Assembly: GCF_015291745.1 (NCBI RefSeq)
Contig: NZ_CP030059.1
Coordinates: forward strand, 7,033,501-7,097,500
Source of the DNA: Bradyrhizobium sp. CCBAU 53351
Lineage (GTDB): Bacteria > Pseudomonadota > Alphaproteobacteria > Rhizobiales > Xanthobacteraceae
Length of the DNA: 64,000 nt
Direction of reading: 5' to 3'
Made by a program: the position numbers and the translations under genes. Shown here in pieces: positions 1 to 64,000 of this stretch (the stretch's first letter is position 1; every line of letters starts with the position of its first letter). Under the pieces are notes generated by a model that worked only from the letters and a program-made list of their open reading frames with translations, had not been told where the DNA came from and searched no databases.

Positions 1-1035
1 CAGATTGTCCCGCATCACGATGTCGATCCTGATCTTCTCCTGCTCGCGCAAGATCGGCTCGCCGCGGGCAAGCGCGAGCAGCACGCGCACGGCGGCGCGC
101 GCCTCATGTCCGGGGTTCTGCGAGATCGCGGCATCCATCACGCCCTGCAGCAGCAGGCGGCGCGTCAGCAGGGTGACGTCATGACCGACGAACACCACCT
201 TGTCGCGGCCGGCATCGCTCAACGCCTTGGCGACGCCTTGCGTGCCGGCGCCGACGTTATAAAGGCCGACAATGTCGGCATGCTTGGCCAATAGCCGCGC
301 CATCACCTGTTCCGAGCGGCCATCCTCGTCGCGCCCTTCGAGCACGGGCAGCACGCTGAGACCGGGGAATTCCGACGCCATCACCTGGTTGAAACCGAAA
401 ATTCGCTCGGCATGGTCGCGCAAGCCCTGCGAGCCCGCGACGATCGCAACCTTGCCGGACTTTTGGCCGACCAGCCGTCCGACCAGCGCGCCGGCGGTGC
501 GGCCCGCCGCGATGTTGTCGATGCCGACATAATGGTGGCGGCGCGACGACGGCACGTCCGACACCAGGGTCACCACCTTGGTGCCGGCATCGACGAGGTC
601 GTTGATCGCGGCGCGAACGCTGGGGTGATCCAGCGCCACCACGGCGACGCCGTCGCAATCGCCCGACAGCGCCTCCAGCGAGGCCGCGAGCACCGATGGA
701 TCGAACACATCGGTTGTAACAGTCTCGACGCTGAGGCGGCGGGCCGAGAGCCAAGCGGACATCTCGCCGAGATAGGCCTCGATCTGCTGCATGAACGGGT
801 TCGGCCCCGACGGCATCACGAAGGCGAAGCGGCGGGCGCGGCTGCGAGCGAGTTCGGCGGCGGCGACGTGGGGCTGGAACGAATTGCGCTCGATCGCCGC
901 CTTGACGCGCCGCACCGTGTCGGGCCGCACGCCGGGCCGGTTGTGCAGGACGCGGTCCACCGTCGCCAAGCTGACGCCCGCCTCGCGGGCGATGTCCTTC
1001 AGCGTCAGCACCGTCGTGGTCAGGGTCTCGGCCAT
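1..1035 (-). CDS. LacI-family transcriptional regulator (3' end outside window)
   Basis: At least 345 residues are present and the frame is still open at base 1, so the C-terminus is missing. The N-terminus (residues about 10-35) is a LacI helix-turn-helix: LTLKDIAREAGVS, then ATVDRVLHNRPGV, the recognition helix and start of the hinge. Residues about 65-345 form a periplasmic-binding-protein-like sugar domain, including the stretches FAFVMPSGPNPFMQQ and VGIDNIAAGR. Such regulators bind DNA as dimers and respond to a sugar or related ligand. The start is the ATG whose complement is at 1033-1035; no upstream in-frame alternative was examined. The ligand cannot be told because the target operon lies outside the window. 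Confidence 0.9.
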   Translation of the reverse strand, partial: MAETLTTTVLTLKDIAREAGVSLATVDRVLHNRPGVRPDTVRRVKAAIERNSFQPHVAAAELARSRARRFAFVMPSGPNPFMQQIEAYLGEMSAWLSARRLSVETVTTDVFDPSVLAASLEALSGDCDGVAVVALDHPSVRAAINDLVDAGTKVVTLVSDVPSSRRHHYVGIDNIAAGRTAGALVGRLVGQKSGKVAIVAGSQGLRDHAERIFGFNQVMASEFPGLSVLPVLEGRDEDGRSEQVMARLLAKHADIVGLYNVGAGTQGVAKALSDAGRDKVVFVGHDVTLLTRRLLLQGVMDAAISQNPGHEARAAVRVLLALARGEPILREQEKIRIDIVMRDNL

Positions 1036-1133
1036 GGCTGAAGGCTAGCAGAGGTGTTTTGAGGTACGCAACTCATTTTGAGGGGCAGCAGTGCGATTGT
1101 TGCCGGCTCAAGTCTAACAGCCGGGTCCGGCAG

Positions 1134-1598
1134 TCACCCCTCGAGCAGGTCCAGCGTCAGGAACAGGCTGTTGGGATCCTCGGCATAGCCCTCGAACGGA
1201 CCGCAGAGAATAAAGCCATGCGCCTGGTAGAGCGCATGCGCCGGCTTGAAATAGTCCCACGAGCCGGTCTCAAGACTGAGCCGCTTCAGGCCCCGCGCGC
1301 GGGCCTCGGCGATGATGTGGCGGAGCATCTGGCCGCCATACCCGCGCCGCCGCGTGGTCTGGAGCGTGTGCATCGACTTCACCTCGCCATGGGTTGCCGA
1401 GAGCGTCTTCAGCGCGCCGGCGGCAACCAGCTGCTCGCCGTCCCATCCGGTCCAGAACGCGACGTCGCTGGCACGAAGGCCGGCGAGATCGAGCGCATGC
1501 GCACTGCCCGGCGCGGTCTGCGCCCGCGCCGCCGTGACGTGATGATCGAGCAGCGCGACGACGCGCGGATCGAAGGTGTCGCCGGTCCGGATCTGCAT
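1134..1598 (-). CDS. GNAT family N-acetyltransferase
   Basis: This 154-residue protein has the GNAT fold. The acetyl-CoA pyrophosphate loop reads RRRGYGGQML (around residues 84-93) and is followed by ARARGLKRLSLETGS and the C-terminal ALYQAHGF strand-helix typical of the family. It transfers an acetyl group from acetyl-CoA to an unknown amine. The start ATG (complement 1596-1598) lies 2 bases after the stop of the preceding acetyltransferase at 1601, so it is the third gene of an XRE-cupin/GNAT/GNAT operon and probably translationally coupled. The open frame extends upstream but overlaps the neighbouring gene, so the short form is preferred. Confidence 0.85.
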   Translation of the reverse strand: MQIRTGDTFDPRVVALLDHHVTAARAQTAPGSAHALDLAGLRASDVAFWTGWDGEQLVAAGALKTLSATHGEVKSMHTLQTTRRRGYGGQMLRHIIAEARARGLKRLSLETGSWDYFKPAHALYQAHGFILCGPFEGYAEDPNSLFLTLDLLEG

Positions 1599-1600
1599 GG

Positions 1601-2113
1601 TCAGGGCCTCACGCCGCTTGCAAGCTGCTTCTGCATGAAAACGAGATCGAGCCAGCGGCCGAACTTGCAGCCGACCTCCGGCATGCGCGCGACCTCCGCG
1701 AAGCCGAGCGAGGCGTGCAGCGCGATCGAAGCCGCGTTGGTGCCGTCGATGCCGGCAATCATGACATGCTTGTTCATGGCGGTGGCGCGCTCGATCAACG
1801 CGGCGACCAGACCGCGGCCGATCCCCGCCCTGTGATGCCGCTCGTCGACATAGACGGAATTCTCCACGGTGTGACGATAGCCGGGGAAGGGACGGAAATC
1901 GCCGAACGAGGCGAAACCGACGACCTCCCTGCCCTTCATCGCGACCAGCACGGGATAGCCGGCGTCCCGTCGCGCGGAAATCCATTGACGCCGCGAGTCC
2001 AGATCGGATGGACCGTCGGTCCAGACCGCCGTGGTGTTGAGCGCGGCGTAATTGTAGATGGCGAGGATATCCTCGGCATCGTCCAGCGTAGCGTCCCGTA
2101 CGATCAGCGACAT
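1601..2113 (-). CDS. GNAT acetyltransferase of the phosphinothricin acetyltransferase (PatA/Pat-like) type
   Basis: This 170-residue protein resembles the phosphinothricin/methionine-sulfoximine acetyltransferase branch of GNAT enzymes. It has an N-terminal IVRDATLDDAEDILAIYN, the strand ENSVYVDERHHRAGIG with the acetyl-CoA loop, and the C-terminal GFAEVARMPEVG with a tryptophan-containing tail (GRWLDLVFMQ). Members acetylate small amine substrates, sometimes giving resistance to glutamine-synthetase inhibitors; the substrate here is not known. Its ATG overlaps the stop of the XRE-cupin gene by one base (TGATG), which indicates translational coupling and decides the start. Confidence 0.85.
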   Translation of the reverse strand: MSLIVRDATLDDAEDILAIYNYAALNTTAVWTDGPSDLDSRRQWISARRDAGYPVLVAMKGREVVGFASFGDFRPFPGYRHTVENSVYVDERHHRAGIGRGLVAALIERATAMNKHVMIAGIDGTNAASIALHASLGFAEVARMPEVGCKFGRWLDLVFMQKQLASGVRP

Positions 2114-2694
2114 CACATCTTCCCGTAGGAGGCGCCGCGCCGCGTGATGATGACGTAGCGCGCGTCCTGTTTGGTTTCGTTCTCGAAGGTCACCGCGCGC
2201 ATCACGTCGAAATCCAGGCAGTCGCCCTCGCGCAGGCGCACCGTCTTGGCGTCGATGTACACGGCGATCGCGCCCTCCAGCATCAACAGCTGCTGGGTGA
2301 AGGCGTTGCGGCCCCAGGGGCTGTACGGCACCCGCGCGCCGGCCGGAAGGTCGACGACGATGATCTCGATGCCGCTCGCCGCGTCCGTCGGCGAGGCGTG
2401 CCGCCTTCGATAGCCGCTGTCGGGATCGCGCCAGTGCGGCTGGTCGGCAAGCCGCATCAGGCGCTCCGGCGGCTTCTCGGCGAGCGCGACGACGTCGCTG
2501 AGCGAGACGTCGAGCGCGGCGCACAGCCTGCCGAGCAGCGCAGCCGTGGCGCTGCTCTGCGCGCGCTCGACCCGCCCGATCATGGCTCGGCTGACACCGG
2601 AGCGCGTTGCAAGTTCGTTCAACGTCATCCCCGCCTGCGTCCGCAGCGTCTTCAAGCGGCGACCGATCGCACGGTCGAGTTTCTGCTGGTCCAT
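2113..2694 (-). CDS. XRE-family regulator with C-terminal cupin domain
   Basis: This 193-residue protein has an N-terminal XRE/Cro helix-turn-helix (residues about 7-65; GMTLNELATRSGVSRAMIGR followed by VERAQSSAT) and a C-terminal cupin (about 105-190; YSPWGRNAFTQ, LEGAIAVYI, LREGDCLDF). These single-component regulators usually sense a small ligand through the cupin and control adjacent genes. It heads an operon with two acetyltransferases, so it probably regulates them. The ATG at 2692-2694 is preferred because GAGG lies about 6 bases upstream. A second in-frame ATG is at 2703, and a longer open frame reaches 2763. Confidence 0.85.
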   Translation of the reverse strand: MDQQKLDRAIGRRLKTLRTQAGMTLNELATRSGVSRAMIGRVERAQSSATAALLGRLCAALDVSLSDVVALAEKPPERLMRLADQPHWRDPDSGYRRRHASPTDAASGIEIIVVDLPAGARVPYSPWGRNAFTQQLLMLEGAIAVYIDAKTVRLREGDCLDFDVMRAVTFENETKQDARYVIITRRGASYGKM

Positions 2695-2863
2695 GGCCCT
2701 CATTCCGACATCACCCGGCGCAGGGACCGCATCCACCGGGCAAGATGAGCTTAAGGCGGGCAAGGCGGGCGTGCCGAGAGCGAGAGGCTAACATATTAGA
2801 ATCTTTGCGCAGCCTGCAGGGCGGATTAGGATACGCCAGCCGCGATGACCGGGAGGCGATGAC

Positions 2864-3856
2864 ATGGGCGAGCCAACGCAGCGGACGATCACGGCCAACG
2901 GTATCAGCCTCAACGTCGCCGAGCAGGGCGAGGGGCCAATGGTCCTGCTCTGCCACGGCTTTCCGGAAGGCTGGTACTCCTGGCGCCACCAACTCGACGC
3001 GCTGGCAGCGGCCGGCTACCATGCGGTCGCGCCCGACATGCGCGGCTATGGCAAGAGCGACCGGCCTGAGGCGATCGACCAGTACACGATCCTCCACATG
3101 GTCGGCGATCTCGTCGGCGTGCTCGACGCCTTCGAGGCGAAACACGCCGTCATCGTCGGGCATGATTGGGGCGCCACGATCGCCTGGCACACGGCGCGCC
3201 TGCGGCCGGATCGCTTTCGCGCCGCCGCCATCCTCAGCGTACCCTATCGGCCACGGAGTCCGGTGCGACCGACGAGTGTCATGCCGCAGACGGCGGATGC
3301 GCAGTTCTATCAGCTTTACTTCCAGGAGCCGGGTGTCGCCGAAGCCGAATTCGAACGGGATCCGCGCGCGACACTGGGCGCCATGCTCTATGGCGGCTCC
3401 GGCGAGGGAGCGGCGGCGATCCGCGCCAATGCCGAGCGTCAGGGGCGGACCGTCGGCGCCGGCATGGTCTCACGCAAGGACGGGATGCTGCCGAAGGTGC
3501 AGGTGCCGCTGCCGTCATGGCTGACCGCCGCCGACCTCGACCATTTCGGCGCCGAGTTTGCCCGCAGCGGATTTCGCGGACCGCTCAATTACTACCGCAA
3601 CATCGACCGCAACTGGGAACTGATGGCGGCCTTCGAGGGCGTGAAGGTGACGGTGCCCTCGCTCTTCATCGCGGGCGACCACGACATGGTCCTGGCTTTC
3701 CCCGGCAGCACCGAGCTTCTCGTCAACATGAAGCAATGTGTGCCGCAACTGCGCGAGATCAGGATGCTGCCCGGCTGCGGGCACTGGACGCAGCAGGAGC
3801 GGCCGGCGGAGGTCAACGCGGCGATCGTGGAGTTTCTGCGAAGCCTGTCGAACTGA
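2864..3856 (+). CDS. Alpha/beta hydrolase, soluble epoxide hydrolase type
   Basis: This 330-residue alpha/beta-hydrolase has the features of soluble epoxide hydrolases. The oxyanion motif is HGFPEGWYSWR (around residue 32), the nucleophile elbow is VGHDWGA with Asp as nucleophile, and a cap-domain tyrosine lies in NYYRNID. The charge-relay acid is in AGDHDMV and the catalytic histidine in GCGHWTQQE near the C-terminus. It would hydrolyse an epoxide to a diol in the cytoplasm; the physiological substrate is unknown. A GAGG-containing stretch before ATG 2864 (gggaggcgatgac) acts as ribosome binding site. The gene stands alone between the XRE operon and tRNA-Gly. Confidence 0.88.
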   Translation: MGEPTQRTITANGISLNVAEQGEGPMVLLCHGFPEGWYSWRHQLDALAAAGYHAVAPDMRGYGKSDRPEAIDQYTILHMVGDLVGVLDAFEAKHAVIVGHDWGATIAWHTARLRPDRFRAAAILSVPYRPRSPVRPTSVMPQTADAQFYQLYFQEPGVAEAEFERDPRATLGAMLYGGSGEGAAAIRANAERQGRTVGAGMVSRKDGMLPKVQVPLPSWLTAADLDHFGAEFARSGFRGPLNYYRNIDRNWELMAAFEGVKVTVPSLFIAGDHDMVLAFPGSTELLVNMKQCVPQLREIRMLPGCGHWTQQERPAEVNAAIVEFLRSLSN

Positions 3857-3861
3857 GGGCT

Positions 3862-3935
3862 TGGAGCGGGCGAAGGGAATCGAACCCTCGTATGCAGCTT
3901 GGGAAGCTGCCGTTCTACCATTGAACTACGCCCGC
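3862..3935 (-). tRNA. tRNA-Gly(CCC)
   Basis: Read on the minus strand, the 74 bases fold as a full cloverleaf: acceptor stem GCGGGCG/CGCCCGC, D-arm GTTC-AATGGTA-GAAC, anticodon arm GCAGC-TTCCCAA-GCTGC with anticodon CCC, T-arm GAGGG-TTCGATT-CCCTT, discriminator T and an encoded CCA. It is the integration target of the neighbouring island. Its 5' half (3897-3935) is identical to 20538-20576 at the other island end, so everything upstream of base 3935 is now island DNA. Confidence 0.95.
3897..3935 (-). repeat. attL core (39-bp direct repeat, inside intact tRNA-Gly)
   Basis: The 39 bases from GCTTGGGAAGC to the end of the acceptor strand (CGCCCGC) recur exactly at 20538-20576. The flanks differ at once on both sides (a/t before, aaatc/ggatg after), which defines the identity block. 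It covers the tRNA 5' acceptor strand, D-arm and most of the anticodon arm. Recombination must have occurred within it. Confidence 0.92.
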
Positions 3936-4254
3936 AAATCGCTTTAAATTCAGACACTTAAGCCCATCAGCGAGTTTCGACCATGTGGCCATCGTGTGGC
4001 CGCTGATCTCCGATCACCATACAACTGCGACTGGAAGGATCAAGGGCTGCCGAGGAAGCAAACGACGCAACGCGCCTATGGCTTCAGAACCGGCGGAACG
4101 GAGAGATGATGACATGCGTTCTGCCTAGGCATAAAATCGATCTTGCTGAGGTGTTGCGAATGTGCAACTGGACACAATATTTTCTTAACCGATTCACGTC
4201 ACCCTAGGGAACTGCAACCCGAGATGGTAACCAGACCTAATCCGGGGGAATTTC
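3936..4254. other. Gene-free left end of the island
   Basis: No coding region was found in these 319 bases. On the minus strand this is now the upstream region of tRNA-Gly. An AT-rich TTTAAA (3943-3948) lies 7 bases before the tRNA and could act as a -10 element, but no convincing -35 accompanies it. In the excised circle the same DNA would lie upstream of the integrase gene. Confidence 0.5.
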
Positions 4255-4446
4255 ATGATTGAAGCCATTACCGTTGTGACCATAGCGGGCGGCGTCTTGA
4301 GCGCGGTGGCCGCGGGAATTTTCCTTGGTTCCCGCTACGTGGACGCAAAGCTTCACTATGAAGAGACTAAAATCAATTTGGATCGGCCAGTTCTCGCGCC
4401 TCAATTCAGGCGCGGCAGAGCTTCTGGAGAACACGGCGCCGCTTAA
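4255..4446 (+). CDS. Small hypothetical protein with one N-terminal membrane segment
   Basis: A 63-residue frame with one hydrophobic helix (residues about 5-26, VVTIAGGVLSAVAAGIFLG) and a charged, basic C-terminus. An upstream ccgggggaatttc gives a plausible ribosome binding site before ATG 4255. It ends 12 bases before the GTG of the next gene, in the same direction, so the two may be co-transcribed. No family was recognised. It could be a small membrane partner of the following protein. Confidence 0.5.
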   Translation: MIEAITVVTIAGGVLSAVAAGIFLGSRYVDAKLHYEETKINLDRPVLAPQFRRGRASGEHGAA

Positions 4447-4458
4447 GGGCGGGCCTCG

Positions 4459-5463
4459 GTGAACTTCTCTGCCAAAGTTAAATCTGGCGCGAAGGATTTG
4501 GTCGCCGACGCCTTTTCGGCGGCTTGGAAATATATTCGCGGTGTTTTGCTCGCAGCCGCCGGGGTGTACGCGCTCTCAGCAGTGCAAAACCTCTACAGCC
4601 TCGACCATGTGCCTACGCAAGACGAGGCCTTAGCACTCCTTTGGAAATCGGCCAAAGGAATGCCTGCCCTTGTTCAAGATTGGTTGGTCTCAAGGCCTTA
4701 CGATGCCGTGATAGACCATCCGATCCTGTCAGCAGTGATCCTCATCTTGGTTGTGGTCGCTGTCGTGCTCGGGTTCTTGCTTACGCGCGCTCATTCGATT
4801 TTGAACCTGCAGAGCACGATCCTCAGCGGAGCTGACGCAAACTACGCATTGGTGACGCAAGCCGGGATCGAGGGGCGCTTCCCCCATGCTAGGCAGAGTG
4901 AGGACGGTGCGCCTTGGAAATCCCTATGCGAGGAAATTCTTAGTCCCGAGAACAAATTCGTCTACATCCTCGGGGCGAATGGCATCGATACTTTTGGGAG
5001 GCCGGGTGCCCCTCTCTATGAGGCTCTGCAGAACTTTCGCGGCAACATCCGAGTAATTCTGTGCAAGCCCGGCAGCAAGCAAATGAAGGGACGGGCTGCC
5101 GCTGTCGGCGTCAATTCGAACGACTATGAAAAAGCCATCAGAGACTCAGTCAAGCGACTAAGAACCCTTCGAAACCAAGCCTATTCGGTTGAGGGGCGAT
5201 ACTACGAAGGCCAGCCCAACTGGAAACTGATCATCACAAACTCGACCGTGTGGGTGCAGTATTACTTGCCCGGTGGGCCACACGTTGATCAAACGCCTGT
5301 CTGGCTCGTTTCAGTCACACCTAATGCGGATGGCTTTTATCATTTGTTCCATCTTGAGTTTAATCGCATTTGGGAGCGCTGCGCGAGTAATCCTATCACC
5401 CTGAACTCCAGTACAGGGACAAAGAATGGATCAGCGGCAGCCAAAGTCCGCAAACCAGCATGA
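4459..5463 (+). CDS. Two-helix membrane protein with phospholipase-D-like C-terminal domain
   Basis: This 334-residue protein starts at a GTG. It has two membrane segments (about residues 27-45 and 88-109) and a soluble domain at about 125-315. The soluble domain has a strand-rich pattern (FVYILGANGIDTF, then GNIRVILCKPGS, then KLIITNSTVWVQYYLPGG, then GFYHLFHLEFNRIWE). This order resembles PLD-superfamily-like domains seen in bacterial conflict proteins, but no HxKxxxxD catalytic motif is visible. The fold is therefore a low-confidence inference, and enzymatic activity is doubtful. It sits beside another multi-pass membrane gene in the variable part of the island, which suggests a sensor or effector role at the membrane. 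Confidence 0.6.
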   Translation: MNFSAKVKSGAKDLVADAFSAAWKYIRGVLLAAAGVYALSAVQNLYSLDHVPTQDEALALLWKSAKGMPALVQDWLVSRPYDAVIDHPILSAVILILVVVAVVLGFLLTRAHSILNLQSTILSGADANYALVTQAGIEGRFPHARQSEDGAPWKSLCEEILSPENKFVYILGANGIDTFGRPGAPLYEALQNFRGNIRVILCKPGSKQMKGRAAAVGVNSNDYEKAIRDSVKRLRTLRNQAYSVEGRYYEGQPNWKLIITNSTVWVQYYLPGGPHVDQTPVWLVSVTPNADGFYHLFHLEFNRIWERCASNPITLNSSTGTKNGSAAAKVRKPA

Positions 5464-5509
5464 AATTCTAGCTCCAAACCCGCTGGCACCTTCGACCGGA
5501 AAATAAGCG

Positions 5510-6055
5510 ATGTCACTTACGGACATTCTACAGCGCGCCACCCCGCCCGAAGACGCGCGCGCGACGATGGAATTTGAGAAGATGCGCTTAGAGCTGTCGT
5601 GGCGCTATTTCGATTTTCATGCTCGACAGCGAACACAGCTCTTCCACTTTTTTGTGATTTTATCGCCATTCGTCTTTGGCGGATGCTTCTACCTGTTGAA
5701 AGAGAGATCGCAACTGGGTGGGTTGCCGGGGATCATCGCCCCATGCGCGGGGGCGCTTCTGGTGATCGTGTTCTTCGGTCTGGATCGCCGCAACCGACAG
5801 ATGATTGAAATCGCAGAAGAGGCGCTAATGCTCCTGGAACAGCATCTTCTCTTTGCGTCGTTTCGGACGATCGGCAGCGCTTTTCCCGGGCCCATGACGA
5901 AAGAGCATGAAGTCAATTGCAAACGACGGTTCGCGAAATGCCGAGGCCACACATTCCTCATCAGTCTCGTCTATTTACTTGCGTTTGCCTTGTTTCTAGC
6001 CCTTTCCCTCTACGCCTTCCTCATCGAGTCCGGCCATTTATTGCTTACAAGCTAG
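5510..6055 (+). CDS. Hypothetical membrane protein with three hydrophobic segments (SLATT/RipA-like)
   Basis: This 181-residue protein has three predicted membrane segments (about 47-65, 72-90 and 150-171). An amphipathic N-terminal stretch (EFEKMRLELSWRYFDFHARQR) precedes the first helix. A helix of about 50 charged residues separates segments 2 and 3. The W-x-Y-F-x-x-H-x-x-Q-R pattern before a membrane hairpin recurs in small bacterial membrane proteins near conflict systems (SLATT or RipA-like); this assignment is from memory and weak. It follows the PLD-like gene by 46 bases in the same direction and probably shares its transcript. Confidence 0.65.
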   Translation: MSLTDILQRATPPEDARATMEFEKMRLELSWRYFDFHARQRTQLFHFFVILSPFVFGGCFYLLKERSQLGGLPGIIAPCAGALLVIVFFGLDRRNRQMIEIAEEALMLLEQHLLFASFRTIGSAFPGPMTKEHEVNCKRRFAKCRGHTFLISLVYLLAFALFLALSLYAFLIESGHLLLTS

Positions 6056-6072
6056 CCCGGAAACTGAGCGAG

Positions 6073-6633
6073 CTAGCGCTTCGACGAGCCTGAGACCTGT
6101 GTTTGAACATCACCCGCTGGTCCCTGACGGTGCGGAAGCAGCGAGCTCACCAAAAAGATCGTGATAACGCCCGCAGCGAATAGGTAAAACATATGGGTGA
6201 CAAACCACGCCTTGCGGCGCGAGATTTTGCTGCTGATGTATGACGTGACGCCGTGATCCGTGACGTTTAGGTCCTGCATGATCAGCTTCTCGAATTTCTC
6301 GCCGTACTCGACGCTCGCAAGAAGCATTTGATAGTAGTAGTGCACGTCCAGGAACCACAATCCTGCAAGGAGCATCAAGCTGAGGACCATCAAGACACTC
6401 GGAAGGCCGACAAGATAGCCACCAACATCAAATCTGATGTTCTCTTTCTCGGCTATTGCGGCGGCAGCTAACAACGTCCCAATTGCCGTGAGTCCGAGCC
6501 ATCGAGTCCGAATGCTCATGTCGTTGAAGTGGGTCTGCAGCCCTGCGATCTGCTTCCAATATTCGACTCGGCCGCGCAACCGCTCGCTATCTAATTTGTC
6601 CTCGCTGCTCATGGTATCACGGCGCGTATTCAA
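6073..6633 (-). CDS. Hypothetical membrane protein with three hydrophobic segments
   Basis: This 186-residue protein has an amphipathic lead (VEYWKQIAGLQTHFNDMSIRTR), a membrane pair (about 44-62 and 75-97), a motif LDVHYYYQMLLASVEYGEKFE and a third membrane segment (about 145-167) with a polar tail. It is convergent with the preceding membrane gene, with 17 bases between the stops. No family name is certain. The layout matches small effector-like membrane proteins on variable islands. The start at 6633 gives the longest form; the ATG at 6612 (MSSEDKL) is an equally plausible start and gives 179 residues. Confidence 0.65.
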   Translation of the reverse strand: MNTRRDTMSSEDKLDSERLRGRVEYWKQIAGLQTHFNDMSIRTRWLGLTAIGTLLAAAAIAEKENIRFDVGGYLVGLPSVLMVLSLMLLAGLWFLDVHYYYQMLLASVEYGEKFEKLIMQDLNVTDHGVTSYISSKISRRKAWFVTHMFYLFAAGVITIFLVSSLLPHRQGPAGDVQTQVSGSSKR

Positions 6634-6876
6634 AACCGACGTTGTGTGTCACCCTAAGGATCCCTGCCGCTCTCGGTGGGGGAGAGCGCGATAGAGAGCA
6701 GTTCGGCGTGCCGCCACGAGTGAATCTCATGGGGCCCGGCCATGGTTTCCAAATCGAGGTGCAGAGCGGTCATTTAACTGGCAGGGTGAGGTGATTCGCG
6801 CTTAGCTGGCAATCCACCAAAGGGCTTCAATCCGTACCTTCTGAGGCCGCGGCGACTTGTCCTCTAACTCAGCCGC

Positions 6877-7329
6877 TTATGCGAGCCAAAGAACATCCCA
6901 CCGGTTTTCGTATTGAGCGATGGCCTTGAGACTCATGAAGGCGTTCGCGTTCCACCCCTTTGGGGTCGCGACTTGATCAGCAACTTCCAAATTCCGTACG
7001 ATGAAGTAGCGAACCGGCTGTAGCGCCCGCTCGGTGCCTATCAAAACGTAGATAGTGATTTGTGACAGCGCCTCACCCTCGAACATGGACTGTTTTACGT
7101 ACCACGGCTGCGTACGAACCGTCTTGACTTGCACCTTCCTCAAAGCCGGCGCAGAGTGTTGGCCGACGAGCAGGTCATATCCCGCGGTATTACGGTCAGC
7201 GAGCTGAGCGTCGTAGCCGCGCCTAAGTAGCTCACCCATCACGAAGTACTCTCCGGCATTACCTGTGGGTATTCCAGATCGACGCTTCTTCGGAGACGTT
7301 GCGCCTGGTTCTCCTAACCCAGTGGTCAT
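6877..7329 (-). CDS. Hypothetical protein with PD-(D/E)XK nuclease-like fold
   Basis: This 150-residue protein carries the spaced residues of a PD-(D/E)XK nuclease-like fold: GNAGEYFVMGELLRRGYD (helix with Glu), then NTAGYDLLV (Asp) and KVQVKT (the D/E-x-K strand, here Q-x-K). Similar small proteins occur in mobile islands, and active members cleave DNA. The E-to-Q change at the third position is common in the family but leaves activity uncertain. The ATG at 7327-7329 is chosen because GAGGAGGG lies 7-8 bases upstream. It follows the 287-residue nuclease-like gene by 26 bases on the same strand, so the two probably form an operon. Confidence 0.68.
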   Translation of the reverse strand: MTTGLGEPGATSPKKRRSGIPTGNAGEYFVMGELLRRGYDAQLADRNTAGYDLLVGQHSAPALRKVQVKTVRTQPWYVKQSMFEGEALSQITIYVLIGTERALQPVRYFIVRNLEVADQVATPKGWNANAFMSLKAIAQYENRWDVLWLA

Positions 7330-7355
7330 TATGTGCCCTCCTCTCGGTGATGAAC

Positions 7356-8219
7356 TTACCGATGCGACCATTGCTCGGCAGCTTGCATCACCTGCTGAAG
7401 GAGCTCGCGATGCTTGCTCACTTGGTCAGCATTGAGGAACATCTGGATTGCCGCCTGTCCGCGGCTCTCCGCCTCGAGACCAGCTTCTTCGATTTTGGCC
7501 AACAAGCCCGGGCGAGCCTCGGATCCAACCTTGATGCGTACCAAGCAGTGCGCGGCAATCTTTTTTGGGAAGAACCAAGCAAACAGGTAACCGGAAGTGC
7601 CAACGGCAATATGCGTTTTGTTGAAAGTGACTCTCGGCTCTTTGATTAGCGAGACGGCCGCGTCCACAGCACTTAGAGCTTCGTGTTTTGCCTTCTTTTC
7701 CCAATACGCGCGATCGGTCAGTTCGGATGGATCACTCTCGCCATCGCCTTCACCGAATTCATAGGTGTCGAGCACTCGAAGGAATTGCAAAACGACCTCT
7801 TCGCCGATCTGAAAAGCACTCAATTGAATCGCGATCAATGGCACGGCACGATTTAGCAGCCTGATGACGTTGAAGAACCTGCTGGTTATCTCTTCCGCAA
7901 CGATGACGGCTCGGTGCTCAACTAAGGGGAACCGCTGACGCTCCATGTCCCAATATTCAATCGTTCTGATGATATGACTGGGGTCGGTTGCCCCCAGCAT
8001 GATCTCGACTTCATAGCGTGTCTCGTTCGGCTCATCGGACAATACGAAATCGATGCGCCCCCCGGTCGGCTGTACTTTCTCTTTCTGGAAGACGGTCAGC
8101 TCGCCCAATCCGAGTAGGGAGGGGTCTTCAGCGATTTGCTTTTGGAGCCATGATTCGCTCAGGCCTAGCGACTTCAAGCGCTGAGGCGCGGCCTTACGTA
8201 GCTTCAAAAAGCCGGACAT
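7356..8219 (-). CDS. Hypothetical protein with nuclease-like N-terminal domain
   Basis: This 287-residue protein belongs to a family that I recognise by the block GGRIDFVL, YEVEIMLGATDPSHI, IRTIEYWDMERQRFP and AVIVAEEITSRFFNVI. The D followed by E-x-E/M on adjacent strands (residues about 55-75) suggests a PD-(D/E)XK-type core. The C-terminal half (about 170-287) carries an aspartate/lysine-rich linker and a helical domain of unknown role. It is the first gene of a two-gene minus-strand operon with the smaller nuclease-like protein. The upstream gap holds only T tracts. A defence or DNA-processing role is an inference from fold and location. Confidence 0.72.
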   Translation of the reverse strand: MSGFLKLRKAAPQRLKSLGLSESWLQKQIAEDPSLLGLGELTVFQKEKVQPTGGRIDFVLSDEPNETRYEVEIMLGATDPSHIIRTIEYWDMERQRFPLVEHRAVIVAEEITSRFFNVIRLLNRAVPLIAIQLSAFQIGEEVVLQFLRVLDTYEFGEGDGESDPSELTDRAYWEKKAKHEALSAVDAAVSLIKEPRVTFNKTHIAVGTSGYLFAWFFPKKIAAHCLVRIKVGSEARPGLLAKIEEAGLEAESRGQAAIQMFLNADQVSKHRELLQQVMQAAEQWSHR

Positions 8220-9084
8220 TGTTGTTACTCCCTTTCCATCAGGAGTAGCCCAGACGTCGTTTTCAACGTCTTAGTGCCGCGACACCTTTCTTACGTGATG
8301 AGCGCCGCGGTTAACGATTTCCGACGGTCCGGGAATTTATGACTTTTTTTTTGTCTTTTTTTTTTTGAGCTTTGAAAGCTTCTGGCAAATTCAGGCCACG
8401 AGCTAGGGGACATAATGATTTCCCGAGACGCGGGCTCCGGAGGTCGTTACCCGGTAGCTGATCCAACACAGCTAGTGACGGCGCGATCCGCTGTTCGTTC
8501 GCGTCAACCCTTCCTTCACTATGATGTTGCCCAAGACGAAGGCAACAGGGCCGAACGTGGTTAAGCGGTTTCGCATAGCACCCGTTATGGAATCTTTTCG
8601 AGGTCGCGCAAGCCGCGTGCCAGCCTGTTAGATGGGCAAATGCATGGCTCTGGAGAAAGGGCCGAAGCCATGTGCCCAGCGCATTAGGGATTCGTTAACG
8701 CTCGCGCCGGTTGCGGTCACGATCCCGCCGCATTTCGACGTTACCGAAGCGCGAGGCTGCCCGCCGAAAATCCGAAGTAGGGCCTTTGTGTAAAACTATC
8801 CGGAGTCGTTATGGTTAATCGTTAATCTTAACGCCCCCGTCTAGACCGCTCTCAGGGCGTCGGATTGCCAATTAAATCAAAACTCGGCAGTCCAGTTCTT
8901 CCAAAAACCAAATTGCGGCGAGCCTCTGCAACGCCTGAACCGTCTGCAACGCCTATTTCCTATATAGCCATTATTCCAGCCAACCCTCAGTAGGAAACAG
9001 GCGTAGCAGGCGTAGCAGGTGTTTCATGACCGATTAGATCAAAACTCGCGGCAGCACTCGCACGGCGCAGATGAGAAAATGGCT
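8220..9084. other. Long gene-free stretch in the island
   Basis: These 865 bases contain no coding frame that I can support. They hold two oligo-T runs (T9 at 8344-8352 and T11 at 8356-8366) followed by the palindrome AGCTTTGAAAGCT (8369-8381), and the iterated inverted repeat at 8926-9018. The middle part (about 8400-8900) shows nothing recognisable. It could be decayed coding DNA or a control region. Confidence 0.5.
8926..9018. repeat. Iterated inverted repeat (iteron-like)
   Basis: CTGCAACGCCT occurs twice with an 18-base period (8926-8936 and 8944-8954). About 45 bases later the near-complement AGGCGTAGCAG occurs twice with a 9-base period (8999-9009 and 9008-9018). The two arms extend into TTTCCT/AGGAAA, so the whole is an imperfect inverted repeat made of iterated 11-mers. 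Such arrangements are typical of protein-binding sites at origins or operators; which protein binds is unknown. Confidence 0.6.
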
Positions 9085-9492
9085 TCAGCGGTTCCCGCGC
9101 TTCAGGAACGTCCAAACCGGCGAGGCGCCGTCCCAGCGTCGAAGGCGCCCATAGAACCGCACCCGCACACCGGCCTCGCGAAGGCGCTCGACAACCAGAT
9201 GCAGCGCGATCACGTCACCCTCTGCCAGCTCCACGCAACCACGCTTCCGAGACCACCGAGCCCCGGGAAAGCGAAATAGGTTCGCCTTGAGCCATCGGCC
9301 GCCGCGCTCTGACAGCGGTTGCAGGTCAACCTGCGGACCGCTCCGCCAGGGCCGCAGTCCGACGTCCGGCCGGCGCAGCAAATTCGCAATCCATCCCATG
9401 ATTACGGCTTGCACGACGCAGAGTGTTCTTGTCAATTTCGGCCGTGAGTGGGTTGATGAAGCCTTAATGTAAGCCGACTGTTTTCTCATCAC
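9085..9492 (-). CDS. Hypothetical protein of the island
   Basis: A 135-residue frame, rich in Arg and Trp, with a plausible core (about residues 32-135: GWIANLLRRPDVGLRPW, DLQPLSERGGRWLKANLF, VELAEGDVIALHLVVERL). The true start may be the internal Met before GWIANLL, near 9397. No family was recognised. Support comes from an uninterrupted frame and from a related but broken copy at 10057-10136, which suggests that the sequence was once duplicated as a unit. Moderate to low certainty that it is expressed. Confidence 0.4.
   Translation of the reverse strand: MMRKQSAYIKASSTHSRPKLTRTLCVVQAVIMGWIANLLRRPDVGLRPWRSGPQVDLQPLSERGGRWLKANLFRFPGARWSRKRGCVELAEGDVIALHLVVERLREAGVRVRFYGRLRRWDGASPVWTFLKRGNR
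9361..9440. repeat. Degenerate duplication, copy 1
   Basis: The stretch starting gacgtccggccggcgcagca aligns with 10057-10136 (gacgtccgcacggcgcagca) at roughly 80% identity by eye, including the shared tgcacgacgcagagt and ttgtcaattt. Copy 1 lies within the hypothetical gene at 9085-9492; copy 2 has no matching intact frame. Confidence 0.7.
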
Positions 9493-9605
9493 GCGGGATG
9501 CTTGCGCCGCGCTCCGAGCGGCTTCCGAGGTAGATGGCTAAAGTTGTAAGAATCAATAACAATGAGTGTTGAGACCCCTGCGCTACCCTCCGTTGCATAA
9601 ACACA

Positions 9606-9953
9606 ATGGAGGCTGCTTTGGTCGCACTTGGTGTTCTTCTTTTCGTCGTCTCTGCAATTTCGATTATCTATCCGCTTCGGTTTTTGATGATTCAAAACCG
9701 GTTCATGGCCCTGTGCGGCGTCGTCGTGTCGCTCTTCATCATCGGCTCTGCGGCTCCCGGCACGAACTCGAAGGTCGTAGCGCAAAACTCCACGCCGGCC
9801 TTCTCCAGCTCCGGGGGCTGTAAGACGGACGCCATGGGGGAGTTTAAGTGCTCGCACGAAACAAGCCTGTTCGGCACCACAACCCGCAGCGAACTGAAGT
9901 GCAAAGAGAACCCGGTTACGAGGCAATATGAATGCAAGGATTCCATTAATTAG
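9606..9953 (+). CDS. Small hypothetical membrane/secreted protein
   Basis: This 115-residue protein has two hydrophobic segments at the N-terminus (about 4-23 and 31-51). A polar C-terminal domain follows with four cysteines (GGCKTD, EFKCSH, ELKCKE, YECKD) that may pair in the periplasm. No family was recognised. The minus-strand frame over the same bases (9489-9983) lacks such organisation and is treated as a shadow. The gene stands alone. Confidence 0.6.
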   Translation: MEAALVALGVLLFVVSAISIIYPLRFLMIQNRFMALCGVVVSLFIIGSAAPGTNSKVVAQNSTPAFSSSGGCKTDAMGEFKCSHETSLFGTTTRSELKCKENPVTRQYECKDSIN

Positions 9954-10445
9954 ACCGACGTAGAACAGGCGATCAGCAGCCATGGCAAGGCCACGGTGAA
10001 GAGGGGTTGGCTAACCGAACCACCGTGGCCTGATTCGTCTGCGCAGGCCGGGACCCGACGTCCGCACGGCGCAGCAAATTCGCGATCCATGCCATTGCGA
10101 CGCCCTGCACGACGCAGAGTACCGTTGTCAATTTTCAGCGACAGGACTTCGGTCGTGCGGCGATGGGGGAGCCGTGTCGACGCCGATTGGCCTAAGTTCT
10201 CTTGTGATGGAAGGCGGACGTAGCTGGAAGACGCTGATCAGGTCCGAGTTGCACCCAAAGAGGTATTCAGCACAGTCTCAGCGCGTTGTACCCCAGTTCG
10301 GGAGCGGACTGCGCTTTGTGCCGTGCCGGCTCGTCACCCCGCCTTGGTGCATCGCAATAGCGATAAACCTTGAGATGTATCCAACTTTTCAGGCTTAATT
10401 CTGCGTCTGCTAGATTGCAGATTTCGCTAGGCGAGGAGGATACGG
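9954..10445. other. Gene-free stretch with degenerate repeat copy
   Basis: These 492 bases hold copy 2 of the degenerate repeat (10057-10136), related to the coding stretch at 9361-9440, with no intact frame around it. The end (10428-10440) carries the GGCGAGGAGGATAC ribosome binding site of the cupin gene. Nothing else was recognised. Confidence 0.5.
10057..10136. repeat. Degenerate duplication, copy 2 (gene remnant)
   Basis: It aligns with 9361-9440 at about 80% by eye. The surrounding minus-strand frame does not continue like copy 1, so this is probably a remnant of a duplicated gene. Confidence 0.6.
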
Positions 10446-10832
10446 ATGAAGTTCTTACTCGGAATTCTATTTGCATCACTTTTCACGTGCGCAGCAAACG
10501 CCCAAGATTCGCCGTTTCGAAAGGAACTGAAACGAGCAGATTTGACAGGCACAAATATGGAGGTCATCACCAGCATCTCCGACATCAAGCCGGGCGACAC
10601 CTCAAAGCTCCATATCCATCACGGAGAAGAGTCCTTTTACGTTTTGGAAGGCGGCACTATCGAACTACCGGACGGCAAGCAAGTGCCATTTCCAACCGGC
10701 TTCTCTTCCGTGAATATTCGGGATGTTCCGCACGGCGCCTTTAAGGTCGTCGGCGATAGGACTGTCAAGCTTCTGACGGTGCACATCGTCGATAAGGGCA
10801 AACCGCTCTACGATACGCCGCCACCCAAGTAG
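10446..10832 (+). CDS. Secreted cupin-domain protein
   Basis: This 128-residue protein has a signal peptide (MKFLLGILFASLFTCAANAQ, cleavage after about residue 19-20) and a small cupin barrel. The metal-site motif reads KLHIHHGEESFYVLEGG (around residues 53-70) with His, His and Glu placed as in cupin motif 1. Motif 2 is DVPHGAFKVVGD. It probably binds a metal in the periplasm; the substrate is unknown. A strong GAGGAGG lies 6-8 bases before ATG 10446. No operon partner is near. Periplasmic cupins of this size are often of unknown role. Confidence 0.78.
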   Translation: MKFLLGILFASLFTCAANAQDSPFRKELKRADLTGTNMEVITSISDIKPGDTSKLHIHHGEESFYVLEGGTIELPDGKQVPFPTGFSSVNIRDVPHGAFKVVGDRTVKLLTVHIVDKGKPLYDTPPPK

Positions 10833-11109
10833 GAAGAACCGGCTGGGGCGTTCATTGTTTTCTTTTTGATCAGATGAGCGCCCCTGTTATCCGCGCGAGT
10901 GTCGCCATTGGCCCAACAGCAAACTAGCAGTGCATCTCGTTGAGGTCCGCTCAATGAGGCATAGCGGACCAGATTTGCTCAGGTTGAGTTCTTCGCATTT
11001 TGACCCGAGGCGGAAGTTTAGGGTCGGTTAGGTTTGCGCCCAGTTCTAACTTGACGAAAAAGTAGGCTCTGCGGTCAAGTGCGGACTTTCGAGGGACGTA
11101 GGCTTCGCG

Positions 11110-11820
11110 ATGATGGCTTCCCTGACACGGCTCGCAACAATCGCAGCGTTCGCTTTTTTCCTGATTTGTGCCACCGCTTCTGCTGGAGTTCCCTATTCTT
11201 TCACCGATCATCCGTCGCAGGACGGCCGTTGCGTCGGCGACCAGGGCGTAGGCGAAATTGACCGGTCCGAAAAGGCCTGTCTGGCGCAGGTTGGCGACTT
11301 GGCCCAACGCGTCGGCCATGGCTTGCAGTTGAAATTTAGGAATGGGAAGACAAGAATATATCTCGACGAAGAAGCGAAGTGTCAGTCCAACGACGCTGAC
11401 GGCTGCATTAAGTACCAACTGACCGGATATTTTCCCGAACACGACCTCATTTTGCTCGAGGTCGATTATTGGGAAGGTGCGAGTTGGCTTCTCGTAAGGG
11501 CCGACACGGGCGACGACACGGCAATCGTTGCGCCCCCACACTATTCGCCAGACAGACACTGGCTTGTATCCGTCGCTTCGTCTGTGGGCCCCGCTGGACC
11601 TCCCAACGGAATGGACATCGTTCCCAGCATACGCACTCCTTCTCTCAAGGAGTGGCACTATCGCGCCCCAGACGATGCACGGTGGCTCTATGAATTTACT
11701 GGCTGGGAAGGAAATAGTCGCGTCAAACTTCTCGCGTCGTCTCTAAGTGCGCCCGAACAAAAGGTCTCTAGTTCCATCGAGCGCCATAATGGCGAATGGC
11801 GTCTAAGAGAACCAAGATAA
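11110..11820 (+). CDS. Secreted hypothetical protein
   Basis: This 236-residue protein has a signal peptide (hydrophobic residues 8-25, ending ATASAG) and then a soluble domain rich in Asp, Tyr and Trp with paired cysteines (GRCVGD, KACLAQ, AKCQSN, DGCIKY). The domain may be a beta-propeller-like or Lipocalin-like fold, but no family was recognised. Start is ATG 11110; the next codon is also ATG. It is an isolated island gene, with no strong terminator directly downstream. Confidence 0.6.
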   Translation: MMASLTRLATIAAFAFFLICATASAGVPYSFTDHPSQDGRCVGDQGVGEIDRSEKACLAQVGDLAQRVGHGLQLKFRNGKTRIYLDEEAKCQSNDADGCIKYQLTGYFPEHDLILLEVDYWEGASWLLVRADTGDDTAIVAPPHYSPDRHWLVSVASSVGPAGPPNGMDIVPSIRTPSLKEWHYRAPDDARWLYEFTGWEGNSRVKLLASSLSAPEQKVSSSIERHNGEWRLREPR

Positions 11821-12281
11821 GGGTCGGCGGTACGTCCGCTCCTGGCCCATCGGCGACCTTCGGCGACGGCGCCCAAAGTCGGCATATGGCTTAGTAGCGG
11901 ACATCTCCAGAACTGAATATCGTCCTTTCGATTGAACCAGCCCGGCCTTAGTGCCGGGCGCTTTCGTTTAGGGGCACGGATGAGCATGGAAGCAAAGCGC
12001 GTTGTGCAGGCTCGACATCAGCTGGCGAAGGAGACGGGACGACGTTACGATGGGCCGCCGAAAGGGCACGAGACAAAGCATCGCTACACCACTTCGCCGA
12101 AGGGCGTCGAAGCCCGCGTGGGCCGCCGACCCGCTCTGCGAAAATGAGCAAAAAGCTCTTTCAGATAAGGCTGAGCGCGCGATTCTGAGCACGAAGATTA
12201 TGTGAGCAAAACGCTAGTTGCTCTGCTGAATCGCCGAAGTTAGAATCGGAGCATAACGTTTACCGAGCGGGCGCCGAGAGC
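11821..12281. other. Intergenic stretch with terminator; small frames unsupported
   Basis: These 461 bases carry a hairpin at 11940-11959 and then two overlapping short frames (11980-12147, 55 codons; 12050-12205, 51 codons) without a clear ribosome binding site or recognisable family. Neither is called as a gene. A small protein here cannot be excluded. Confidence 0.4.
11940..11969 (+). terminator. Probable rho-independent terminator
   Basis: GCCCGG (11940-11945) pairs with CCGGGC (11954-11959) around a short loop, followed by gctttcgttt. It would end plus-strand transcription from the left part of the island and insulate the phage-like module that starts at 12282. Confidence 0.5.
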
Positions 12282-12548
12282 ATGGCGAGCATCCACCACA
12301 TAAAGACCGATCTTCTCGCAGTGCCGCAGCGCGACGCGGCGCGGATGCTCGGCATCAGTCGCGCGAAGATTGCGGAAGCAGTTCGCAGCGGTGCGTTGAC
12401 GGTGCGCAAGGCGCCGGATGGCGGGCTTGCCGCGCGCATCGCAGTAACCGAGCTTCTCGCATGGTTCGAAACTTGGCCGCGGAAACCTGTCGGCCGCCCG
12501 AGAAAGCCGTCCAAACAGAAGGACCAAGTCAATGCCGATCAAGCATGA
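12282..12548 (+). CDS. Small helix-turn-helix protein (AlpA/excisionase-like)
   Basis: This 88-residue protein has one HTH: VPQRDAARMLGISRAKIAEA, then VRSGALTVRKAPDGG. It ends in a basic tail (RKPVGRPRKPSKQKD). Layout and length match AlpA/MerR-like excisionase or regulatory proteins of integrated elements, which set promoter activity or bias the recombinase towards excision. It opens the plus-strand module leading to the TerS-like and VapE-like genes and overlaps the next gene by 17 bases. The specific role is an inference. Confidence 0.7.
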   Translation: MASIHHIKTDLLAVPQRDAARMLGISRAKIAEAVRSGALTVRKAPDGGLAARIAVTELLAWFETWPRKPVGRPRKPSKQKDQVNADQA

Positions 12549-13140
12549 GTATCGAGACGCGCGCGTAGAAGCGGAGCCGCTGCTTCGAGCCGCTGGCGTC
12601 CGGCCTTCCGCGATCTTGGAATTCCTCGATCAGTTCGCTCCGCAGTTTGTGCATGTGTATGATCCGGCGGATGAGAAAAGCGAGTTGGTCTATCGCGGCA
12701 CCGATCCCGGCTGGCGCGGCTTCTCCCTCGCTGAAGCCATTGCCACGCTCAAGGACACGCGTCCGCACTACTTCTATGCCGAGGCTCCCGAGATAGAGCA
12801 ATTGGCTGAAGCAGCCTTTGGCGCGAGTCCGTCTCTTGCCGCGCGCGGTAGGCTTCGGACCGAACTCGGCACTGATGCCGCCTACCGCGAGATGGCGGAG
12901 CGTTGGGGGAGCGACGGCGTGAGCCTCAAGCCCGGCGTTCGTCCCGGCTCGGTGCAGGCGAAGCAAGAGCTAAAGGCGGAAGGGGCTGAGGCTCCGCGGA
13001 ACAACCCGTGGCATCCGTCTTGGCGCGGCCCCGATCGCCTCGCCGCACAAACGAGCATCATCCGCACCTCAACAAAGCTCGCAGCGGGTCTAGCCAAGGC
13101 TGCCGGCGTTACGCTCGCCGGCACACCGCTGAGAAGCTGA
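12532..13140 (+). CDS. Hypothetical protein of the phage-like module
   Basis: This 202-residue protein shows no motif that I can assign. The N-terminal half is mixed alpha/beta (AILEFLDQFAPQFVHVYDPAD); the C-terminal part is basic and probably disordered. Its start overlaps the HTH gene by 17 bases, and AAGGA lies about 10 bases before the ATG, so the two are likely translated from one message. In comparable elements such genes are replication or control accessories, which is only a guess here. Confidence 0.6.
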   Translation: MPIKHEYRDARVEAEPLLRAAGVRPSAILEFLDQFAPQFVHVYDPADEKSELVYRGTDPGWRGFSLAEAIATLKDTRPHYFYAEAPEIEQLAEAAFGASPSLAARGRLRTELGTDAAYREMAERWGSDGVSLKPGVRPGSVQAKQELKAEGAEAPRNNPWHPSWRGPDRLAAQTSIIRTSTKLAAGLAKAAGVTLAGTPLRS

Positions 13141-13209
13141 ACTATATCTGAGAGCGAAGCTCGACGGGCGCGCACGCCGACAAGATTAAAATTAAAGAGG
13201 ACAAGCCAC

Positions 13210-13497
13210 ATGCCGCTCAGCATCTTTGACCATACCGGAAGCCGCGTTCGAACCGATGAGACTTTTGCGGCTGAGCTCGCGGCACTTCCGGAAGCAGAGC
13301 GCGAGGACACCGCCGAATTCATCTCGCGGAATTTGGATGTGGAGGAGATCGAGGCAGAGCTCACCGCGGCCAAAAGCGAACTCGCTCATCTGCGATACGC
13401 CGAGGATCGCGCCCGCACCGCTCTTGCCGCCAGCTCGAAAGTCGATGCGATCGATTCTTTGCGCCGGTACATCGCAGCTAGCAGACAGGTCAGCTAG
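13210..13497 (+). CDS. Small hypothetical protein, helical
   Basis: A 95-residue acidic protein with a long helical, possibly coiled-coil stretch (residues about 36-92: EEIEAELTAAKSELAHLRYA). AGAGGAC lies about 10 bases before ATG 13210. It lies 69 bases after the previous gene and 97 bases before the next, in the same direction as the module. No family was recognised. Confidence 0.6.
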   Translation: MPLSIFDHTGSRVRTDETFAAELAALPEAEREDTAEFISRNLDVEEIEAELTAAKSELAHLRYAEDRARTALAASSKVDAIDSLRRYIAASRQVS

Positions 13498-13594
13498 CTG
13501 ACGCGCGACTCGCACCGCGTGTCGGTTGAGAGGGGTTGGGTGCGAATTGAGACTTCCCGCCCGGCCCCTCTCCAACCAGGAAAGGAAACTCTCC

Positions 13595-14089
13595 ATGACC
13601 GATCTAGCAAAACTCCTCGCCAAGCTCGACGACGCCAACGATGATCTGTGGACGCAGGACGGTGAACCAACACTGTCGGCTGCAAGCAACTTAGCGGGAA
13701 AGCGGCTGTCCCGTGACGAGGTCCGCGCGACGGGCCGGATGCGGGGACAGGCGCGAGGGGCTGAGAGGGAGGCCGCAGTCAATCACGCTCTTGAGCTCGC
13801 GCAGGCCGAGTTGGCTACCGCTGCAAAGGTGGCTGAAGTCGCCGTGATCGAGCGACGCCTCAAAGCAGCCCGCGTTGCCCTAGGTGAATCGTATCCGAAG
13901 TATATCCGGCACCAAGCGAAGCCATCGGTTGAAGATAGTATCCGGTTGCACCTGAAACGTACCGCTGAGCATGAGGCAGCCGGCAACGTCGCTGCGCCTG
14001 TCGTGACGCAGCATCAGAGCATGCTCGACAGCCTGATGGCGAACGGCGGCCGCCGTGGTTCGGCGAAGCCGCGAGGCCTGTTGCGCTAA
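13595..14089 (+). CDS. Hypothetical protein of the phage-like module
   Basis: This 164-residue protein is largely helical (AVNHALELAQAELATAAKVA, VIERRLKAARVALG) with a basic Arg/Gly-rich C-terminus. ATG 13595 is preferred because AGGAAAGGAAA precedes it; the frame could extend upstream to 13526. Its stop overlaps the ATG of the TerS-like gene by one base (TAATG), so the two are coupled. Position directly before a small-terminase-like gene suggests a packaging or DNA-binding accessory, without direct evidence. Confidence 0.6.
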   Translation: MTDLAKLLAKLDDANDDLWTQDGEPTLSAASNLAGKRLSRDEVRATGRMRGQARGAEREAAVNHALELAQAELATAAKVAEVAVIERRLKAARVALGESYPKYIRHQAKPSVEDSIRLHLKRTAEHEAAGNVAAPVVTQHQSMLDSLMANGGRRGSAKPRGLLR

Positions 14090-15012
14090 TGACAAAGCGT
14101 TCTCCCGAAACCCTCGCAGAATTCGTTGAGGCCGTCGCAGACACTGGATCGGTCGCCAACGCTGCGCGCAAAGTCGGCATCTCGATCTCCAGCGCGTGGA
14201 GCTGGATGGCGCAATCGCGTCAGGGTCAATCGGGCTTTGATTTGGAGTACATGGGACAGTCTATGCCGCTCCATGAAGCGGTGAAGCAGGCACAGCGCGT
14301 AGTCGGCGCAACGATCCTCGATAACTTCCAATTGCGCTTGTTGAAGGGCACGCAAGAGGTTAGCCGGTATCAAGGCAAGACGGTTTTCAAGCGCGATCCG
14401 AAATTGGACCTGCTCAGCGATCAGGATTTGACCGATCTAGCCATCACGACGCGATACCTGCTCGACGATGAGGGCAACCCAATTCCAGAGGTCATCCACC
14501 ACGAGCCGCCCGTTGCCGCGGTAATAAGCTTTCTCCAAGCTACCTACCCAAAAACGTGGGGGCACAAGATCGAAGTGAGCAACCGCTCCACGGCAGCGAG
14601 CGGCGTCCAAGTTGTGCCGAGGATGAAGCCAGCTGCCGCGATCAATGCGCCAGCCGAGCCGCCCGTTGATGTCGAGCCGAAGGACTTGACTGACATCCTC
14701 GGTCCGGACGATGAGAGCGTGCCGGCCACAATCGAGCTTGAGGTAACGCCAGCTCCAGAGCCGGGGCCATCAGCCGAAGCCGTCGAGCCGGGGGCAGAAT
14801 CAGCATCGCCGGCCGAGCCTGAGCCCCCGAGCGAGTCGCTGAAGCCACTCTCCGCCTTGCAGTTGGATTTGATGGCTCGCCTCGCGCAACGATCCAACGC
14901 GACCAAACCCGCGCCTGTGATGGTTTCGTCCGGCCGGATTGAAGCTGACGACCTCGATCCCCGCAGGAACGGCGCAGGCACGCCACCTAAGGGCGCGGTG
15001 AAAGTGGTGTGA
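14089..15012 (+). CDS. Terminase small subunit-like HTH protein with long Pro/Glu-rich tail
   Basis: This 307-residue protein starts with an HTH as in phage small terminases (EFVEAVADTGSVANAARKVG, then ISISSAWSWM). A helical part follows (HEAVKQAQRVVGATILDNFQ) and then AVISFLQATYPKTWGHKIEV, which matches the end of many TerS domains. Residues about 185-290 are rich in Pro, Glu and Ala and probably disordered. A large terminase subunit is not present, so it may act with a helper phage enzyme, as satellite TerS proteins do. It could also be another DNA-binding regulator; TerS is the better guess. Confidence 0.6.
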   Translation: MTKRSPETLAEFVEAVADTGSVANAARKVGISISSAWSWMAQSRQGQSGFDLEYMGQSMPLHEAVKQAQRVVGATILDNFQLRLLKGTQEVSRYQGKTVFKRDPKLDLLSDQDLTDLAITTRYLLDDEGNPIPEVIHHEPPVAAVISFLQATYPKTWGHKIEVSNRSTAASGVQVVPRMKPAAAINAPAEPPVDVEPKDLTDILGPDDESVPATIELEVTPAPEPGPSAEAVEPGAESASPAEPEPPSESLKPLSALQLDLMARLAQRSNATKPAPVMVSSGRIEADDLDPRRNGAGTPPKGAVKVV

Positions 15013-15015
15013 ACC

Positions 15016-15471
15016 ATGTTCGATGATCTCTTCGACGAAATGGCGGGCGGTGACGATCTTCCTTTGGGGAGCGGACCGGACGTCACGCAAGCCGGCATCC
15101 TAATCGTCGCGGCGAAAGCTCCGCACGGATCAGCTCTTCATGCCGAGGAGCGCGCGCACCTCGCGTCAGTTCACATCCCGATGGTGGTTTTCGAGGCGGT
15201 CGATCCGACGACGGGCGAGGTGACCTTCGGCAACGCCTCGGAATTTCAAGAAGCCATGGGCTCACTCCTGCCACCATCGATCGACGAGGCCATAGCTTGG
15301 AGTACCGAGCGGCTGGTTGAAATCTTTGAAGCGCACCGTGAAGCGGTCGAGGCCGCCGAGCTCGACGCCGCAGTGAGAGCCCCCAACATGCCGGCGCCGG
15401 GAGCTGGCTTCGTTACGTCCCGAGCCAGGATGCCCCACTCAACGGGTCGAGACCGAGGACAAAAGCGATGA
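15016..15471 (+). CDS. Hypothetical protein of the phage-like module
   Basis: This 151-residue acidic protein begins 3 bases after the TerS-like gene. The middle holds a small strand-rich part (AGILIVAAKAPHG, IPMVVFEAVDPTTGEVTFG), and the C-terminal half is helical. No family was recognised. Its stop overlaps the ATG of the next short frame in ATGA, a coupling arrangement. Confidence 0.6.
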   Translation: MFDDLFDEMAGGDDLPLGSGPDVTQAGILIVAAKAPHGSALHAEERAHLASVHIPMVVFEAVDPTTGEVTFGNASEFQEAMGSLLPPSIDEAIAWSTERLVEIFEAHREAVEAAELDAAVRAPNMPAPGAGFVTSRARMPHSTGRDRGQKR

Positions 15472-15620
15472 ACGGCGCGCCAAGACTCAACGGAGTCCGT
15501 GGGGCGGCCATCCGTGGCGCCCGCACCAGACGGCGGGGAGCTCGGAGAGACTCACACACAGACGCGGCTGTGAGTCCTAGCAGCTGCTCAACCGCGCCAA
15601 ACGGGTCTGTACCATTATGA
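15468..15620 (+). CDS. Short basic protein coupled to upstream gene
   Basis: A 50-codon frame opens with the ATGA overlap at 15468-15471 and ends TGA at 15618-15620. It encodes a basic peptide (MNGAPRLNGVRGAAIRGART, then RRRGARR). The start resembles short phage peptides with GAPxGN(x)N-like starts, but this is weak. The 4-base stop/start overlap is the main support. Confidence 0.4.
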   Translation: MNGAPRLNGVRGAAIRGARTRRRGARRDSHTDAAVSPSSCSTAPNGSVPL

Positions 15621-16026
15621 GCCATATATGAAAGTCGGCTCGGCAGCGGTTAACGAGGCGTGACTTTTGGCCAAAACTAGGCTATAAATGCGACAGCGGT
15701 CGCACCATGCGCCGGGCGATATAGGCCCCGCGTCGTCAGCTCCCGAGCTGGCAAGTCGAGCAGCATCCCATTCCGACACCAGGACACAACGAAAAACCCC
15801 ACCGGCTGAACTCCGGTAGGGCTTCGTGAAGGTCCGCATTTGTGCCGCAGCAGCTTTTCCGAGCCCGTTGGCGGTGACGCTCAAGTTCATGGATTGAACG
15901 TGCTGTTCTCTTACACGAAAACCCGATTCGATTCAACCGAAATCTCGTCGTCGCTGATCCAGCGACGCGATATTTTTGCGCGTCCCCTCTGCGGCATCAT
16001 CCACACGCAACAGGGAGACGTTGACC
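15621..16026. other. Gene-free stretch before the primase operon
   Basis: These 406 bases contain a minus-strand terminator-like hairpin (15792-15821) and several overlapping frames, none convincing. The last bases carry the ribosome binding site (cagggaga) of the gene at 16027. A minus-strand RNA ending at the hairpin is possible but unsupported. Confidence 0.4.
15792..15821 (-). terminator. Terminator-like hairpin on the minus strand
   Basis: On the minus strand CCCTACCGG (15821-15813) pairs with CCGGTGGGG (15805-15797, one G-T pair) across a 7-base loop and is followed by TTTTTC. No minus-strand gene is recognised upstream, so the RNA it ends is unknown. Confidence 0.45.
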
Positions 16027-16524
16027 ATGCTTAGATTGCCTCACCTTCATCAGTGGGGGCGGCTACCTCACCGCTACGACCCACCTTCGCCGCTTCGCCC
16101 CCGCGAGATCGCCAAGCTTGGCGATGCTCTTGATAAATGCGAGGGCCTGCCCGATTGGCGCCTCGGAAGCCAAGACGCGGAAGTCCAATATCAAGCAGCG
16201 CTCCGGGACCGGGTGTGGCACGCCCTGCGCAAATTCGAGCTCGTCAAGACGCCGCCGCGCCGTGACGACGTCGCGCGCGCACGCGACGAGGCCGATGACG
16301 CAGAATTCGAATTGCGGTTGGCTATTACGGCGCGTGAGCTCCTCGACGCCACCGCCGCCTTCGAGCTCGCACAGGGTCGATATGAGATTGCCAAGCGCAA
16401 ATATTCTGCTTCGCGTCGGCGAGCTCGCGCAGACGAACTCGCCGGCAAGAACCTGATCACTCTTCGCGGGATGGTCTTCCACCGCACGAAGAAAACGAGA
16501 AAGCCGTCCGATGCCGAAGAATAA
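16027..16524 (+). CDS. Hypothetical coiled-coil-prone protein
   Basis: This 165-residue protein is very rich in Arg and Glu and largely helical (residues about 75-140, with repeated DDVARARDEADDAEFELRLA and AFELAQGRYEIAKRKYSASR). It precedes and overlaps the VapE-type gene by 14 bases (16511-16524), so they are co-translated. It may be a partner of the helicase. ATG 16027 is chosen because cagggagac precedes it; the frame could begin at 15976. Confidence 0.6.
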   Translation: MLRLPHLHQWGRLPHRYDPPSPLRPREIAKLGDALDKCEGLPDWRLGSQDAEVQYQAALRDRVWHALRKFELVKTPPRRDDVARARDEADDAEFELRLAITARELLDATAAFELAQGRYEIAKRKYSASRRRARADELAGKNLITLRGMVFHRTKKTRKPSDAEE

Positions 16525-17956
16525 GAAGTCAGCCCCCGAAGTCCGGGCTGCTGCCGAAGCCATCGCCAGCACTGCTATTGTGCCGGCGGTTCCTTCGCGG
16601 CCCGGCCGCCTCGTCCCGATTGAACGCAGGGAGATCGTTTGGCCTGAGATCGTCGGCCGTAACGTGCCTGCAAAGAACAGCATGATGAATGCTCTCAAGG
16701 CTATCCAAGAGCTGGGATTGGATTGCCGCTATGATGTCTTTCACAACCGAAAGATCATCAATGGCACGTGCCTTTCCGAGTTCGTCGGCGAACTCTCTGA
16801 TGCGGTGACACGCAAAATTCGCGAGCTTTCATATCTCCATTTCGGTTATGATGCCGGTACGGAAGCAACCTACCAAGCTGTTCTCCGTGAGTGCGAAGAA
16901 CATCGCTTCAATCCCGTGCTCGACTATCTGTCGGGCCTCCGTTGGGATGGACAGCCGCGGATCAACAGATGGCTGCCGACGTATCTCGGAGTGGAGGATA
17001 CGCCGCTGGTGCGTGCGCAAGGCGAGATTGTGCTTACCGCGGCCGTGGCCCGCGTCATGAAGCCGGGCTCCAAATTTGACCATGTGCTCGTCCTCGAAGG
17101 CGAGGAAGGCAAGCGTAAGTCTAGCGTTGTGAAGGTTCTCGCTAATGGCCAACATGACAGCGACGAAAACTTTTCGGATTCTCCGATTTTAGCGGAAGAT
17201 GAGAGAAAGCAGCAGGAGCTAACGAGCGGCGTGTGGTTCTATGAGGTGGCCGAGCTCGCGAAAATGAAAAAGGCGGATGAGTTCGCGATCAAGAACCTGA
17301 TCACAAAACAGGAAGACCGCGCTCGGCCTGCGTATGGGCGCTTTCAAGAAGTCCAGCCGCGGACGTGCATCTTCATTGGCACGTTCAACACCACGACTGA
17401 CGGAAAGTTGGTCGAGTACTTGAATGTCGGCGACCAACGCCGCTGGTGGCCTGTCCGGGTCGGTGATATCGACATCGAAGCGCTGAAGCGGGATCGCGAT
17501 CAGCTGTTCGCGGAAGCCGTGGTCGCCTATAAACTCGGCATGCCGCTTTTTCTCGATAAGGAGCTTGAAGCGGAAGCGCGTGGCCAGGCCGCACGCCGCG
17601 AGATTGTTGACCCGCTTACGGATACCCTGTCAGACATTGAGGCGGCCGCACTGAAGATGCTGCAAGAGAAGGTCGCACCGAATGGCGCCGGAGTTTCGGT
17701 GGCGGATCAAAAAAGCGGCAAGCTTCTGACGATCGGAGACGAAGCCAAGCCCGCCGTATTCATCACCGAGTCGGAGATTTGGGTTTCCGCAAAGTACGTC
17801 ACGGAACGCGCTCCCTCCAGCCGGCAAAGCGACGGCAGGGGCATTTCGGCAGCTATTAAAAAGTTGGGCTGGGCTCCAGCACATGATCGGCGAACGGGTG
17901 CCTTTGCACGCGGCTACGTGCGCAAGCGCGACGATTTTTCAGACCTAGGAGTTTAA
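16511..17956 (+). CDS. VapE/VirE-type primase-helicase (phage or satellite replication protein)
   Basis: This 481-residue protein matches the virulence-associated E (VapE) P-loop ATPase family. Residues about 130-160 hold the family lead (NPVLDYLSGLRWDGQPRIN). The Walker A region reads LEGEEGKRKSSVVKVL, a GxxGxxKS variant in which the usual last glycine before Lys is Arg. Walker B-like WFYEVAELAKMKKADEFAIK, the arginine-rich DRARPAYGRF and the sensor motif CIFIGTFNTT follow, then NVGDQRRWWPVRVG. Such ATPases initiate replication of satellites and plasmids. The C-terminal 100 residues (from about 385) form a likely DNA-binding domain. It is the clearest replication gene of the island and lies directly before the integrase end. 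Confidence 0.88.
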   Translation: MPKNKKSAPEVRAAAEAIASTAIVPAVPSRPGRLVPIERREIVWPEIVGRNVPAKNSMMNALKAIQELGLDCRYDVFHNRKIINGTCLSEFVGELSDAVTRKIRELSYLHFGYDAGTEATYQAVLRECEEHRFNPVLDYLSGLRWDGQPRINRWLPTYLGVEDTPLVRAQGEIVLTAAVARVMKPGSKFDHVLVLEGEEGKRKSSVVKVLANGQHDSDENFSDSPILAEDERKQQELTSGVWFYEVAELAKMKKADEFAIKNLITKQEDRARPAYGRFQEVQPRTCIFIGTFNTTTDGKLVEYLNVGDQRRWWPVRVGDIDIEALKRDRDQLFAEAVVAYKLGMPLFLDKELEAEARGQAARREIVDPLTDTLSDIEAAALKMLQEKVAPNGAGVSVADQKSGKLLTIGDEAKPAVFITESEIWVSAKYVTERAPSSRQSDGRGISAAIKKLGWAPAHDRRTGAFARGYVRKRDDFSDLGV

Positions 17957-17958
17957 AC

Positions 17959-18357
17959 ATGCGGAGCTCCCCTCTCCCGCGATTCACGTATGATGTGCCC
18001 GAATGGCTTTGCTGCTTGTTAGACGCTGCGGTCTATGAGGCATACAAGGTGACAGACGGCGTGGATCCTGACACGACTGCGTTTGAGCAGGCGTTCATCA
18101 CGTCGCTGATCGAACAGACGCCAATGGATTCCATCGCCGAATGCCTCGACGGAGACACGGCGGCTACGCTGGCCCGTGCGCTCAATCGTCGGGCAGCACG
18201 AAGCGCCCGCATGAGCGGGCGAGCTCGCGTGAGGGAAGTCGAGTCGCAACATCAGCCATGGGTTGGGTTGCAGCGGCGGGACGATGATCCAGAGCTTGAT
18301 GCCATCCTGTTCGGCCAATCGTCGCTTAGCGATGCAGGGCAGCGCGGTCATCTATGA
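17959..18357 (+). CDS. Hypothetical protein downstream of VapE-like gene
   Basis: This 132-residue protein follows the helicase by 2 bases, so it is probably the last gene of the plus-strand module. The N-terminal half has a cysteine pair in VPEWLCCLLDAAVYEAYKV, and the middle has an Arg-rich patch (RRAARSARMSGRARVREVE). No family was recognised. Its end faces the minus-strand nuclease-like gene across 75 bases. Confidence 0.55.
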   Translation: MRSSPLPRFTYDVPEWLCCLLDAAVYEAYKVTDGVDPDTTAFEQAFITSLIEQTPMDSIAECLDGDTAATLARALNRRAARSARMSGRARVREVESQHQPWVGLQRRDDDPELDAILFGQSSLSDAGQRGHL

Positions 18358-18432
18358 AGGGGCGAAAGTGGCAGCATTAGAGTTACACGGCCGCACCTCC
18401 GCTGCTTCGGCAAGCCCCGGGATGCAAGGGCG

Positions 18433-18927
18433 CTAAGCTTTGTCGAGCCGCGTCCAAATCGGATCCGCGACACTCTTGAATTTGCTTACAGCAAGCGCGC
18501 CACGTTCGTTTCGTGACTTGCTTCCGGGCGCTGAAAGAGCCGCTTCGATGCATTGCCGTTCTGCCTGCCAGATGGCAGTCACACAATAGCTTGCATCAAG
18601 GAGCACAAGCAAAATCCGATGCCACGGATGCGTGAGCTTGATAGCTCCTATCTGCTGAGATCTCCGGCGACCAAGCTCGGTGATAAGTCGGGCCTTGATC
18701 TGATAGCGAAGCCCGGCTGAGTCGATCGCATCGAAACCGGGCTCGCGTGCCGCAGCTAGCGTCAGCCCAAGTAACCGAGCCGCTTCGTATTCGCCGATCT
18801 CGCCGGTGATCCCGAGAGGCTTGCCGGTTAGCCGATAGTAATCGATTGCAGCCGCGCGGGCGCGCTCAAGTATGGTGCCGATCTCCTGAATTGATCCGGC
18901 AAGTTGTTCCTGCTCTTGGACTGTCAT
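18433..18927 (-). CDS. Hypothetical protein with PD-(D/E)XK-like core (DUF6998-type)
   Basis: This 164-residue protein has a helical start, then GITGEIGEYEAARLLGLTLA (Glu), PGFDAIDSAG (Asp) and LRYQIKAR (Q-x-K), spaced as in a PD-(D/E)XK fold. I believe this is the DUF6998 type, a family of small nuclease-like proteins on mobile elements. A C-terminal part follows with CVTAIWQAERQCIEAAL. ATG 18927 and ATG 18939 are both possible; the AGGA before 18927 favours the shorter one. It is minus strand, 43 bases downstream of the integrase stop, and may be transcribed with it. Confidence 0.62.
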   Translation of the reverse strand: MTVQEQEQLAGSIQEIGTILERARAAAIDYYRLTGKPLGITGEIGEYEAARLLGLTLAAAREPGFDAIDSAGLRYQIKARLITELGRRRSQQIGAIKLTHPWHRILLVLLDASYCVTAIWQAERQCIEAALSAPGSKSRNERGALAVSKFKSVADPIWTRLDKA

Positions 18928-18970
18928 TCTGCTGATCATCCTGTCCGGCCTGGTCGGCGAAGCGATCTGG

Positions 18971-20413
18971 TCAAGCCATCGATTCGACTGCCTTCTTACG
19001 TGGCCCCAGGATCCGCCCGCGGCGCTTGCGCGCCGACACGCGTTGCGCTTTAGCCAATGCCTTGGCGTCGCGCTCAGTCCTGTACTCCGCCGCTGCGGCC
19101 GATTGTGCAAGGCCTGCATCGATCTCGGCTTTAAACGTACGGCCATTGAGCCCAAGCAACTCGACGATCCGTTTGCTCATTCGATTTTGCTCTTCGCGCA
19201 TCTTAGGGCCGTTGGCAAGGATCAGCGTCGCGATGTATTTTTGTGAAATGCCCTCCGGGGCATGTCCCATCAGGAAGTGACGGATTAGGTCATCTACGCC
19301 TAGGTCGGCCGCGACGGTCGAGTAGGTGTGTCTCAGCATGTTACCACGAGCAGGCAGCTCGTCGCGATGGCCGGCCTGGGCGCACCCTGGAAAAATCAGC
19401 GCATCCGGCGTCACCGGATAGCCCAGCTTTTCGGCGGCCTCGCGAGCCATCTTGAGCGCGGCGACGATCTCGCCGCTGATTGGAATCACAATATCTTTGC
19501 CCGCCTTGGCTTTGGCGATCACGAGTGTCCGTTCATTGTCGGAGTACGCCTCCCAGCGGAGGCGGGCCAATTCGCCGGGCCGCGGACCGACTAGCAATCC
19601 GGTCAGGTGGTAAGCTTGGCGGATCGCATTGTCGATCTTACGCCACGCCTTCAGCCACGCCGGGAAGCTTTTGAACGGCAGCGCGTCCTGTTTCGCACTC
19701 TCTTCGTTGAACTCAACGGCGGACGTCGGCAGACGCTGCGGCAACGAGACATCCAGCCGGGACGCCCGCTTGTAGGTCGCACGGATCACGCGGGCACAAT
19801 GGTTTGCTGACACCGGGCCGTTTTTCTTGGTCACTTCCGCATGCCAAGAGGAAACAGCGCCGGGGCTCATTGCCATTTCCGCGAGCGTCCACTTCGCAAA
19901 CTTTGGCAAAATGATCCCGTCACCGAGCTTTTTGACGTTGTAGTACCAACGCGGCGGCTTTCCTCGCTTCTCCGCCTTGCTCTTCAGATATTCGAGGTAG
20001 GCCGCAAACGCGATCTCGAACCGAACCGAGCTGCGCTTGTTCGGGGCCGCCTCGCCAGAGTGCACGTTGCCAACTGCGATCTCAGCGGCTTTGCGCGCAT
20101 CCTCGGTGTTCATCATTGGCCATTCGCCGAGCGTCCGGAAAATGGTGGTGCGAACTCCCTTCTCGCGACGGCGACGCCTGAAGCGCCAGACAGTCCGGTT
20201 GGCACCCACGAAGACAAAGAGACCCTTCACTATGCTGTCCGGGTACTCGACACCTTCTGAGCGCTCGTTATTGGTACCGAAGCTTCTACGGTCGGCCGCG
20301 TCGCTGTCCGCGAATTCCCGGAGCGCTTCGATATGATCGTCCGTGAGCTTCCGCGGTGCTCTCGCCGGCGCCTTACGCGCCCTCCGCGCCGGCAAATTTC
20401 GTGTGGCCGCCAT
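18971..20413 (-). CDS. Tyrosine recombinase (island integrase)
   Basis: This 480-residue phage-type integrase has an N-terminal arm/SAM-like region (about 95-220) and a C-terminal catalytic domain. Motifs: first catalytic Arg in LVGPRPGELARLRW, beta-hairpin Lys in KAKAGKDIVIP, second Arg in GNMLRHTYSTVA, His in FLMGHAPEG and the tyrosine in SQKYIATL. The HxxR His is Asn here (NMLR). It integrates the island into tRNA-Gly by recombination at the 39-bp core, and its gene lies 124 bases inside attR, transcribed away from it. In the integrated state it sits downstream of the stranded native tRNA promoter (20601-20629). Confidence 0.93.
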   Translation of the reverse strand: MAATRNLPARRARKAPARAPRKLTDDHIEALREFADSDAADRRSFGTNNERSEGVEYPDSIVKGLFVFVGANRTVWRFRRRRREKGVRTTIFRTLGEWPMMNTEDARKAAEIAVGNVHSGEAAPNKRSSVRFEIAFAAYLEYLKSKAEKRGKPPRWYYNVKKLGDGIILPKFAKWTLAEMAMSPGAVSSWHAEVTKKNGPVSANHCARVIRATYKRASRLDVSLPQRLPTSAVEFNEESAKQDALPFKSFPAWLKAWRKIDNAIRQAYHLTGLLVGPRPGELARLRWEAYSDNERTLVIAKAKAGKDIVIPISGEIVAALKMAREAAEKLGYPVTPDALIFPGCAQAGHRDELPARGNMLRHTYSTVAADLGVDDLIRHFLMGHAPEGISQKYIATLILANGPKMREEQNRMSKRIVELLGLNGRTFKAEIDAGLAQSAAAAEYRTERDAKALAKAQRVSARKRRGRILGPRKKAVESMA

Positions 20414-20537
20414 GTGGACAGTTTCCGGCTTTTGGACCGGCTCCCGCGCTATGCGATGGCGAGATGGATAGCACAGAATGCCTTAAAAATAAGGGATTTT
20501 CGACATTTCCGGGGATGTGGGTAAACAGCAAACTTAT

Positions 20538-20576
20538 GCTTGGGAAGCTGCCGTTCTACCATTGAACTACGCCCGC
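20538..20576 (-). repeat. attR core: truncated 5' half of tRNA-Gly
   Basis: Identical to 3897-3935. It contains the 5' acceptor strand, D-arm and anticodon loop of tRNA-Gly(CCC) but continues into unrelated sequence, so the T-arm and 3' end are missing and no functional tRNA can form. It marks the right island boundary. Confidence 0.92.
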
Positions 20577-20600
20577 GGATGCGCGAGGCCGCGCGCCTCC

Positions 20601-20629
20601 TGATTAGCCGAGACGGCGCCTTCCGCCAA
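20601..20629 (-). promoter_or_regulatory. Candidate native tRNA-Gly promoter, separated from its gene by the island
   Basis: On the minus strand TTGGCG (20629-20624), a 17-base spacer and TAATCA (20606-20601) resemble a sigma70 promoter about 24 bases upstream of the 5' half tRNA copy. Before integration it would have driven tRNA-Gly; now it points into attR and the integrase gene. Confidence 0.45.
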
Positions 20630-20750
20630 GCGGTTTGGCGCGCCCGGCCGGGCGGTTGTTAACGCCCCAGTAAGATTTTGGGTGCGCCGGATTGTGGCGG
20701 TGTTATGATCGTATGTCTGGGGAGAGACGTGCACTGAGTGGGGCGTGTGC

Positions 20751-21329
20751 ATGGTGGGGCGTGGCTATTCGATATTCGACACGGCCATAGGCCGCTGCGG
20801 CATCATCTGGAGCGGCACTGGCGTCGTCGCGGTGCAATTGCCGGAGGCGCGGGAGATCGACACCCGCCGCCGCATCTTCCAGGCCCATCCCGAGGCGCGC
20901 GAGCAGCGGGCATCCGAAAATGCCGAGCTTGCGATCGAGGGCATCACAGCCCTGCTGCAAGGCGGCGATCCCGATTTTTCCGAGGTCAGCCTCGATGCCG
21001 GCGGCGTGTCCGGCTTCAACCGGCGGGTCTACGAGTTCGCCTGCTCGATTCCGCGCGGCGAGACGCGGACCTATCACGAGGTCGCCAAGGCGCTGGGCGC
21101 TTCGGGCGCCGCGCATTCGGTGGCGCAGGCGATCACGAAAAATCCCTACATGCTGATCGTGCCCTGCCACCGGGTGCTGGAGGCCGGCAATTACACCGAC
21201 CGGCTTTCGCCCTATGGCGGGGTGATCTCCAAGCGGCGGCTGCTGGCGCTGGAGGGCGCCCATCCCGTCGCCAGCAAGACGCTGTTCGAGGTGCTGCTGC
21301 CCGTTGCTCCGCCGCGCGCGCCTGGCTAA
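20751..21329 (+). CDS. ogt: Methylated-DNA-protein cysteine methyltransferase
   Basis: This 192-residue protein repairs O6-methylguanine by transferring the methyl group to its active cysteine, irreversibly. The active-site motif IVPCHRVLE lies near residue 142, preceded by the winged-helix DNA-binding part (PRGETRTYHEVAKALG). The N-terminal domain is short. Its length and structure match chromosomal Ogt/AGT enzymes. ATG 20751 follows a purine-rich gtgggg; a GTG 6 bases upstream is another possible start. It stands right beside the island and is unrelated to it. Confidence 0.93.
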   Translation: MVGRGYSIFDTAIGRCGIIWSGTGVVAVQLPEAREIDTRRRIFQAHPEAREQRASENAELAIEGITALLQGGDPDFSEVSLDAGGVSGFNRRVYEFACSIPRGETRTYHEVAKALGASGAAHSVAQAITKNPYMLIVPCHRVLEAGNYTDRLSPYGGVISKRRLLALEGAHPVASKTLFEVLLPVAPPRAPG

Positions 21330-21366
21330 GGCGCGATCTCGATCGCACCTTAACTTTGATTTTTTG

Positions 21367-21413
21367 GGCATGATCTTGTCGGACAGCCGCTACACACTTG
21401 TCCGGATCATGCC
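21367..21413. repeat. Palindromic intergenic repeat (GGCATGATC type)
   Basis: GGCATGATC (21367-21375) and GATCATGCC (21405-21413) flank an inner pair CGGACA/TGTCCG. The sequence resembles the short palindromic elements that are frequent between genes in Bradyrhizobium and relatives (GCATGATC...GATCATGC). It lies between the ogt stop and the AraC gene. Confidence 0.65.
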
Positions 21414-21425
21414 TAAATAGGCCGG

Positions 21426-22265
21426 ATGGACGCGACCACGCTGCTGACGTCACAATCGATCACGGTCTGCGAGTTCCGCTGCGACGCGGGACCGGACGAC
21501 ACGCCGTTTGCCGAATGCCGCACCGGGCACTCCATCGCCTATGTCCGCTCGGGCAGCTTCGGCTGCCTGTGCCGCGCCGGCTTCTTCGAGCTGGTGGCGG
21601 GCTCGATGCTGGTCGGCGCGCCCGGCGAGGAATACACCTGCACGCACGAGCATGTCAGCGGCGATGTCTGCCTGGGATTCTTCTTCAGCGAGGACATGGT
21701 CGATGGCCTCAGTGGGCGGCGCGAGATCTGGCGGATCGGCGCCACGCCGCCGCTGCCCGAATTGATGGTGCTGGGCGAGCTCGCCCAGACGGCCGCAGAT
21801 GGCAACAGCGACATCGGCCTCGACGAAGTCGGCCAGATCCTGGCCGGCCGCTTCGTCGACGTCGTCTCGGGCAAGCCGCGCACGCCGGCCACGCCCAATG
21901 CGCGTGACCGCCGCCGCGCCGTCGAGGCCGCGCTGTGGATCGACGACAATTCGCATGACGAGGTCGATCTCGAACAGGCCGCCAAGCAGGCGGGCCTCAG
22001 CCCTTTCCATTTCCTGCGGCTGTTCTCCAGCGTGCTCGGCGTCACGCCGCATCAATATCTGGTGCGCTCGCGGCTGCGGCACGCGGCGCGGCTGCTCGCC
22101 GACGACGCCATCGCGGTCACTGAAATCGCCTACGACGTCGGCTTCGGCGATCTCTCAAACTTCGTCCGCACCTTCCATCGCGCTGCCGGGGTCTCGCCGA
22201 CCAAATTCCGCCAGGCCTCGAAGGGCGCGCGCAGCATCTTCGCCGAACGCCTCGTCCTCAACTGA
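21426..22265 (+). CDS. AraC-family transcriptional regulator
   Basis: This 279-residue protein has an N-terminal effector domain (about 1-150) with a possible small-ligand pocket and a C-terminal double HTH (about 165-270): [20 protein letters not shown], then [20 protein letters not shown], then [20 protein letters not shown] and [14 protein letters not shown]. Such proteins are transcription activators. Possible targets are ogt upstream or the small membrane genes downstream; the repeat at 21367 lies in its leader. The ligand is unknown. Confidence 0.9.
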
Positions 22266-22395
22266 GACAGGTCCGCCGCCCTGCGGGGTAACAGTCTGTT
22301 GACCAGACGGCCGCGTCGCACTGGGCTTATGGCACGCCGCGCGGTACTACAACCACAGAGCGAACAGGCGCTCTTTCAGTGCGGCGAGCCGGCAG

Positions 22396-22755
22396 ATGAA
22401 CAATGCTCCGAATGACGTGATTGCGGCCACATTGGTCGCGCTTGCCGTCGGCCTCGCCTTCATCGCCGGCTGCGCCATCTACTACGGCCGTCAAATCACG
22501 TCGCGCAGGATTCCGATGCAGTGGGGCACCGATGGCCGGCCGGCCTGGTTTGCGCCACGCTTCATCGGGCTCTGGTTCAGCTTCGGCGTCACGGCGGCGT
22601 TCTCCGCGTTCCTGCTCGCTCTCGCCCTGCATGACCCGCAAAAGCTGACGGCGCTGATCGTCGCAACGGTCAGCGTGATCGGAACCAACATGTGGGTTCA
22701 GGTCCATCACCTGAAACGCGTGATCCGGTGGCAATCGGAGGCGCCGGCGAGCTAG
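22396..22755 (+). CDS. Small membrane protein (DUF1648-like)
   Basis: This 119-residue protein has three hydrophobic segments (about 9-29, 54-76 and 86-104). The loop IPMQWGTDGRPAWFAPR after the first segment has the shape of DUF1648-type or SdpI-like loops (P.HW...G.p). The function is unknown. It precedes another small membrane gene by 12 bases in the same direction, so they are probably one operon. Confidence 0.65.
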   Translation: MNNAPNDVIAATLVALAVGLAFIAGCAIYYGRQITSRRIPMQWGTDGRPAWFAPRFIGLWFSFGVTAAFSAFLLALALHDPQKLTALIVATVSVIGTNMWVQVHHLKRVIRWQSEAPAS

Positions 22756-22767
22756 CCGGGCAACGCC

Positions 22768-23046
22768 ATGGGATTGGTTCTTGCGATCAGCGTTTTCGCG
22801 TTCTTGTGCTGGACTGCGCAGGGAGCTCGCGAACGGGCCGCCGAGTATGCCGCGACCGGCATGCTGCGCTCGCCGCTCTACTGGTCGGCCGTGGCGCTTA
22901 CGATGACGCTGTTAGGCCTTGCCACGTACATGGCTCACCTCGGCCATGAAGGTCCCATTCCATGGCCTTTCTGGCTGCTTGTGGGCATCCTGACCATCAT
23001 CATCCTGATGCTGCGCCGCGCCTTGAAATGGCGCTACCCGATCTAG
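22768..23046 (+). CDS. Small membrane protein
   Basis: A 92-residue protein with three hydrophobic segments (about 1-16, 36-56 and 66-84) and short loops. It lies 12 bases after the preceding membrane gene in the same direction. No family was recognised; together they may form a small complex. Confidence 0.6.
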   Translation: MGLVLAISVFAFLCWTAQGARERAAEYAATGMLRSPLYWSAVALTMTLLGLATYMAHLGHEGPIPWPFWLLVGILTIIILMLRRALKWRYPI

Positions 23047-23164
23047 CGTTGCGATCCGCGCCGTTCGAGGGATGCGCAAGATTCTCCAAGTGCCGCCCGC
23101 CTCGAGCCGACTAGGTTCGTCTCCGGCGCGCCGTTTGCGGCGCGCATTGCAAATGGAGACGACC

Positions 23165-23524
23165 ATGTACGACCACATCGGACTTCGCGTTGCCGATCTC
23201 GACGCCGCGACGCGCTTCTACACCGCGGTGCTGGCGCCGCTCGGCTACGTCCTGTGCTCGAGCGGCGAGGGCTACGCCGGCTTCGGGCCGGAGGGCGCGC
23301 CGGCGCTGTGGCTGCACCTCAACAAGGGCCGCAAGGCCGACGGCGCGCACATCGCGTTTCGCGCCGGGAGCCATGACGCGGTGAAGGCGTTCCACAGCGA
23401 GGGCTTGAAGAGCGGCGGCCGCGACAATGGCGGCGCCGGACCACGCAAGGATTACAGTCCGACCTATTACGCGGCGTTTTTGATCGACCCCGACGGCAAT
23501 AATGTCGAGGCGGTTTGTACGTGA
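23165..23524 (+). CDS. Glyoxalase/bleomycin-resistance family protein
   Basis: A 119-residue VOC-superfamily protein: MYDHIGLRVADLDAATRFYT, then APLGYVLCSS, and the C-terminal half DYSPTYYAAFLIDPDGNNVE carrying the metal-site Glu. Possible metal ligands are His4 and the Glu near the end; the pattern H...E of a single bleomycin-resistance-like fold is clear. The function (dioxygenase, glyoxalase or binding protein) cannot be told. ATG 23165 is chosen because GGAG lies 8-10 bases upstream. Confidence 0.85.
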   Translation: MYDHIGLRVADLDAATRFYTAVLAPLGYVLCSSGEGYAGFGPEGAPALWLHLNKGRKADGAHIAFRAGSHDAVKAFHSEGLKSGGRDNGGAGPRKDYSPTYYAAFLIDPDGNNVEAVCT

Positions 23525-23552
23525 GGCGCGACCTGATGTGCCACATGCGCCG

Positions 23553-23650
23553 TCATTCCGGGATGGCGCGAAGCACCAGACCTCAGGTGCGCAATTGCGC
23601 ACCGGGGAATCTCGAGAATCCGGGTTCGCGCTCCGCGCGCCCCGGAATGA
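23553..23650. repeat. Intergenic inverted repeat (cattccgg type)
   Basis: The left arm TCATTCCGGGATGGCGCGAA and the right end GCGCGCCCCGGAATGA are roughly complementary, with nested inverted repeats between (tgcgcaattgcgca; gattcc/gaatcc-like). It resembles the long palindromic elements that are common between Bradyrhizobium genes. It separates the glyoxalase and SRPBCC genes. Confidence 0.6.
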
Positions 23651-23670
23651 CCCCAACAACAGGAATTTCC

Positions 23671-24072
23671 ATGGCCTCCATCCACAACGACATCCCCCTC
23701 TCCGCCCCCGCGCACGACGTCTGGGACGCGGTGCGCGACTTCGGTGCGCTGCCTGAGCGGCTGGCGCCCGGCTTCGTCACGGCCTGCACGCTCGACGGCG
23801 ATGCGCGCATCGTCACCTTCGCCAACGGTTCGGTGGCCCGCGAAGTGCTGGTCGATTGCGACGACGCGCGGCGGCGTCTCGTCTATGCCATCAGCAACGA
23901 ACGGCTGAAGCATTACAGCGCCTCGGTGCAGGTGATCGCCGACGGCGAGACGAGGTGTCGGCTCCTCTGGATCATCGACATGCTGCCGAACGAGCTTGCA
24001 CCTTACGTTCAGGGTCAGACCAGGGATGCCGTCGTCGCCATCCAAAAGGCATTTCCGCCTGCCGCGCCCTGA
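23671..24072 (+). CDS. SRPBCC family protein (polyketide cyclase/START-like)
   Basis: A 133-residue START-like protein. The beginning SIHNDIPLSAPAHDVWDAV matches the first strand-helix of the fold, and LSAPAHDVWDAVRDFGALPE plus FVTACTLDGDARIVTFANG are typical of the SRPBCC group. It probably binds a hydrophobic ligand in its central cavity; the ligand is unknown. ATG 23671 has AGGA 6-9 bases upstream. Confidence 0.82.
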   Translation: MASIHNDIPLSAPAHDVWDAVRDFGALPERLAPGFVTACTLDGDARIVTFANGSVAREVLVDCDDARRRLVYAISNERLKHYSASVQVIADGETRCRLLWIIDMLPNELAPYVQGQTRDAVVAIQKAFPPAAP

Positions 24073-24185
24073 CCGCCCTCTGTGAGCTTTTTCACAGAGC
24101 TCCGCCCTCGCCGCCCGCAATCATGCCCGCGTGCGTCCGGTTGGCTCCGCTCTCCCGGCGGCGCTGCGCACGCGAGGAGCATGCC

Positions 24186-24689
24186 ATGAGAGGTGCGGAC
24201 AAGGTGATCTGCCAGGCGGCCGCCGTGCTGCTGCTGTTTTCCGTCGCGAGCACGCCGGCAAAGGCGCAGCTCGCAGGGTTCGGCGGCGGCGCCGGCGGCG
24301 AGGACATGATGACCCAGATGGCCCCGATGCTGGAGATGATGAAGGCGAAGATGGGCAAGCGCCGCTTCGCCATGATGATGCAAACCATGGGCCCGATGAT
24401 GAGCCGCATGATGGAGAACGGAGGCGGCGGGCTCGGTGGCATGATGGGCGGCGGAGGCCTGGGCGGCCTGCCCGCCGGCAATTTTGGCGGCGGCTTCGGC
24501 GCGCCCTATTACGGCGGCTACACGCCGATGGGCGGCGGCGCCATGCCGGCCGGCTTCGGCGGGGGTGGCGACATCATGGGCATGCTCGGTGGTTCCGGTG
24601 GCGGCGACATGATGGCGATGATCCCGCAGCTGATGCGGCTCGCCAATGTCGGCGGCGGCAGCGGCCATCGCCGCCACAAGCGCCGCTAG
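24186..24689 (+). CDS. Secreted Met/Gly-rich hypothetical protein
   Basis: This 167-residue protein has a signal peptide (hydrophobic 9-26, ending AKAQ). The rest is almost only Met and Gly with a few Ala, Pro and Phe (MMTQMAPMLEMMKAKMGKRR, MMQTMGPMMSRMM, GGGGLGGMMGGGG) and a basic tail (HRRHKRR). The methionine content (over 20%) recalls periplasmic copper-binding proteins, but this is not known for this family. GAGGAG precedes ATG 24186. Its stop overlaps the convergent MATE gene stop (CTAG). Confidence 0.7.
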   Translation: MRGADKVICQAAAVLLLFSVASTPAKAQLAGFGGGAGGEDMMTQMAPMLEMMKAKMGKRRFAMMMQTMGPMMSRMMENGGGGLGGMMGGGGLGGLPAGNFGGGFGAPYYGGYTPMGGGAMPAGFGGGGDIMGMLGGSGGGDMMAMIPQLMRLANVGGGSGHRRHKRR

Positions 24690-26128
24690 TCTGCGGCACC
24701 GGACAAAGCTGGCCTGATCGCAGGCTTGCTCGCGCGCGGCCCCCAGCGCGTCAGCAGGACGCTGGAGGATGAGAGCAGGCCGAGCACGACCATCGAACTC
24801 GCGGCCAGCCAGAAAAAGCTCTGCGCGGTGGCGTCATGCGTCGACAGCCACCAGCCGGCTCCGGAGATGTAGACCAGCCGCGCGGTCTGCGCCAGCACCG
24901 GGCCGATCACCTTGGCCGCGCCTTGCGAGGAGAAGTACATGACCGTGGCGATGCCGAAAAAGGCGTAGAACGGTCCGACCGTCGACAGATATTGGTGGCT
25001 CGCCGCACGCACGGCCGCGCTGTCGGTGAAGATGTTGATCCAGAGGTCGGGGAACATCGCAACGAGGCAGGCCGGTGCGCCGACGGCCACGAAGGCGGCC
25101 GCGCTGGCGATCCAGGCGATGCGCCGGGCGCGCGCGATATTGCCTGCGCCGATCGCCATCCCGACCATCGGCACGCAGGCGATGCCGAACGAAAACGCGA
25201 TCGAGGTCAGCAAAAATTCCAGCCGCGCGCCGATGCCGTAGCCTGCGAGGATCGTGGTGCCGAACTTCGCCAGCATGTGGGTGAAGATCGAGATCGTCAG
25301 CACCGATTGCAGCGGCGAGAAGCAGGCGATGGCGCCGACTTTCAGGATGTCGAAAAACATCGTCCATTGAATGCGCAGGCCGCGCAGCTTCGGCGTGACT
25401 CGCGCGCGCCCGGAGAACAGGTACCAGCCCATGATGCAGATGTTCATGGTGTAGGCGATCAGCGCGCCGGCCGCGACGCCGCGCATGCCGAACTGCGGTA
25501 CCGGCCCGAGTCCGAGGCCGAGCGTGCCGCCGAGCACGATCTGCCAGGCTGCGGAGTTGAGGATCAGGAACGACGGCAGCTTCATGTTGCCGGTGCCGCG
25601 CAGCACGCCGGCCATGGTGTTGAGCAGCCAGGGCAGCACGGCGCCGCCGAAAAACACCTGCGTGTAGGCGATCGCATGCGTCAGCACATCGCCGCGGCCG
25701 CCGAGCATTTCCAGCACTTTGGGCCCGAAGATCAGCATGCCCAGCATGAAGACGAGGCCGAAGCTGATGCCGATCAGCATCGCATGCGCGGCCAGCGTGC
25801 TGGCGCGTTCGCGGTCGCCCACGCCGAGCGCGCGTGCAATGGCGGAGGCCACCGCGCCGCCCATCGCGCCGCCCGACATGGTCATGGTCAGGATGATGGT
25901 TGGGAACACCAGCGCCATCGCCGCCAGCGCCTCGACGCCAAGCCGGCCGATATAGGAGGTCTCGGCGATCACCGTGCAGGTGCCGGCCGAGAGCGCGATC
26001 GCGTTGGGCCAGGCAAGGCCAAGCAGCGTGCGCAGGATCGGCCCGTCGGTCAGCGCGCTTCGCACCGGCCGCGGCGGCGGCAGCGGACGCTCTTGCTCAT
26101 CGACCGGGATTTCGGCGATGTCGGACAT
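24686..26128 (-). CDS. MATE family efflux transporter
   Basis: A 480-residue inner-membrane protein with about 12 membrane segments, beginning near residue 38 (GLAWPNAIALSAGTCTVIAE) with a repeat of the half-domain starting around residue 255 (FDILKVGAIACFSPLQSVLT). Features such as ETSYIGRLG, MGGAVASAIARALG and the second-half ARLEFLLTSIAFSFGIACVP match MATE/NorM-DinF exporters, which move organic cations or drugs out in exchange for Na+ or H+. The substrate is unknown. GGAGAGGAT precedes ATG 26128. Its stop overlaps the Met/Gly-rich gene's stop by 4 bases. Confidence 0.92.
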   Translation of the reverse strand: MSDIAEIPVDEQERPLPPPRPVRSALTDGPILRTLLGLAWPNAIALSAGTCTVIAETSYIGRLGVEALAAMALVFPTIILTMTMSGGAMGGAVASAIARALGVGDRERASTLAAHAMLIGISFGLVFMLGMLIFGPKVLEMLGGRGDVLTHAIAYTQVFFGGAVLPWLLNTMAGVLRGTGNMKLPSFLILNSAAWQIVLGGTLGLGLGPVPQFGMRGVAAGALIAYTMNICIMGWYLFSGRARVTPKLRGLRIQWTMFFDILKVGAIACFSPLQSVLTISIFTHMLAKFGTTILAGYGIGARLEFLLTSIAFSFGIACVPMVGMAIGAGNIARARRIAWIASAAAFVAVGAPACLVAMFPDLWINIFTDSAAVRAASHQYLSTVGPFYAFFGIATVMYFSSQGAAKVIGPVLAQTARLVYISGAGWWLSTHDATAQSFFWLAASSMVVLGLLSSSSVLLTRWGPRASKPAIRPALSGAAD

Positions 26129-26294
26129 ATCCTCTCCGGGGCACGGGCGCCCTTTGCGGCGCGGCAATGAACAGGTGTGCCAATAAATTTGTTCGCGCAC
26201 AGGGCGCGGTGCGCCCTTGTTAGCACGGCACGGAGCGATTCCTCCTGCGCCGGATGCAGGCGTGCCCTGCGACGGCGTATTTCAATAGGTGGAC

Positions 26295-27347
26295 CTAATC
26301 GATCGTCCAGACCAGCGGCGGACGACCGCCCGCCGCCGGGCGCACATGCACACCGATATGCCGCCCGCATCCCGCAGCCAGGCCTTCGAACAGTCCCTCC
26401 AGCACCGCAGCGCAAGCGGGATGATAGTCCGAGACGTCGTCCATCAGCTCCCAGCTTTGCTGGCGGATTTCGAAGCTGCCTTCAGACGTCGTACTCTCAG
26501 CCGTGTCGTCCTGCGCAGCAAACAGCGCGTTCAGGAACGAGGCGAATTCACTCGCCCCGCCGCGGCCCATGGCCAGCGCGGCCGCGACCTCGTCGAAATA
26601 TTGCATGCCGATCAACTTGCCGGTGAGGTGCAGCAGATAGCCGGCATCTTCGGGACCGAACAGCTGCACCATCACGGGCGCGGCGGTGCGGACATATTCC
26701 ATCGCGTAGTTGCGATAGGCCTTCTCCAAGCGCGGCTTTGGCCAGCTCGCCACGGGAAGCGCCGGCGCCGTCTTCGCATCGAACAACGGCGCTTCCAGAT
26801 GACGCGCGAACATGAGCCGCTGGTCCAGCTCGAGCGGGTGATCGTATTGATGGTAGTAGCCCTCCAGCCCGTCCTGGCCGTCGACGCTCTGCTTGGTGCA
26901 GACGAAACCGAGCCTGAGATCTCCGAGGGCCGCGCCATTGTTGGCGTGCCAGCCGCGCAGCATCGCACGGGACACCTCGCCCGGCACGCCGCAGATCGCC
27001 GTGCCCTTCCAGATCCAGCGCGGCGGCGGATAGCGGATCCAGGCCTTGGCGTCGCTCTCATACATGTACTCGACATGCACGCCGCCGATCCAGTTGGAGA
27101 GGTAGTGATATTGCGCGGCCGCGACCGCCGGCGGCAGATGATCGATCCCGAGCTTCTTCAGGCCCGGCAGGAAGCGCTCCTGCTGCTGGCGACGAAACAC
27201 ACGGAAGACGAACTCGGCCGCATCAGCCGTGCCGCGCCGCGTGACGACGGTGAGGATGAGCCCGGTGAAATAGGCGTGATAGAGCTCTGCAACCGCGCGC
27301 CAGCGCTTCCATTGGGCTTCCTGCGCGGCGTCTGAGGCGGTGGCCAT
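26295..27347 (-). CDS. Conserved hypothetical protein
   Basis: A 350-residue soluble protein of unknown family. Visible features: an N-terminal aromatic-rich helical part (WKRWRAVAELYHAYFTGLIL), a segment EFVFRVFRRQQQERFLPGLK, a central CTKQSVDGQDGLEGYYHQYD and a C-terminal WELMDDVSDYHPACAAVLEG that might carry a metal site. I cannot assign a function. ATG 27347 is chosen since GGGAG lies 6-9 bases before it; a GTG 6 bases further upstream is possible. Confidence 0.65.
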   Translation of the reverse strand: MATASDAAQEAQWKRWRAVAELYHAYFTGLILTVVTRRGTADAAEFVFRVFRRQQQERFLPGLKKLGIDHLPPAVAAAQYHYLSNWIGGVHVEYMYESDAKAWIRYPPPRWIWKGTAICGVPGEVSRAMLRGWHANNGAALGDLRLGFVCTKQSVDGQDGLEGYYHQYDHPLELDQRLMFARHLEAPLFDAKTAPALPVASWPKPRLEKAYRNYAMEYVRTAAPVMVQLFGPEDAGYLLHLTGKLIGMQYFDEVAAALAMGRGGASEFASFLNALFAAQDDTAESTTSEGSFEIRQQSWELMDDVSDYHPACAAVLEGLFEGLAAGCGRHIGVHVRPAAGGRPPLVWTID

Positions 27348-27451
27348 GTTCACTCCCGATCATGATTTCGATCGAGTGTGTCACCGCACCCAATGGCAGG
27401 CAACATGACGGCCGCGCAGGGCGCCCTGCGCGAGCGCCCGCCAATTCCGCA

Positions 27452-27868
27452 TCACGAAGTTTGCGGCGGCGCCTTGGCTGCGCGCTCACGCTCGACCCGT
27501 TCGGTGACGTCGCGCGCCATCGCCACCGATCCCAGCACGTTGCCGCCGGAATCCCGCACCAATGCGAACGTCATCTCGATGTAGAGCTTGCGTTCGCTCT
27601 TGTGCAGCGCGCGGGTCAGCGTCGGCTTGCCCGCAAGCTTCATGCTGCCGCTCGCGAGCGCGGCCTCGAAACCTTTCCAGTGCGCGGCGCGCAGATGTTC
27701 GGGAATGATCAGGTCGAGATTCTGGCCGAGCGCTTCCGCGGCGGTGAAGCCGAACAGGGCCGTCGCTGCACCGTTCCACCGCATGATCGTGCCGGACCGA
27801 TCCGAATAGATCAGCGCGTCCGCGACATTCTCGGCAATCTTTGCGTCGAGTTCGGATGGATTGCTCAT
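27452..27868 (-). CDS. PAS-domain sensor protein (single domain)
   Basis: This 138-residue protein is essentially one PAS domain: NVADALIYSDRSGTIMRWNG, FGFTAAEALGQNLDLIIPEH and GSVAMARDVTERVERERAAK. It ends without a kinase or HTH, so it needs partners. It may sense light, redox or a ligand as a stand-alone PAS protein; which one cannot be seen. GAGGTGACG precedes ATG 27868. Confidence 0.82.
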   Translation of the reverse strand: MSNPSELDAKIAENVADALIYSDRSGTIMRWNGAATALFGFTAAEALGQNLDLIIPEHLRAAHWKGFEAALASGSMKLAGKPTLTRALHKSERKLYIEMTFALVRDSGGNVLGSVAMARDVTERVERERAAKAPPQTS

Positions 27869-27879
27869 CTCGTCACCTC

Positions 27880-27964
27880 GTAGCCCGGATGGAGCGGAGC
27901 GCAATCCGGGATCGTGCCACAAGCGAGACTGCCCCGGATGACGCTTGCGCTCCATCCGGGCTAC
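27880..27964. repeat. Intergenic inverted repeat (GTAGCCCGGATGGAGC type)
   Basis: GTAGCCCGGATGGAGCG at the left pairs with CGCTCCATCCGGGCTAC at the right, giving a 17-bp perfect stem with about 50 bases between. The same arm occurs at 35582-35665, and related GTAGGGCGG arms at 30540-30655 and 61864-61948. It is an intergenic repeat family. Confidence 0.75.
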
Positions 27965-27973
27965 AGGATCGTG

Positions 27974-29110
27974 CTACACCCGGAAATGCTTCGATAGTTT
28001 GAGGCCCTGGGCCTGGTAATTGGAGCCGATGCGCTGGCCGTACATCGCGTCGGGACGGGCCAGCATCTTCTCGTAGACGAGGCGGCCGACGATCTGGCCG
28101 TGCTCGAGGATGAACGGCACTTCGCGCGAACGCACCTCCAGCACGGCGCGCGAGCCCAGCCCACCGGCGCCGGCATAGCCGAAGCCGGGATCGAAGAATC
28201 CGGCATAATGCACGCGGAATTCACCGACCAGCGGATCGAACGGCACCATCTCCGCGGCGTAGTCCGGCGGCACCTGCACGGCTTCCTTCGACGCCAGGAT
28301 GTAGAACTCGCCGGGATCGAGGATCAGGCTGCCGTCGGGACGGGCCGAGATCGGCTCCCAGAAATCTTCCACCGCGTAGCCGGAGCGGCGATCGACGTCG
28401 ACGACGCCGGTGTGCCGCTTGGCGCGGTAGCCGACGAAGCCGCTCGCCTTCTCGCCGGAGAGGTCGACGGAGACGGCGACACCGCCCGACAGATCGGCAT
28501 CGTCGACGTCGACGAGGCGCTCAGTGGCGTGCAGGCCGTCGAGCTCGTCGGCGTTGAGGATGGCATCGCCGGTGCGGAAGCGCACCTGGCTGAGGCGCGA
28601 GCCCTCGCGGACCAGCACCGGAAACGTCTTCGGGCTGATCTCGGCATAGAGCGGACCGTGATAGCCGGCGCCGATCATGTCGAAGCGGCGGGTGCCGTCG
28701 GCGATCACGCGGGTGAAGACGTCGAGCCGGCCGGTGGAGCTCTTCGGATTAGCCGCCGCGACGATCTCCGGCGGCAGCGCGAGGCTTTCCAGCAGCGGCA
28801 CGATGTAGACGCAGTTGGTCTCCAGCACCGCACCGTCGGCGAGGCTGAACTCGTGCAGCTTCAATTCGTCGATGCGCTCGGCGACGGTTGAGCCGGGACC
28901 GGGCAGGAAGCTGGCGCGGACGCGATAGGCGATGTCGCCGAGGCGCAGATCGAGGCTGGCCGGCTGGATCTGGCTCTCGACGAAATCATAGGCGGGCAGG
29001 ATGAGCCCGGCCTCCGCCATTGCCGCGATCATGCGGTCGGGCAGGATACCATTGGCGTCGGGCGCGACCGTGAACGTCAACCGGGGGTCCTCATCAGGGG
29101 TCAATTGCAT
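27974..29110 (-). CDS. 2'-deoxycytidine 5'-triphosphate deaminase
   Basis: This 378-residue protein is about twice the length of E. coli Dcd and matches the long alphaproteobacterial 2'-deoxycytidine-5'-triphosphate deaminase family, apparently with two dUTPase/Dcd folds. It has an N-terminal unit (residues about 45-190, with YDFVESQIQPASLDLRLGDI, NPKSSTGRLDVFTRVIADG) and a C-terminal unit (AVEDFWEPISARPDGSLILDPGEFYILASKE, AGFFDPGFGYAG). It would deaminate dCTP to dUTP, feeding dTMP synthesis. ATG 29110 is preferred; a TTG 21 bases upstream would give a longer form. It is divergent from metZ and its riboswitch. Confidence 0.82.
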   Translation of the reverse strand: MQLTPDEDPRLTFTVAPDANGILPDRMIAAMAEAGLILPAYDFVESQIQPASLDLRLGDIAYRVRASFLPGPGSTVAERIDELKLHEFSLADGAVLETNCVYIVPLLESLALPPEIVAAANPKSSTGRLDVFTRVIADGTRRFDMIGAGYHGPLYAEISPKTFPVLVREGSRLSQVRFRTGDAILNADELDGLHATERLVDVDDADLSGGVAVSVDLSGEKASGFVGYRAKRHTGVVDVDRRSGYAVEDFWEPISARPDGSLILDPGEFYILASKEAVQVPPDYAAEMVPFDPLVGEFRVHYAGFFDPGFGYAGAGGLGSRAVLEVRSREVPFILEHGQIVGRLVYEKMLARPDAMYGQRIGSNYQAQGLKLSKHFRV

Positions 29111-29158
29111 CCGGACATGCCGGAAATACAAGTCTTTTACGGCTATCCGATGGACGCC

Positions 29159-29187
29159 TTGACGGAAAGGGCATTGCGGAATATGAG
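29159..29187 (+). promoter_or_regulatory. Sigma70-like promoter of the metZ leader
   Basis: TTGACG (29159-29164), a 17-base spacer and TATGAG (29182-29187) give a predicted transcript start near 29194, 5-6 bases before the SAM-II aptamer. The position fits well, but it is predicted only. Confidence 0.6.
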
Positions 29188-29199
29188 CATCACTTATCC

Positions 29200-29252
29200 C
29201 GTGGTGATTTGAGCCGGCCGGCTTGCAGCCACGTTAAATAAGTCGCTAAACA
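29200..29252 (+). ncRNA. SAM-II riboswitch aptamer
   Basis: The motif reads CGTGGTGATTTGAG, then a short CCGGCCGGC stretch, TTGCAGCCACG, TTAAATAAG and CGCTAAA. CGTGG (29200-29204) pairs with CCACG (29229-29233) as P1. The conserved GATTTGA before the loop and the downstream TTAAATAA and CGCTAAA form the H-type pseudoknot elements of the SAM-II class, known in front of met genes of alphaproteobacteria. It binds S-adenosylmethionine and lowers metZ expression. A terminator follows at 29273. Confidence 0.9.
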
Positions 29253-29305
29253 GGCCGGGGACCTCTGTGATCCCGGCCCGTGGAGATATCCAGGCCGGTT
29301 TTTTT
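29253..29305 (+). terminator. Riboswitch-controlled terminator with alternative hairpin
   Basis: CCGGCC (29273-29278) pairs with GGCCGG (29293-29298), followed by T7 (29299-29305): an intrinsic terminator. The upstream GGCCGGG (29253-29259) can pair instead with CCCGGCC (29272-29278), blocking the terminator. This overlap is the expected on/off switch of the SAM-II element, acting by transcription termination. Confidence 0.85.
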
Positions 29306-29344
29306 GTGACCGTTTTCGACGAGACGGTCATGTCGGAGGTACCT

Positions 29345-30532
29345 ATGTCGAAGTCGCCTGCTGCTTACCGCCCCGAAACCCGCCTGGTCCATTCCGGCAC
29401 CCTGCGCTCGCAATATGGCGAGACCTCGGAGTCGCTGTTCCTGACCCAGGGCTACGTCTACAACAGCGCCGAGGAGTGCGAGGCGCGGTTCAAGGGCGAG
29501 GATCCGGGCTTCATCTATTCGCGCTACTCCAATCCCACCATCGCAATGTTCGAGCGCCGCATGATCGAGCTCGAGGGCGCCGAGGCCGCCCGCTCGGCGG
29601 CGACAGGCATGGCCGCGGTGACGACCGCGATCCTGGCGCCGCTCAAGGCCGGCGATCACGTGGTGGCCTCGCGGGCGCTGTTCGGCTCGTGCCTCTACGT
29701 CGTGCAGGACCTGTTGCCGCGCTATGGCATTGAGACCACGCTGGTCGACGGGCTCGACCTCGACCAGTGGCAGCGCGCGCTGCGACCGAACACCAAGACG
29801 TTCTTCCTGGAGAGCCCGACCAATCCGACGCTTGATGTGCTCGACATTCCCGGGATCGCCGAGATCGCGCACAAGGGCGGCGCGCGGCTCGTCGTCGACA
29901 ACGTGTTCGCGACGCCGATCTGGCAGAGCCCGCTCGCGCTCGGCGCCGACGTCGTGGTCTATTCCGCGACCAAGCATATCGACGGCCAGGGCCGCTGCCT
30001 CGGCGGCATCATCCTGTCCTCGGAAGCCTTCATCGCCGAGCACATCCACAATTTCATGCGCCAGACCGGCCCGTCGATCTCGCCGTTCAACGCCTGGGTC
30101 CTGCTCAAGGGCCTCGAGACGCTGGGCGTGCGCGTGCGCGCGCAGACCGATACCGCCTCGCGCATCGCCGAGGTGCTGGCGAGCCATCCGAAGATCGCAC
30201 GGCTGGTCTATCCCGGACGCGCCGATCATCCGCAGGCGGCACTGGTGAAGAAGCAGATGCGCGGCGGCTCGACGCTGGTCGGCTTCGAGGTCAAGGGCGG
30301 CAAGGCTGCCGCGTTCCGCGTGCTCAACGAGCTGAAGCTTGCGCGGATCTCGAACAATCTCGGCGACGCCAAGAGCCTCGTCACGCATCCGGCCACCACG
30401 ACGCATCAGCGCCTGAAACCGGAAGACCGCGCCGCGCTCGGCATCGGCGAAGGTTTCATCCGCTTCTCGGCAGGCCTGGAGCATCCGGACGATCTGATCG
30501 AGGATCTGACGGCGGCGCTGGAGAAGGCGTGA
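29345..30532 (+). CDS. metZ: O-succinylhomoserine sulfhydrylase
   Basis: A 395-residue PLP enzyme of the Cys/Met metabolism family that makes homocysteine from O-succinylhomoserine and sulfide. Visible: YSRYSNPTIAMFERRMIELE, RSAATGMAAVTT, the PLP-phosphate and ring contacts in FFLESPTNPTLDV and LVVDNVF, the PLP-binding lysine in YSATKHIDGQGR and the C-terminal GFIRFSAGLEHPDDLIEDL. GGAGG (29335-29339) lies 6 bases before ATG 29345. It is under the SAM-II riboswitch at 29200, as expected for this methionine gene. Confidence 0.95.
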   Translation: MSKSPAAYRPETRLVHSGTLRSQYGETSESLFLTQGYVYNSAEECEARFKGEDPGFIYSRYSNPTIAMFERRMIELEGAEAARSAATGMAAVTTAILAPLKAGDHVVASRALFGSCLYVVQDLLPRYGIETTLVDGLDLDQWQRALRPNTKTFFLESPTNPTLDVLDIPGIAEIAHKGGARLVVDNVFATPIWQSPLALGADVVVYSATKHIDGQGRCLGGIILSSEAFIAEHIHNFMRQTGPSISPFNAWVLLKGLETLGVRVRAQTDTASRIAEVLASHPKIARLVYPGRADHPQAALVKKQMRGGSTLVGFEVKGGKAAAFRVLNELKLARISNNLGDAKSLVTHPATTTHQRLKPEDRAALGIGEGFIRFSAGLEHPDDLIEDLTAALEKA

Positions 30533-30539
30533 TCGCTTG

Positions 30540-30655
30540 GTAGGGCGGGTTGGCCGAAGGCGTAACCCGCCGCTTCCGTTTCCGCACAGACAGACAATGG
30601 CGGGTTACGCCGAGCAGATGCGCTTCGCGCATCTGCAGGGCTAACCCCGCCCTAC
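30540..30655. repeat. Intergenic inverted repeat (GTAGGGCGGGTT type)
   Basis: GTAGGGCGGGTTGGCCGAAG at the left and AACCCCGCCCTAC at the right are complementary arms, with nested arms GGCGGGTTACGCCGAGCAGA and CGTAACCCGCC between. It is related to the repeats at 27880, 35582 and 61864. It separates metZ from the SGNH gene, whose stop is at 30667. Confidence 0.75.
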
Positions 30656-30666
30656 GCGCCGTCTTT

Positions 30667-31665
30667 TCACATCGGCCGGTACGTCCGCACGTCCGCCGGC
30701 ACGTTCACGCCGAGCCTGATCTGGCCGACGGAGCGGATGATGTCGTCGCCGAGCAGCTGCGCGAAGCAGGCATAGCCCCAATCGTTCATGTGCAGGCCGT
30801 CCGCGATGACGAAGCTCTCGACCGGGATCGATTGGTTCTCGTGCCAGTCGCGCATCACCTCGAAGCGCGGGAAGATGCCGACGTGACGCAGCTCCGCGAC
30901 CTTGCCGAGCAGGTGCACCATCTTGCCGGCGCTCTCCTTGCGCTGGTTGACGGCGGGCGAATATTGCGGATCGACCAGCACGATGTCGGCGCCGCCCGCG
31001 GCCTGGATGCGGCTGATGCCGTCCTCGACCAGTTTTGCGGTCTCGCCGGGATCGAGATTGCGCAGCACCGCGTTGGTGCCGACCTGCCAGATCACGAGAT
31101 CCGGATGCACGTCGATCACCTGCGTCTGGAGGCGCTTCATCATCTCGGGCGCGTCCTCGCCGCCGACGCCGGCATTGACGACGGTGATGTCCGCGGTCGG
31201 ATAGTGCCGGCGCAGCTGCGCGGCGAGCCGGTTCGGATAGTTGAACTCCGGCGAGCTGGCCCCGAAGCCTGCGGTCGACGACGAGCCGAACGCGACGATG
31301 AGGACGGGTTTGCCCGCGACGAGCTTGCCCGCGACGTGCGGCAGCGAGCCCATCGCCTTCGCGCCGCCCTTGTTCGCGTCTTTGGGCGGCAGGCAAGGCA
31401 CGCGGCTGAAAATATCGGCGGCGGATTTGGCGACCTGCTTCACCTTGTCGATGGCGCGCGACGTGACGCCGCGCTGCTCCGGTGAGGTCACCGCAACGGT
31501 GGTCTGCGAGGGCGAGGTGGGGGCGGGATCAGCCGATTGCACTGGCGCGGGCGTCGCCTGTGCGGTCTGCGCATGCGATTGCGAGGCCGGCGCCAGCAAC
31601 AACAGCGCTGCTGCCGCAGGCGCGGTCAGCCATGCCGTCAGGCAAAAAGGGCGAAGAGAACTCAT
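30667..31665 (-). CDS. SGNH/GDSL hydrolase, exported
   Basis: A 332-residue protein with a signal peptide (hydrophobic 10-30, ending SHAQ). It has an SGNH hydrolase domain at about 120-320: block I GSSSTAG (nucleophile Ser), block II NAGVGGEDAP (Gly), block III WQVGTNAV (Asn) and block V ADGLHMNDWG (Asp and His). All catalytic residues are present. It would act on an ester in the periplasm. It is the last gene of an operon with a degenerate SGNH paralogue and opgC, so a role in modifying periplasmic glucans is likely but not proven. Confidence 0.85.
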   Translation of the reverse strand: MSSLRPFCLTAWLTAPAAAALLLLAPASQSHAQTAQATPAPVQSADPAPTSPSQTTVAVTSPEQRGVTSRAIDKVKQVAKSAADIFSRVPCLPPKDANKGGAKAMGSLPHVAGKLVAGKPVLIVAFGSSSTAGFGASSPEFNYPNRLAAQLRRHYPTADITVVNAGVGGEDAPEMMKRLQTQVIDVHPDLVIWQVGTNAVLRNLDPGETAKLVEDGISRIQAAGGADIVLVDPQYSPAVNQRKESAGKMVHLLGKVAELRHVGIFPRFEVMRDWHENQSIPVESFVIADGLHMNDWGYACFAQLLGDDIIRSVGQIRLGVNVPADVRTYRPM

Positions 31666-31677
31666 TAACGCTAGACC

Positions 31678-32448
31678 TCAATTTTGCTGCTGGGCCGGCT
31701 CCAGATGGGCAGCGTCGATCACGAACTGTGCCAACGCCCGGCCGAGGCAATCATGAACCTGTTTCGCCAGCTCGGGCCCGCGGGACGGGCTGAACAGGTC
31801 GAACTGACCCTGGTCATTCCACTGCCGCATGATCGCGAAACGGTCGAACAGCGGAATATCATGCTCCTGGGCCACCACGCGCATATTGTCGAGAAATGGT
31901 TGGGCCGAGATCATCGTTTCGGTGCGCGGGCTGTACTGCAAATTCATCAAGACGACGTCGGTCCCTGCCTTTTGCAACGCAACAACCCCTGAGGTCACGG
32001 CGCTGCGGAATTCATCGGGATCGATGGATCGGATGGCGTCCACGGTCCCGGTCTGCCAGACCACCAAAGTAGGCGTTTTTGCTTCCATCAGCTTAACGAA
32101 GGTCGAGGCGGTCTCCTCGGCCGTCTTCTTGCTCTGTATTTCTACGGAGACGTGCACCACCTCGGACGCCGGCAGCTTGTCCTTGAGGATCGCCTCCATG
32201 CGCGCGGGATAGGAGCTGCTCTCCGAGGACGGAATCGTGGTCGAACGGCTGCCGATGACCAGGATCTCGAGCGGCTTGCCGGCCTTGATGGCGTCGGCGA
32301 CCTTGGGAAGCTGACTTTCGCTGGTAAGCAGATAGGACGGCAATTCGCACGTGGCAGGTACGGCAGGCGCAGCATCGCCCGCGCGCGCCACAGGCGCGGC
32401 GAGGCTACCGCATAGCAGGATCAGGCTCAGGAGAACCTTCGCCTTCAT
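31678..32448 (-). CDS. SGNH-like protein, probably catalytically inactive
   Basis: A 256-residue exported protein (signal peptide ending VARAG) related to the next gene. Block I (VIGSRSTTIP) keeps Ser. Block II is VSVEIQSKKTA (no Gly), block III reads WQTGTVDA (Asn changed), and the C-terminal DxxH cannot be found (FSPSRGPELAKQ, then VHDCLG). It has probably lost activity, or uses a different mechanism. It overlaps the opgC stop by one base and precedes the active SGNH gene by 12 bases. Confidence 0.78.
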   Translation of the reverse strand: MKAKVLLSLILLCGSLAAPVARAGDAAPAVPATCELPSYLLTSESQLPKVADAIKAGKPLEILVIGSRSTTIPSSESSSYPARMEAILKDKLPASEVVHVSVEIQSKKTAEETASTFVKLMEAKTPTLVVWQTGTVDAIRSIDPDEFRSAVTSGVVALQKAGTDVVLMNLQYSPRTETMISAQPFLDNMRVVAQEHDIPLFDRFAIMRQWNDQGQFDLFSPSRGPELAKQVHDCLGRALAQFVIDAAHLEPAQQQN

Positions 32449-33713
32449 CAGCCCCCTCCCGCCAGATCGGCGTTGCCGACGGCGTTTTTGGTTTTCGCAC
32501 CGCTCTTGTCAGCCACGCGCTTGTACCACGAAATCACCCAGGCCACGCCCCACATGATCAGCACCCCGGAGAGACTAATCAGCGCATGCATGGCTGCCCC
32601 GCCGGAGACTTCGGCGAGAATGAAATGGCCGGCAAAGGCCAGGAAGACGCCGAGGCAGAAAATCTCGAGGGAGTGCTGCCCGCATAGAATCAATGGTCGT
32701 AGCCAGCGCGATTTCAAGCCCGGCCAATCCCGGGGTAGGAAGCGCACGGTGAGCGCCGCCAGCGCCAGGAAATGCGTGAAGCGCAGCACGTCGAGATCGG
32801 TCTTGTCGATCGGGTACATCCACTGCTCGATCCGCTTCGGCATGAACTGGGAGAGCTGCGGCACGTACCAGGTCAGCGTCACGTAGAAGGCCGCGACGAG
32901 ATAGGCGATCGAGATCCACATCGTCACCGGCGAAGCCAGGATACGGGACATGCGTCGCGCACCTCCGAGCGCGCACCATGCACCGAACACGAACAACAAT
33001 TGCCAGGCGAAGGGGTTGAAGGCCCAGAAGCCGTTCGGATAGGCCGACAAATAGAGGTCATACTCCCAGGTCACCGCGTAGAGCACGACCGAGAGGCCGA
33101 GCGTGACGTCGGGCCGCCACTTCATCGACCACAGGATCAGCGGCAGCGCCATCATCAGCACGATGTAGAGCGGCAGCACGTCCATGTTGACTGGGCGGAA
33201 GCGGAGCAGCAGCGCCTGCACGATGGTGACATCGGGCTGCTTGAGGAAATCCATGATGCCCATCTCTTCGGTGTAGAGCGGGTTCTCGAAGCTGGTCGCG
33301 ACATAGGAGATTTCGGCGAGGAAGATCGTGAACAGGAAGACGTGGGCGACGTAGATCTGCCAGACCCGGCGCAGGATGCGCGCGGTGGCGATAACGAAAC
33401 CGCTCTCCAGCATCGCCCGTCCATAGACGAAGGCGGCGGTGTAGCCGGAGATGAAGATGAATATCTCGGTGGCGTCGCTGAAGCCGTAATTGCGGATCGT
33501 GAACCAGGTCAAAAGACTCGGCGGCAGATGGTCGATGAAGATCAGCCACAGCGCGAGCCCGCGGAACAGGTCGAGCCGGAGCTCGCGCTCGCCGATTGCG
33601 GGCAGCGTGATGGCCGGCGCCCGCAGGCGCGGCTTCGCCTCCGCAGGCCTACTGTCTGCAGGCTTGGCGGTTCCCGCGATCGTCGATCCCGTTACTTGGT
33701 CGGCAATGGTCAT
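32448..33713 (-). CDS. opgC: OpgC-type succinyltransferase/acyltransferase of osmoregulated periplasmic glucans
   Basis: A 421-residue inner-membrane protein with about 10 membrane segments. It matches the OpgC family: LRLDLFRGLALWLIFIDHLP (the family start with a conserved Arg-Gly and His), GFSDATEIFIFISGYTAAFV and the later FTHFLALAALTVRFLPRDWP. OpgC adds succinyl groups to cyclic or linear glucans in the periplasm. It heads a three-gene operon with two SGNH-type exported proteins. ATG 33713 is preferred; the frame could extend to 33797. Confidence 0.9.
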   Translation of the reverse strand: MTIADQVTGSTIAGTAKPADSRPAEAKPRLRAPAITLPAIGERELRLDLFRGLALWLIFIDHLPPSLLTWFTIRNYGFSDATEIFIFISGYTAAFVYGRAMLESGFVIATARILRRVWQIYVAHVFLFTIFLAEISYVATSFENPLYTEEMGIMDFLKQPDVTIVQALLLRFRPVNMDVLPLYIVLMMALPLILWSMKWRPDVTLGLSVVLYAVTWEYDLYLSAYPNGFWAFNPFAWQLLFVFGAWCALGGARRMSRILASPVTMWISIAYLVAAFYVTLTWYVPQLSQFMPKRIEQWMYPIDKTDLDVLRFTHFLALAALTVRFLPRDWPGLKSRWLRPLILCGQHSLEIFCLGVFLAFAGHFILAEVSGGAAMHALISLSGVLIMWGVAWVISWYKRVADKSGAKTKNAVGNADLAGGG

Positions 33714-33949
33714 CGGGGCGCAAAAACCCTTCCGCAAATCGCGACGTCTGAAGGAGTGTACCGGTCCGGTCGTACTCTCGCAAAGCGGCCGGATCACATA
33801 GGGGTCTTCCGAAGGTGTTTCCCTCCAAGGGGATGTCCTGCGGGGGTTTCCCTCAGGGGTGTCATTCCCTTCGAATTCTGGCGGGACGATGTCGCCAAAC
33901 CCGGCCGCGGCGTTTGGTTCCGGCGCCCGATTTCGGTATGGTGGCAGCC

Positions 33950-34342
33950 ATGTACCGCGCCGTGACCCGCCACATCGAAGTGACCGTCGAGCCGAACTTT
34001 GTTCCGGAGCAGTCGTCGGCCGACCGTTCCCGCTATTTCTGGTCCTACACCATCGTCATCACCAATTCAGGCGAGGAGACCGTGCAGCTCAAGACGCGGC
34101 ACTGGATCATCACCGATGCCTCCGGGCGCCAGCAGGAGGTGAAGGGCGAGGGCGTGGTCGGCGAGCAGCCGATCCTGGCCCCGGGCGAGCGCTTCGAATA
34201 CACCTCGGGCGTCCCGCTCTCGACCGCCTCCGGCTTCATGACCGGCCGCTACCAGATGGTCAGCGAAAGCGGCGAACGCTTCGAGATCGACGTGCCGGCG
34301 TTTTCGCTGGACAGCCCGGACAGCAAGCGGGTGTTGAACTAA
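33950..34342 (+). CDS. apaG: ApaG protein
   Basis: A 130-residue ApaG (DUF525) protein: AVTRHIEVTVEPNFVPEQSS, the central YFWSYTIVITNSGEETVQL, KTRHWIITDASGRQQEVKGE and GVVGEQPILAPGERFEYTSG. The fold is a fibronectin-III-like sandwich. The family has been linked to Co/Mg resistance and to nucleotide binding, but its biochemical function is uncertain. ATG 33950 starts the conserved part. Confidence 0.92.
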   Translation: MYRAVTRHIEVTVEPNFVPEQSSADRSRYFWSYTIVITNSGEETVQLKTRHWIITDASGRQQEVKGEGVVGEQPILAPGERFEYTSGVPLSTASGFMTGRYQMVSESGERFEIDVPAFSLDSPDSKRVLN

Positions 34343-34364
34343 GGGGCCGGTCTCGCAGGTGCCG

Positions 34365-34480
34365 CAGGGTGGGCAAAGCAACTTGTCCGCCGTAGCTCGA
34401 AGAGCGAAGGCGTGCCCACGTATCGTTCGCAACCGAGAGAGCTCGTGGGCACAGCGCAAATGCGCCTTTGCCCACCCTAG
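34365..34480. repeat. Intergenic inverted repeat (cagggtgggcaaag type)
   Basis: CAGGGTGGGCAAAG at the left and CTTTGCCCACCCTAG at the right are complementary. An inner pair CGTGCCCACG / CGTGGGCAC lies between. It sits between apaG and hslO (convergent) and could act as a bidirectional terminator-like structure. It belongs to the same type of long inverted repeat as 30540. Confidence 0.65.
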
Positions 34481-34489
34481 GAGAGCTCG

Positions 34490-35509
34490 CTACGCGTCTT
34501 CCACGCCCGCTTCGTGCGGGGTGAACTGATACACCGAGCTGCAGAACTCGCAGGTCACGACCACCTTGTCGTCCTTGACCATCGCAGCACGATCATCCGG
34601 CGAGAAGCTCTGGAGCATCGAGGCGACCGCATCGCGCGAGCAGGAGCACTGCGCCTTGAGAACCATCGGATTGAACACGCGCACGCCGCGCTCGTGGAAC
34701 AGGCGGAACAGCAGTCGCTCGCCGGAGAGCTCGGGATCGATCAGCTCGACGTCCTCGACGGTCTCGATCAGCGAGCGTGCCTCGACCCAGGCATCGTCCT
34801 CGGCGACGGCATGCACCTCGATGCCGTCAGGAGCATCGCCGGGATGCAGATCAGCCTGCCGCGCGCGCTCCGGCGCCTTCGGCAGAAACTGCATCAGCAT
34901 GCCGCCGGCGCGCCAGCGATGCTTGCCGCCGTCGGCGGAGCGCCACTCCTCGCCGACCGCGAGGCGCACGCGCGTCGGGATCTGCTCGGAGCGCAGGAAA
35001 TATTCGTGGGCGGCGTCTTCCAGGGTGCCGCCGTCGAGCGCGACCAGACCCTGGTAGCGGCTCATGTCGGGGCCCTGATCGATGGTCATGGCGAGATGAC
35101 CGCGGCCGAGCAGCGCACCGGAATCCATGCCAGATTTCTGGGCTTCCCCAAGGCGCGCGGCATCGAAGCGCGCATAGGCGCGCAGGCGATCCGGCGCCTG
35201 ATAGTCCACCACCAGGAACGACACCGGACCGTCGGTCTGAGCCTGCAGGATGAAGCGGCCCTCGAATTTCAGCGCCGAGCCGAGCAGCGTGGTCAGCACG
35301 ATGGCCTCGCCCAGCAGCTTGCCCACGGGCGCGGGATAATCGTGCTTGGTGAGAATGTCGTCGAGCGCCGGGCCTAGCCGCACAAGGCGGCCGCGTACGT
35401 CGAGCGCATCGACCTCGTAGGGCAGCACGGCGTCATCGATCGGAATCGAAGATGGCGCGCGAACCGGACCTTCGGGCCCGGTTTTCATGTCAGGGGATTG
35501 GGAAACCAT
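34490..35509 (-). CDS. hslO: Redox-regulated chaperone Hsp33
   Basis: A 339-residue Hsp33. The C-terminal zinc site is visible: CSCSRDAV and TCEFCSSVYQF give the CxC...CxxC cysteines. The N-terminal fold begins at about VLPYEVDALDVRGRLVRLGP. On oxidation the cysteines release zinc and the protein binds unfolding clients. ATG 35509 is one choice; ATG 35488 (MKTGPEG) is also possible, and no strong ribosome binding site decides. Confidence 0.93.
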   Translation of the reverse strand: MVSQSPDMKTGPEGPVRAPSSIPIDDAVLPYEVDALDVRGRLVRLGPALDDILTKHDYPAPVGKLLGEAIVLTTLLGSALKFEGRFILQAQTDGPVSFLVVDYQAPDRLRAYARFDAARLGEAQKSGMDSGALLGRGHLAMTIDQGPDMSRYQGLVALDGGTLEDAAHEYFLRSEQIPTRVRLAVGEEWRSADGGKHRWRAGGMLMQFLPKAPERARQADLHPGDAPDGIEVHAVAEDDAWVEARSLIETVEDVELIDPELSGERLLFRLFHERGVRVFNPMVLKAQCSCSRDAVASMLQSFSPDDRAAMVKDDKVVVTCEFCSSVYQFTPHEAGVEDA

Positions 35510-35581
35510 GGCGCATATCTGGGGTCGGTCGATGCAAATTGAAAGAGGCATGCCCGCATTCCTCACGGAACGACGGCTCGC

Positions 35582-35665
35582 GTAGCCCGGATGGAGCGCA
35601 GCGTAATCCGGGAGATCTTTCCGCGCGTTGAGAACCCGGATTTTGCTGCGCTCCATCCGAGCTAC
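35582..35665. repeat. Intergenic inverted repeat (GTAGCCCGGATGGAGC type)
   Basis: GTAGCCCGGATGGAGCGCAG and CTGCGCTCCATCCGAGCTAC form the arms. The sequence is the same family as 27880-27964. It lies between hslO and argF, whose stop is at 35672. Confidence 0.75.
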
Positions 35666-35671
35666 AAGAAG

Positions 35672-36595
35672 CTACTTCACCGCGTCGAAGCACCAGGCCA
35701 GAATGCCCTTCTGCGCGTGCAGGCGGTTCTCGGCCTCGTCGAACACGACCGATTGCGGGCCGTCGATCACCTCATCGGTGACCTCCTCGCCGCGATGGGC
35801 GGGCAGGCAGTGCATGAACAGCGCATCCGGCTTGGCCAGCGACATCAGCTTGCCATTGACCTGATAGGGCTTGAGCACGTTGTGGCGATGCTCGCCTTCC
35901 TTGTCGCCCATCGACACCCAGGTGTCGGTGACGACGCAGTCGGCGCCCTTCACGGCGGCCTCGGGATCGGTGCCGAGCATGATCGGCGCGCCCGTCGACT
36001 TGATGAAGTCGCGCATCGCCTTTTTCGGCGCGAGCTCCGGGGGCGTCGCGACATTGAGCTGGAACTTGAAGCGTTCGGCGGCGTGCGCCCAGGACGCCAG
36101 CACATTGTTGTCGTCGCCGGTCCAGGCCACCGTCTTGCCCTCGATCGGGCCGCGATGCTCCTCATAGGTCATGAGGTCGGCCATCACCTGGCAGGGATGC
36201 GAGCGCCGCGTCAGGCCGTTGATGACGGGCACGGTGGCGTTGGCCGCAAGCTCCAGCAGCGCATCGTGATTGAGGATGCGGATCATGATGGCGTCGACAT
36301 AGCGCGACAGCACGCGCGCGGTGTCGGCGATGGTCTCGCCGCGGCCGAGCTGCATCTCGGCGCCGGTGAGCATGATGGGCTCGCCGCCGAGCTGGCGCAT
36401 GGCGACGTCGAACGACACCCGCGTCCGCGTCGAAGGGCGCTCGAAGATCATCGCCAGCGTCTTGCCTTCGAGCGGCCGCACCGGCTGCTGCGCCTTCTGC
36501 TTGGCCTTCATGGCGCTCGACGCCGCGAGCATGCGCTTGAGCTCCGACAGCGGGAGCTCGTTGATGTCGAGGAAGTGCTTCGGGGACTTGCTCAT
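35672..36595 (-). CDS. argF: Ornithine carbamoyltransferase
   Basis: A 307-residue enzyme that makes citrulline from ornithine and carbamoyl phosphate. Catalytic and binding motifs are intact: carbamoyl-phosphate site STRTR (residues about 55-59), HPCQ (about 132-135), the ornithine site D...SMG ([10 protein letters not shown]) and HCLP (about 269-272). It overlaps the argD stop by one base, so argDF are one operon. The ArgD/ArgF order is usual in rhizobia. Confidence 0.95.
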
Positions 36596-37800
36596 CAGCT
36601 TGCCCGCTTGGTCTGGCCGGCCGCCAATGCGGTGCAGGCACGCTCGAGCCTGATGACGCTGTCCTCGATCTCGGCTTCGGTGACGATCAGGGGCGGCAGG
36701 AAGCGCACGACATTATCGCCGGCGCCGACGGTCAGCAGCTTCTCGTCGCGCAAGGCGGCCACCAGATCGCCCGAGGGCACGACGGCCTTGATGCCGATCA
36801 GGAGGCCCTCGCCGCGCACTTCGCTGACGATGTCGGGGTGACGATCGATCACGGAGGCGAGCTTCTGCTTGAGCAGCAGCGACATCTTCTGCACGTGGTC
36901 GAAGAAGCCGGGCTTGAGCATGACGTCGAGCACGGCGTTGGCCGCGGAGATCGCCAGCGGATTGCCGCCGAAGGTCGAGCCGTGAGAGCCCGGCCCCATA
37001 CCGGCCGCCGCATCCGCGGTCGCCAGCACCGCGCCGATCGGGAAGCCGCCGCCGAGCGCCTTGGCCAGCGACATCACATCAGGCGTGACGCCGGTACGCC
37101 GATAGGCGAACAGATCGCCGCTGCGGCCCATGCCGGTCTGCACCTCGTCGAAGGCGAGCAGCAGGCCCTTCTCGTCGCAAAGCTGGCGCAACGCCTTGAG
37201 GAAATTGGGAGGTGCCGAGCGCACGCCGCCCTCGCCCTGGATCGGCTCGATCAGGATGCCGGCGGTGTTGGGGCCGATCGCCTTCTTGACGGCTTCGAGG
37301 TCGCCATGCGGCACCTGGTCGAAGCCGTCCATCGGCGGTCCAAAGCCTTCGAGATATTTTGCAGAGCCGGTCGCAGCCAAGGTTGCCAGCGTGCGGCCGT
37401 GGAACGCGCCTTCGAAGGTGATGATGCGGTAACGTTCCGGATGGCCCTTGGAGAAGTGATGATGGCGGACCAGCTTGATCACGCCCTCCAGCGCTTCGGC
37501 GCCGGAATTGCAGAAGAACACGAAGTCCGCAAAGCTCTCGTTGCACAGGCGCGCGGCGAGCTTCTCGCCGTCCGGGCTCTGGAACAGGTTCGACATGTGC
37601 CACAGCTTCGTCGCCTGCTCCTGCAACGCCTTGACCAGCGCGGGATGGGCGTGGCCGAGCGCGTTTACAGCAACGCCCGAGGTGAAATCGAGATAGCGAT
37701 CGCCATTGGTCGCGATCAGCCAGCAGCCTTCGCCGCGCTCAAAACCGAGGTTGGCCCTGGCGAAAACGGGGAGCAAATGCGGCGCTACGCTGTTAGTCAT
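36595..37800 (-). CDS. argD: Acetylornithine aminotransferase
   Basis: A 401-residue class-III PLP aminotransferase. Visible: [20 protein letters not shown], the phosphate loop [18 protein letters not shown], the Asp in [15 protein letters not shown] and the Schiff-base lysine in [11 protein letters not shown], ending with [17 protein letters not shown]. It converts N-acetylglutamate semialdehyde to N-acetylornithine. ATG 37800 is chosen because the conserved part starts there; the frame reaches 37899. A promoter at 37908-37935 gives a leader of about 100 bases. Confidence 0.95.
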
Positions 37801-37875
37801 GACGGTCACTTGATGTTGCGGACGGTGTGAGGCGTGCATTGCGCAACGCACCATTGACCGGCCCGGAAAACGAAA

Positions 37876-37900
37876 CGTGCCGCCTTTTAAGGGCGGCACG
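37876..37900 (-). other. Stem-loop at the 5' end of the argDF mRNA
   Basis: On the minus strand CGTGCCGCC (37900-37892) and GGCGGCACG (37884-37876) form a 9-bp stem around CTTAAAA. It is followed by TTTCGTTTT. With the start predicted near 37901 the stem is the first structure of the message. It could protect the 5' end or act as an attenuator. Confidence 0.6.
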
Positions 37901-37907
37901 CGGGACT

Positions 37908-37935
37908 ATCTTAGGCCTGGTGAAACGGGTGTCAA
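37908..37935 (-). promoter_or_regulatory. Promoter of argDF
   Basis: On the minus strand TTGACA (37935-37930), a 16-base spacer and TAAGAT (37913-37908) fit a sigma70 promoter. The start would fall near 37901, about 100 bases before the argD ATG. Confidence 0.65.
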
Positions 37936-38257
37936 TGCCGCCCGAAAGCCTCGGGAAACGCAGATTCCGTAGTCTTGCGGTGGCGATTTTGCGGGTTTTA
38001 CACCACGGAACATGTGGAAGCGAGTCGGCGGACTCTTGCGCGTGAGTCACGCCATATTGTAGCGTTTGGGCTGTCAGATACGACATCTCGTGCAACAGTT
38101 CTGATCCCAAGAGTCCTCATGTACCGGCGTAAACGTTCGGGCGCGAGTAGCGCGCCCGGCGAGCCTTAAGGGATTCTGACGGCACGGGTTTTTGAGGCTT
38201 AGGCATTCGCCGCACGGACCGCCAGGATGGCAGAAGCGCAGCGAGGGAAAGGGTGCA

Positions 38258-38770
38258 ATGACGGTTTTGACCTGGTCCGACGATCGCGTCGAGCAGCTGA
38301 AAAAGCTCTGGGAGGCCGGATTGTCGGCCAGCCAGATCGCAGCAGAGCTCGGCAATGTGACCCGCAATGCCGTGATCGGCAAAGTGCACAGGCTCGGCCT
38401 GTCCGGCCGCGCCAAGAGCCCTTCGTCGGCCGCGCCGCGGCCGCGCAAGGCACGCCCGGCGCAGCACATGATGCGGGTGACCCGCCCCATTGCGCGCGGC
38501 AATACCGCACTGGCGCAGGCCTTCGAGGTCGAGGTCGAGGCCGAACCGGTCACCTATGACAACGTGGTGCCGATGAGCCAGCGGCTGTCGCTGCTCGAGC
38601 TTAACGAGGCGACTTGCCACTGGCCGGTCGGCGATCCCTCGAGCCCGGATTTCTTCTTCTGCGGCGGCAAGGCGCTGTCCGGCCTGCCCTACTGCGCCCA
38701 GCATTCGCGCGTGGCGTATCAGCCGGCAGCGGATCGCCGGCGCGCACCGGCGAAGCCGGGCCCGCGGTAA
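38258..38770 (+). CDS. gcrA: GcrA cell-cycle regulator
   Basis: A 170-residue GcrA homologue. The N-terminal HTH (residues about 5-45) reads TWSDDRVEQLKKLWEAGLSA, SQIAAELGNVTRNAVIGKVH. The C-terminal part (MSQRLSLLELNEATCHWPVG, FFFCGGKALSGLPYCAQHSR) carries the cysteines and histidines of the domain that contacts sigma70. GcrA activates CcrM-methylated GANTC promoters in alphaproteobacteria. Six GANTC sites in its own upstream region suggest that it may be under methylation control too. A terminator follows at 38794. Confidence 0.95.
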   Translation: MTVLTWSDDRVEQLKKLWEAGLSASQIAAELGNVTRNAVIGKVHRLGLSGRAKSPSSAAPRPRKARPAQHMMRVTRPIARGNTALAQAFEVEVEAEPVTYDNVVPMSQRLSLLELNEATCHWPVGDPSSPDFFFCGGKALSGLPYCAQHSRVAYQPAADRRRAPAKPGPR

Positions 38771-38793
38771 ACACGGTCTCAGGCATCGAGACG

Positions 38794-38821
38794 AAAAAGC
38801 GCGCCAGCTGGCGCGCTTTTT
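38794..38821. terminator. Bidirectional terminator between gcrA and phoB
   Basis: AAAAAGCGCGCC (38794-38805) and GGCGCGCTTTTT (38810-38821) form a perfect 12-bp stem with loop AGCT, with T or A runs on both sides. It serves the convergent gcrA (plus) and phoB (minus). Confidence 0.9.
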
Positions 38822-38842
38822 GTTGGATTACGGAAGCAGGTC

Positions 38843-39550
38843 CTACGTCTGCTCAGCCTTCGCAAAGCGGTCATCCAGCGCGTAGCCGGCGCCGCGGACG
38901 GTGCGGATCGGGTCCTGCTCGCGACCGAGATTGAGCAGCTTGCGCAGGCGGCCGATATGGACGTCGACGGTGCGCTCGTCGATATAGATGTCGCGGCCCC
39001 AGACGCTGTCGAGCAGCTGCTCGCGCGAGAACACGCGGCCGGGATGCTCCAGGAAGAACTCCAGAAGCCGATATTCGGTCGGGCCGAGATCGATCGGGCG
39101 GCCCGAGCGCGCCACGCGGCGCTTGTCGCGGTCGAGCTCGATGTCGCCATAGGCCAGCACTGTGGCGAGCCGCTCGGGGCTGGCGCGCCGCAAGAGGCCC
39201 TTCACGCGCGCCAAGAGCTCCGGCACCGAGAACGGCTTGACGATGTAGTCGTCGGCGCCGGTCGCAAGGCCGCGCACCCGCTCGCTCTCCTCGCCGCGCG
39301 CGGTGAGCATGATGATCGGCAGCTGCTTGGTCTCGGGCCGGGTGCGCAGGCGCCGGCACAGTTCGATGCCCGAGAGGCCCGGCAGCATCCAGTCGAGCAC
39401 GATCAGGTCGGGAATGTGCTCCTTGAGGCGGGTGTCGGCGTCGTCGCCGCGCATCACCGTCTCGACGTCATAGCCGTCGCCTTCGAGGTTGTAACGCAGA
39501 AGCTCGGTGAGAGCTTCCTCGTCCTCAACCACCATAATGCGTGCGCCCAT
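38843..39550 (-). CDS. phoB: Phosphate regulon response regulator PhoB
   Basis: A 235-residue OmpR-type response regulator: receiver domain (1-120) with acidic pocket VEDEE, phosphorylated Asp in LIVLDWMLPGLSG, Thr and Lys in MLTARGEES and YIVKPFSV. The winged helix is at about 135-230 (DLGPTEYRLLEFFLEHPGRV, DIYIDERTVDVHIGRLRKLL, IRTVRGAGYAL). It activates Pho-box genes, such as pstS in this window. It follows phoU, the usual rhizobial order. Confidence 0.95.
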   Translation of the reverse strand: MGARIMVVEDEEALTELLRYNLEGDGYDVETVMRGDDADTRLKEHIPDLIVLDWMLPGLSGIELCRRLRTRPETKQLPIIMLTARGEESERVRGLATGADDYIVKPFSVPELLARVKGLLRRASPERLATVLAYGDIELDRDKRRVARSGRPIDLGPTEYRLLEFFLEHPGRVFSREQLLDSVWGRDIYIDERTVDVHIGRLRKLLNLGREQDPIRTVRGAGYALDDRFAKAEQT

Positions 39551-39588
39551 GGTGTCGTCGCTCCTTAGGTCTTCAGCTATTCAAGTCT

Positions 39589-40305
39589 TCAGGTATTCGG
39601 AACCGTCGTGGCGAAAGTCGTCATGTCGCCCTTCGGCCGCTTGTCGGTGATCGCCTGGCCCTCGATCATGTAGAACACGGTCTCGGCGATGTTGGTGGCG
39701 TGGTCGCCGATCCGCTCGATGTTCTTGGCGCAGAACATCAAATGGATGCAGAACGAGATGTTGCGCGGATCCTCCATCATGTAGGTGAGGAGCTCGCGGA
39801 ACAGCGAGGTGCAGATCGCGTCGACTTCCTCGTCGCCCTTCCACACCGCCATCGCCGCCGGCAGATCGTGCGCGGCATAGGCATCCAGCACCGACTTGAC
39901 CTGCTGCTGCACGAGGTCGGTCATGTGCTCGAGGCCGCGGAACAGCTTGAGCGGATGGAAGTCGGTCTCCAGCGCCGCGACGCGCTTGCCCATGTTCTTG
40001 GCGAGATCGCCGATGCGCTCGAGGTCGGTCGCAACGCGCATGGCGCCGACGATCTCGCGCAGATCCACCGCCATCGGCTGGCGGCGGGCGATGGTGAGCA
40101 CGGCGCGCTCCTCGATGCGCTTCTGCAGTGCGTCGAGATCGGCGTCGATGGTGACGACGCGCTGGCCGAGCGCGACGTCGCGGCGGATCAGCGCACCGAC
40201 GGAATCGACGATCATGCGCTCGGCGATTCCGCCCATCTCGGCGACCAGGCGGGTGAGCTCCTGGAGGTCGGTGTCGAAAGCCTTTGCGGTATGTTCAGAA
40301 CCCAT
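39589..40305 (-). CDS. phoU: Phosphate uptake regulator PhoU
   Basis: A 238-residue PhoU: two three-helix bundles with the repeated ExxxD metal sites (LQELTRLVAEMGGIAERMIV, IVGAMRVATDLERIGDLAKN, MFCAKNIERIGDHATNIAET). It links Pst transport activity to PhoR signalling as a negative regulator. It lies 11 bases after pstB. Confidence 0.95.
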   Translation of the reverse strand: MGSEHTAKAFDTDLQELTRLVAEMGGIAERMIVDSVGALIRRDVALGQRVVTIDADLDALQKRIEERAVLTIARRQPMAVDLREIVGAMRVATDLERIGDLAKNMGKRVAALETDFHPLKLFRGLEHMTDLVQQQVKSVLDAYAAHDLPAAMAVWKGDEEVDAICTSLFRELLTYMMEDPRNISFCIHLMFCAKNIERIGDHATNIAETVFYMIEGQAITDKRPKGDMTTFATTVPNT

Positions 40306-40316
40306 GTTGCGTCTCC

Positions 40317-41138
40317 TCAGCCGAACCGGCCGGTAATGTAATCCTGCGTACGCCGATCGCTCGGCGACGTGAAGATCTTGCTGGTGTCGTCGAACTCGAT
40401 CAGCTCGCCGAGATACATGAAGGCGGTCTTGTCGGAGACGCGCGCCGCCTGCTGCATGTTGTGGGTGACGATCGCGATCGTGTAGTTCTCGGACAATTCC
40501 TGGATCAGCTCCTCGACCTTGGCGGTCGAGATCGGATCGAGCGCCGAGCAGGGCTCGTCGAACAGGATCACTTCAGGCCGCACCGCGACGGTGCGGGCGA
40601 TGCAGAGGCGCTGCTGCTGGCCGCCGGACAGCGACAGGCCGGAGGCGTTGAGCTTGTCCTTGACCTCGTTCCACAGCGCGCCGCCGCGCAGCGCCTTCTC
40701 GACCCGGTCGTCCATCTCGGACTTCGAGATTTTCTCGTAGAGGCGGATGCCGAAGGCGATGTTCTCGTAGATCGTCATCGGGAACGGCGTCGGCTTCTGG
40801 AACACCATGCCGACCCGGGCACGCAGCAGGTTGAGGTCGAGCTTGGGGTCGAGGATGTTGGTGTGGTCGAGCAACAGCTGGCCGGTGGCGCGCTGTCCCG
40901 GATAGAGGTCGTACATCCGGTTGAAGATGCGCAGCAGCGTGGACTTGCCGCAGCCCGACGGGCCGATGAAGGCCGTGACGCGATTGGCGCCGAGGGCCAG
41001 ATTGATGTTCTTCAGCGCGTGGTGCTCACCGTAGTAGAAATTCAGGTTGCGCGCGGTGACCTTGGCTGGCGCCTCGGGCAGCGGCTGCGAGCCGGGGTGA
41101 ACGCTCGGCGCGCTGACGGAAACAGAGATTTCACTCAT
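40317..41138 (-). CDS. pstB: Phosphate ABC transporter ATP-binding protein
   Basis: A 273-residue ABC ATPase: Walker [10 protein letters not shown] (residues about 59-67), Q-loop VFQKPTPFP, signature LSGGQQQRL, Walker [13 protein letters not shown] and the switch His in IVTHNMQQ. It powers uptake through PstCA. The start ATG 41138 overlaps the pstA stop by 4 bases. The frame could be read further upstream but would overlap pstA. Confidence 0.96.
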
Positions 41139-41980
41139 TTTGCAGTCCTCTCGGCGCCGATGATGCGGGCGCCAATGTTCAGGGCAAGCACGGTCAGGGT
41201 GATCAGCAGGGCGCCGCTCCAGGCGAGCTGCTTCCAATAGGCGTAGGGGCTCTGCACGAAGTTGTTGATGGTGACCGGAAGGTTCGCCATCGTCTTGTCA
41301 AGGCCGAGACTGAAGAACTGGTTCGACAGCGCGGTGAACAGCAACGGCGCCGTCTCGCCGGCGACGCGCGCCGTGGCCAGCAGCACGCCGGTGATGAGGC
41401 CGGAGCGCGCCGCGCGATAGGCGATCCGCTTGATCACCAGCGAGCGCGGCAGGCCGAGCGCGCTGGCGGCTTCACGCAGCGGGTTCGGCACCAGCAGCAG
41501 CATGTCCTCGGTGGTGCGCACCACGACCGGGATGACGATCACGGCAAGGGCCAGCGCGCCTGCAATGGCCGAGAAGCCGCGCATCGGCACCACCACCGCG
41601 CCGTAGATGAACAGGCCGATGATGATCGAGGGCGCCGAGAGCAGGATGTCGTTGATGAAGCGGATCACCGAGGTCAGCTTGTCGTTGCGGCCGTACTCGG
41701 CGAGATAGGTGCCGGCGAACAGGCCGAGCGGCGCGCCGATGCCGACGCCGAGCACGGTCATGATGATCGAGCCGACGATGGCGTTGCGCAGGCCGCCCTC
41801 GGTCGAGCCGGGCGGAGGCGTGTCCGCGGTGAAGAGCTGAACGTTCAGGCCCGCCACGCCGTTGTAGAGCAGCGTGATCAGGATCAGCGCGAGCCAGGTT
41901 ACGCCGAAGGCGGCAGCCGCGAAGCAAAGGCCGCGGATGATGAAATCCTTGCGGCGGCGGCGTGAATAGATCGGATTCAT
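41135..41980 (-). CDS. pstA: Phosphate ABC transporter permease PstA
   Basis: A 281-residue inner-membrane protein with six membrane segments and the EAA loop region ([20 protein letters not shown]). It forms the channel with PstC. The start lies 4 bases after the pstC stop, and its end overlaps pstB. Confidence 0.95.
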
Positions 41981-41984
41981 GGCG

Positions 41985-42974
41985 CTAGTTCCCCGCCTTC
42001 TTTTCCAGCCGCATCAGCATCAGCCGCGCCGCCGCGAGCACGAAGAACGTCAGCACGAACAGCAAGAGGCCGAGCAGGATCAGGCCGGACTGATGCAGGC
42101 CGTCGCTCTCGGCGAATTCGGAGGCGATCGCCGCCGAGATCGTGGTGCCCGGGGCGAAGATCGACGACGAGATGCGAAACGAGTTGCCGATGATGAAGGT
42201 CACCGCCATGGTCTCGCCGAGCGCGCGGCCCAGCGCCAGCATGACGCCGCCGATGACGCCGACGCGGGTGTAGGGGATCACCACGCTGCGGACGACTTCC
42301 CAGGTGGTGCAGCCGACGCCGTAGGCGGCTTCCTTGAGGACCGGCGGCACCGTCTTGAACACGTCGACCGAAATCGAGGTGATGAAGGGCAGCACCATGA
42401 TGGCGAGGATCAGCGCGGCGTTGAACAGGCTGAGATAGGACGGGGGACCTGCGAAGATCGCGCCCAGCACGGGGACGCCGTCGAAGATCCTGATCATGAA
42501 GGGCTGGAAGGTGTTGGCCAGAAACGGCCCCAGCACGAAGAAGCCCCACATGCCGTAGATGATCGACGGGATTCCGGCGAGCAGCTCGATCGCCATGCCG
42601 ATCGGGCGGCGCAGCCATTGCGGGCAGAGCTCGGTGAGGAAGATGGCGATGCCGAGGCCGACGGGAATGGCGATCAGCATCGCGATGAAGGAGGTGACCA
42701 GCGTGCCGTACATCGGCCCGAGCGCACCGAGCACCGGCGGATCGGCGGACGGCGCCCAGCGCTGCGTCCACAGGAAGGAGAGGCCGTATTCCTTGATCGC
42801 CGGGAACGCGCCGACGATCAGCGAGATGATGATGCCGCCGAGAATGAGCAGCACCGAGATCGCGGACAGCCGCGTGATCCAGTAGAAGGTGACGTCGCCG
42901 AGCTTGAACGCGCTCAAGGCCTTGGCGCGGTCATACGGTCCGGCGTCGTCGATTACATCGCTCTGAACGGCCAT
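41985..42974 (-). CDS. pstC: Phosphate ABC transporter permease PstC
   Basis: A 329-residue permease with six membrane segments and EAA loop ([40 protein letters not shown]). It pairs with PstA. ATG 42974 is chosen over a TTG 27 bases upstream. The gap to pstS (174 bases) contains an intergenic repeat. Confidence 0.94.
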
Positions 42975-43023
42975 TTCTGCCACGCCGATCCCCTGTACCA
43001 AAGACTACACTTTTTTGTTGGTC

Positions 43024-43138
43024 TTGTGCCCCGGATGCGGTGCAGCGCGTAGCGGTGCGCCGCCGATCCGGGGCCTAGCGTTTGTGGGTCCCGGCTCTGC
43101 GCAGCAACGTTTCACGTTGCAGCGCGTCGGGACACGAG
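43024..43138. repeat. Intergenic repeat (tgccccggatgcg / cgggacacgag type)
   Basis: The stretch begins cttgtgccccggatgcggtg and ends cgtcgggacacgag, with inner arms (cggatccgg-like, ctgcgcagcaacg / cgttgcagcgcg). A related copy is at 54689-54808. It lies between pstS and pstC and might shape expression within the pst operon. Confidence 0.65.
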
Positions 43139-43148
43139 AGGAGAGCGC

Positions 43149-44162
43149 TTAGCTCTTGATCTCGGCAGCCCAGGTCTTCTCGATCAGCTGGACGACGCTG
43201 TCCGGCATCGGGATGTAGTCGAGCTCTTCAGCCGCCTTGCCGCCGTTCTTGAAGGCCCAGCGGAAGAACTTGATGGCTTCCTGCGAGGCCGCCTTGTCGG
43301 TCGCGGACTTGTGCATGAGGATGAAGGTCGCCGCGGTGATCGGCCACGACTTCTCGCCGGGCTGGTCGGTCAGGATGACGTAATAGCCGGGCGCCTTGGC
43401 CCAGTCGGCGTTGGAGGCGGCCGCCTGGAAGGCTTCGACGGTGGGCTGCACCGGCTTGCCGGCCTTGTTGACGAGACCGGTGTAGGTCAGCTTGTTCTGC
43501 TTGGCATAGGCGTACTCGACATAGCCGATCGAGTTCTTGGTCTGGCTGATGTTGCCCGACACGCCTTCATTGCCCTTGGCGCCGACGCCGACCGGCCACT
43601 CGACCGCGGTGCCCTCGCCGACCTTGCTCTTCCAGTCCGCGCTGGCCTTGGAGAGATAGTTGGTGAAGTTGAAGGTGGTGCCCGAACCGTCCGAGCGGCG
43701 GACCACGGTGATGGCGTCCGAGGGCAGCTTCGCGCTCGGATTGAGCTTCTTGATCGCAGCGTCGTCCCATTTGGTGATCTTGCCGAGATAGATGTTGGCC
43801 AGCGTCTCGCCGTCGAACACCAGCTCGCCCGGCTTCACACCCTCGAGGTTGACCACGGGAACGATGGCGCCCATCACCATCGGCCACTGCACGAGGCCGT
43901 CCTTCTCGAGCTGCTCGGCCTTGAGCGGGGCATCGCTGGCGCCGAAGGTCACGGTCTTGGCCTGGATCTGCTTGATGCCGCCGCCGGAACCGATCGACTG
44001 GTAGTTCAGGCCATTGCCGGTCTCTTTCTTGTAGGCGTCAGCCCACTTCGAATAGATCGGGAACGGGAACGTCGCACCGGCACCCGTGATGTCGGCGGCA
44101 AGCGCCACCGTCGTCGATGCGGCGACCAAGCCGGCAGCGACGATCGTTCTGAGGAAATTCAT
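43149..44162 (-). CDS. pstS: Phosphate-binding protein PstS
   Basis: A 337-residue periplasmic binding protein with a signal peptide ([20 protein letters not shown], cleavage after AA around 22). The phosphate loop motifs are visible: [40 protein letters not shown] and [14 protein letters not shown] lies 8-11 bases before ATG 44162. It is under the Pho box at 44263. Confidence 0.96.
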
Positions 44163-44262
44163 GCTGGTCTCCATTGGGGGGAGCGAAGCGCCATCCGCGC
44201 CCGATCGCGCTCCCCGCGCCGCCCCCTTTAGGAGCGGTCGGCTGTGCTTTTACGAAGGTATC

Positions 44263-44280
44263 GTGACAGTCGGATGACAC
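44263..44280 (-). promoter_or_regulatory. Pho box upstream of pstS
   Basis: On the minus strand GTGTCATCCGACTGTCAC (44280-44263) has two TGTCA half-sites 11 bases apart (PhoB consensus CTGTCAT-N4-CTGTCAC). It lies about 100 bases before the pstS start, and a TAAAAG a few bases downstream can act as -10. Confidence 0.85.
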
Positions 44281-44307
44281 CAGCAAGCTATTGAAATTGC
44301 TCGCGTT

Positions 44308-45606
44308 TCAGGTCGATGCGGGAGTCTTGATCTGGGGAAAACAGGCGGTGAAAGTGGCGCCCTGCTTGGGCACGCTTTCGATCAAAAGCCGGCCGCGATG
44401 GCGGTTAAGGATATGTTTCACCAGCGATAATCCGAGCCCGGTTCCACCCTGCAAGCGGCTGTCGCCCACGTCCACGCGGTAGAACCGCTCGGTCAGCCGC
44501 GGCAGGTGCTCGGGCGCGATGCCGGGGCCGAAATCGCGCACCGTGATCCGGATTTCCTGAGTTCCGTCAGTGGCCGCGGCGGAGGTCAGCGACACGATGA
44601 CGCGTCCGCCGGAGGCGCCGTATTTGAGCGCGTTCTCGATCAAATTCTCGAACAGGCGGAGCAGCTCCTCGCGGTCGCCCGCGATCATCACCGGCCCATC
44701 CGGGAGATGAATCTCGACCTCGACCTGGCGCTCGCGCGCCAGCGGCTCGAGCCCGTCGGCCACCTGGCGGATGATCGGCAAGAGATCGACCAGGGTGTCG
44801 GGGCGGACATGGGCCGACAGCTCGACCCGCGACAGCGACAACAGATCGTCGATCAGGCGCGCCATGCGGGTGGCCTGGTTGTGCATGATGCCGAGGAAGC
44901 GCTCGCGCGCCTTTGGATCGTCCTTGGCCTGGCCCTGCAGCGTGTCGATGAAGCCCGACAGCGCGGCCAGCGGCGTGCGCAGCTCGTGGCTGGCATTGGC
45001 GACGAAGTCGGCGCGCATCTCCTCGACCCGGCGCAGCGGCGTCTGGTCGTGGAAGGTCATCAGCATGCATTTGTCGGTGCCGCCGAAGCTGGTCGGCACC
45101 GGCACCGGCGTGATCGTCAGCTCCAACCAGCGATCGACCGGGACGTGGTCGAGATAGGTCGCGCGCCGCGGCTCGGAGGTCGCGATCGCCTCGCGCAGCG
45201 CCGTGATGATCTCCGGCGAGCGCAGCGCGAACTGGGCGAGCTCGTTCCGGCGCAGCGCCGGCGCGAGCTGGGCGGCGGCGGCATTGAGGTGGATGACGCG
45301 GCCGGCACGGTCGAGCAGCACCGCCGGATCCGGCATGCCGGCGACGACCGCGGCCACCGCCGCGCTCTCGACCGGGTTGATGCGCCTGACGTCGTCGCGG
45401 GACGCGGCGGGATCATGCAGGCGCCACGGGATCAGCGCAGCGGCGGCGATGCACAGGAACACGATCGCGGCGTGCAGCGCCGACAATTCGCCGAGCGAGA
45501 CGATGACGGACAGCGCAAGCGCCGCGGCGATCAGGATGATCGTCGAGTGCCGCAGCCGGTCGGACCAGGGCTGGTTGGAGGGAGAAGATGGGGCGTCGAT
45601 CGCCAT
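44308..45606 (-). CDS. phoR: Phosphate regulon sensor kinase PhoR
   Basis: A 432-residue sensor kinase: two N-terminal membrane segments (about 22-40 and 44-61), PAS region (about 85-190), HisKA with VANASHELRTPLAALSGF (His), and HATPase with NLIENALKYG, DFGPGIAPEHL and GGTGLGLSLV. It phosphorylates PhoB under phosphate limitation. It is upstream of pstS on the same strand with a separate Pho box between. Confidence 0.94.
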   Translation of the reverse strand: MAIDAPSSPSNQPWSDRLRHSTIILIAAALALSVIVSLGELSALHAAIVFLCIAAAALIPWRLHDPAASRDDVRRINPVESAAVAAVVAGMPDPAVLLDRAGRVIHLNAAAAQLAPALRRNELAQFALRSPEIITALREAIATSEPRRATYLDHVPVDRWLELTITPVPVPTSFGGTDKCMLMTFHDQTPLRRVEEMRADFVANASHELRTPLAALSGFIDTLQGQAKDDPKARERFLGIMHNQATRMARLIDDLLSLSRVELSAHVRPDTLVDLLPIIRQVADGLEPLARERQVEVEIHLPDGPVMIAGDREELLRLFENLIENALKYGASGGRVIVSLTSAAATDGTQEIRITVRDFGPGIAPEHLPRLTERFYRVDVGDSRLQGGTGLGLSLVKHILNRHRGRLLIESVPKQGATFTACFPQIKTPAST

Positions 45607-45648
45607 CGGGGCGGACTTCTCCTAAAGGGCCTGTCGTGGACTCTGGTC

Positions 45649-46707
45649 CTAAGATTTGGCGCCGTCGCTACGCTCTCTCACGTAAGCGGCTTCACGCGCC
45701 GGACCGGGGTCGAGCTTGAGCGCCGCCTGCTGCAGGCGCTTCGATCGTGCGCCGATGATAACTTCGCGAAACGTCAGCAAGATTACAGAGATGACGAAGG
45801 GCGAGAGATAATAGAGGACGCGGAACAGCAGCATGCCGCCGAGCAGCTCCTCGCGGTCCATCTGCCAGAGGCCGACCAGCATGGCGGCGTCGAACACGCC
45901 GAGCCCGCCGGGGGAATGGCTGGCGAAGCCGAGCAGGGTGGCCGAGACGAAGATCACCGCGACGACCACAAAGCCGAGATTGGGCTCGTCCGGGACCAGC
46001 ACGTACATTGCGAGCGCGCAGAAGCCGAGATCGATGATGCCGATCGCGATCTGCAGCAGCGTCAGCGGGCCGCCCGGCAGCACCACGGTCCAGGGCCCTC
46101 GGCCGACCACGCGCGGCTGGGTCCAGACCCAGACCACGTAGCCGACCAGCCCCGCGATGATCGCCAGCGCCAGCGTCCGGTTCAGCCATGGCGGCAGCTG
46201 ATCGATCGAGGCGGCGGCCTCGGGATGATAGGAGATGCCGAGGCCGAGCACGGCGGCATTGCCGAGCCAGAAGGTCAGGCCGGCGAGGAAGCAGATCTTG
46301 GCGACGTCGATTGCGTTCAGCCCGTAGGCCGAATAGATGCGATATCGCACCGCGCCGCCGGTGAAGACGGACGCGCCGACATTGTGGCCGATGGAATAGC
46401 TGGTGAAGGCCGCAAGCGCGTTGATGCGATAGGGCACATGGGCGTGGCCGATCGCGCGCACGGCGAACAGATCGTAGAAGGTCAGCGTGAAATAGCCCGC
46501 GGCGACGAACAGCGCCGCCATCGCAATCTGGCTCGGCTCGGTGCTCTTGATCGCTTCGAGGACCTCGTTGAAATCGATGCCGCGCAGCATGTGGTAGAGC
46601 ACATAGCAAGCGATGCCGATGACCGCGACGCTGATCACAACGCCAAGCTTATGCAGGATTTGCTTCTCGCGCAGAAACGATATCGCCCTGCGTATGGCTT
46701 CCAGCAT
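45649..46707 (-). CDS. Lysylphosphatidylglycerol synthase TM region-like (UPF0104) membrane protein
   Basis: A 352-residue inner-membrane protein with about 8 segments, matching the MprF N-terminal/UPF0104 family: AAFTSYSIGHNVGASVFTGG, AVRYRIYSAYGL, and the later SHSPGGLGVFDAAMLVGLWQ. In MprF this part flips charged lipids; here there is no synthase domain, so a flippase-like or lipid-transport role is suggested. It is upstream of phoR, with 42 bases between, but its link to phosphate is unclear. Confidence 0.85.
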   Translation of the reverse strand: MLEAIRRAISFLREKQILHKLGVVISVAVIGIACYVLYHMLRGIDFNEVLEAIKSTEPSQIAMAALFVAAGYFTLTFYDLFAVRAIGHAHVPYRINALAAFTSYSIGHNVGASVFTGGAVRYRIYSAYGLNAIDVAKICFLAGLTFWLGNAAVLGLGISYHPEAAASIDQLPPWLNRTLALAIIAGLVGYVVWVWTQPRVVGRGPWTVVLPGGPLTLLQIAIGIIDLGFCALAMYVLVPDEPNLGFVVVAVIFVSATLLGFASHSPGGLGVFDAAMLVGLWQMDREELLGGMLLFRVLYYLSPFVISVILLTFREVIIGARSKRLQQAALKLDPGPAREAAYVRERSDGAKS

Positions 46708-47133
46708 CTAGACCTCGAACAACGCTTCAGCGGCCAGAACGGCCGGCGGACAGGACGGCGCACAGGCACACGACGACCCCTCGCCGCCGGCTCCGGCATC
46801 GCGCATGCCCCCCGCCCCTCCACTAGCGCGTTTTCGGGCGGAGTGGAATTCGCCAATTCGAACAAAAACACGTGCCTTCAATATTTTAGGCAGGGTTATG
46901 TGCTCCTGATGCACGGTTTGGCGCCTTCGGCGGCAAGGCTTGACGCGAATCTCCCTGGCAATCCTGCGCAGGCGCCGTGAAGTTTTGATGATTTCGGCCG
47001 CACATTGTTCCGTCACCGCCTTAAGCCGAAATCAATCTATGGACGGCGCCCCCCTGTTGAAAGAGGGGGCAATCCCGGCTTCGTTCACGGGTTGTCCGAT
47101 GCGCCGGAAGGTCGCGGCCTCCCGTGCCCAGCC
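46708..47133. other. Gene-free stretch
   Basis: These 426 bases contain no supported gene. A GC-rich hairpin (GCCCCCC at 47046-47052 with GAGGGGGC near 47063-47070) lies in front of the stop of the GNAT gene. No convincing promoter could be assigned. Confidence 0.45.
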
Positions 47134-47565
47134 TCAAGGCGCGGTCAAATAGCCGCGGCCATAGGCTGCGGCCTGATCCTCGAAGATCGCCATGGCCGTG
47201 GTCATCCGCCTGAAGCCCAGGCGTTCGTAAAACCCCTCCTTGCCCGGCACGGCATAGAGGATGATCTTGCGATGGCCGCGGCAATGCGCAAGCAGACGCT
47301 CGATGATGTCGCGGCCGAGACCCCGCCCCTGACAGTCCCGGTGCACGGCGATATCACAGAGATAGGCGCAGTCGCGGCCGTCGGCCAGCACGCGCCCTGC
47401 GGCCACGAGGCGGCCACCCTCCCTGGCGAAGGCGCGAAACATGCTGTTGCCGAACACCAGCGCAAGATCGCCCGGCTTCTTGTTGCCGAGCGGGGCAATG
47501 CGATAGAGCTCGGAGAGCTCGTCCCAGTCGATCCCGGCGAGGTCGTCAGCCCAGACAATCGACAT
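47134..47565 (-). CDS. GNAT family N-acetyltransferase
   Basis: A 143-residue GNAT protein: CDIAVHRDCQGRGLGRDIIE (acetyl-CoA loop), ILYAVPGKEGFYERLGFRRM. Substrate unknown. A strong GGAGG lies 7 bases before ATG 47565. It follows the dehalogenase by 11 bases and may be part of its operon. Confidence 0.87.
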   Translation of the reverse strand: MSIVWADDLAGIDWDELSELYRIAPLGNKKPGDLALVFGNSMFRAFAREGGRLVAAGRVLADGRDCAYLCDIAVHRDCQGRGLGRDIIERLLAHCRGHRKIILYAVPGKEGFYERLGFRRMTTAMAIFEDQAAAYGRGYLTAP

Positions 47566-47576
47566 CGCGTCCTCCG

Positions 47577-48482
47577 TCAGGCCGCAAGCTGGGGACGTAC
47601 TGCCTCGATGCCGGCGATCCAGCCGGCAATTGAGCGGCCAATCGCGTCGGGGTAATCCTCCTGGAGGTAGTGCCGGCCGGGCCCGAGGCGGACGAGCGCG
47701 CAGTGCTGCAGCGAGGCTGCGAACGTCTCGGCAAATCTTGAAGCGACGACGGCTCCCGGCTCGCCTGCGAACAGCAGCTTCGGATATGTGGACGCTTTCA
47801 GCGACGCATGCGCCGATTGCAGCGCCTGAGCAACATCGGCGGGCTCGCCGGCGATCGGCAATTCCCGAGGGAACGCAAGAACGGGACGGCGGCTCTCCGG
47901 CGTCGGAAACGGCGTGCGGTACGGCGCCATCTCCTCTTCGCTCAATGTGCGCATGATGCCGCCGGGCAGCACGCGTTCGACGAAGGCGTTGGCCTCCAGG
48001 ATCATGGCCTCGCCCTCGCCCGGCGTCCTGAATTTGCGGAACGTCTCGCGCGCGGCATCGACCTGGTGGAAATCCTGCCAGGTCGGCATCGGCCGGATGA
48101 ACTCCATGAAGGCGAGGCCGCGCACGAAGGCCGGCCGGCGCGCGGCGAGATGAAATGCGAGCGCCGTGCCCCAATCCTGCGCAACGAGATAGGCCGAGGC
48201 GATGCCGAGCTCCTCGATCAGCGCGTCGAGATAACGAACGTGGTCGAAAAAGCGGTAGGCGATATCGGGCTTGCCGGACTGGCCGAAGCCGATCAGGTCG
48301 GGCGCGATGCAACGCGCCACGGGGGACACCAACGGCAGGATGTTTCGCCAGATATGCGACGATGTCGGATTGCCGTGAAGGAAGAGCGCGACCGGCGCGT
48401 CCTTCGGGCCCGTCTCACGATATGCCATCGTGCTCCCCAGCACGGCGACGGAGCGGATCTGGATCTCGGCTTGCTGGCTCAT
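47577..48482 (-). CDS. dhaA: Haloalkane dehalogenase (DbjA/DbeA-like)
   Basis: A 301-residue alpha/beta-hydrolase that replaces halide with hydroxyl. Catalytic features: HGNPTSSHIWRN (halide-binding Asn38), nucleophile Asp103 with halide-binding Trp104 in VAQDWGTALAF, acid Glu in FMEFIRPMPTWQDF and His in GRHYLQEDYP. The sequence is strikingly like Bradyrhizobium DbjA. It lacks the extra peptide after TWQDFH found in DbjA and so resembles DbeA of B. elkani, whose Ile44 and Gln102 are also here. The start overlaps the TetR stop (ATGA), so it is co-translated with its probable regulator. Confidence 0.93.
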   Translation of the reverse strand: MSQQAEIQIRSVAVLGSTMAYRETGPKDAPVALFLHGNPTSSHIWRNILPLVSPVARCIAPDLIGFGQSGKPDIAYRFFDHVRYLDALIEELGIASAYLVAQDWGTALAFHLAARRPAFVRGLAFMEFIRPMPTWQDFHQVDAARETFRKFRTPGEGEAMILEANAFVERVLPGGIMRTLSEEEMAPYRTPFPTPESRRPVLAFPRELPIAGEPADVAQALQSAHASLKASTYPKLLFAGEPGAVVASRFAETFAASLQHCALVRLGPGRHYLQEDYPDAIGRSIAGWIAGIEAVRPQLAA

Positions 48483-49069
48483 GTCGACTCCTTGAAGACA
48501 GTTTTGAAGGCGATGGTCTTGAAACGCTCGAGCGCCTGGGGCGTGCGGTCGACTTTCATGCGCAGGATCGCGCCCTGCCAGGAGGCGAGCAGGAAGTCGG
48601 CAAGCTCCTCAGGCTCGAATTCGGAATCGATCTCGCCGCTGCGCTGCGCCTCGCTGATGCAGGCCGCGAAGGGCAGGCGCCACTCGGCAAATATCTCGGA
48701 AAGACGGGTGCGCAGCATCTCGCTGCTGCCGGCCGCCTCGAGGCTGAGATCGCCGATCAGGCAGCCGCGGCCATAACCGTCGGCCTCGAGCCGTCCGGTG
48801 ATGATGTCGAGATAGCGCTTGAGCCGCGCCCGCGGCGTCAGCGAGGCGTCATCCAGAGCCTCCGCCACCAATCCCTTCGTGATCTCGAAATAGCGATCCA
48901 GCACCTCCGAGGCGAACGCCTCCTTGGAGCGAAAATGATTGGTGAAGGAGCCCTGCGGGGCACCCGCCGCTGCGGTGACATCACGCACGCTGGTGCCGTG
49001 ATAGCCGGTCCGGAACATGACCTTGAGGCCGGCGTCGAGGATGGCGTCTTTGAGCGAAGGCTTGGGCAT
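48479..49069 (-). CDS. TetR-family repressor
   Basis: A 196-residue TetR regulator: N-terminal HTH (KDAILDAGLKVMFRTGYHGT, SVRDVTAAAGAPQGSFTNHF). The C-terminal ligand domain is helical. It probably represses its own operon with the dehalogenase gene through the palindrome at 49078-49095, in the spacer of its promoter. The inducer may be a halogenated compound or related metabolite; this is an inference. Confidence 0.92.
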   Translation of the reverse strand: MPKPSLKDAILDAGLKVMFRTGYHGTSVRDVTAAAGAPQGSFTNHFRSKEAFASEVLDRYFEITKGLVAEALDDASLTPRARLKRYLDIITGRLEADGYGRGCLIGDLSLEAAGSSEMLRTRLSEIFAEWRLPFAACISEAQRSGEIDSEFEPEELADFLLASWQGAILRMKVDRTPQALERFKTIAFKTVFKEST

Positions 49070-49075
49070 GACGAA

Positions 49076-49103
49076 ATAATACGTACGTACGTATTCTTGT
49101 CAA
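49076..49103 (-). promoter_or_regulatory. Promoter of the tetR-dhaA operon
   Basis: On the minus strand TTGACA (49103-49098), a 16-base spacer and TATTAT (49081-49076). The predicted start falls on the A of ATG 49069, so the message would be leaderless. The spacer holds the operator palindrome. Confidence 0.75.
49078..49095. promoter_or_regulatory. Palindromic TetR operator
   Basis: AATACGTACGTACGTATT is a perfect 18-bp palindrome in the promoter spacer of tetR-dhaA. Its position would block RNA polymerase when the repressor is bound. Confidence 0.8.
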
Positions 49104-49161
49104 GCGCGGTCTTTCGCGTGCTTCGTGGCGTGCCGATCGGAGGGCGAACCTGGGGCGGCGG

Positions 49162-49458
49162 TTAGCCGGCCCGCATGCTGCGCGCCACCACGCGGTCGCG
49201 CAGCCAGGCGCCGATGGTGCAGCCGACGAGGTAGCAGGCGAACATGATCAGGCCGAGGTCGAGCCAATAGCCGAAGCGGCCGGGGACGACATGAGCGAGC
49301 GAGGCCGCGACCAGGGCCGCGGCGAGCGCGGCGAGCCAGCGCGCGGTCACCTTCGATGTGCCGTTGCCGCGCTGGACCACCGAGATCCAGCCCATGCAGA
49401 AGCCGAGCAGCACCGAGCCGATCAGCCAACCCAGATGGAACGAGACGAGATAGGGCAT
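49162..49458 (-). CDS. Small membrane protein
   Basis: A 98-residue protein with three hydrophobic segments (about 5-25, 38-57 and 62-85). Its ATG 49458 lies 2 bases after the stop of the OmpA-type gene, so they form one operon. Gly-rich first segment (GWLIGSVLLGFCMGWISVVQ). Function unknown; it may be an accessory of the OmpA-family protein. Confidence 0.72.
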   Translation of the reverse strand: MPYLVSFHLGWLIGSVLLGFCMGWISVVQRGNGTSKVTARWLAALAAALVAASLAHVVPGRFGYWLDLGLIMFACYLVGCTIGAWLRDRVVARSMRAG

Positions 49459-49460
49459 CG

Positions 49461-50855
49461 TCACCTCACCAGAAATTCGATGCGGCGGTTCTGCGCCTTG
49501 TCGTCGTCGGTGTCGTTGCCGGCAACGGGTTGCGTGCTGCCATGGCCGACCGCGGTGAAGCGGCTGGCGGGCAGGCCGGCCTTGACCAGATAGTCGATCA
49601 CCGCCTGCGCGCGCTTTTCCGAGAGAGCCCGGTTGAAGCCGTCCTCGCCATCCGCATCGGTGTGTCCGGCGACCTCGACATTCGTCGTGGGGCAGCGCAG
49701 CGCCGTCTCGATCAGATGATCGAGGATGGCGGCGGAATCCGGATCGATGTCGGCACGCTTGGGCGCGAAGCGGATCTTGCCCTTGGCCAGCAGGTCCGTG
49801 AACAATTGCTGGCACACGGTGCCGTCGACCGGCCCTGCCGCGGGCTTCACGGTGATCTCCGGCTTGTATTGCCAGTTCTTCGGGAAGTCCTTGCCGAGGC
49901 CTGCGCGGATGTCGTTGGCGGCCCCCTCGTAGAGCGCATCGCCCGACAGCTTCACCTCGCGATCGGACACGACGAGCGTGCCGGTCGACAGTCGTGACAG
50001 CGCGCCGAGCGCTGCGACCACGGCGGTGTTGAACGAGCCGGGCGCGCCGAGGCTGGCCTTGAGATTGTCGACGACCTTTTCGGTGAAGAATTTTCGCGCG
50101 GCGCTGGTCGCGATCGCCGCGTGGATGGTGTTGTCGGGGACGTAGCCGGTCAACGTCACGGTTGCGGCGACCGGGTCCTTGTAGGCCTGGAAGATATAGG
50201 GCGGCGCCTTGACGTCGTTGGCGGCGACAGAGAAGCCCTCGGGCAGGTTCTTCAGCGCGGCTGCGATCGCTTCACGGCCGCCGAGCTCGCGCGCCATGCC
50301 CGACAGATTGACCTTGGTGTCGGTGATCGTGATCTTGCCGTCCTTGAGCTTGCCGATCTGGTCCAATAGCAGCATCGCGGCCGCTTCGAAGCGCGGCGGC
50401 GCGCCGCGCGCCAGGCCCATCTGGTCGGCCACCTCGGCGCCGCCGACCTCCTTGCGGGCCGCCTCGGTCAGCCGGCCCTTGATCGCCGGCAGGGGCGCGG
50501 AGCCCGACAGCGTCACCCGCACCACGTCGCGCTCGGCGTTCCAGACGAACGGCTGGGCCTCGGGAACAAGGCGGGTCCGGTCGTCGACCAGGCGCACGCC
50601 GGGGACGGTTTCGACCGCCGTCACGGCATCGCGGCGCCCCTCCTCGGAGAAGGCGTCGGCGACCAGGCTGACGTCGCGACCGTCGACCGCGATCCGGGTC
50701 TTGTCCAGAACGGTCCCTTTCAGCGCGGCCGAGCTGCGGGCCGAGAGGTCGGCTTCGACCGGTAAGGTATTATTCCAGGCCGCAAATCCCCACATGACGG
50801 CCAGGGGAATCAACCCCGGCCACCATTTGCTGGCCCACCTGAAAAGCTTCTGCAT
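49461..50855 (-). CDS. OmpA-family protein with BON-like domains
   Basis: A 464-residue protein with an N-terminal membrane segment (WWPGLIPLAVMWGFAAWNN) and a periplasmic part. Repeated strand-helix units (about 45-330) resemble BON domains. The C-terminal OmpA peptidoglycan-binding domain (about 345-464) reads IRFAPKRADIDPDSAAILDH, NVEVAGHTDADGEDGFNRAL, SEKRAQAVIDYLVKAGLPAS. The peptidoglycan contacts (Asp and Arg of the motif) are there. It resembles ArfA/OmpA-type envelope proteins, which anchor to peptidoglycan. It overlaps an operon with the small membrane protein downstream. Confidence 0.9.
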   Translation of the reverse strand: MQKLFRWASKWWPGLIPLAVMWGFAAWNNTLPVEADLSARSSAALKGTVLDKTRIAVDGRDVSLVADAFSEEGRRDAVTAVETVPGVRLVDDRTRLVPEAQPFVWNAERDVVRVTLSGSAPLPAIKGRLTEAARKEVGGAEVADQMGLARGAPPRFEAAAMLLLDQIGKLKDGKITITDTKVNLSGMARELGGREAIAAALKNLPEGFSVAANDVKAPPYIFQAYKDPVAATVTLTGYVPDNTIHAAIATSAARKFFTEKVVDNLKASLGAPGSFNTAVVAALGALSRLSTGTLVVSDREVKLSGDALYEGAANDIRAGLGKDFPKNWQYKPEITVKPAAGPVDGTVCQQLFTDLLAKGKIRFAPKRADIDPDSAAILDHLIETALRCPTTNVEVAGHTDADGEDGFNRALSEKRAQAVIDYLVKAGLPASRFTAVGHGSTQPVAGNDTDDDKAQNRRIEFLVR

Positions 50856-51019
50856 TCGACGACCCGAACTCTGGAAACGGAGACAAAACAAACCCTTGGC
50901 AGGCTGTCAAACCGGAAATGGCGACCTGCCGGGGGCACGGGTCGGACAATCGGAATAACTTTTTCTTCAAGGGTTCTTCCGTAAGTTGAAAGCGGAATGC
51001 CAGAGTCCGCCAGCCGGTC

Positions 51020-52078
51020 ATGAAACAACTGCGTAACAACGTCATCCGCGCCGGGCTGGGAGCACTTTACTTCAGCGGGGCGCACCACCTCTTGCGCCCG
51101 CTTTTGTCGGGCGTCGGCGCTATTTTCATGCTGCACCACGTGCGGCCGGCCAGCGAGGCCGCGTTCCAGCCGAACCGGCATCTCGAGGTCACCCCCGAAT
51201 TCCTGCGCGCGACGCTGTGCCATTTGCGCTCCCGCGACATCGACATCGTCACCATGGACGAGCTGCATGAGCGGCTGGTGCAGGGCCGGTTCGACCGCCG
51301 CTTCGCCGCCTTCACCTTCGACGACGGCTATCGCGACAATCTGGACCATGCGCTGCCCGTGCTGCGCGAATTCAACGCACCGCTGACGGTCTATGTCGCG
51401 AGCGATTTTGCCGAAGGGACCGGACGGCTGTGGTGGGAGGCGCTGGAGGCCGTGATCGCCAAGGCCGAGCAGATCGACGTCAAGATCGGCCATTCCGCGC
51501 TGCGGCTCGATGCGACGACGCCCGCGGCCAAGCAGGCCGCGTACGACCGCCTGCACGACTGGCTGCGCGCGCTGCCGGGCGAGCATGACCTCAAGCGAGA
51601 GATCGAGGCGCTCTGCACGGCATACGGCGTCGACATGGCCGCGCTGTGCCGCAGCCTCTGCCTGTCCTGGACCGAGCTGAAGACATTTGCAGCCGATCCG
51701 CTGGTCACGATCGGCGCGCATAGCGTCAGCCATTGCAATCTCGCCAAGCAGGCGGAAGACATCGCCGCACAGGAGCTGGCCACCAGCCGCGCGCGGATCG
51801 AAGAGGCGCTCGAGCGCCCCGTGCTGCATCTCGCTTATCCCTATGGCGACCGCGAAGCCGCAGGCACGCGCGAATTCGGCCTGGCCGCGACGGCCGGCTT
51901 CAAGACCGCGGTGACGACGCGGCCCGGCATGCTGTTCGCCGAAAATGCCGGCCAGATGACGGCGCTGCCGCGCGTCTCGCTCAACGGCAACTACCAGGAC
52001 GCTCGCATCCTGCCGGTGCTGACCTCGGGCGCCGCGACCGCGATGTGGAACGGCTTCCGCCGGATCGCGGCGGCGTAG
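51020..52078 (+). CDS. Polysaccharide deacetylase (NodB-homology) protein
   Basis: A 352-residue carbohydrate-esterase-4 protein: ~the first motif FAAFTFDDGYRDNLDHALPV gives the Asp pair, IGAHSVSHCNLA the metal-binding His-x3-His, and HLAYPYGDREA the third motif. It deacetylates an N- or O-acetylated polysaccharide. It lacks a classical signal peptide, but has a hydrophobic N-terminal part (HHLLRPLLSGVGAIFML). Divergent from the OmpA-type gene. Confidence 0.9.
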   Translation: MKQLRNNVIRAGLGALYFSGAHHLLRPLLSGVGAIFMLHHVRPASEAAFQPNRHLEVTPEFLRATLCHLRSRDIDIVTMDELHERLVQGRFDRRFAAFTFDDGYRDNLDHALPVLREFNAPLTVYVASDFAEGTGRLWWEALEAVIAKAEQIDVKIGHSALRLDATTPAAKQAAYDRLHDWLRALPGEHDLKREIEALCTAYGVDMAALCRSLCLSWTELKTFAADPLVTIGAHSVSHCNLAKQAEDIAAQELATSRARIEEALERPVLHLAYPYGDREAAGTREFGLAATAGFKTAVTTRPGMLFAENAGQMTALPRVSLNGNYQDARILPVLTSGAATAMWNGFRRIAAA

Positions 52079-52098
52079 GCGCGCTCCAATCCCCCGCC

Positions 52099-52223
52099 GT
52101 CGTCCCTGCGAAAGCAGGGACCCATACCGCGGAATTTATCGATCTCGGTTGGTCGCAGTCCCGATCGACGAATCTTCGCCCAACTGCCCCTGGGGTTATG
52201 GGTCCCCGCGTACGCGGGACGAC
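52099..52223. repeat. Intergenic inverted repeat (GTCGTCCCTGCG type)
   Basis: GTCGTCCCTGCGAAAGCAGG, then GACCCATA at the left, and TATGGGTCCCCGCGTACGCG, then GGACGAC at the right are approximately complementary. It separates the deacetylase and SDR genes. Similar elements are frequent in Bradyrhizobium intergenic DNA. Confidence 0.65.
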
Positions 52224-52329
52224 ATCGAGAGAGTCGAAGCGCCTTTCCGCCACACTCGCATATCATCAGCCCCTTCCTTGACTCCCCTCTCCTCCCCGCC
52301 CAAAACAGCGCCAAACCAAGGGAGGCCTC

Positions 52330-53130
52330 ATGTTCAACGACCTGTTCTCGCTCAAAGGCCGCGTCGCGCTGGTGACCGGCGGCTCGCGCGGCATCGGCAA
52401 GATGATCGCGGCGGGATTTCTCAGCGCCGGCGCCGCAAAGGTCTACATCACCGCGCGCAAGGCCGGACCGTGCGAGGCGACCGCCAAGGAGCTCACCGCG
52501 CAATATGACGGCGAATGCATCGCGCTGCCGATCGACATCTCCACCATCGAAGGCTGCGACCGGCTCGCCTCCGAGATCATCAAGCTGGAGCCGAAGCTCG
52601 ACATCCTCGTCAACAATGCGGGCGCGGCCTGGGGCGCGGAATTCGACGAATTCCCCGAAAGCGGCTGGGACAAGGTGATGGACCTCAACGTCAAGTCGCT
52701 GTTCTTCCTGACCAAGGCGCTGGCGAAGCCGCTGCGCGCGGCCGCAAGCGCGGAACGTCCGGCGAAGGTGATCAATATTGCCTCGGTCGACGGCATCTTC
52801 GTCAATCCGAGCGAGACCTATTCCTACGCCGCCAGCAAGGCCGCGGTGATCCATTTAACGCGGCGCATGGCGACCAAGCTGATCAAGGACAATATCAACG
52901 TCACCGCGATCGCGCCGGGCGCCTTCAAGTCCGACATGAACCGCGCCGCGCGCGACCATTCCGACGAAGTCGCCAAGCGCATCCCGGCGCGGCGCATCGG
53001 AAGCGACGAGGACATGGCGGGGGTGGCGATCTATCTCGCCTCGCGCGCCGGCGATTACGTGGTCGGCAACACCATCGCGGTCGACGGCGGCGTGGTGTAT
53101 GCGAATGCGGGGCTGGAGATCGCTGGGTAG
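52330..53130 (+). CDS. SDR family oxidoreductase (RhlG-like)
   Basis: A 266-residue classical short-chain dehydrogenase: cofactor motif VTGGSRGIGK (about 15-24), NNAGAAWG (about 94-101), Ser in NIASVDGIF, and YSYAASKAA with the catalytic Tyr-x3-Lys. The Arg after ITAR suggests NADP(H). RhlG-like members reduce 3-oxoacyl chains; the substrate here is unknown. It converges on boxB, so is not in its operon. Confidence 0.92.
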   Translation: MFNDLFSLKGRVALVTGGSRGIGKMIAAGFLSAGAAKVYITARKAGPCEATAKELTAQYDGECIALPIDISTIEGCDRLASEIIKLEPKLDILVNNAGAAWGAEFDEFPESGWDKVMDLNVKSLFFLTKALAKPLRAAASAERPAKVINIASVDGIFVNPSETYSYAASKAAVIHLTRRMATKLIKDNINVTAIAPGAFKSDMNRAARDHSDEVAKRIPARRIGSDEDMAGVAIYLASRAGDYVVGNTIAVDGGVVYANAGLEIAG

Positions 53131-53138
53131 GCTTGACT

Positions 53139-53207
53139 GCGAATGGCGAGTAGCGAATGGCGAATAGACTATCGTTCTCTATTCGCTACTCGCCATTCAC
53201 CATTCGC
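53139..53207. repeat. Intergenic inverted repeat (gcgaatggcgagtagcg type)
   Basis: GCGAATGGCGAGTAGCGAAT and ATTCGCTACTCGCCATTCAC, then CATTCGC, form two arms of about 25 bases. The hairpin lies between the convergent SDR and boxB genes and can act as a shared terminator or processing site. Confidence 0.75.
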
Positions 53208-53213
53208 CGCTCC

Positions 53214-54665
53214 TCACGACTCGATCTTCACGTACTCGAAATCGCCCGGCTTGTTGTCGATGCCGACTTTCGGCGGCGAGATCCAGGAGGCGTACTTGCC
53301 TTGCTCGGTGACGGGCTGCATCAGCGAAGTGATGAAGTCGCCGTCGGCGGTCGATGGCAGCCACTCGTCCTTGCGCTTGGCCCAGGTGGCGTCGTCGATC
53401 AAAATGCCGTCGGGCGTCGCATGCACGTCCTTGAACTCGCCGATGTGGCGGTGGAAGGCGACGTTGGGCAGCTTGAGCTGGAACTGATACCCCGAGGTCG
53501 AGATCACCTTGTTCCAGCGCAGCATGCCCTTGACGCAGTCCTGGCTGTAATCGTCGCGCAGGCGCATGTTGAGCGCGGTCAGCGCGGGCTCGTCGACCAG
53601 CTTGATCTCGCCGTTGATCAGCTTGAGCACCGGATAGGTTGAGTTCTTGAGCTGATGATCGTCCTCGATCTGGGTCTCGTGATAGCGGCCCTTGATGCCG
53701 GCGTTGAAGGCGTTGGCCGCGTTGGTCGAGACTTCCGAGCCGAAGAGATCGAGTGACAGCGTGTAGTGCAGGTTCAGCTTCTTCTGGATGGTCGGCAGGT
53801 CAATCACCCCGAGCGCGCGCACTTTCGCGATGTCGGTGGGATCGGTGATGCCGGCCTCGCGCATCGCGTCGCAAGTGCGCTGCACGACGCGGGTGATACC
53901 GGTCTCGCCGACGAACATGTGGTGCGCTTCCTCGGTCAGCATGAAGCGGCAGGTGCGCGACAGCGGATCGAAGCCGGACTGCGCCAGCGAGTGCAGCTGC
54001 ATCTTGCCGTCGCGGTCGGTGAAGTAGGTGAACATGAAGAAGGACAGCCAGTCCGGCGTCGCCTCGTTGAAGGCGCCCAGCATGCGCGGCGCGTCGGCGT
54101 CGCCGGAGCGGCGACGCAGGAGATCATCGGCTTCTTCGCGGCCGTCGCGGCCGAAATATTTCTGCAGCAGATAGACCATCGCCCAGAGATGGCGGCCTTC
54201 CTCGACGTTCACCTGGAACAGATTGCGCATGTCGTAGAGCGAGGGCGCGGTCTTGCCGAGATGGCGCTGCTGCTCGACCGAAGCCGGCTCGGTGTCGCCC
54301 TGGATCACGATCAGGCGGCGCAGCATGGCGCGATGCTCGCCCGGGACTTCCTGCCAGGCCGGCTCGCCATAATGCTCGCCGAAGGGAACGACGCGGTTCT
54401 CTTCCTGCGGCGCAAGCAGAATGCCCCAGCGATATTCGGGCATGCGGACATAGTCGAACTTGGCCCAGCCGCGCGGATCGACCGAATACGCGGTGCGCAA
54501 ATAAACCAGCGATTCCTGGAAGCCTTCCGGCCCCATGTCGCTCCACCAGTCCATGTAGCCGGGATGCCAGCCTTCCAGCGCTTTGAGCACCTGGCGGTCT
54601 TCGGCGAGATTGACGTTGTTGGGAATCTTGGTCGAGTAGTCGACGTTCATGATGTTCATGTTCAT
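53214..54665 (-). CDS. boxB: Benzoyl-CoA 2,3-epoxidase subunit BoxB
   Basis: A 483-residue diiron protein: the iron ligands lie in QVNVEEGRHLWAMVYLL and MLTEEAHHMFVGETG, with an additional Glu upstream. It makes the 2,3-epoxide of benzoyl-CoA together with the reductase BoxA. GGAG lies 8-11 bases before ATG 54665. It follows boxC by 149 bases, with an intergenic repeat between. The reductase boxA is not adjacent. Confidence 0.96.
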   Translation of the reverse strand: MNMNIMNVDYSTKIPNNVNLAEDRQVLKALEGWHPGYMDWWSDMGPEGFQESLVYLRTAYSVDPRGWAKFDYVRMPEYRWGILLAPQEENRVVPFGEHYGEPAWQEVPGEHRAMLRRLIVIQGDTEPASVEQQRHLGKTAPSLYDMRNLFQVNVEEGRHLWAMVYLLQKYFGRDGREEADDLLRRRSGDADAPRMLGAFNEATPDWLSFFMFTYFTDRDGKMQLHSLAQSGFDPLSRTCRFMLTEEAHHMFVGETGITRVVQRTCDAMREAGITDPTDIAKVRALGVIDLPTIQKKLNLHYTLSLDLFGSEVSTNAANAFNAGIKGRYHETQIEDDHQLKNSTYPVLKLINGEIKLVDEPALTALNMRLRDDYSQDCVKGMLRWNKVISTSGYQFQLKLPNVAFHRHIGEFKDVHATPDGILIDDATWAKRKDEWLPSTADGDFITSLMQPVTEQGKYASWISPPKVGIDNKPGDFEYVKIES

Positions 54666-54688
54666 GGCCGTGCTCCTTGATCGGTCTC

Positions 54689-54808
54689 GTGCCCCGGACG
54701 CAGTGCGGCGCGAAGTGCCGCACTGCTGAGCCGGGACCTATTGTCTGGTCCGTCTGGGTCCCGGTTGTGCGCAGCGTCACTTTGTGCCGCAGCGCGCCCG
54801 GGACACGA
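54689..54808. repeat. Intergenic repeat (tgccccggacgcag / cgggacacga type)
   Basis: It begins cgtgccccggacgcagtgcg and ends gcgcgcccgggacacga, and resembles 43024-43138 in order and ends. It lies between boxC and boxB and could affect the ratio of the two proteins. Confidence 0.65.
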
Positions 54809-54814
54809 AGGTGG

Positions 54815-56503
54815 TTACACTCGCGTCATATCGAATTTCGGCTTCTGGCCGCTGCCGTAGCGACGCAGCGCGCCTTCCTCGCCGACCGCGTTGGGGCGCT
54901 GGAAGATCCAGTTCTGCCACGCCGTGAGGCGCGCGAAGATCTTTGATTCCATAGTCTCGGGACCGACGAAGCGCAGGCTCGCTTCCATGCCGGTGAGGCT
55001 GTCGGGCGAGAAGCTGGCGCGCTCCTCCAGGAACACGCGGACCTCGTCGTCCCAGTCGATGTCGTCGAGCGCGAAGGTGACGAGGCCGAGCTCCTCGGCC
55101 TGTTCGGCGTCGAGGCTGGTGCCGAGCGTGGCTTCCGCGCGCTCGACGTCGGAGGGATCGGCCTGGAAGCGCGATTGCAGCCGCGTCAGGCCATGGCTCA
55201 TCGGATAGGGGCCGAAATTCATCGCGGAGAGCTCGATCGACGGCGGCGGACGGTTGTCGCCCTGGCGCGTGCCGATCAGCATGTAGGAGCGGTCGGCGGC
55301 GAAGACGAGCTCGGCGAGCGTGCCGGCAAAGCAGGAGCCCGGCTCGACCAGCGTCACCAGCGTGCGCGAGGTGACGTCGATGCGCTTGAGCACGCGCTTC
55401 CAGTAGTGCCTGATCTCGTTGACCAGCCAGTGCGCCTTGTTGGCTTCGAGGAAGGCATCGGCTGCGAGCACATGAGCGCGATCGCCATGGCTCTTGAACA
55501 CCAGCATGGCGATCTCTAGCTCGTTGATGCGCAGATGCAGGATGGCATCGTCGAGCTCGCGCGCCACTTGCAGCGGCCAGAACGAGGCGTCCTGCGCCAT
55601 CATGCCGTCGATGTCGGCGGGCGGCGCAGCTTCGGGGGCCTTGATCGAGATGGTAGCGATGCGGGCGGCGCGGTCGATGTCGACGGTGACGAAGCCGTAA
55701 CGGATGCTGTTTTCGTCGATGACGCGCTTGAGCGGCGTCAACGCGATACCCTTGCCGCTGCCCTTGCGCTTCGATTGGCCTGCGAACTCCCTGGCGCGCT
55801 CGGCGATCCTGGCCTCGAGCTTGGAGTTCGGCGCGATCTCGTCGACGAGCCGCCATTGCACGGCGCGCTTGCCCTTCACGCCTTCCTCGATGGTGCAGAA
55901 GAAGTCGGCGTGGTCGCGGCGCACCTTGCGCTTGTCGACGACGCGGGTGAGACCGCCGGTGCCCGGCAGCACCGCGAGCAGCGGCACCTCGGGCAGCGCG
56001 ACGGCAGAGGCGCCGTCGTCGGCGAGAATGATGTGGTCGGTCGCGAGCGCCAGCTCATAGCCGCCACCGGCGGCGGAGCCGTTCACCACGGTGATGAAGC
56101 GCTGGCCGGAATTCTCGGACGAATCTTCCATGCCGTTGCGGGTCTCGTTGGTGAACTTGCAGAAGTTCACCTTGTGGGCATGCGTGGAGCCCGCGAGCAT
56201 GCGGATGTTGGCGCCAGCGCAGAACACGCGGTTCTTGGCCGAGCGCATCACCACGACCTTCACCTCGGGATGCTCGAAGCGCAGGCGCTGGACCACGTCC
56301 GCCAGTTCGATGTCGACGCCGAGGTCATAAGAGTTGAGCTTGAGCAGATAGCCTTCGAACAGGCCGCCATTCTCGTCGACGTCCATGGTCAGCGTCGCGA
56401 CGTCGCCATCGACCGCCAGCTTCCAGTGCTTGTAGCGGGACGGTTCGGTCTGGAAATCGATGAATGTCGCGCCGCCTGCGAGGCGCCGATCTTCCCCGGC
56501 CAT
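54815..56503 (-). CDS. boxC: Benzoyl-CoA-dihydrodiol lyase (2,3-epoxybenzoyl-CoA dihydrolase) BoxC
   Basis: A 562-residue crotonase-fold enzyme that opens the 2,3-epoxybenzoyl-CoA ring. Visible: CAGANIRMLAGSTHAHKVNF (oxyanion region), NGSAAGGGYELALATDHIIL, LPEVPLLAVLPGTGGLTRVV (catalytic glutamate area) and a second crotonase-like half (LVEPGSCFAGTLAELVFAAD). Length fits the family. A BoxR-type operator lies 44-61 bases before the start. Confidence 0.96.
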   Translation of the reverse strand: MAGEDRRLAGGATFIDFQTEPSRYKHWKLAVDGDVATLTMDVDENGGLFEGYLLKLNSYDLGVDIELADVVQRLRFEHPEVKVVVMRSAKNRVFCAGANIRMLAGSTHAHKVNFCKFTNETRNGMEDSSENSGQRFITVVNGSAAGGGYELALATDHIILADDGASAVALPEVPLLAVLPGTGGLTRVVDKRKVRRDHADFFCTIEEGVKGKRAVQWRLVDEIAPNSKLEARIAERAREFAGQSKRKGSGKGIALTPLKRVIDENSIRYGFVTVDIDRAARIATISIKAPEAAPPADIDGMMAQDASFWPLQVARELDDAILHLRINELEIAMLVFKSHGDRAHVLAADAFLEANKAHWLVNEIRHYWKRVLKRIDVTSRTLVTLVEPGSCFAGTLAELVFAADRSYMLIGTRQGDNRPPPSIELSAMNFGPYPMSHGLTRLQSRFQADPSDVERAEATLGTSLDAEQAEELGLVTFALDDIDWDDEVRVFLEERASFSPDSLTGMEASLRFVGPETMESKIFARLTAWQNWIFQRPNAVGEEGALRRYGSGQKPKFDMTRV

Positions 56504-56546
56504 GGGTCATCCCTGAGCTTGATTATGCATTTTCGCTGTAGCGTTA

Positions 56547-56564
56547 GATGCACAATAGTGCATC
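56547..56564. promoter_or_regulatory. BoxR/BzdR-type operator
   Basis: GATGCACAATAGTGCATC is a palindrome holding TGCA (56549-56552), six bases and TGCA (56559-56562). BzdR and BoxR bind TGCA-N6-TGCA sites. A further TGCA at 56525-56528 and one near 56601 lie in the same region. It should control the boxC-boxB transcript with benzoyl-CoA as inducer. Confidence 0.75.
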
Positions 56565-56621
56565 TTTTCGGTCGCGTCTAGCCCTTAACGGGGCTCACAT
56601 GCATTTTGTTTCATGGAGGGT

Positions 56622-57146
56622 TTAAGACCGCACGGTCGCTCCGAGTGCGATCCAATCCGCCTTGGAGAGGTTCGGACGGTCGAGCTTGGCTGCCAGCTGC
56701 GCGATCAGGGCCACGACCGGAAAACTCTCGACGAAGCCGTCGCCGCCCGTGGCCGCCTTGCGCGAGTTCAAGCTGCGCAGCTCCGCCAGCGCATCGCCGA
56801 ACAAGCGCGCCGCCGAACGCGACTTCTGCATGCGCAGCCGCAAATTCGCGTTCGCGATGTGGATGCAGGCGCGCAGCAGAACGCGCTCGCGGCCGCCTTG
56901 GGGCGCCGCGGCCCACACCGCCTCGAGCACCTCCTGCGCCTCCCAGAAATAGCCGCGGTCGTTGAGCGCGAGGCCGTAGCGCAGCGCCGGATGCCGCGCC
57001 GGCACGTGGCCGCGGAAGGCCGACGGCACCAGCGCCTTGGCCATGTCCAGCGTCTCGGAATCGGCATCGGACGCGCCGGTCTCGCCCGGCACATGGGCCC
57101 ATTGCGGCCATGGCAACGGACCGCTCACATGTGAAGGCACATTCAT
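56622..57146 (-). CDS. DUF309 domain protein
   Basis: A 174-residue helical protein with the DUF309 signature (ALRYGLALNDRGYFWEAQEV, LEAVWAAAPQGGRERVLLRA, HIANANLRLRMQKSRSAARL). The function is unknown. It sits between the hydrolase and boxC on the same strand in the benzoate cluster, so it may be co-transcribed with the upstream genes. It starts 18 bases after the hydrolase stop. Confidence 0.8.
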   Translation of the reverse strand: MNVPSHVSGPLPWPQWAHVPGETGASDADSETLDMAKALVPSAFRGHVPARHPALRYGLALNDRGYFWEAQEVLEAVWAAAPQGGRERVLLRACIHIANANLRLRMQKSRSAARLFGDALAELRSLNSRKAATGGDGFVESFPVVALIAQLAAKLDRPNLSKADWIALGATVRS

Positions 57147-57164
57147 GGATGTGCCTCCGCATGG

Positions 57165-57983
57165 TCATGCGGCGTGCACCTGAAGTCCCTGATCGTCGCG
57201 CAGGGCCGCTCTTGCAAATTGCTCAATCGCGTCAAGCGTCGCCCCCGGCGCTTCACGATGCGGGGAATGGCCCGCCTCTGAAATGACTTTAATATCGACC
57301 GGACAATAGCACTCTTCCCGGGCGATTTCGAGCTGGCGCAATGTCCCATATTGGTCGTTCGCGCCCTGCAGGATCAGGACGGGGACGCGGATATAGGCGA
57401 GGTATTCGGAGATGTCCCAGTCGCGGAATTTTGGATCGAGCCAGGCGCCGTTCCAGCCGTAGAAGGCGTTGTCGACGTCCTGGTGCCAGCGCGCCAGTTT
57501 CGCCCTGAGGTCGGCGGTCTCGAACGTCGTCTTGATCGCCGCGATGGATGTCACCGAGACGTCCTCGACGATGAAATGCGGTGCGATCAGCGCAACGCCC
57601 TGAAGGCGGTGATCCTGGTGTGAACCGGCATAGATCGCCGCGATCGAGGCGCCGTCGGAATGGCCGAGCAGAAGGCCGCGCTTGAAGCCGATTGCGTCGA
57701 GCACTTTCGGCAACACGTCGAGCGCCTCGCGCTGCATGTAATCGAGCGGCCGCGGCAGCGTGACTGGACTCGACTGGCCGTAGCCCGCGCGCGAATAGGC
57801 GAAGATGCCGGCGCCGGTGGCTTGCTGAAGTCTTTCCGGGAAATCGCCCCAGAGCCCGACCGAGCCGAGGCCTTCATGCAGCATGACAATGGTGGGTGCA
57901 TCCGCGGCTTGCGGCGCGAGCCATTTGCATTCGAGGCTGGCGCCGTCGATGCTGAGGAAGCCGGTGGGGGAAAGATTGGTCAT
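57165..57983 (-). CDS. Alpha/beta hydrolase of the benzoate cluster
   Basis: A 272-residue alpha/beta hydrolase: oxyanion region MLHEGLGSVGLWGDF, nucleophile elbow LLGHSDGASIAA (Ser), Asp in LQGANDQYG and His in SEAGHSPHREAPG. In box clusters such hydrolases are thought to act as thioesterases or ring-product hydrolases; the reaction is not proven. ATG 57983 is chosen with GAGTGACG nearby. Confidence 0.88.
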   Translation of the reverse strand: MTNLSPTGFLSIDGASLECKWLAPQAADAPTIVMLHEGLGSVGLWGDFPERLQQATGAGIFAYSRAGYGQSSPVTLPRPLDYMQREALDVLPKVLDAIGFKRGLLLGHSDGASIAAIYAGSHQDHRLQGVALIAPHFIVEDVSVTSIAAIKTTFETADLRAKLARWHQDVDNAFYGWNGAWLDPKFRDWDISEYLAYIRVPVLILQGANDQYGTLRQLEIAREECYCPVDIKVISEAGHSPHREAPGATLDAIEQFARAALRDDQGLQVHAA

Positions 57984-58079
57984 GGCGTCACTCTTCTTCG
58001 CAATGAGCAGAAGGCGCTTTCCGCGCACTCAGTCGTCCAGCGGAGTTTGCGGTGGCCGCCCGACATGGCATCTGCGATT

Positions 58080-59621
58080 TCAATTTGCCCCTTCGCGCAG
58101 CTTGAACCGCTGGATCTTGCCCGTCGCCGTCTTCGGCAAGGACTCCACCACGTCGATCCAGCGCGGATATTTCCAGGGGCCGATCTTCTGCTTGACGTGC
58201 TCCTTGAGCATCTCCTGCAGCTCCGCCGTCGGCGCTCCGGGGCGGAGCACGACGAAGGCTTTCGGCTTCAACAGGCCTTCCGGATCGGCTTCCGGCACCA
58301 CAGCCGCTTCCAGCACGGCGGGATGGGTGATCAGCGCGCTCTCGACCTCGAACGGCGAGACCCAGATGCCGGAGACCTTGAACATGTCGTCGGCACGGCC
58401 ACAGAAGGTGTAGCGGCCGTCGGCGTCGCGGACATATTTGTCGCCGGTGCGGGTCCAGGGTCCCTCGAACGTACGCCGGCTCTTGTGGCGCTGATTCCAG
58501 TAGCCCTCGCCAGCGGAGGGCGCGTCGACCAGGAGCTCGCCGACCTCGCCGTCGGCGACGTTCTGCCCGGCTTCATTGACCAGCCGCACCGCATAGCCCG
58601 GCACCGGCTTGCCCGAGGAGCCGTATTTGATGTCGCCGGGCGCGTTCGAGAGAAAGATGTGCAAGAGCTCGGTCGAGCCGACACCGTCGAGAATGTCGAC
58701 GCCGAAGCGCTTCTTCCAGCTGTGGCCGACCGATTCCGGCAGCGCCTCGCCGGCGGAGGTGCAGATGCGCAGCGCCTTGCCGCCACGCTCGCTCTTCATG
58801 GTCTCGTCGTTGAGCATCGCCGCGAACAAGGTCGGCACGCCGTAGAAGATCGAGGGGTTGTAGCGGTTCATCAGATCAAACATGCGCGCCGGCGTCGGCC
58901 GCTCGCTGTTGAGGATCACGCTGGCGCCGACCGACATCGGGAAGGTCAGCGCATTGCCGAGCCCATAGGCGAAGAACAACTTCGCCGCGGAGAGGCACAC
59001 GTCGCTCTCGCGGATGCCGAGCACCTGTTTTGCGTAGGTGTCGGCAGTGGCCTGCAGATTGGAATGGATGTGGCGCACGCCCTTGGGCATGCCGGTCGAG
59101 CCCGACGAGTAGAGCCAGAATGCCGGCTCGTCCGGATGGGTCGCGGCCGTGGTGAACTGATCGCTCTCGCCCGCGATCTCTTCCGCGAGCTGCTTGTGGC
59201 CGTTCTGCTTGGCGCCGGAGACCACGACATGCTCGAGATCGGGCATGCGGCCGACCACGTCCTTGATGACGGGGTAGAGCGCCTCGGAGACGAACAGCAC
59301 GCGGGCGCGGCAGTCGGCGAGGATGTAGGCGTATTGGTCCGCCGTCAGCAGCGTGTTCAGCGGCACCGGCACGATGCCGGCGCGGATCGCACCCAGGAAC
59401 ACGACCGGAAAGTCGACCGTATCCAGCATGATCATCGCCACGCGCTCCTCGCGGCGGACGCCGAGCCGGCGCAGCATGTTGGCGGCGCGGCAGGTCTGCT
59501 GCTGGAGCTCGCCATAGGTGAGCCGCGAGACGGTGTCGTCGAAGGCCAGCTTGTCGCCCCGGCCTTCGGCGACGTTACGGTCGAGCAGCCAGGTCACCGC
59601 GTTGTAGGATCCCTCGCTCAC
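58080..59621 (-). CDS. bclA: Benzoate-CoA ligase
   Basis: A 513-residue acyl-CoA synthetase of the ANL family. Motif I YSSGSTGMPKGVRH (about 169-182), the acid motif GVGSTELLH, hinge motif CGRADDMFKVSG and Lys in PKTATGKIQRFKL. It activates benzoate with ATP and CoA, the first step of the box pathway. It is the first gene of the minus-strand cluster and is divergent from boxR with a 136-bp gap. Confidence 0.95.
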   Translation of the reverse strand: MSEGSYNAVTWLLDRNVAEGRGDKLAFDDTVSRLTYGELQQQTCRAANMLRRLGVRREERVAMIMLDTVDFPVVFLGAIRAGIVPVPLNTLLTADQYAYILADCRARVLFVSEALYPVIKDVVGRMPDLEHVVVSGAKQNGHKQLAEEIAGESDQFTTAATHPDEPAFWLYSSGSTGMPKGVRHIHSNLQATADTYAKQVLGIRESDVCLSAAKLFFAYGLGNALTFPMSVGASVILNSERPTPARMFDLMNRYNPSIFYGVPTLFAAMLNDETMKSERGGKALRICTSAGEALPESVGHSWKKRFGVDILDGVGSTELLHIFLSNAPGDIKYGSSGKPVPGYAVRLVNEAGQNVADGEVGELLVDAPSAGEGYWNQRHKSRRTFEGPWTRTGDKYVRDADGRYTFCGRADDMFKVSGIWVSPFEVESALITHPAVLEAAVVPEADPEGLLKPKAFVVLRPGAPTAELQEMLKEHVKQKIGPWKYPRWIDVVESLPKTATGKIQRFKLREGAN

Positions 59622-59757
59622 GGACTTCTCCCCCGAATTTAGAATTATAATTCATAGAAAGACACCGCGGCGGCTTGCTGTCAATGCTAGCAGGCATTAT
59701 GTTTCATTAAATTGCGCCGCAGGACAACCTTCAAAAGACACCTTTTAAAGAAGGCTC

Positions 59758-60666
59758 ATGACCGACAGTCCCGACGCCGAATCCCGCTTCCTCGAACAAC
59801 TCGGCCAGCGCGTGCGCACCATGCGCGCGTTGCGCGGCATGTCGCGCAAGGTGCTCGCCAAGGTATCAGGAATCTCGGAGCGCTACATCGCGCAGCTCGA
59901 AAGCGGCAAGGGCAATGTCTCGATCGTGCTGCTGCGCCGCGTCTCCGACGCGATGGGCGCGCATCTCGAAGACCTGCTGCCGTCAGTCGATCCGACGCCG
60001 GACTGGCAGATGTTTCGCGATCTCCTGCGCAAGGCGACGCCGGCGCAGATCGCGCAGGCGAAAGATTTGCTCGCAGGCGGCAGCGCAACCGCGCCGCGCC
60101 GCGCGCCGTTCTGCGGCATCGCGCTGATCGGCCTGCGCGGCGCCGGCAAGTCGACGCTCGGACGGATGCTGGCGAAGAAGGTCGGCTGGAGTTTTGTGGA
60201 GCTCAACAAGGAGGTCGAGCAGCAGAACGGCCTCTCGGTCGCCGAGATCATCGCGCTGTACGGCCAGGAAGGCTTTCGCCGCATGGAGCAGGCGGCGCTG
60301 CAGCAGCTGCTGGCGCGCAACGAGCTGATGGTGCTGGCGACCGGTGGCGGCATCGTCTCGGAGCCCCTGACCTTCGACCAGATCCTGACCTCGTTCTACA
60401 CGATCTGGCTCAAGGCCGAGCCCGAAGAGCACATGGCCCGCGTCCGCCGCCAGGGCGATCTGCGTCCGATGGCGGATGATCGCTCCGCCATGGCCGAGCT
60501 GCGCAACATCTTGCTCAGCCGCGAGCCGCTGTATTCGCGAGCGACGGCGGTGGTGGATACGGCGGGGCTTTCCGTCGATGCGGCCGCAGCGCGGCTGATC
60601 GATGCGGTGCGGCCGGTGCTGCAAAACGAAGCCCGCAGCTTCGGCCTGCGGAGTGTGGCGCTGTAG
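59758..60666 (+). CDS. boxR: BoxR: XRE regulator fused to shikimate-kinase-like domain
   Basis: A 302-residue protein with an N-terminal XRE HTH (about 10-75; MRALRGMSRKVLAKVSGISE, RYIAQLESGKGN) and a C-terminal shikimate-kinase-like domain (about 115-290) with P-loop ALIGLRGAGKSTLGRML and VLATGGGIV. This fusion is typical of BoxR/BzdR, repressors released by benzoyl-CoA. It should bind the TGCA-N6-TGCA site before boxC. A globin gene follows 2 bases after the stop. Confidence 0.94.
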   Translation: MTDSPDAESRFLEQLGQRVRTMRALRGMSRKVLAKVSGISERYIAQLESGKGNVSIVLLRRVSDAMGAHLEDLLPSVDPTPDWQMFRDLLRKATPAQIAQAKDLLAGGSATAPRRAPFCGIALIGLRGAGKSTLGRMLAKKVGWSFVELNKEVEQQNGLSVAEIIALYGQEGFRRMEQAALQQLLARNELMVLATGGGIVSEPLTFDQILTSFYTIWLKAEPEEHMARVRRQGDLRPMADDRSAMAELRNILLSREPLYSRATAVVDTAGLSVDAAAARLIDAVRPVLQNEARSFGLRSVAL

Positions 60667-60668
60667 AA

Positions 60669-61061
60669 ATGACCTCCACCGACGTCACCACCTCCATGTT
60701 CGAGCGGATCGGCGGCAGCGCCACCATCGACCTTCTCGTCGACCGCTTCTACGAGCGCATGGACACGCTACCGGAAGCACAAATCATCCGTGCCATGCAC
60801 GCGAACGACCTCGGCCTGATCAGGGACGTCTTGAAGCGTTACCTCACAGAATGGACCGGCGGGCCGCGGCTCTACACCCCCGAGAAGGGCCATCCGCGGC
60901 TGCGTCAGCGGCACATCGGCTTTGCCATCGGCGATGCCGAGCGCGATGCGTGGATGCTCTGCATGCGCGGCGCGATGGAGGAGACGGTGACCGACGCCGC
61001 CGCGCGGCAGGACCTCGACAAGGCGCTGTCCGGCCTCGCCGACTGGATGCGCAACCGGTAG
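60669..61061 (+). CDS. Group II truncated haemoglobin
   Basis: A 130-residue globin: FERIGGSATIDLLVDRFYER holds Tyr B10; Trp and the Gly/Pro in EWTGGPRLYTPEKGHPRL, the proximal His in RQRHIGFAIG and Trp G8 in RDAWMLCMRG follow. These are typical of trHb2 proteins that bind O2 or NO. Its start is 2 bases behind boxR, so it belongs to the benzoate cluster; a role in oxygen supply to BoxB is possible, but unproven. Confidence 0.92.
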   Translation: MTSTDVTTSMFERIGGSATIDLLVDRFYERMDTLPEAQIIRAMHANDLGLIRDVLKRYLTEWTGGPRLYTPEKGHPRLRQRHIGFAIGDAERDAWMLCMRGAMEETVTDAAARQDLDKALSGLADWMRNR

Positions 61062-61173
61062 TGAGACGGAAGGTCAGCGCCTCGACGCAAGTCGAGAACA
61101 CGCAACGTCCTCGCGCAAAGTCCGTGTATCGCGTGATTTGAGTTCCGTGCAAATCGCCTGCTAAGCTGGCGCC

Positions 61174-61854
61174 ATGACTGACATCCTCCCCGATACGATC
61201 CGCCGCCTCTACACCGATCCCGGCGAGTACATCGACAGCGATCATCCTGCCTTGCAGCGATTTGCCGAAGGCGCCGTGCGCGCGGATGCGAGCGCGCGCG
61301 ACAAGGCGAGCGTGCTCTACAAGGCGGTGCGCGACGGCATCCGCTATAATCCTTACGTCAGCATGCGCGTCGCCGAGACCTTTCGCGCCTCAAGCGTGCT
61401 CGCCGCGGGCCAGGGCTATTGCGTTGGAAAGGCCGCGCTCTATGCCGCTGCCTGCCGCGTCCATGGCATTCCCGCACGGGTCGGCTTCGCGGACGTCAAG
61501 AACCATCTCACCACCGAGAAGCTGCGGGCGAGCATGGGCACGGACATCTTCACCTGGCATGGCTTTACGGAGGTGCATGTCGACGGCGCCTGGCGCAAGG
61601 CGACGCCCACGTTCAACGATACGCTCTGCGCCAAGGTCGGCGTGGCGCCGCTCGATTTCGACGGTCACACCGATGCGCTGCTGCATCCCTTCGACGGCGA
61701 GGGCCGCGCCTACATGCAATATGTCAACGATCGCGGCACCTACCACGACGTGCCGGCGAAATTCCTGATGCGCGAGATGGCGCGGGACTATGCCAACATG
61801 CAGGGCGAGGATCTTTCGGGCCGCGACATGGAGCGCGAGGCGGAAGGGCGGTGA
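61174..61854 (+). CDS. Transglutaminase-like family protein
   Basis: A 226-residue protein with a transglutaminase/protease core: SVLAAGQGYCVGKAALYAAA (Cys), TWHGFTEVHVDGAWRKATP (His, with Asp after) and GIPARVGFADVKNH. Members hydrolyse or exchange amide bonds. No signal peptide is visible, so it is cytoplasmic; substrate unknown. It is not obviously connected to the box cluster. Confidence 0.88.
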   Translation: MTDILPDTIRRLYTDPGEYIDSDHPALQRFAEGAVRADASARDKASVLYKAVRDGIRYNPYVSMRVAETFRASSVLAAGQGYCVGKAALYAAACRVHGIPARVGFADVKNHLTTEKLRASMGTDIFTWHGFTEVHVDGAWRKATPTFNDTLCAKVGVAPLDFDGHTDALLHPFDGEGRAYMQYVNDRGTYHDVPAKFLMREMARDYANMQGEDLSGRDMEREAEGR

Positions 61855-61863
61855 CGAGGCGGC

Positions 61864-61948
61864 GTAGGGCGGATGAGCGAAGCGTAATCCGCCCTCTTCG
61901 CCAACACTTGAAAGATGACGGATTACGCCCACGGCTAATCCGCCCTAC
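61864..61948. repeat. Intergenic inverted repeat (GTAGGGCGGAT type)
   Basis: GTAGGGCGGATGAGCGAAGC and GGCTAATCCGCCCTAC form the arms, with nested GTAATCCGCC / GGATTACG pairs. It lies between the convergent transglutaminase-like and IclR genes. Related to 30540-30655. Confidence 0.75.
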
Positions 61949-61952
61949 GCAG

Positions 61953-62738
61953 TCACAGCAGTCGCGACTGCACCGCCTCCGCGCCGTTCCGCAGCAGCGG
62001 CAGGAAACGATCGATCAATTCCTGCACCGGCACGCGGTCGACATGGGCGCCCATGTTGATCGCGGCGACGATGACGCCGTCGTAGCGGCGGACCGGGACC
62101 GAGATCGAGCGGAAATGCGGCTCGGCCTCGCGGTCGACCAGGGAATAGCCCTGCGCACGATCGGCCGTGATGCGCGCGAGCAGCGCCTTGGCGTCCGTCA
62201 CGGTCTGCGGCGTCAGCGGCTCGCGCCTCATCGCCGTCAGGCGCGCGGCGAGCGCGTCATCGTCGAGCTGGCCGAGCATGGCACGGCCGACCGAGGTGCA
62301 GAAGGACGGCAGGCGGTAGCCGATCTCCAGCCCGCCCGAGAACACCCGCGCCGGGCTGCCACGGGCAATGAAAACGACGTCATCGCCGTCGAGCACCGCG
62401 AGCGAAGAGATTTCGTTCGCTGCGGTCGCAACGCCATCGAGCACGGGCTGCAGCACCGCGACGAGCTGGTTGGAGCGCAGGTAAGACGCCGCCAGCGTCA
62501 GCACGTGCGGCGTCAGCGAGAACAACTTGCCGTCGCCACTGACAAAACCGCCGCGCTGGAGCGTGAACAGCATGCGCCGCGCGGTGGCGCGCGGTAGATC
62601 GGCGGCGCGGGCGAGGTCGCTCAGTGTCATCGGACCGGCGTTCGTGCCGAAACATTGCAGCAGGCGCAGGCCGCGATCGAGGGCTTCGACAAAATCCGTC
62701 GCGCGCTCGTCCGTGTCACTTCGCTTCAGCTTGGGCAT
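61953..62738 (-). CDS. IclR-family regulator (PcaU/PobR-like)
   Basis: A 261-residue IclR regulator: winged HTH (about 15-80; ALDRGLRLLQCFGTNAGPMT, LSDLARAADLPRATARRMLF) and a ligand domain (LQPVLDGVATAANEISSLAV, YRLPSFCTSVGRAMLGQLDD). It resembles PcaU/PcaR/PobR regulators of aromatic catabolism. It is divergent from a Rieske oxygenase, which it probably controls through the site at 62806-62820. Confidence 0.9.
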   Translation of the reverse strand: MPKLKRSDTDERATDFVEALDRGLRLLQCFGTNAGPMTLSDLARAADLPRATARRMLFTLQRGGFVSGDGKLFSLTPHVLTLAASYLRSNQLVAVLQPVLDGVATAANEISSLAVLDGDDVVFIARGSPARVFSGGLEIGYRLPSFCTSVGRAMLGQLDDDALAARLTAMRREPLTPQTVTDAKALLARITADRAQGYSLVDREAEPHFRSISVPVRRYDGVIVAAINMGAHVDRVPVQELIDRFLPLLRNGAEAVQSRLL

Positions 62739-62805
62739 GGGTGAGGGATAATCCTGCAAAATAGTGCTTGCCGCCGATCCAAGGCATGTCATAATTCGCC
62801 CATTC

Positions 62806-62820
62806 GTTCAATAGGCGAAC
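62806..62820. promoter_or_regulatory. Candidate IclR operator
   Basis: GTTCAATAGGCGAAC has GTTC and GAAC half-sites 7 bases apart, as in PcaU/PobR-type operators. A second overlapping pair TTCGCC/GGCGAA (62795-62819) extends it. It lies 68 bases before the iclR start and 30 bases before the oxygenase start. Confidence 0.6.
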
Positions 62821-62849
62821 AATCGCCACTCCACAAGGATGCACACGCC

Positions 62850-64000
62850 ATGATGAGCCAGGAGCAGAACGACCTGATCACCCGCACCGGGCCGAAGGAT
62901 CCGTGCGGAAAGCTGATGCGGAGCTATTGGCAGCCGGCGGCGCTGGTGGATGAGCTCGAGGGCTCGCGGCCGATCCGCCCCGTCAGACTGCTCGGCGAGA
63001 ACCTCGTGCTGTTTCGCGACGAGACGGGACGCTACGGCCTGATGGATCGCCACTGCGCCCATCGCGGCGCCGACCTCGCCTTCGGGCGGCTGGAGCATGG
63101 CGGACTGCGCTGCGCCTTCCATGGCTGGCTGTTCGACGCCACCGGCCAGTGCATCGAGACGCCTGCCGAGCCGAAGGATTCAAAGCTCTGCCAGAACATC
63201 CGGCAGCGTTCGTATCCGGTGGTGGAGAAGAGCGGCATCCTCTGGGCGTATCTTGGCGAAGGCGAACCGCCGGCCTTCCCCGAGATCGACTGCTTCGTCG
63301 CACCTGATACCCACACGTTCGCGTTCAAGGGCCACATGGCCTGCAACTGGCTGCAGGCGCTCGAGGTCGGCATCGATCCGGCGCACGCTTCCTATCTGCA
63401 CCGCTTCTTCGAGGACGAGGACACTTCCACCGCCTATGGCAAGCAGTTTCGCGGCGCTTCCGCCGGCTCCGACCTGCCGATGACGAAGATCCTGCGCGAA
63501 TACGACCGGCCGATCATCAATGTCGAGCACACCGAATACGGCCTGCGGCTGATCGCGCTGCGCGAAATCGACGAGGAGCGCACCCATGTGCGCGTCACCA
63601 ACCAGCTGTTTCCGCACGGCTTCGTCATCCCCATGAGCACGGAGATGACGATCACGCAGTGGCACGTCCCGGTCGACGACGAGAACTGCTACTGGTACGC
63701 GATCTTCACCAGCTATGCGAACCCGGTCGACAAGAAGAAGATGCGCGACCAGCGGCTCGAGCTCTATGAATTGCCCGACTACAAGTCGCGCAAGAACAGA
63801 GCCAACGATTACTGCTTCGATCCGCACGAGCAGCAGACCGCGACCTATACCGGCATGGGCACCGACATCAACGTCCACGACCAATGGGCGGTGGAATCGA
63901 TGGGCGCGATCCAGGACCGCACCAGGGAGCATCTCGGCTCGAGCGACAAGGCGATCGTGCAGTACCGCCGCCTGCTGCGGCAGGAGATCGAGAAGGTCTC
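62850..64000 (+). CDS. Rieske 2Fe-2S aromatic oxygenase, alpha subunit (3' end outside window)
   Basis: At least 383 residues are visible. The Rieske domain holds CAHRGADLAFG (Cys-x-His) and CAFHGWLFD (Cys-x2-His). The mononuclear iron site is seen at GIDPAHASYLHRFFEDE (His, His). The layout fits phthalate-4,5-dioxygenase/vanillate-demethylase-type (group with single-component oxygenase and external reductase). AAGGA lies about 12 bases before ATG 62850, with a second ATG next to it. It is probably regulated by the divergent IclR. The substrate is unknown and the reductase lies outside. Confidence 0.92.
   Translation, partial: MMSQEQNDLITRTGPKDPCGKLMRSYWQPAALVDELEGSRPIRPVRLLGENLVLFRDETGRYGLMDRHCAHRGADLAFGRLEHGGLRCAFHGWLFDATGQCIETPAEPKDSKLCQNIRQRSYPVVEKSGILWAYLGEGEPPAFPEIDCFVAPDTHTFAFKGHMACNWLQALEVGIDPAHASYLHRFFEDEDTSTAYGKQFRGASAGSDLPMTKILREYDRPIINVEHTEYGLRLIALREIDEERTHVRVTNQLFPHGFVIPMSTEMTITQWHVPVDDENCYWYAIFTSYANPVDKKKMRDQRLELYELPDYKSRKNRANDYCFDPHEQQTATYTGMGTDINVHDQWAVESMGAIQDRTREHLGSSDKAIVQYRRLLRQEIEKV

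What the first reader, a model, noticed from the sequence alone, without database searches (positions are those of the whole stretch)
3897..20576. 16.6-kb element integrated into the 5' half, not the 3' half, of a tRNA gene
The 39-bp direct repeats contain the 5' acceptor strand, D-arm and anticodon loop of tRNA-Gly(CCC). Most tRNA-targeting tyrosine recombinases use an identity block reaching from the anticodon or T-loop to the 3' end, so that the gene is restored with its own promoter. Here the intact gene lies at the left end and the integrase at the right end, next to the truncated 5' half. The repeat lengths and endpoints are read from the sequence; the rarity is from general knowledge.
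Basis: partly seen in the sequence, partly recalled or inferred. Interest (0 to 1): 0.75.

Follow-up and report, generated by a model that had tools for sequence, protein, structure and literature searches.

The report
Mobile island in tRNA's front half
A 16.6-kb mobile DNA island sits in the front half of a single-copy glycine tRNA gene, so the tRNA now stands behind the island's DNA while its own promoter faces the island's integrase; this layout is known but uncommon, and related integrases turn out to attack the same tRNA from either side.

Summary
A 39-bp exact repeat (3897-3935, 20538-20576) is the first 39 nt of the genome's only tRNA-Gly(CCC). Thirteen of 195 congeneric genomes show the joined flanks in one match, so this is a real insertion and the right copy is the displaced native 5' half. 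In eight occupied genomes read at both ends, the intact gene has element DNA upstream, and the native upstream DNA precedes the truncated half, facing int.

The kind is known: Islander counts 159 of 3919 islands with 5' fragments; pTN3-like archaeal elements do it.

The new part is comparative. Of 167 related integrase ORFs (147 distinct), the tRNA fragment beside int is a 5' half in 44 (36 distinct), always on int's strand, and a 3' half in 83 (75), always opposite. The whole anticodon loop lies inside the shared block in 126 of 127. Labels change at least 13 times on a 102-row tree (6 forced by well-supported branches), even at the same tRNA-Gly(CCC). I infer that the near-palindromic anticodon arm is a two-way socket; flipping decides which gene half, and which promoter, is replaced. 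Transcription and excision are untested.

The parts
3862..3935 (-). intact tRNA-Gly(CCC): native 3' part plus element-borne 5' half
   Evidence: ARAGORN; repeat endpoints; single copy
3897..3935 (-). left att copy (39 bp), tRNA nt 1-39
20538..20576 (-). right att copy: displaced native 5' half of tRNA-Gly(CCC)
3899..3905 (-). anticodon loop TTCCCAA (tRNA nt 31-37), inferred 7-bp crossover region; same in the right copy at 20540-20546
   Evidence: fragment boundaries of related integrases, (inference)
3894..3910 (-). anticodon arm GCAGCTT-CCC-AAGCTGC, perfect inverted repeat around the anticodon
   Evidence: sequence
3936..20537 (.). body of the integrated element, GC 57.6%
18971..20413 (-). 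tyrosine integrase (480 aa), Arm-DNA-bind_3 + Phage_integrase; reads away from the truncated half
   Evidence: R278, R361, H384, Y393 invariant in the 7 aligned sequences
20601..20629 (-). native tRNA promoter-like pair TTGGCG-17-TAATCA, now facing the truncated half and int
   Evidence: same motif before the intact gene in empty genomes; function inferred
4016..4043 (-). element promoter-like pair TTGATC-16-TATGGT, now upstream of the intact tRNA (in the circle, upstream of int)
   Evidence: hexamers kept in G113 and a G047 relic, not in G053; function inferred
3984..4002 (+). pair of 8-bp repeats TGTGG[CA]C[AG] 11 bp apart: putative left arm-type integrase sites
   Evidence: 4 of the 9 plus-strand matches in 64 kb lie in these two pairs (5 more on the minus strand elsewhere); pattern chosen after seeing the ends
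20402..20420 (+). matching repeat pair at the right end, overlapping the int start: putative right arm-type sites
12282..12548 (+). HTH_17 protein, excisionase-like
16511..17956 (+). VapE-like helicase/primase-type replication protein
14089..15012 (+). HTH protein weakly like a terminase small subunit (E 4e-4)
18433..19155 (-). DUF6998 / restriction-enzyme-like (mREase_II) cargo; listed start overlaps int, true start probably further in
7356..8219 (-). cargo gene shared with the G113 element (42% identity)

Best explanation
The 3897-20576 unit is an integrative island whose tyrosine integrase recombines an element attP with the anticodon arm of tRNA-Gly(CCC). Crossover most likely lies in the 7-bp anticodon loop (inferred from boundaries). 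The element end far from int carries a spare 5' half, so the gene is rebuilt from element 5' half plus native 3' half, while the native 5' half and its promoter stay behind next to int (shown at DNA level). Integration therefore exchanges promoters: the native tRNA promoter would read through the truncated half into int, and an element promoter at 4016-4043, which in the circular form would drive int, would now drive the tRNA (inferred). The 5' rather than 3' choice reflects the direction in which the element's att site is laid over a near-palindromic anticodon arm; related integrases have switched direction repeatedly (tree-based inference).
For: Exact 39-bp repeat and single-copy tRNA. Empty sites in 13 of 195 congeners. 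All six aligned relatives of the integrase (44-70% identity) have the same half next to int, 37-39 of 39 nt (L063, L064, L065, L066 twice, L070). The native promoter motif lies upstream of the intact gene in empty genomes G092, G066, G094, G040, but upstream of the truncated half in occupied G000, G113, G053, G177, G045, G021, G181 and, as TAAGCA, G161. G053's rebuilt gene differs at one base from its displaced half, as expected if the 5' half came from the element. Boundaries: of 64 fragments at >=97% identity, 27 of 27 5' halves end 0-7 nt beyond the loop and 37 of 37 3' halves start 0-5 nt before it; at any identity 126 of 127. Strand rule: 44 of 44 5' halves on int's strand, 83 of 83 3' halves opposite; 35 of 35 and 67 of 67 after merging. 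The mirror type is real: in G061 a related integrase sits on the 3' side of the same tRNA-Gly, with the native promoter kept. A second tRNA, Thr(TGT) in G055, shows the same displacement of native-like upstream DNA.
Against: No excision, circle, cleavage site or transcript was measured. The consensus scanner found no minus-strand promoter in 3900-4460 (one on the plus strand) and none in 20400-20760. My own scoring gives the element pair a shuffle frequency of 0.01 here and 0.03 in G113, but of eight element ends tested G177 (0.81) and G021 (0.55) show nothing, and the conserved native pair itself rates only 0.15-0.31, so the score discriminates poorly. G053's left end lacks the conserved pair. 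The right-hand arm repeats overlap the int start, leaving the true start codon open. One 3'-labelled row, L256, starts 17 nt beyond the loop start. In G133 the element does not rebuild the gene: both tRNA-Thr halves are left broken, with a separate tRNA-Thr gene nearby.
Confidence: 0.85

Rival explanations
1. The right copy is an unrelated tRNA remnant, or the repeat arose by duplication or homologous recombination rather than by site-specific integration.
For: Congeners hold stray 5'-half fragments away from the gene, e.g. G047, G144, G150, G004, G192.
Against: The native flank and promoter sit at the right copy and rejoin the tRNA in empty genomes. Four of the stray copies (G047, G144, G004, G192) have upstream DNA that resembles an element left end (by eye, and G047 aligned); G150 and G133 were not placed. 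In the eight occupied genomes the truncated copies stop matching within a few nt of the anticodon loop.
Confidence: 0.03
2. Ordinary 3'-type integration followed by inversion of the element or swapping of its ends made a 5'-looking arrangement.
For: Mirror-image 3' types exist at the same tRNA (G061).
Against: An inversion between att copies would not leave the native promoter beside the truncated 5' half; int reads away from the fragment in all 44 5' cases, and the arrangement recurs in diverged integrases.
Confidence: 0.03
3. The orientation is real, but promoter exchange has no function: the tRNA is served by read-through from inside the element and int by its own promoter.
For: Consensus scans find no fitting promoter at either end; two of eight element ends score no better than shuffles; no expression data.
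Against: The TTGATC/TATGKT pair is kept in three elements whose surrounding DNA has mostly diverged; the nearest sizeable ORF at the left end, 4459-5463, points away from the tRNA; ICEKp1 shows tRNA-promoter-driven int (PMC13023037, one section read).
Confidence: 0.3
4. The 5'/3' mixture in the integrase tree is an artefact of mislabelled fragments or a poor tree rather than repeated flips.
For: Labels outside the genus rest on the window genome's own tRNA library; some are weak (L264, 79% identity, E 5e-4). The 102-row tree is a quick one with 33 of 99 inner branches under 80 support.
Against: No two sequences >=90% alike had different labels; strand rule 127 of 127; 6 changes are forced by starred branches; a careful 24-row tree forces 4 and rejects the ten 5' Gly rows as one clade, AU p 1.9e-5, a group named after seeing the first tree.
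Confidence: 0.1

Closest known systems
Bacterial islands with a 5' tDNA fragment (Islander; Zhao and Williams 2002)
   Same: Gene rebuilt with an element-borne 5' half; displaced 5' fragment marks the far end. Islander: 159 of 3919 islands (PMC4383910, passages).
   Different: Zhao and Williams 2002 could not be read here, so overlap with that element is unknown. The Islander passages seen do not relate orientation to integrase phylogeny.
pTN3/TKV-type archaeal elements
   Same: 41-bp att in a tRNA-Leu gene; tRNA rebuilt but separated from its original promoter (PMC5495485, legend passage); 5' half used, expressed from the integrase promoter (PMC8371274, passage).
   Different: There integration breaks int; here int is whole and the att site lies upstream of it. 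Archaeal integrase.
ICEKp1 promoter switching (abstract also names ICEclc, ICEEc1)
   Same: int driven by the host tRNA promoter when integrated and by the element's other end when circular (PMC13023037, abstract and one section).
   Different: ICEKp1 uses the 3' end and keeps the tRNA on its own promoter; here the tRNA itself is moved behind element DNA.
Sinorhizobium meliloti phage-related sequences at tRNA 5' ends
   Same: 9 of 88 at the 5' end, tRNA integrity kept (PMC11476347, one section).
   Different: Which tRNAs and integrases the nine use was not in the text I read (a supplementary table).
P4-type (Arm-DNA-bind_3) integrases with canonical tRNA 3' sites
   Same: Same domain make-up.
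   Different: Canonical P4 layout has int beside the intact tRNA (recalled, no call); here int is beside the truncated half.

Membership tests
tRNA-targeting integrative element using a 5'-half att site | direct repeat equal to the 5' part of a tRNA, intact gene at one end | tested here: met
tRNA-targeting integrative element using a 5'-half att site | empty site with the flanks joined through one tRNA | tested here: met
   13 of 195 congeners
tRNA-targeting integrative element using a 5'-half att site | native upstream region displaced with the 5' fragment | tested here: met
Tyrosine integrase with Arm-DNA-bind_3 | both domains over the curated cut-off; catalytic R, R, H, Y present | tested here: met
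   the first His of HxxR is N or Q in the 7 aligned sequences (catalytic roles recalled)
Tyrosine integrase with Arm-DNA-bind_3 | recombination activity | not testable with these tools
   none
pTN3-like element | integration splits int | tested here: not met
   int 18971-20413 is one open frame; att at 20538-20576
Integrative and conjugative element | relaxase and conjugation genes | tested here: not met
   none among the 18 element ORFs scanned with Pfam; other short or overlapping ORFs were not scanned
Phage satellite (PICI-like) | integrase, AlpA-like regulator and primase, 10-20 kb, helper dependence | tested here: inconclusive
   int, HTH_17 and VapE are present, with a weak terminase-like hit; helper not testable

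The most novel reading that the evidence does not exclude
tRNA anticodon arms are two-way sockets for one family of integrases. The arm is a near-palindrome whose asymmetric centre is essentially the anticodon itself, so the same protein can face it either way, and attP direction has flipped many times in evolution. Each flip decides whether the element replaces the back half of the gene (tRNA keeps its promoter) or the front half (tRNA and integrase exchange promoters). The general rarity of 5' integration would then reflect selection on tRNA expression rather than enzyme chemistry.
Probability: 0.6. Interest if true: 0.72.

Novelty: new member of a known kind. Interest (0 to 1): 0.55.

Why it matters
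Textbook integration into tRNA genes spares the gene's promoter. These elements give natural matched pairs (for example G061 against G181 and G161: related integrases, same tRNA-Gly, opposite sides) with which one can ask directly why most elements take the 3' half, and what it costs a cell to run a single-copy tRNA from a mobile element's DNA. The layout could also act as a retention device, since silencing the element end would hit the only tRNA-Gly(CCC) (speculation; Gly(TCC) and Gly(GCC) tRNAs are present).

Tried and rejected
Phage records: no tblastn match to the integrase, and by DNA only the tRNA-Gly part in one record. The fraction of 5' types was not treated as a census because seeds were 5' types. 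Enrichment of symmetric TT-NNN-AA loops among 5' types (25 of 47 against 10 of 55, Fisher p 3e-4) was not used as an argument: rows are related and the loops are read from the library. Promoter scoring was judged weak. Rows dropped before counts: 3 of 170 loci gave no integrase ORF; of 167 ORFs, 30 had no tRNA fragment, 5 were 'other', 5 had an intact tRNA beside int (3 same strand, 2 opposite; unexplained); the 167 include the same gene fetched twice, 147 distinct proteins: 36 five, 75 three, 27 none, 5 other, 4 intact; 1 of 127 labelled rows was outside 280-600 aa and 24 of 126 were merged at >=90% identity. NCBIfam gave no name for the integrase. Orientation flips in print: none seen in the listings (19 and 66 list only 20 of 102 and 20 of 401 papers); the library lacks most subscription papers, including Zhao and Williams 2002 and Williams 2002.
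Full report
WHAT IS THERE. The window comes from an 8.34-Mb, 2-contig assembly. Its genus is not named; Bradyrhizobium is my inference from named records carrying close integrases (e.g. B. manausense, 92% to the G021 integrase, which lies in the same genus as the window). The only tRNA in the window is tRNA-Gly(CCC), 3862-3935 on the minus strand. Its first 39 nt recur exactly at 20538-20576, and no third copy exists in the genome within 3 mismatches. The 16.6 kb between are poorer in GC (57.6%) than the flanks (67.1% and 65.3%).

IT IS AN INSERTION. Joining the left flank with its tRNA to the sequence from 20577 gives a 620-nt query. In 195 congeneric genomes, 13 hold it as one match across both flanks at 78-91% identity, and many more match from about nt 160 through the right flank (listed rows only, the list being cut). 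Genomes in which the match starts at the 39-bp block or up to 8 nt before it (G113, G021, G181, G177, G045) were fetched and carry an integrase gene beside a truncated tRNA copy.

WHICH HALF MOVED. Upstream of the intact gene, empty genomes G092, G066, G094 and G040 share the motif CTTGGCG, 17 nt, TAATCA. In occupied G000, G113, G053, G177, G045, G021 and G181 (and G161, with TAAGCA) this region lies upstream of the truncated half instead, and the intact gene, where its end was read, has unrelated element DNA upstream. For G045 only the truncated end was read. G139 shows the same against G004, whose native upstream DNA differs from the other genomes. That makes eight genomes read at both ends: G000, G113, G053, G177, G021, G181, G161, G139. 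In G053 the rebuilt gene carries one base unlike the displaced half, as expected for an element-borne 5' half. So the 5' half and the promoter were displaced.

OCCUPANCY. The 5' 37-mer occurs twice or more in 17 of 195 congeners, including four copies in G053 and three in G177, where two elements lie in tandem. G011 is an inverted duplication of the locus. Extra copies in G047, G144, G004 and G192 are away from the gene with upstream DNA resembling an element left end; I read them as relics or rearranged junctions without proof. G150 and G133 were not placed, and G080 has a second complete copy.

ELEMENT ANATOMY. The integrase (18971-20413, minus) has Arm-DNA-bind_3 and Phage_integrase domains; R278, R361, H384 and Y393 are invariant in seven aligned sequences, while the first His of the HxxR box is N or Q. 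Other genes: an HTH_17 excisionase-like protein, a VapE-like helicase, a weak terminase-small-subunit-like protein, and cargo including a restriction-enzyme-like and a Hydrolase-TM-like protein. No relaxase or conjugation gene was seen among 18 scanned element ORFs. Eight window genes including int have counterparts in the G113 element at E 1e-6; VapE does not. An 8-bp repeat, TGTGG[CA]C[AG], occurs as a pair 11 bp apart on each side of the att core in the would-be circle (3984/3995 and 20402/20413; 4 of 9 plus-strand matches in 64 kb, plus 5 on the minus strand; pattern chosen after seeing the ends): candidates for arm-type integrase sites.

PROMOTERS. On the left end, CTTGATC, 16 nt, TATG[GT]T is kept in G000, G113 and a G047 relic while most DNA around it has diverged; G053 lacks it. 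It ends about 80 bp before the tRNA. In a circle it would point through attP into int. After integration it points at the tRNA, and the native tRNA promoter points through the truncated half into int. This exchange is shown as DNA layout only; promoter scores are mixed (three of eight element ends at shuffle frequency 0.03 or less, two at 0.55 and 0.81; native pair 0.15-0.31) and the consensus scanner found neither promoter. ICEKp1 provides an experimental parallel for the int side and pTN3 for the tRNA side.

A FAMILY-WIDE RULE. Integrases related to the window's or to a second lineage at the same site gave 170 loci and 167 integrase ORFs, 147 of them distinct. Against a library of the 46 own tRNAs, the fragment beside int is a 3' half in 83, a 5' half in 44, none in 30, other in 5 and an intact gene in 5 (distinct: 75, 36, 27, 5, 4). 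All 44 5' halves lie on int's strand and all 83 3' halves on the other: the anticodon side always faces int. At >=97% identity, 27 of 27 5' halves end 0-7 nt beyond the anticodon loop and 37 of 37 3' halves start 0-5 nt before it; at any identity the loop is inside in 126 of 127, L256 being the exception. The loop is thus the common core of both types.

FLIPS. After merging at 90% identity (102 rows: 35 five, 67 three; no merged pair disagreed) the quick tree needs at least 13 label changes, 6 forced by starred branches; shuffled labels need about 29, so the label is also inherited. Gly(CCC) and Arg(CCT) are hit both ways within the genus; Lys(CTT), Thr(CGT) and Met(CAT) when other genera are added, where labels are less certain. 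A careful 24-row tree forces 4 changes and rejects the ten 5' Gly rows as one clade (AU p 1.9e-5, group named after the first tree). The closest opposite pair is 62% identical and uses the same tRNA-Gly(CCC). In G061 the mirror type was read at both ends: native promoter, intact tRNA, element on the 3' side, 3' half beside int. For Thr(TGT), G055 shows the 5' type with native-like upstream DNA displaced and a further 3' fragment about 0.9 kb downstream of the intact gene. For other tRNAs only the int-side fragment was examined, apart from positions of intact Arg(CCT) copies.

WHY IT CAN FLIP. The arm GCAGCTT-CCC-AAGCTGC reads the same from both sides except for the anticodon. An integrase that binds the stem would see the same site either way; only the centre must match between attP and attB. 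That the anticodon loop and stem resemble a lambda-type core is established (PMC8371274, passages); the inference that this allows recurrent reversal is mine.

NOVELTY. 5'-half integration is known (Islander 159 of 3919; S. meliloti 9 of 88; archaea). The window element is a new member. In the searches named under Tried and rejected I saw no report of repeated orientation change within an integrase family; many relevant papers are not held.

Noticed in passing
L346 / G133:C35 near 39110 and 77010: In G133 the chromosomal tRNA-Thr(TGT) is left in two halves at the ends of an about 38-kb stretch, and a different complete tRNA-Thr(TGT) gene lies just inside one end: replacement by a whole spare tRNA rather than by half a gene.
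   Followed up: partly
L347 / G055:C3:511266-511314: A 3' half of tRNA-Thr(TGT) lies about 0.9 kb downstream of the intact gene, which also bears a 5'-type element upstream: the same gene seems to have been hit from both sides.
   Followed up: partly
window 18971-20413: The HxxR box of the integrase clade at tRNA-Gly has N or Q in place of the first His (GNMLRHT, GQKLRHS).
   Followed up: no
L066 and L196 (G177): Two elements of the same family in tandem at tRNA-Gly(CCC), about 16.5 and 18.2 kb, each with its own integrase.
   Followed up: partly
window 18433-19155 and 6073-6633: Cargo resembling a methyl-directed restriction enzyme (PADLOC mREase_II, E 5.5e-40) and a Hydrolase-TM defence component (E 6e-15).
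   Followed up: no
window 8220-10445: About 2.2 kb of the element with no convincing gene between the 7356-8219 gene and the cupin gene at 10446; only short or overlapping ORFs.
   Followed up: no
G053:C1:7670777-7775118: A second pair of tRNA-Gly 5' halves about 104 kb apart in G053, neither with the native 3' half: apparently an element outside the tRNA gene.
   Followed up: no
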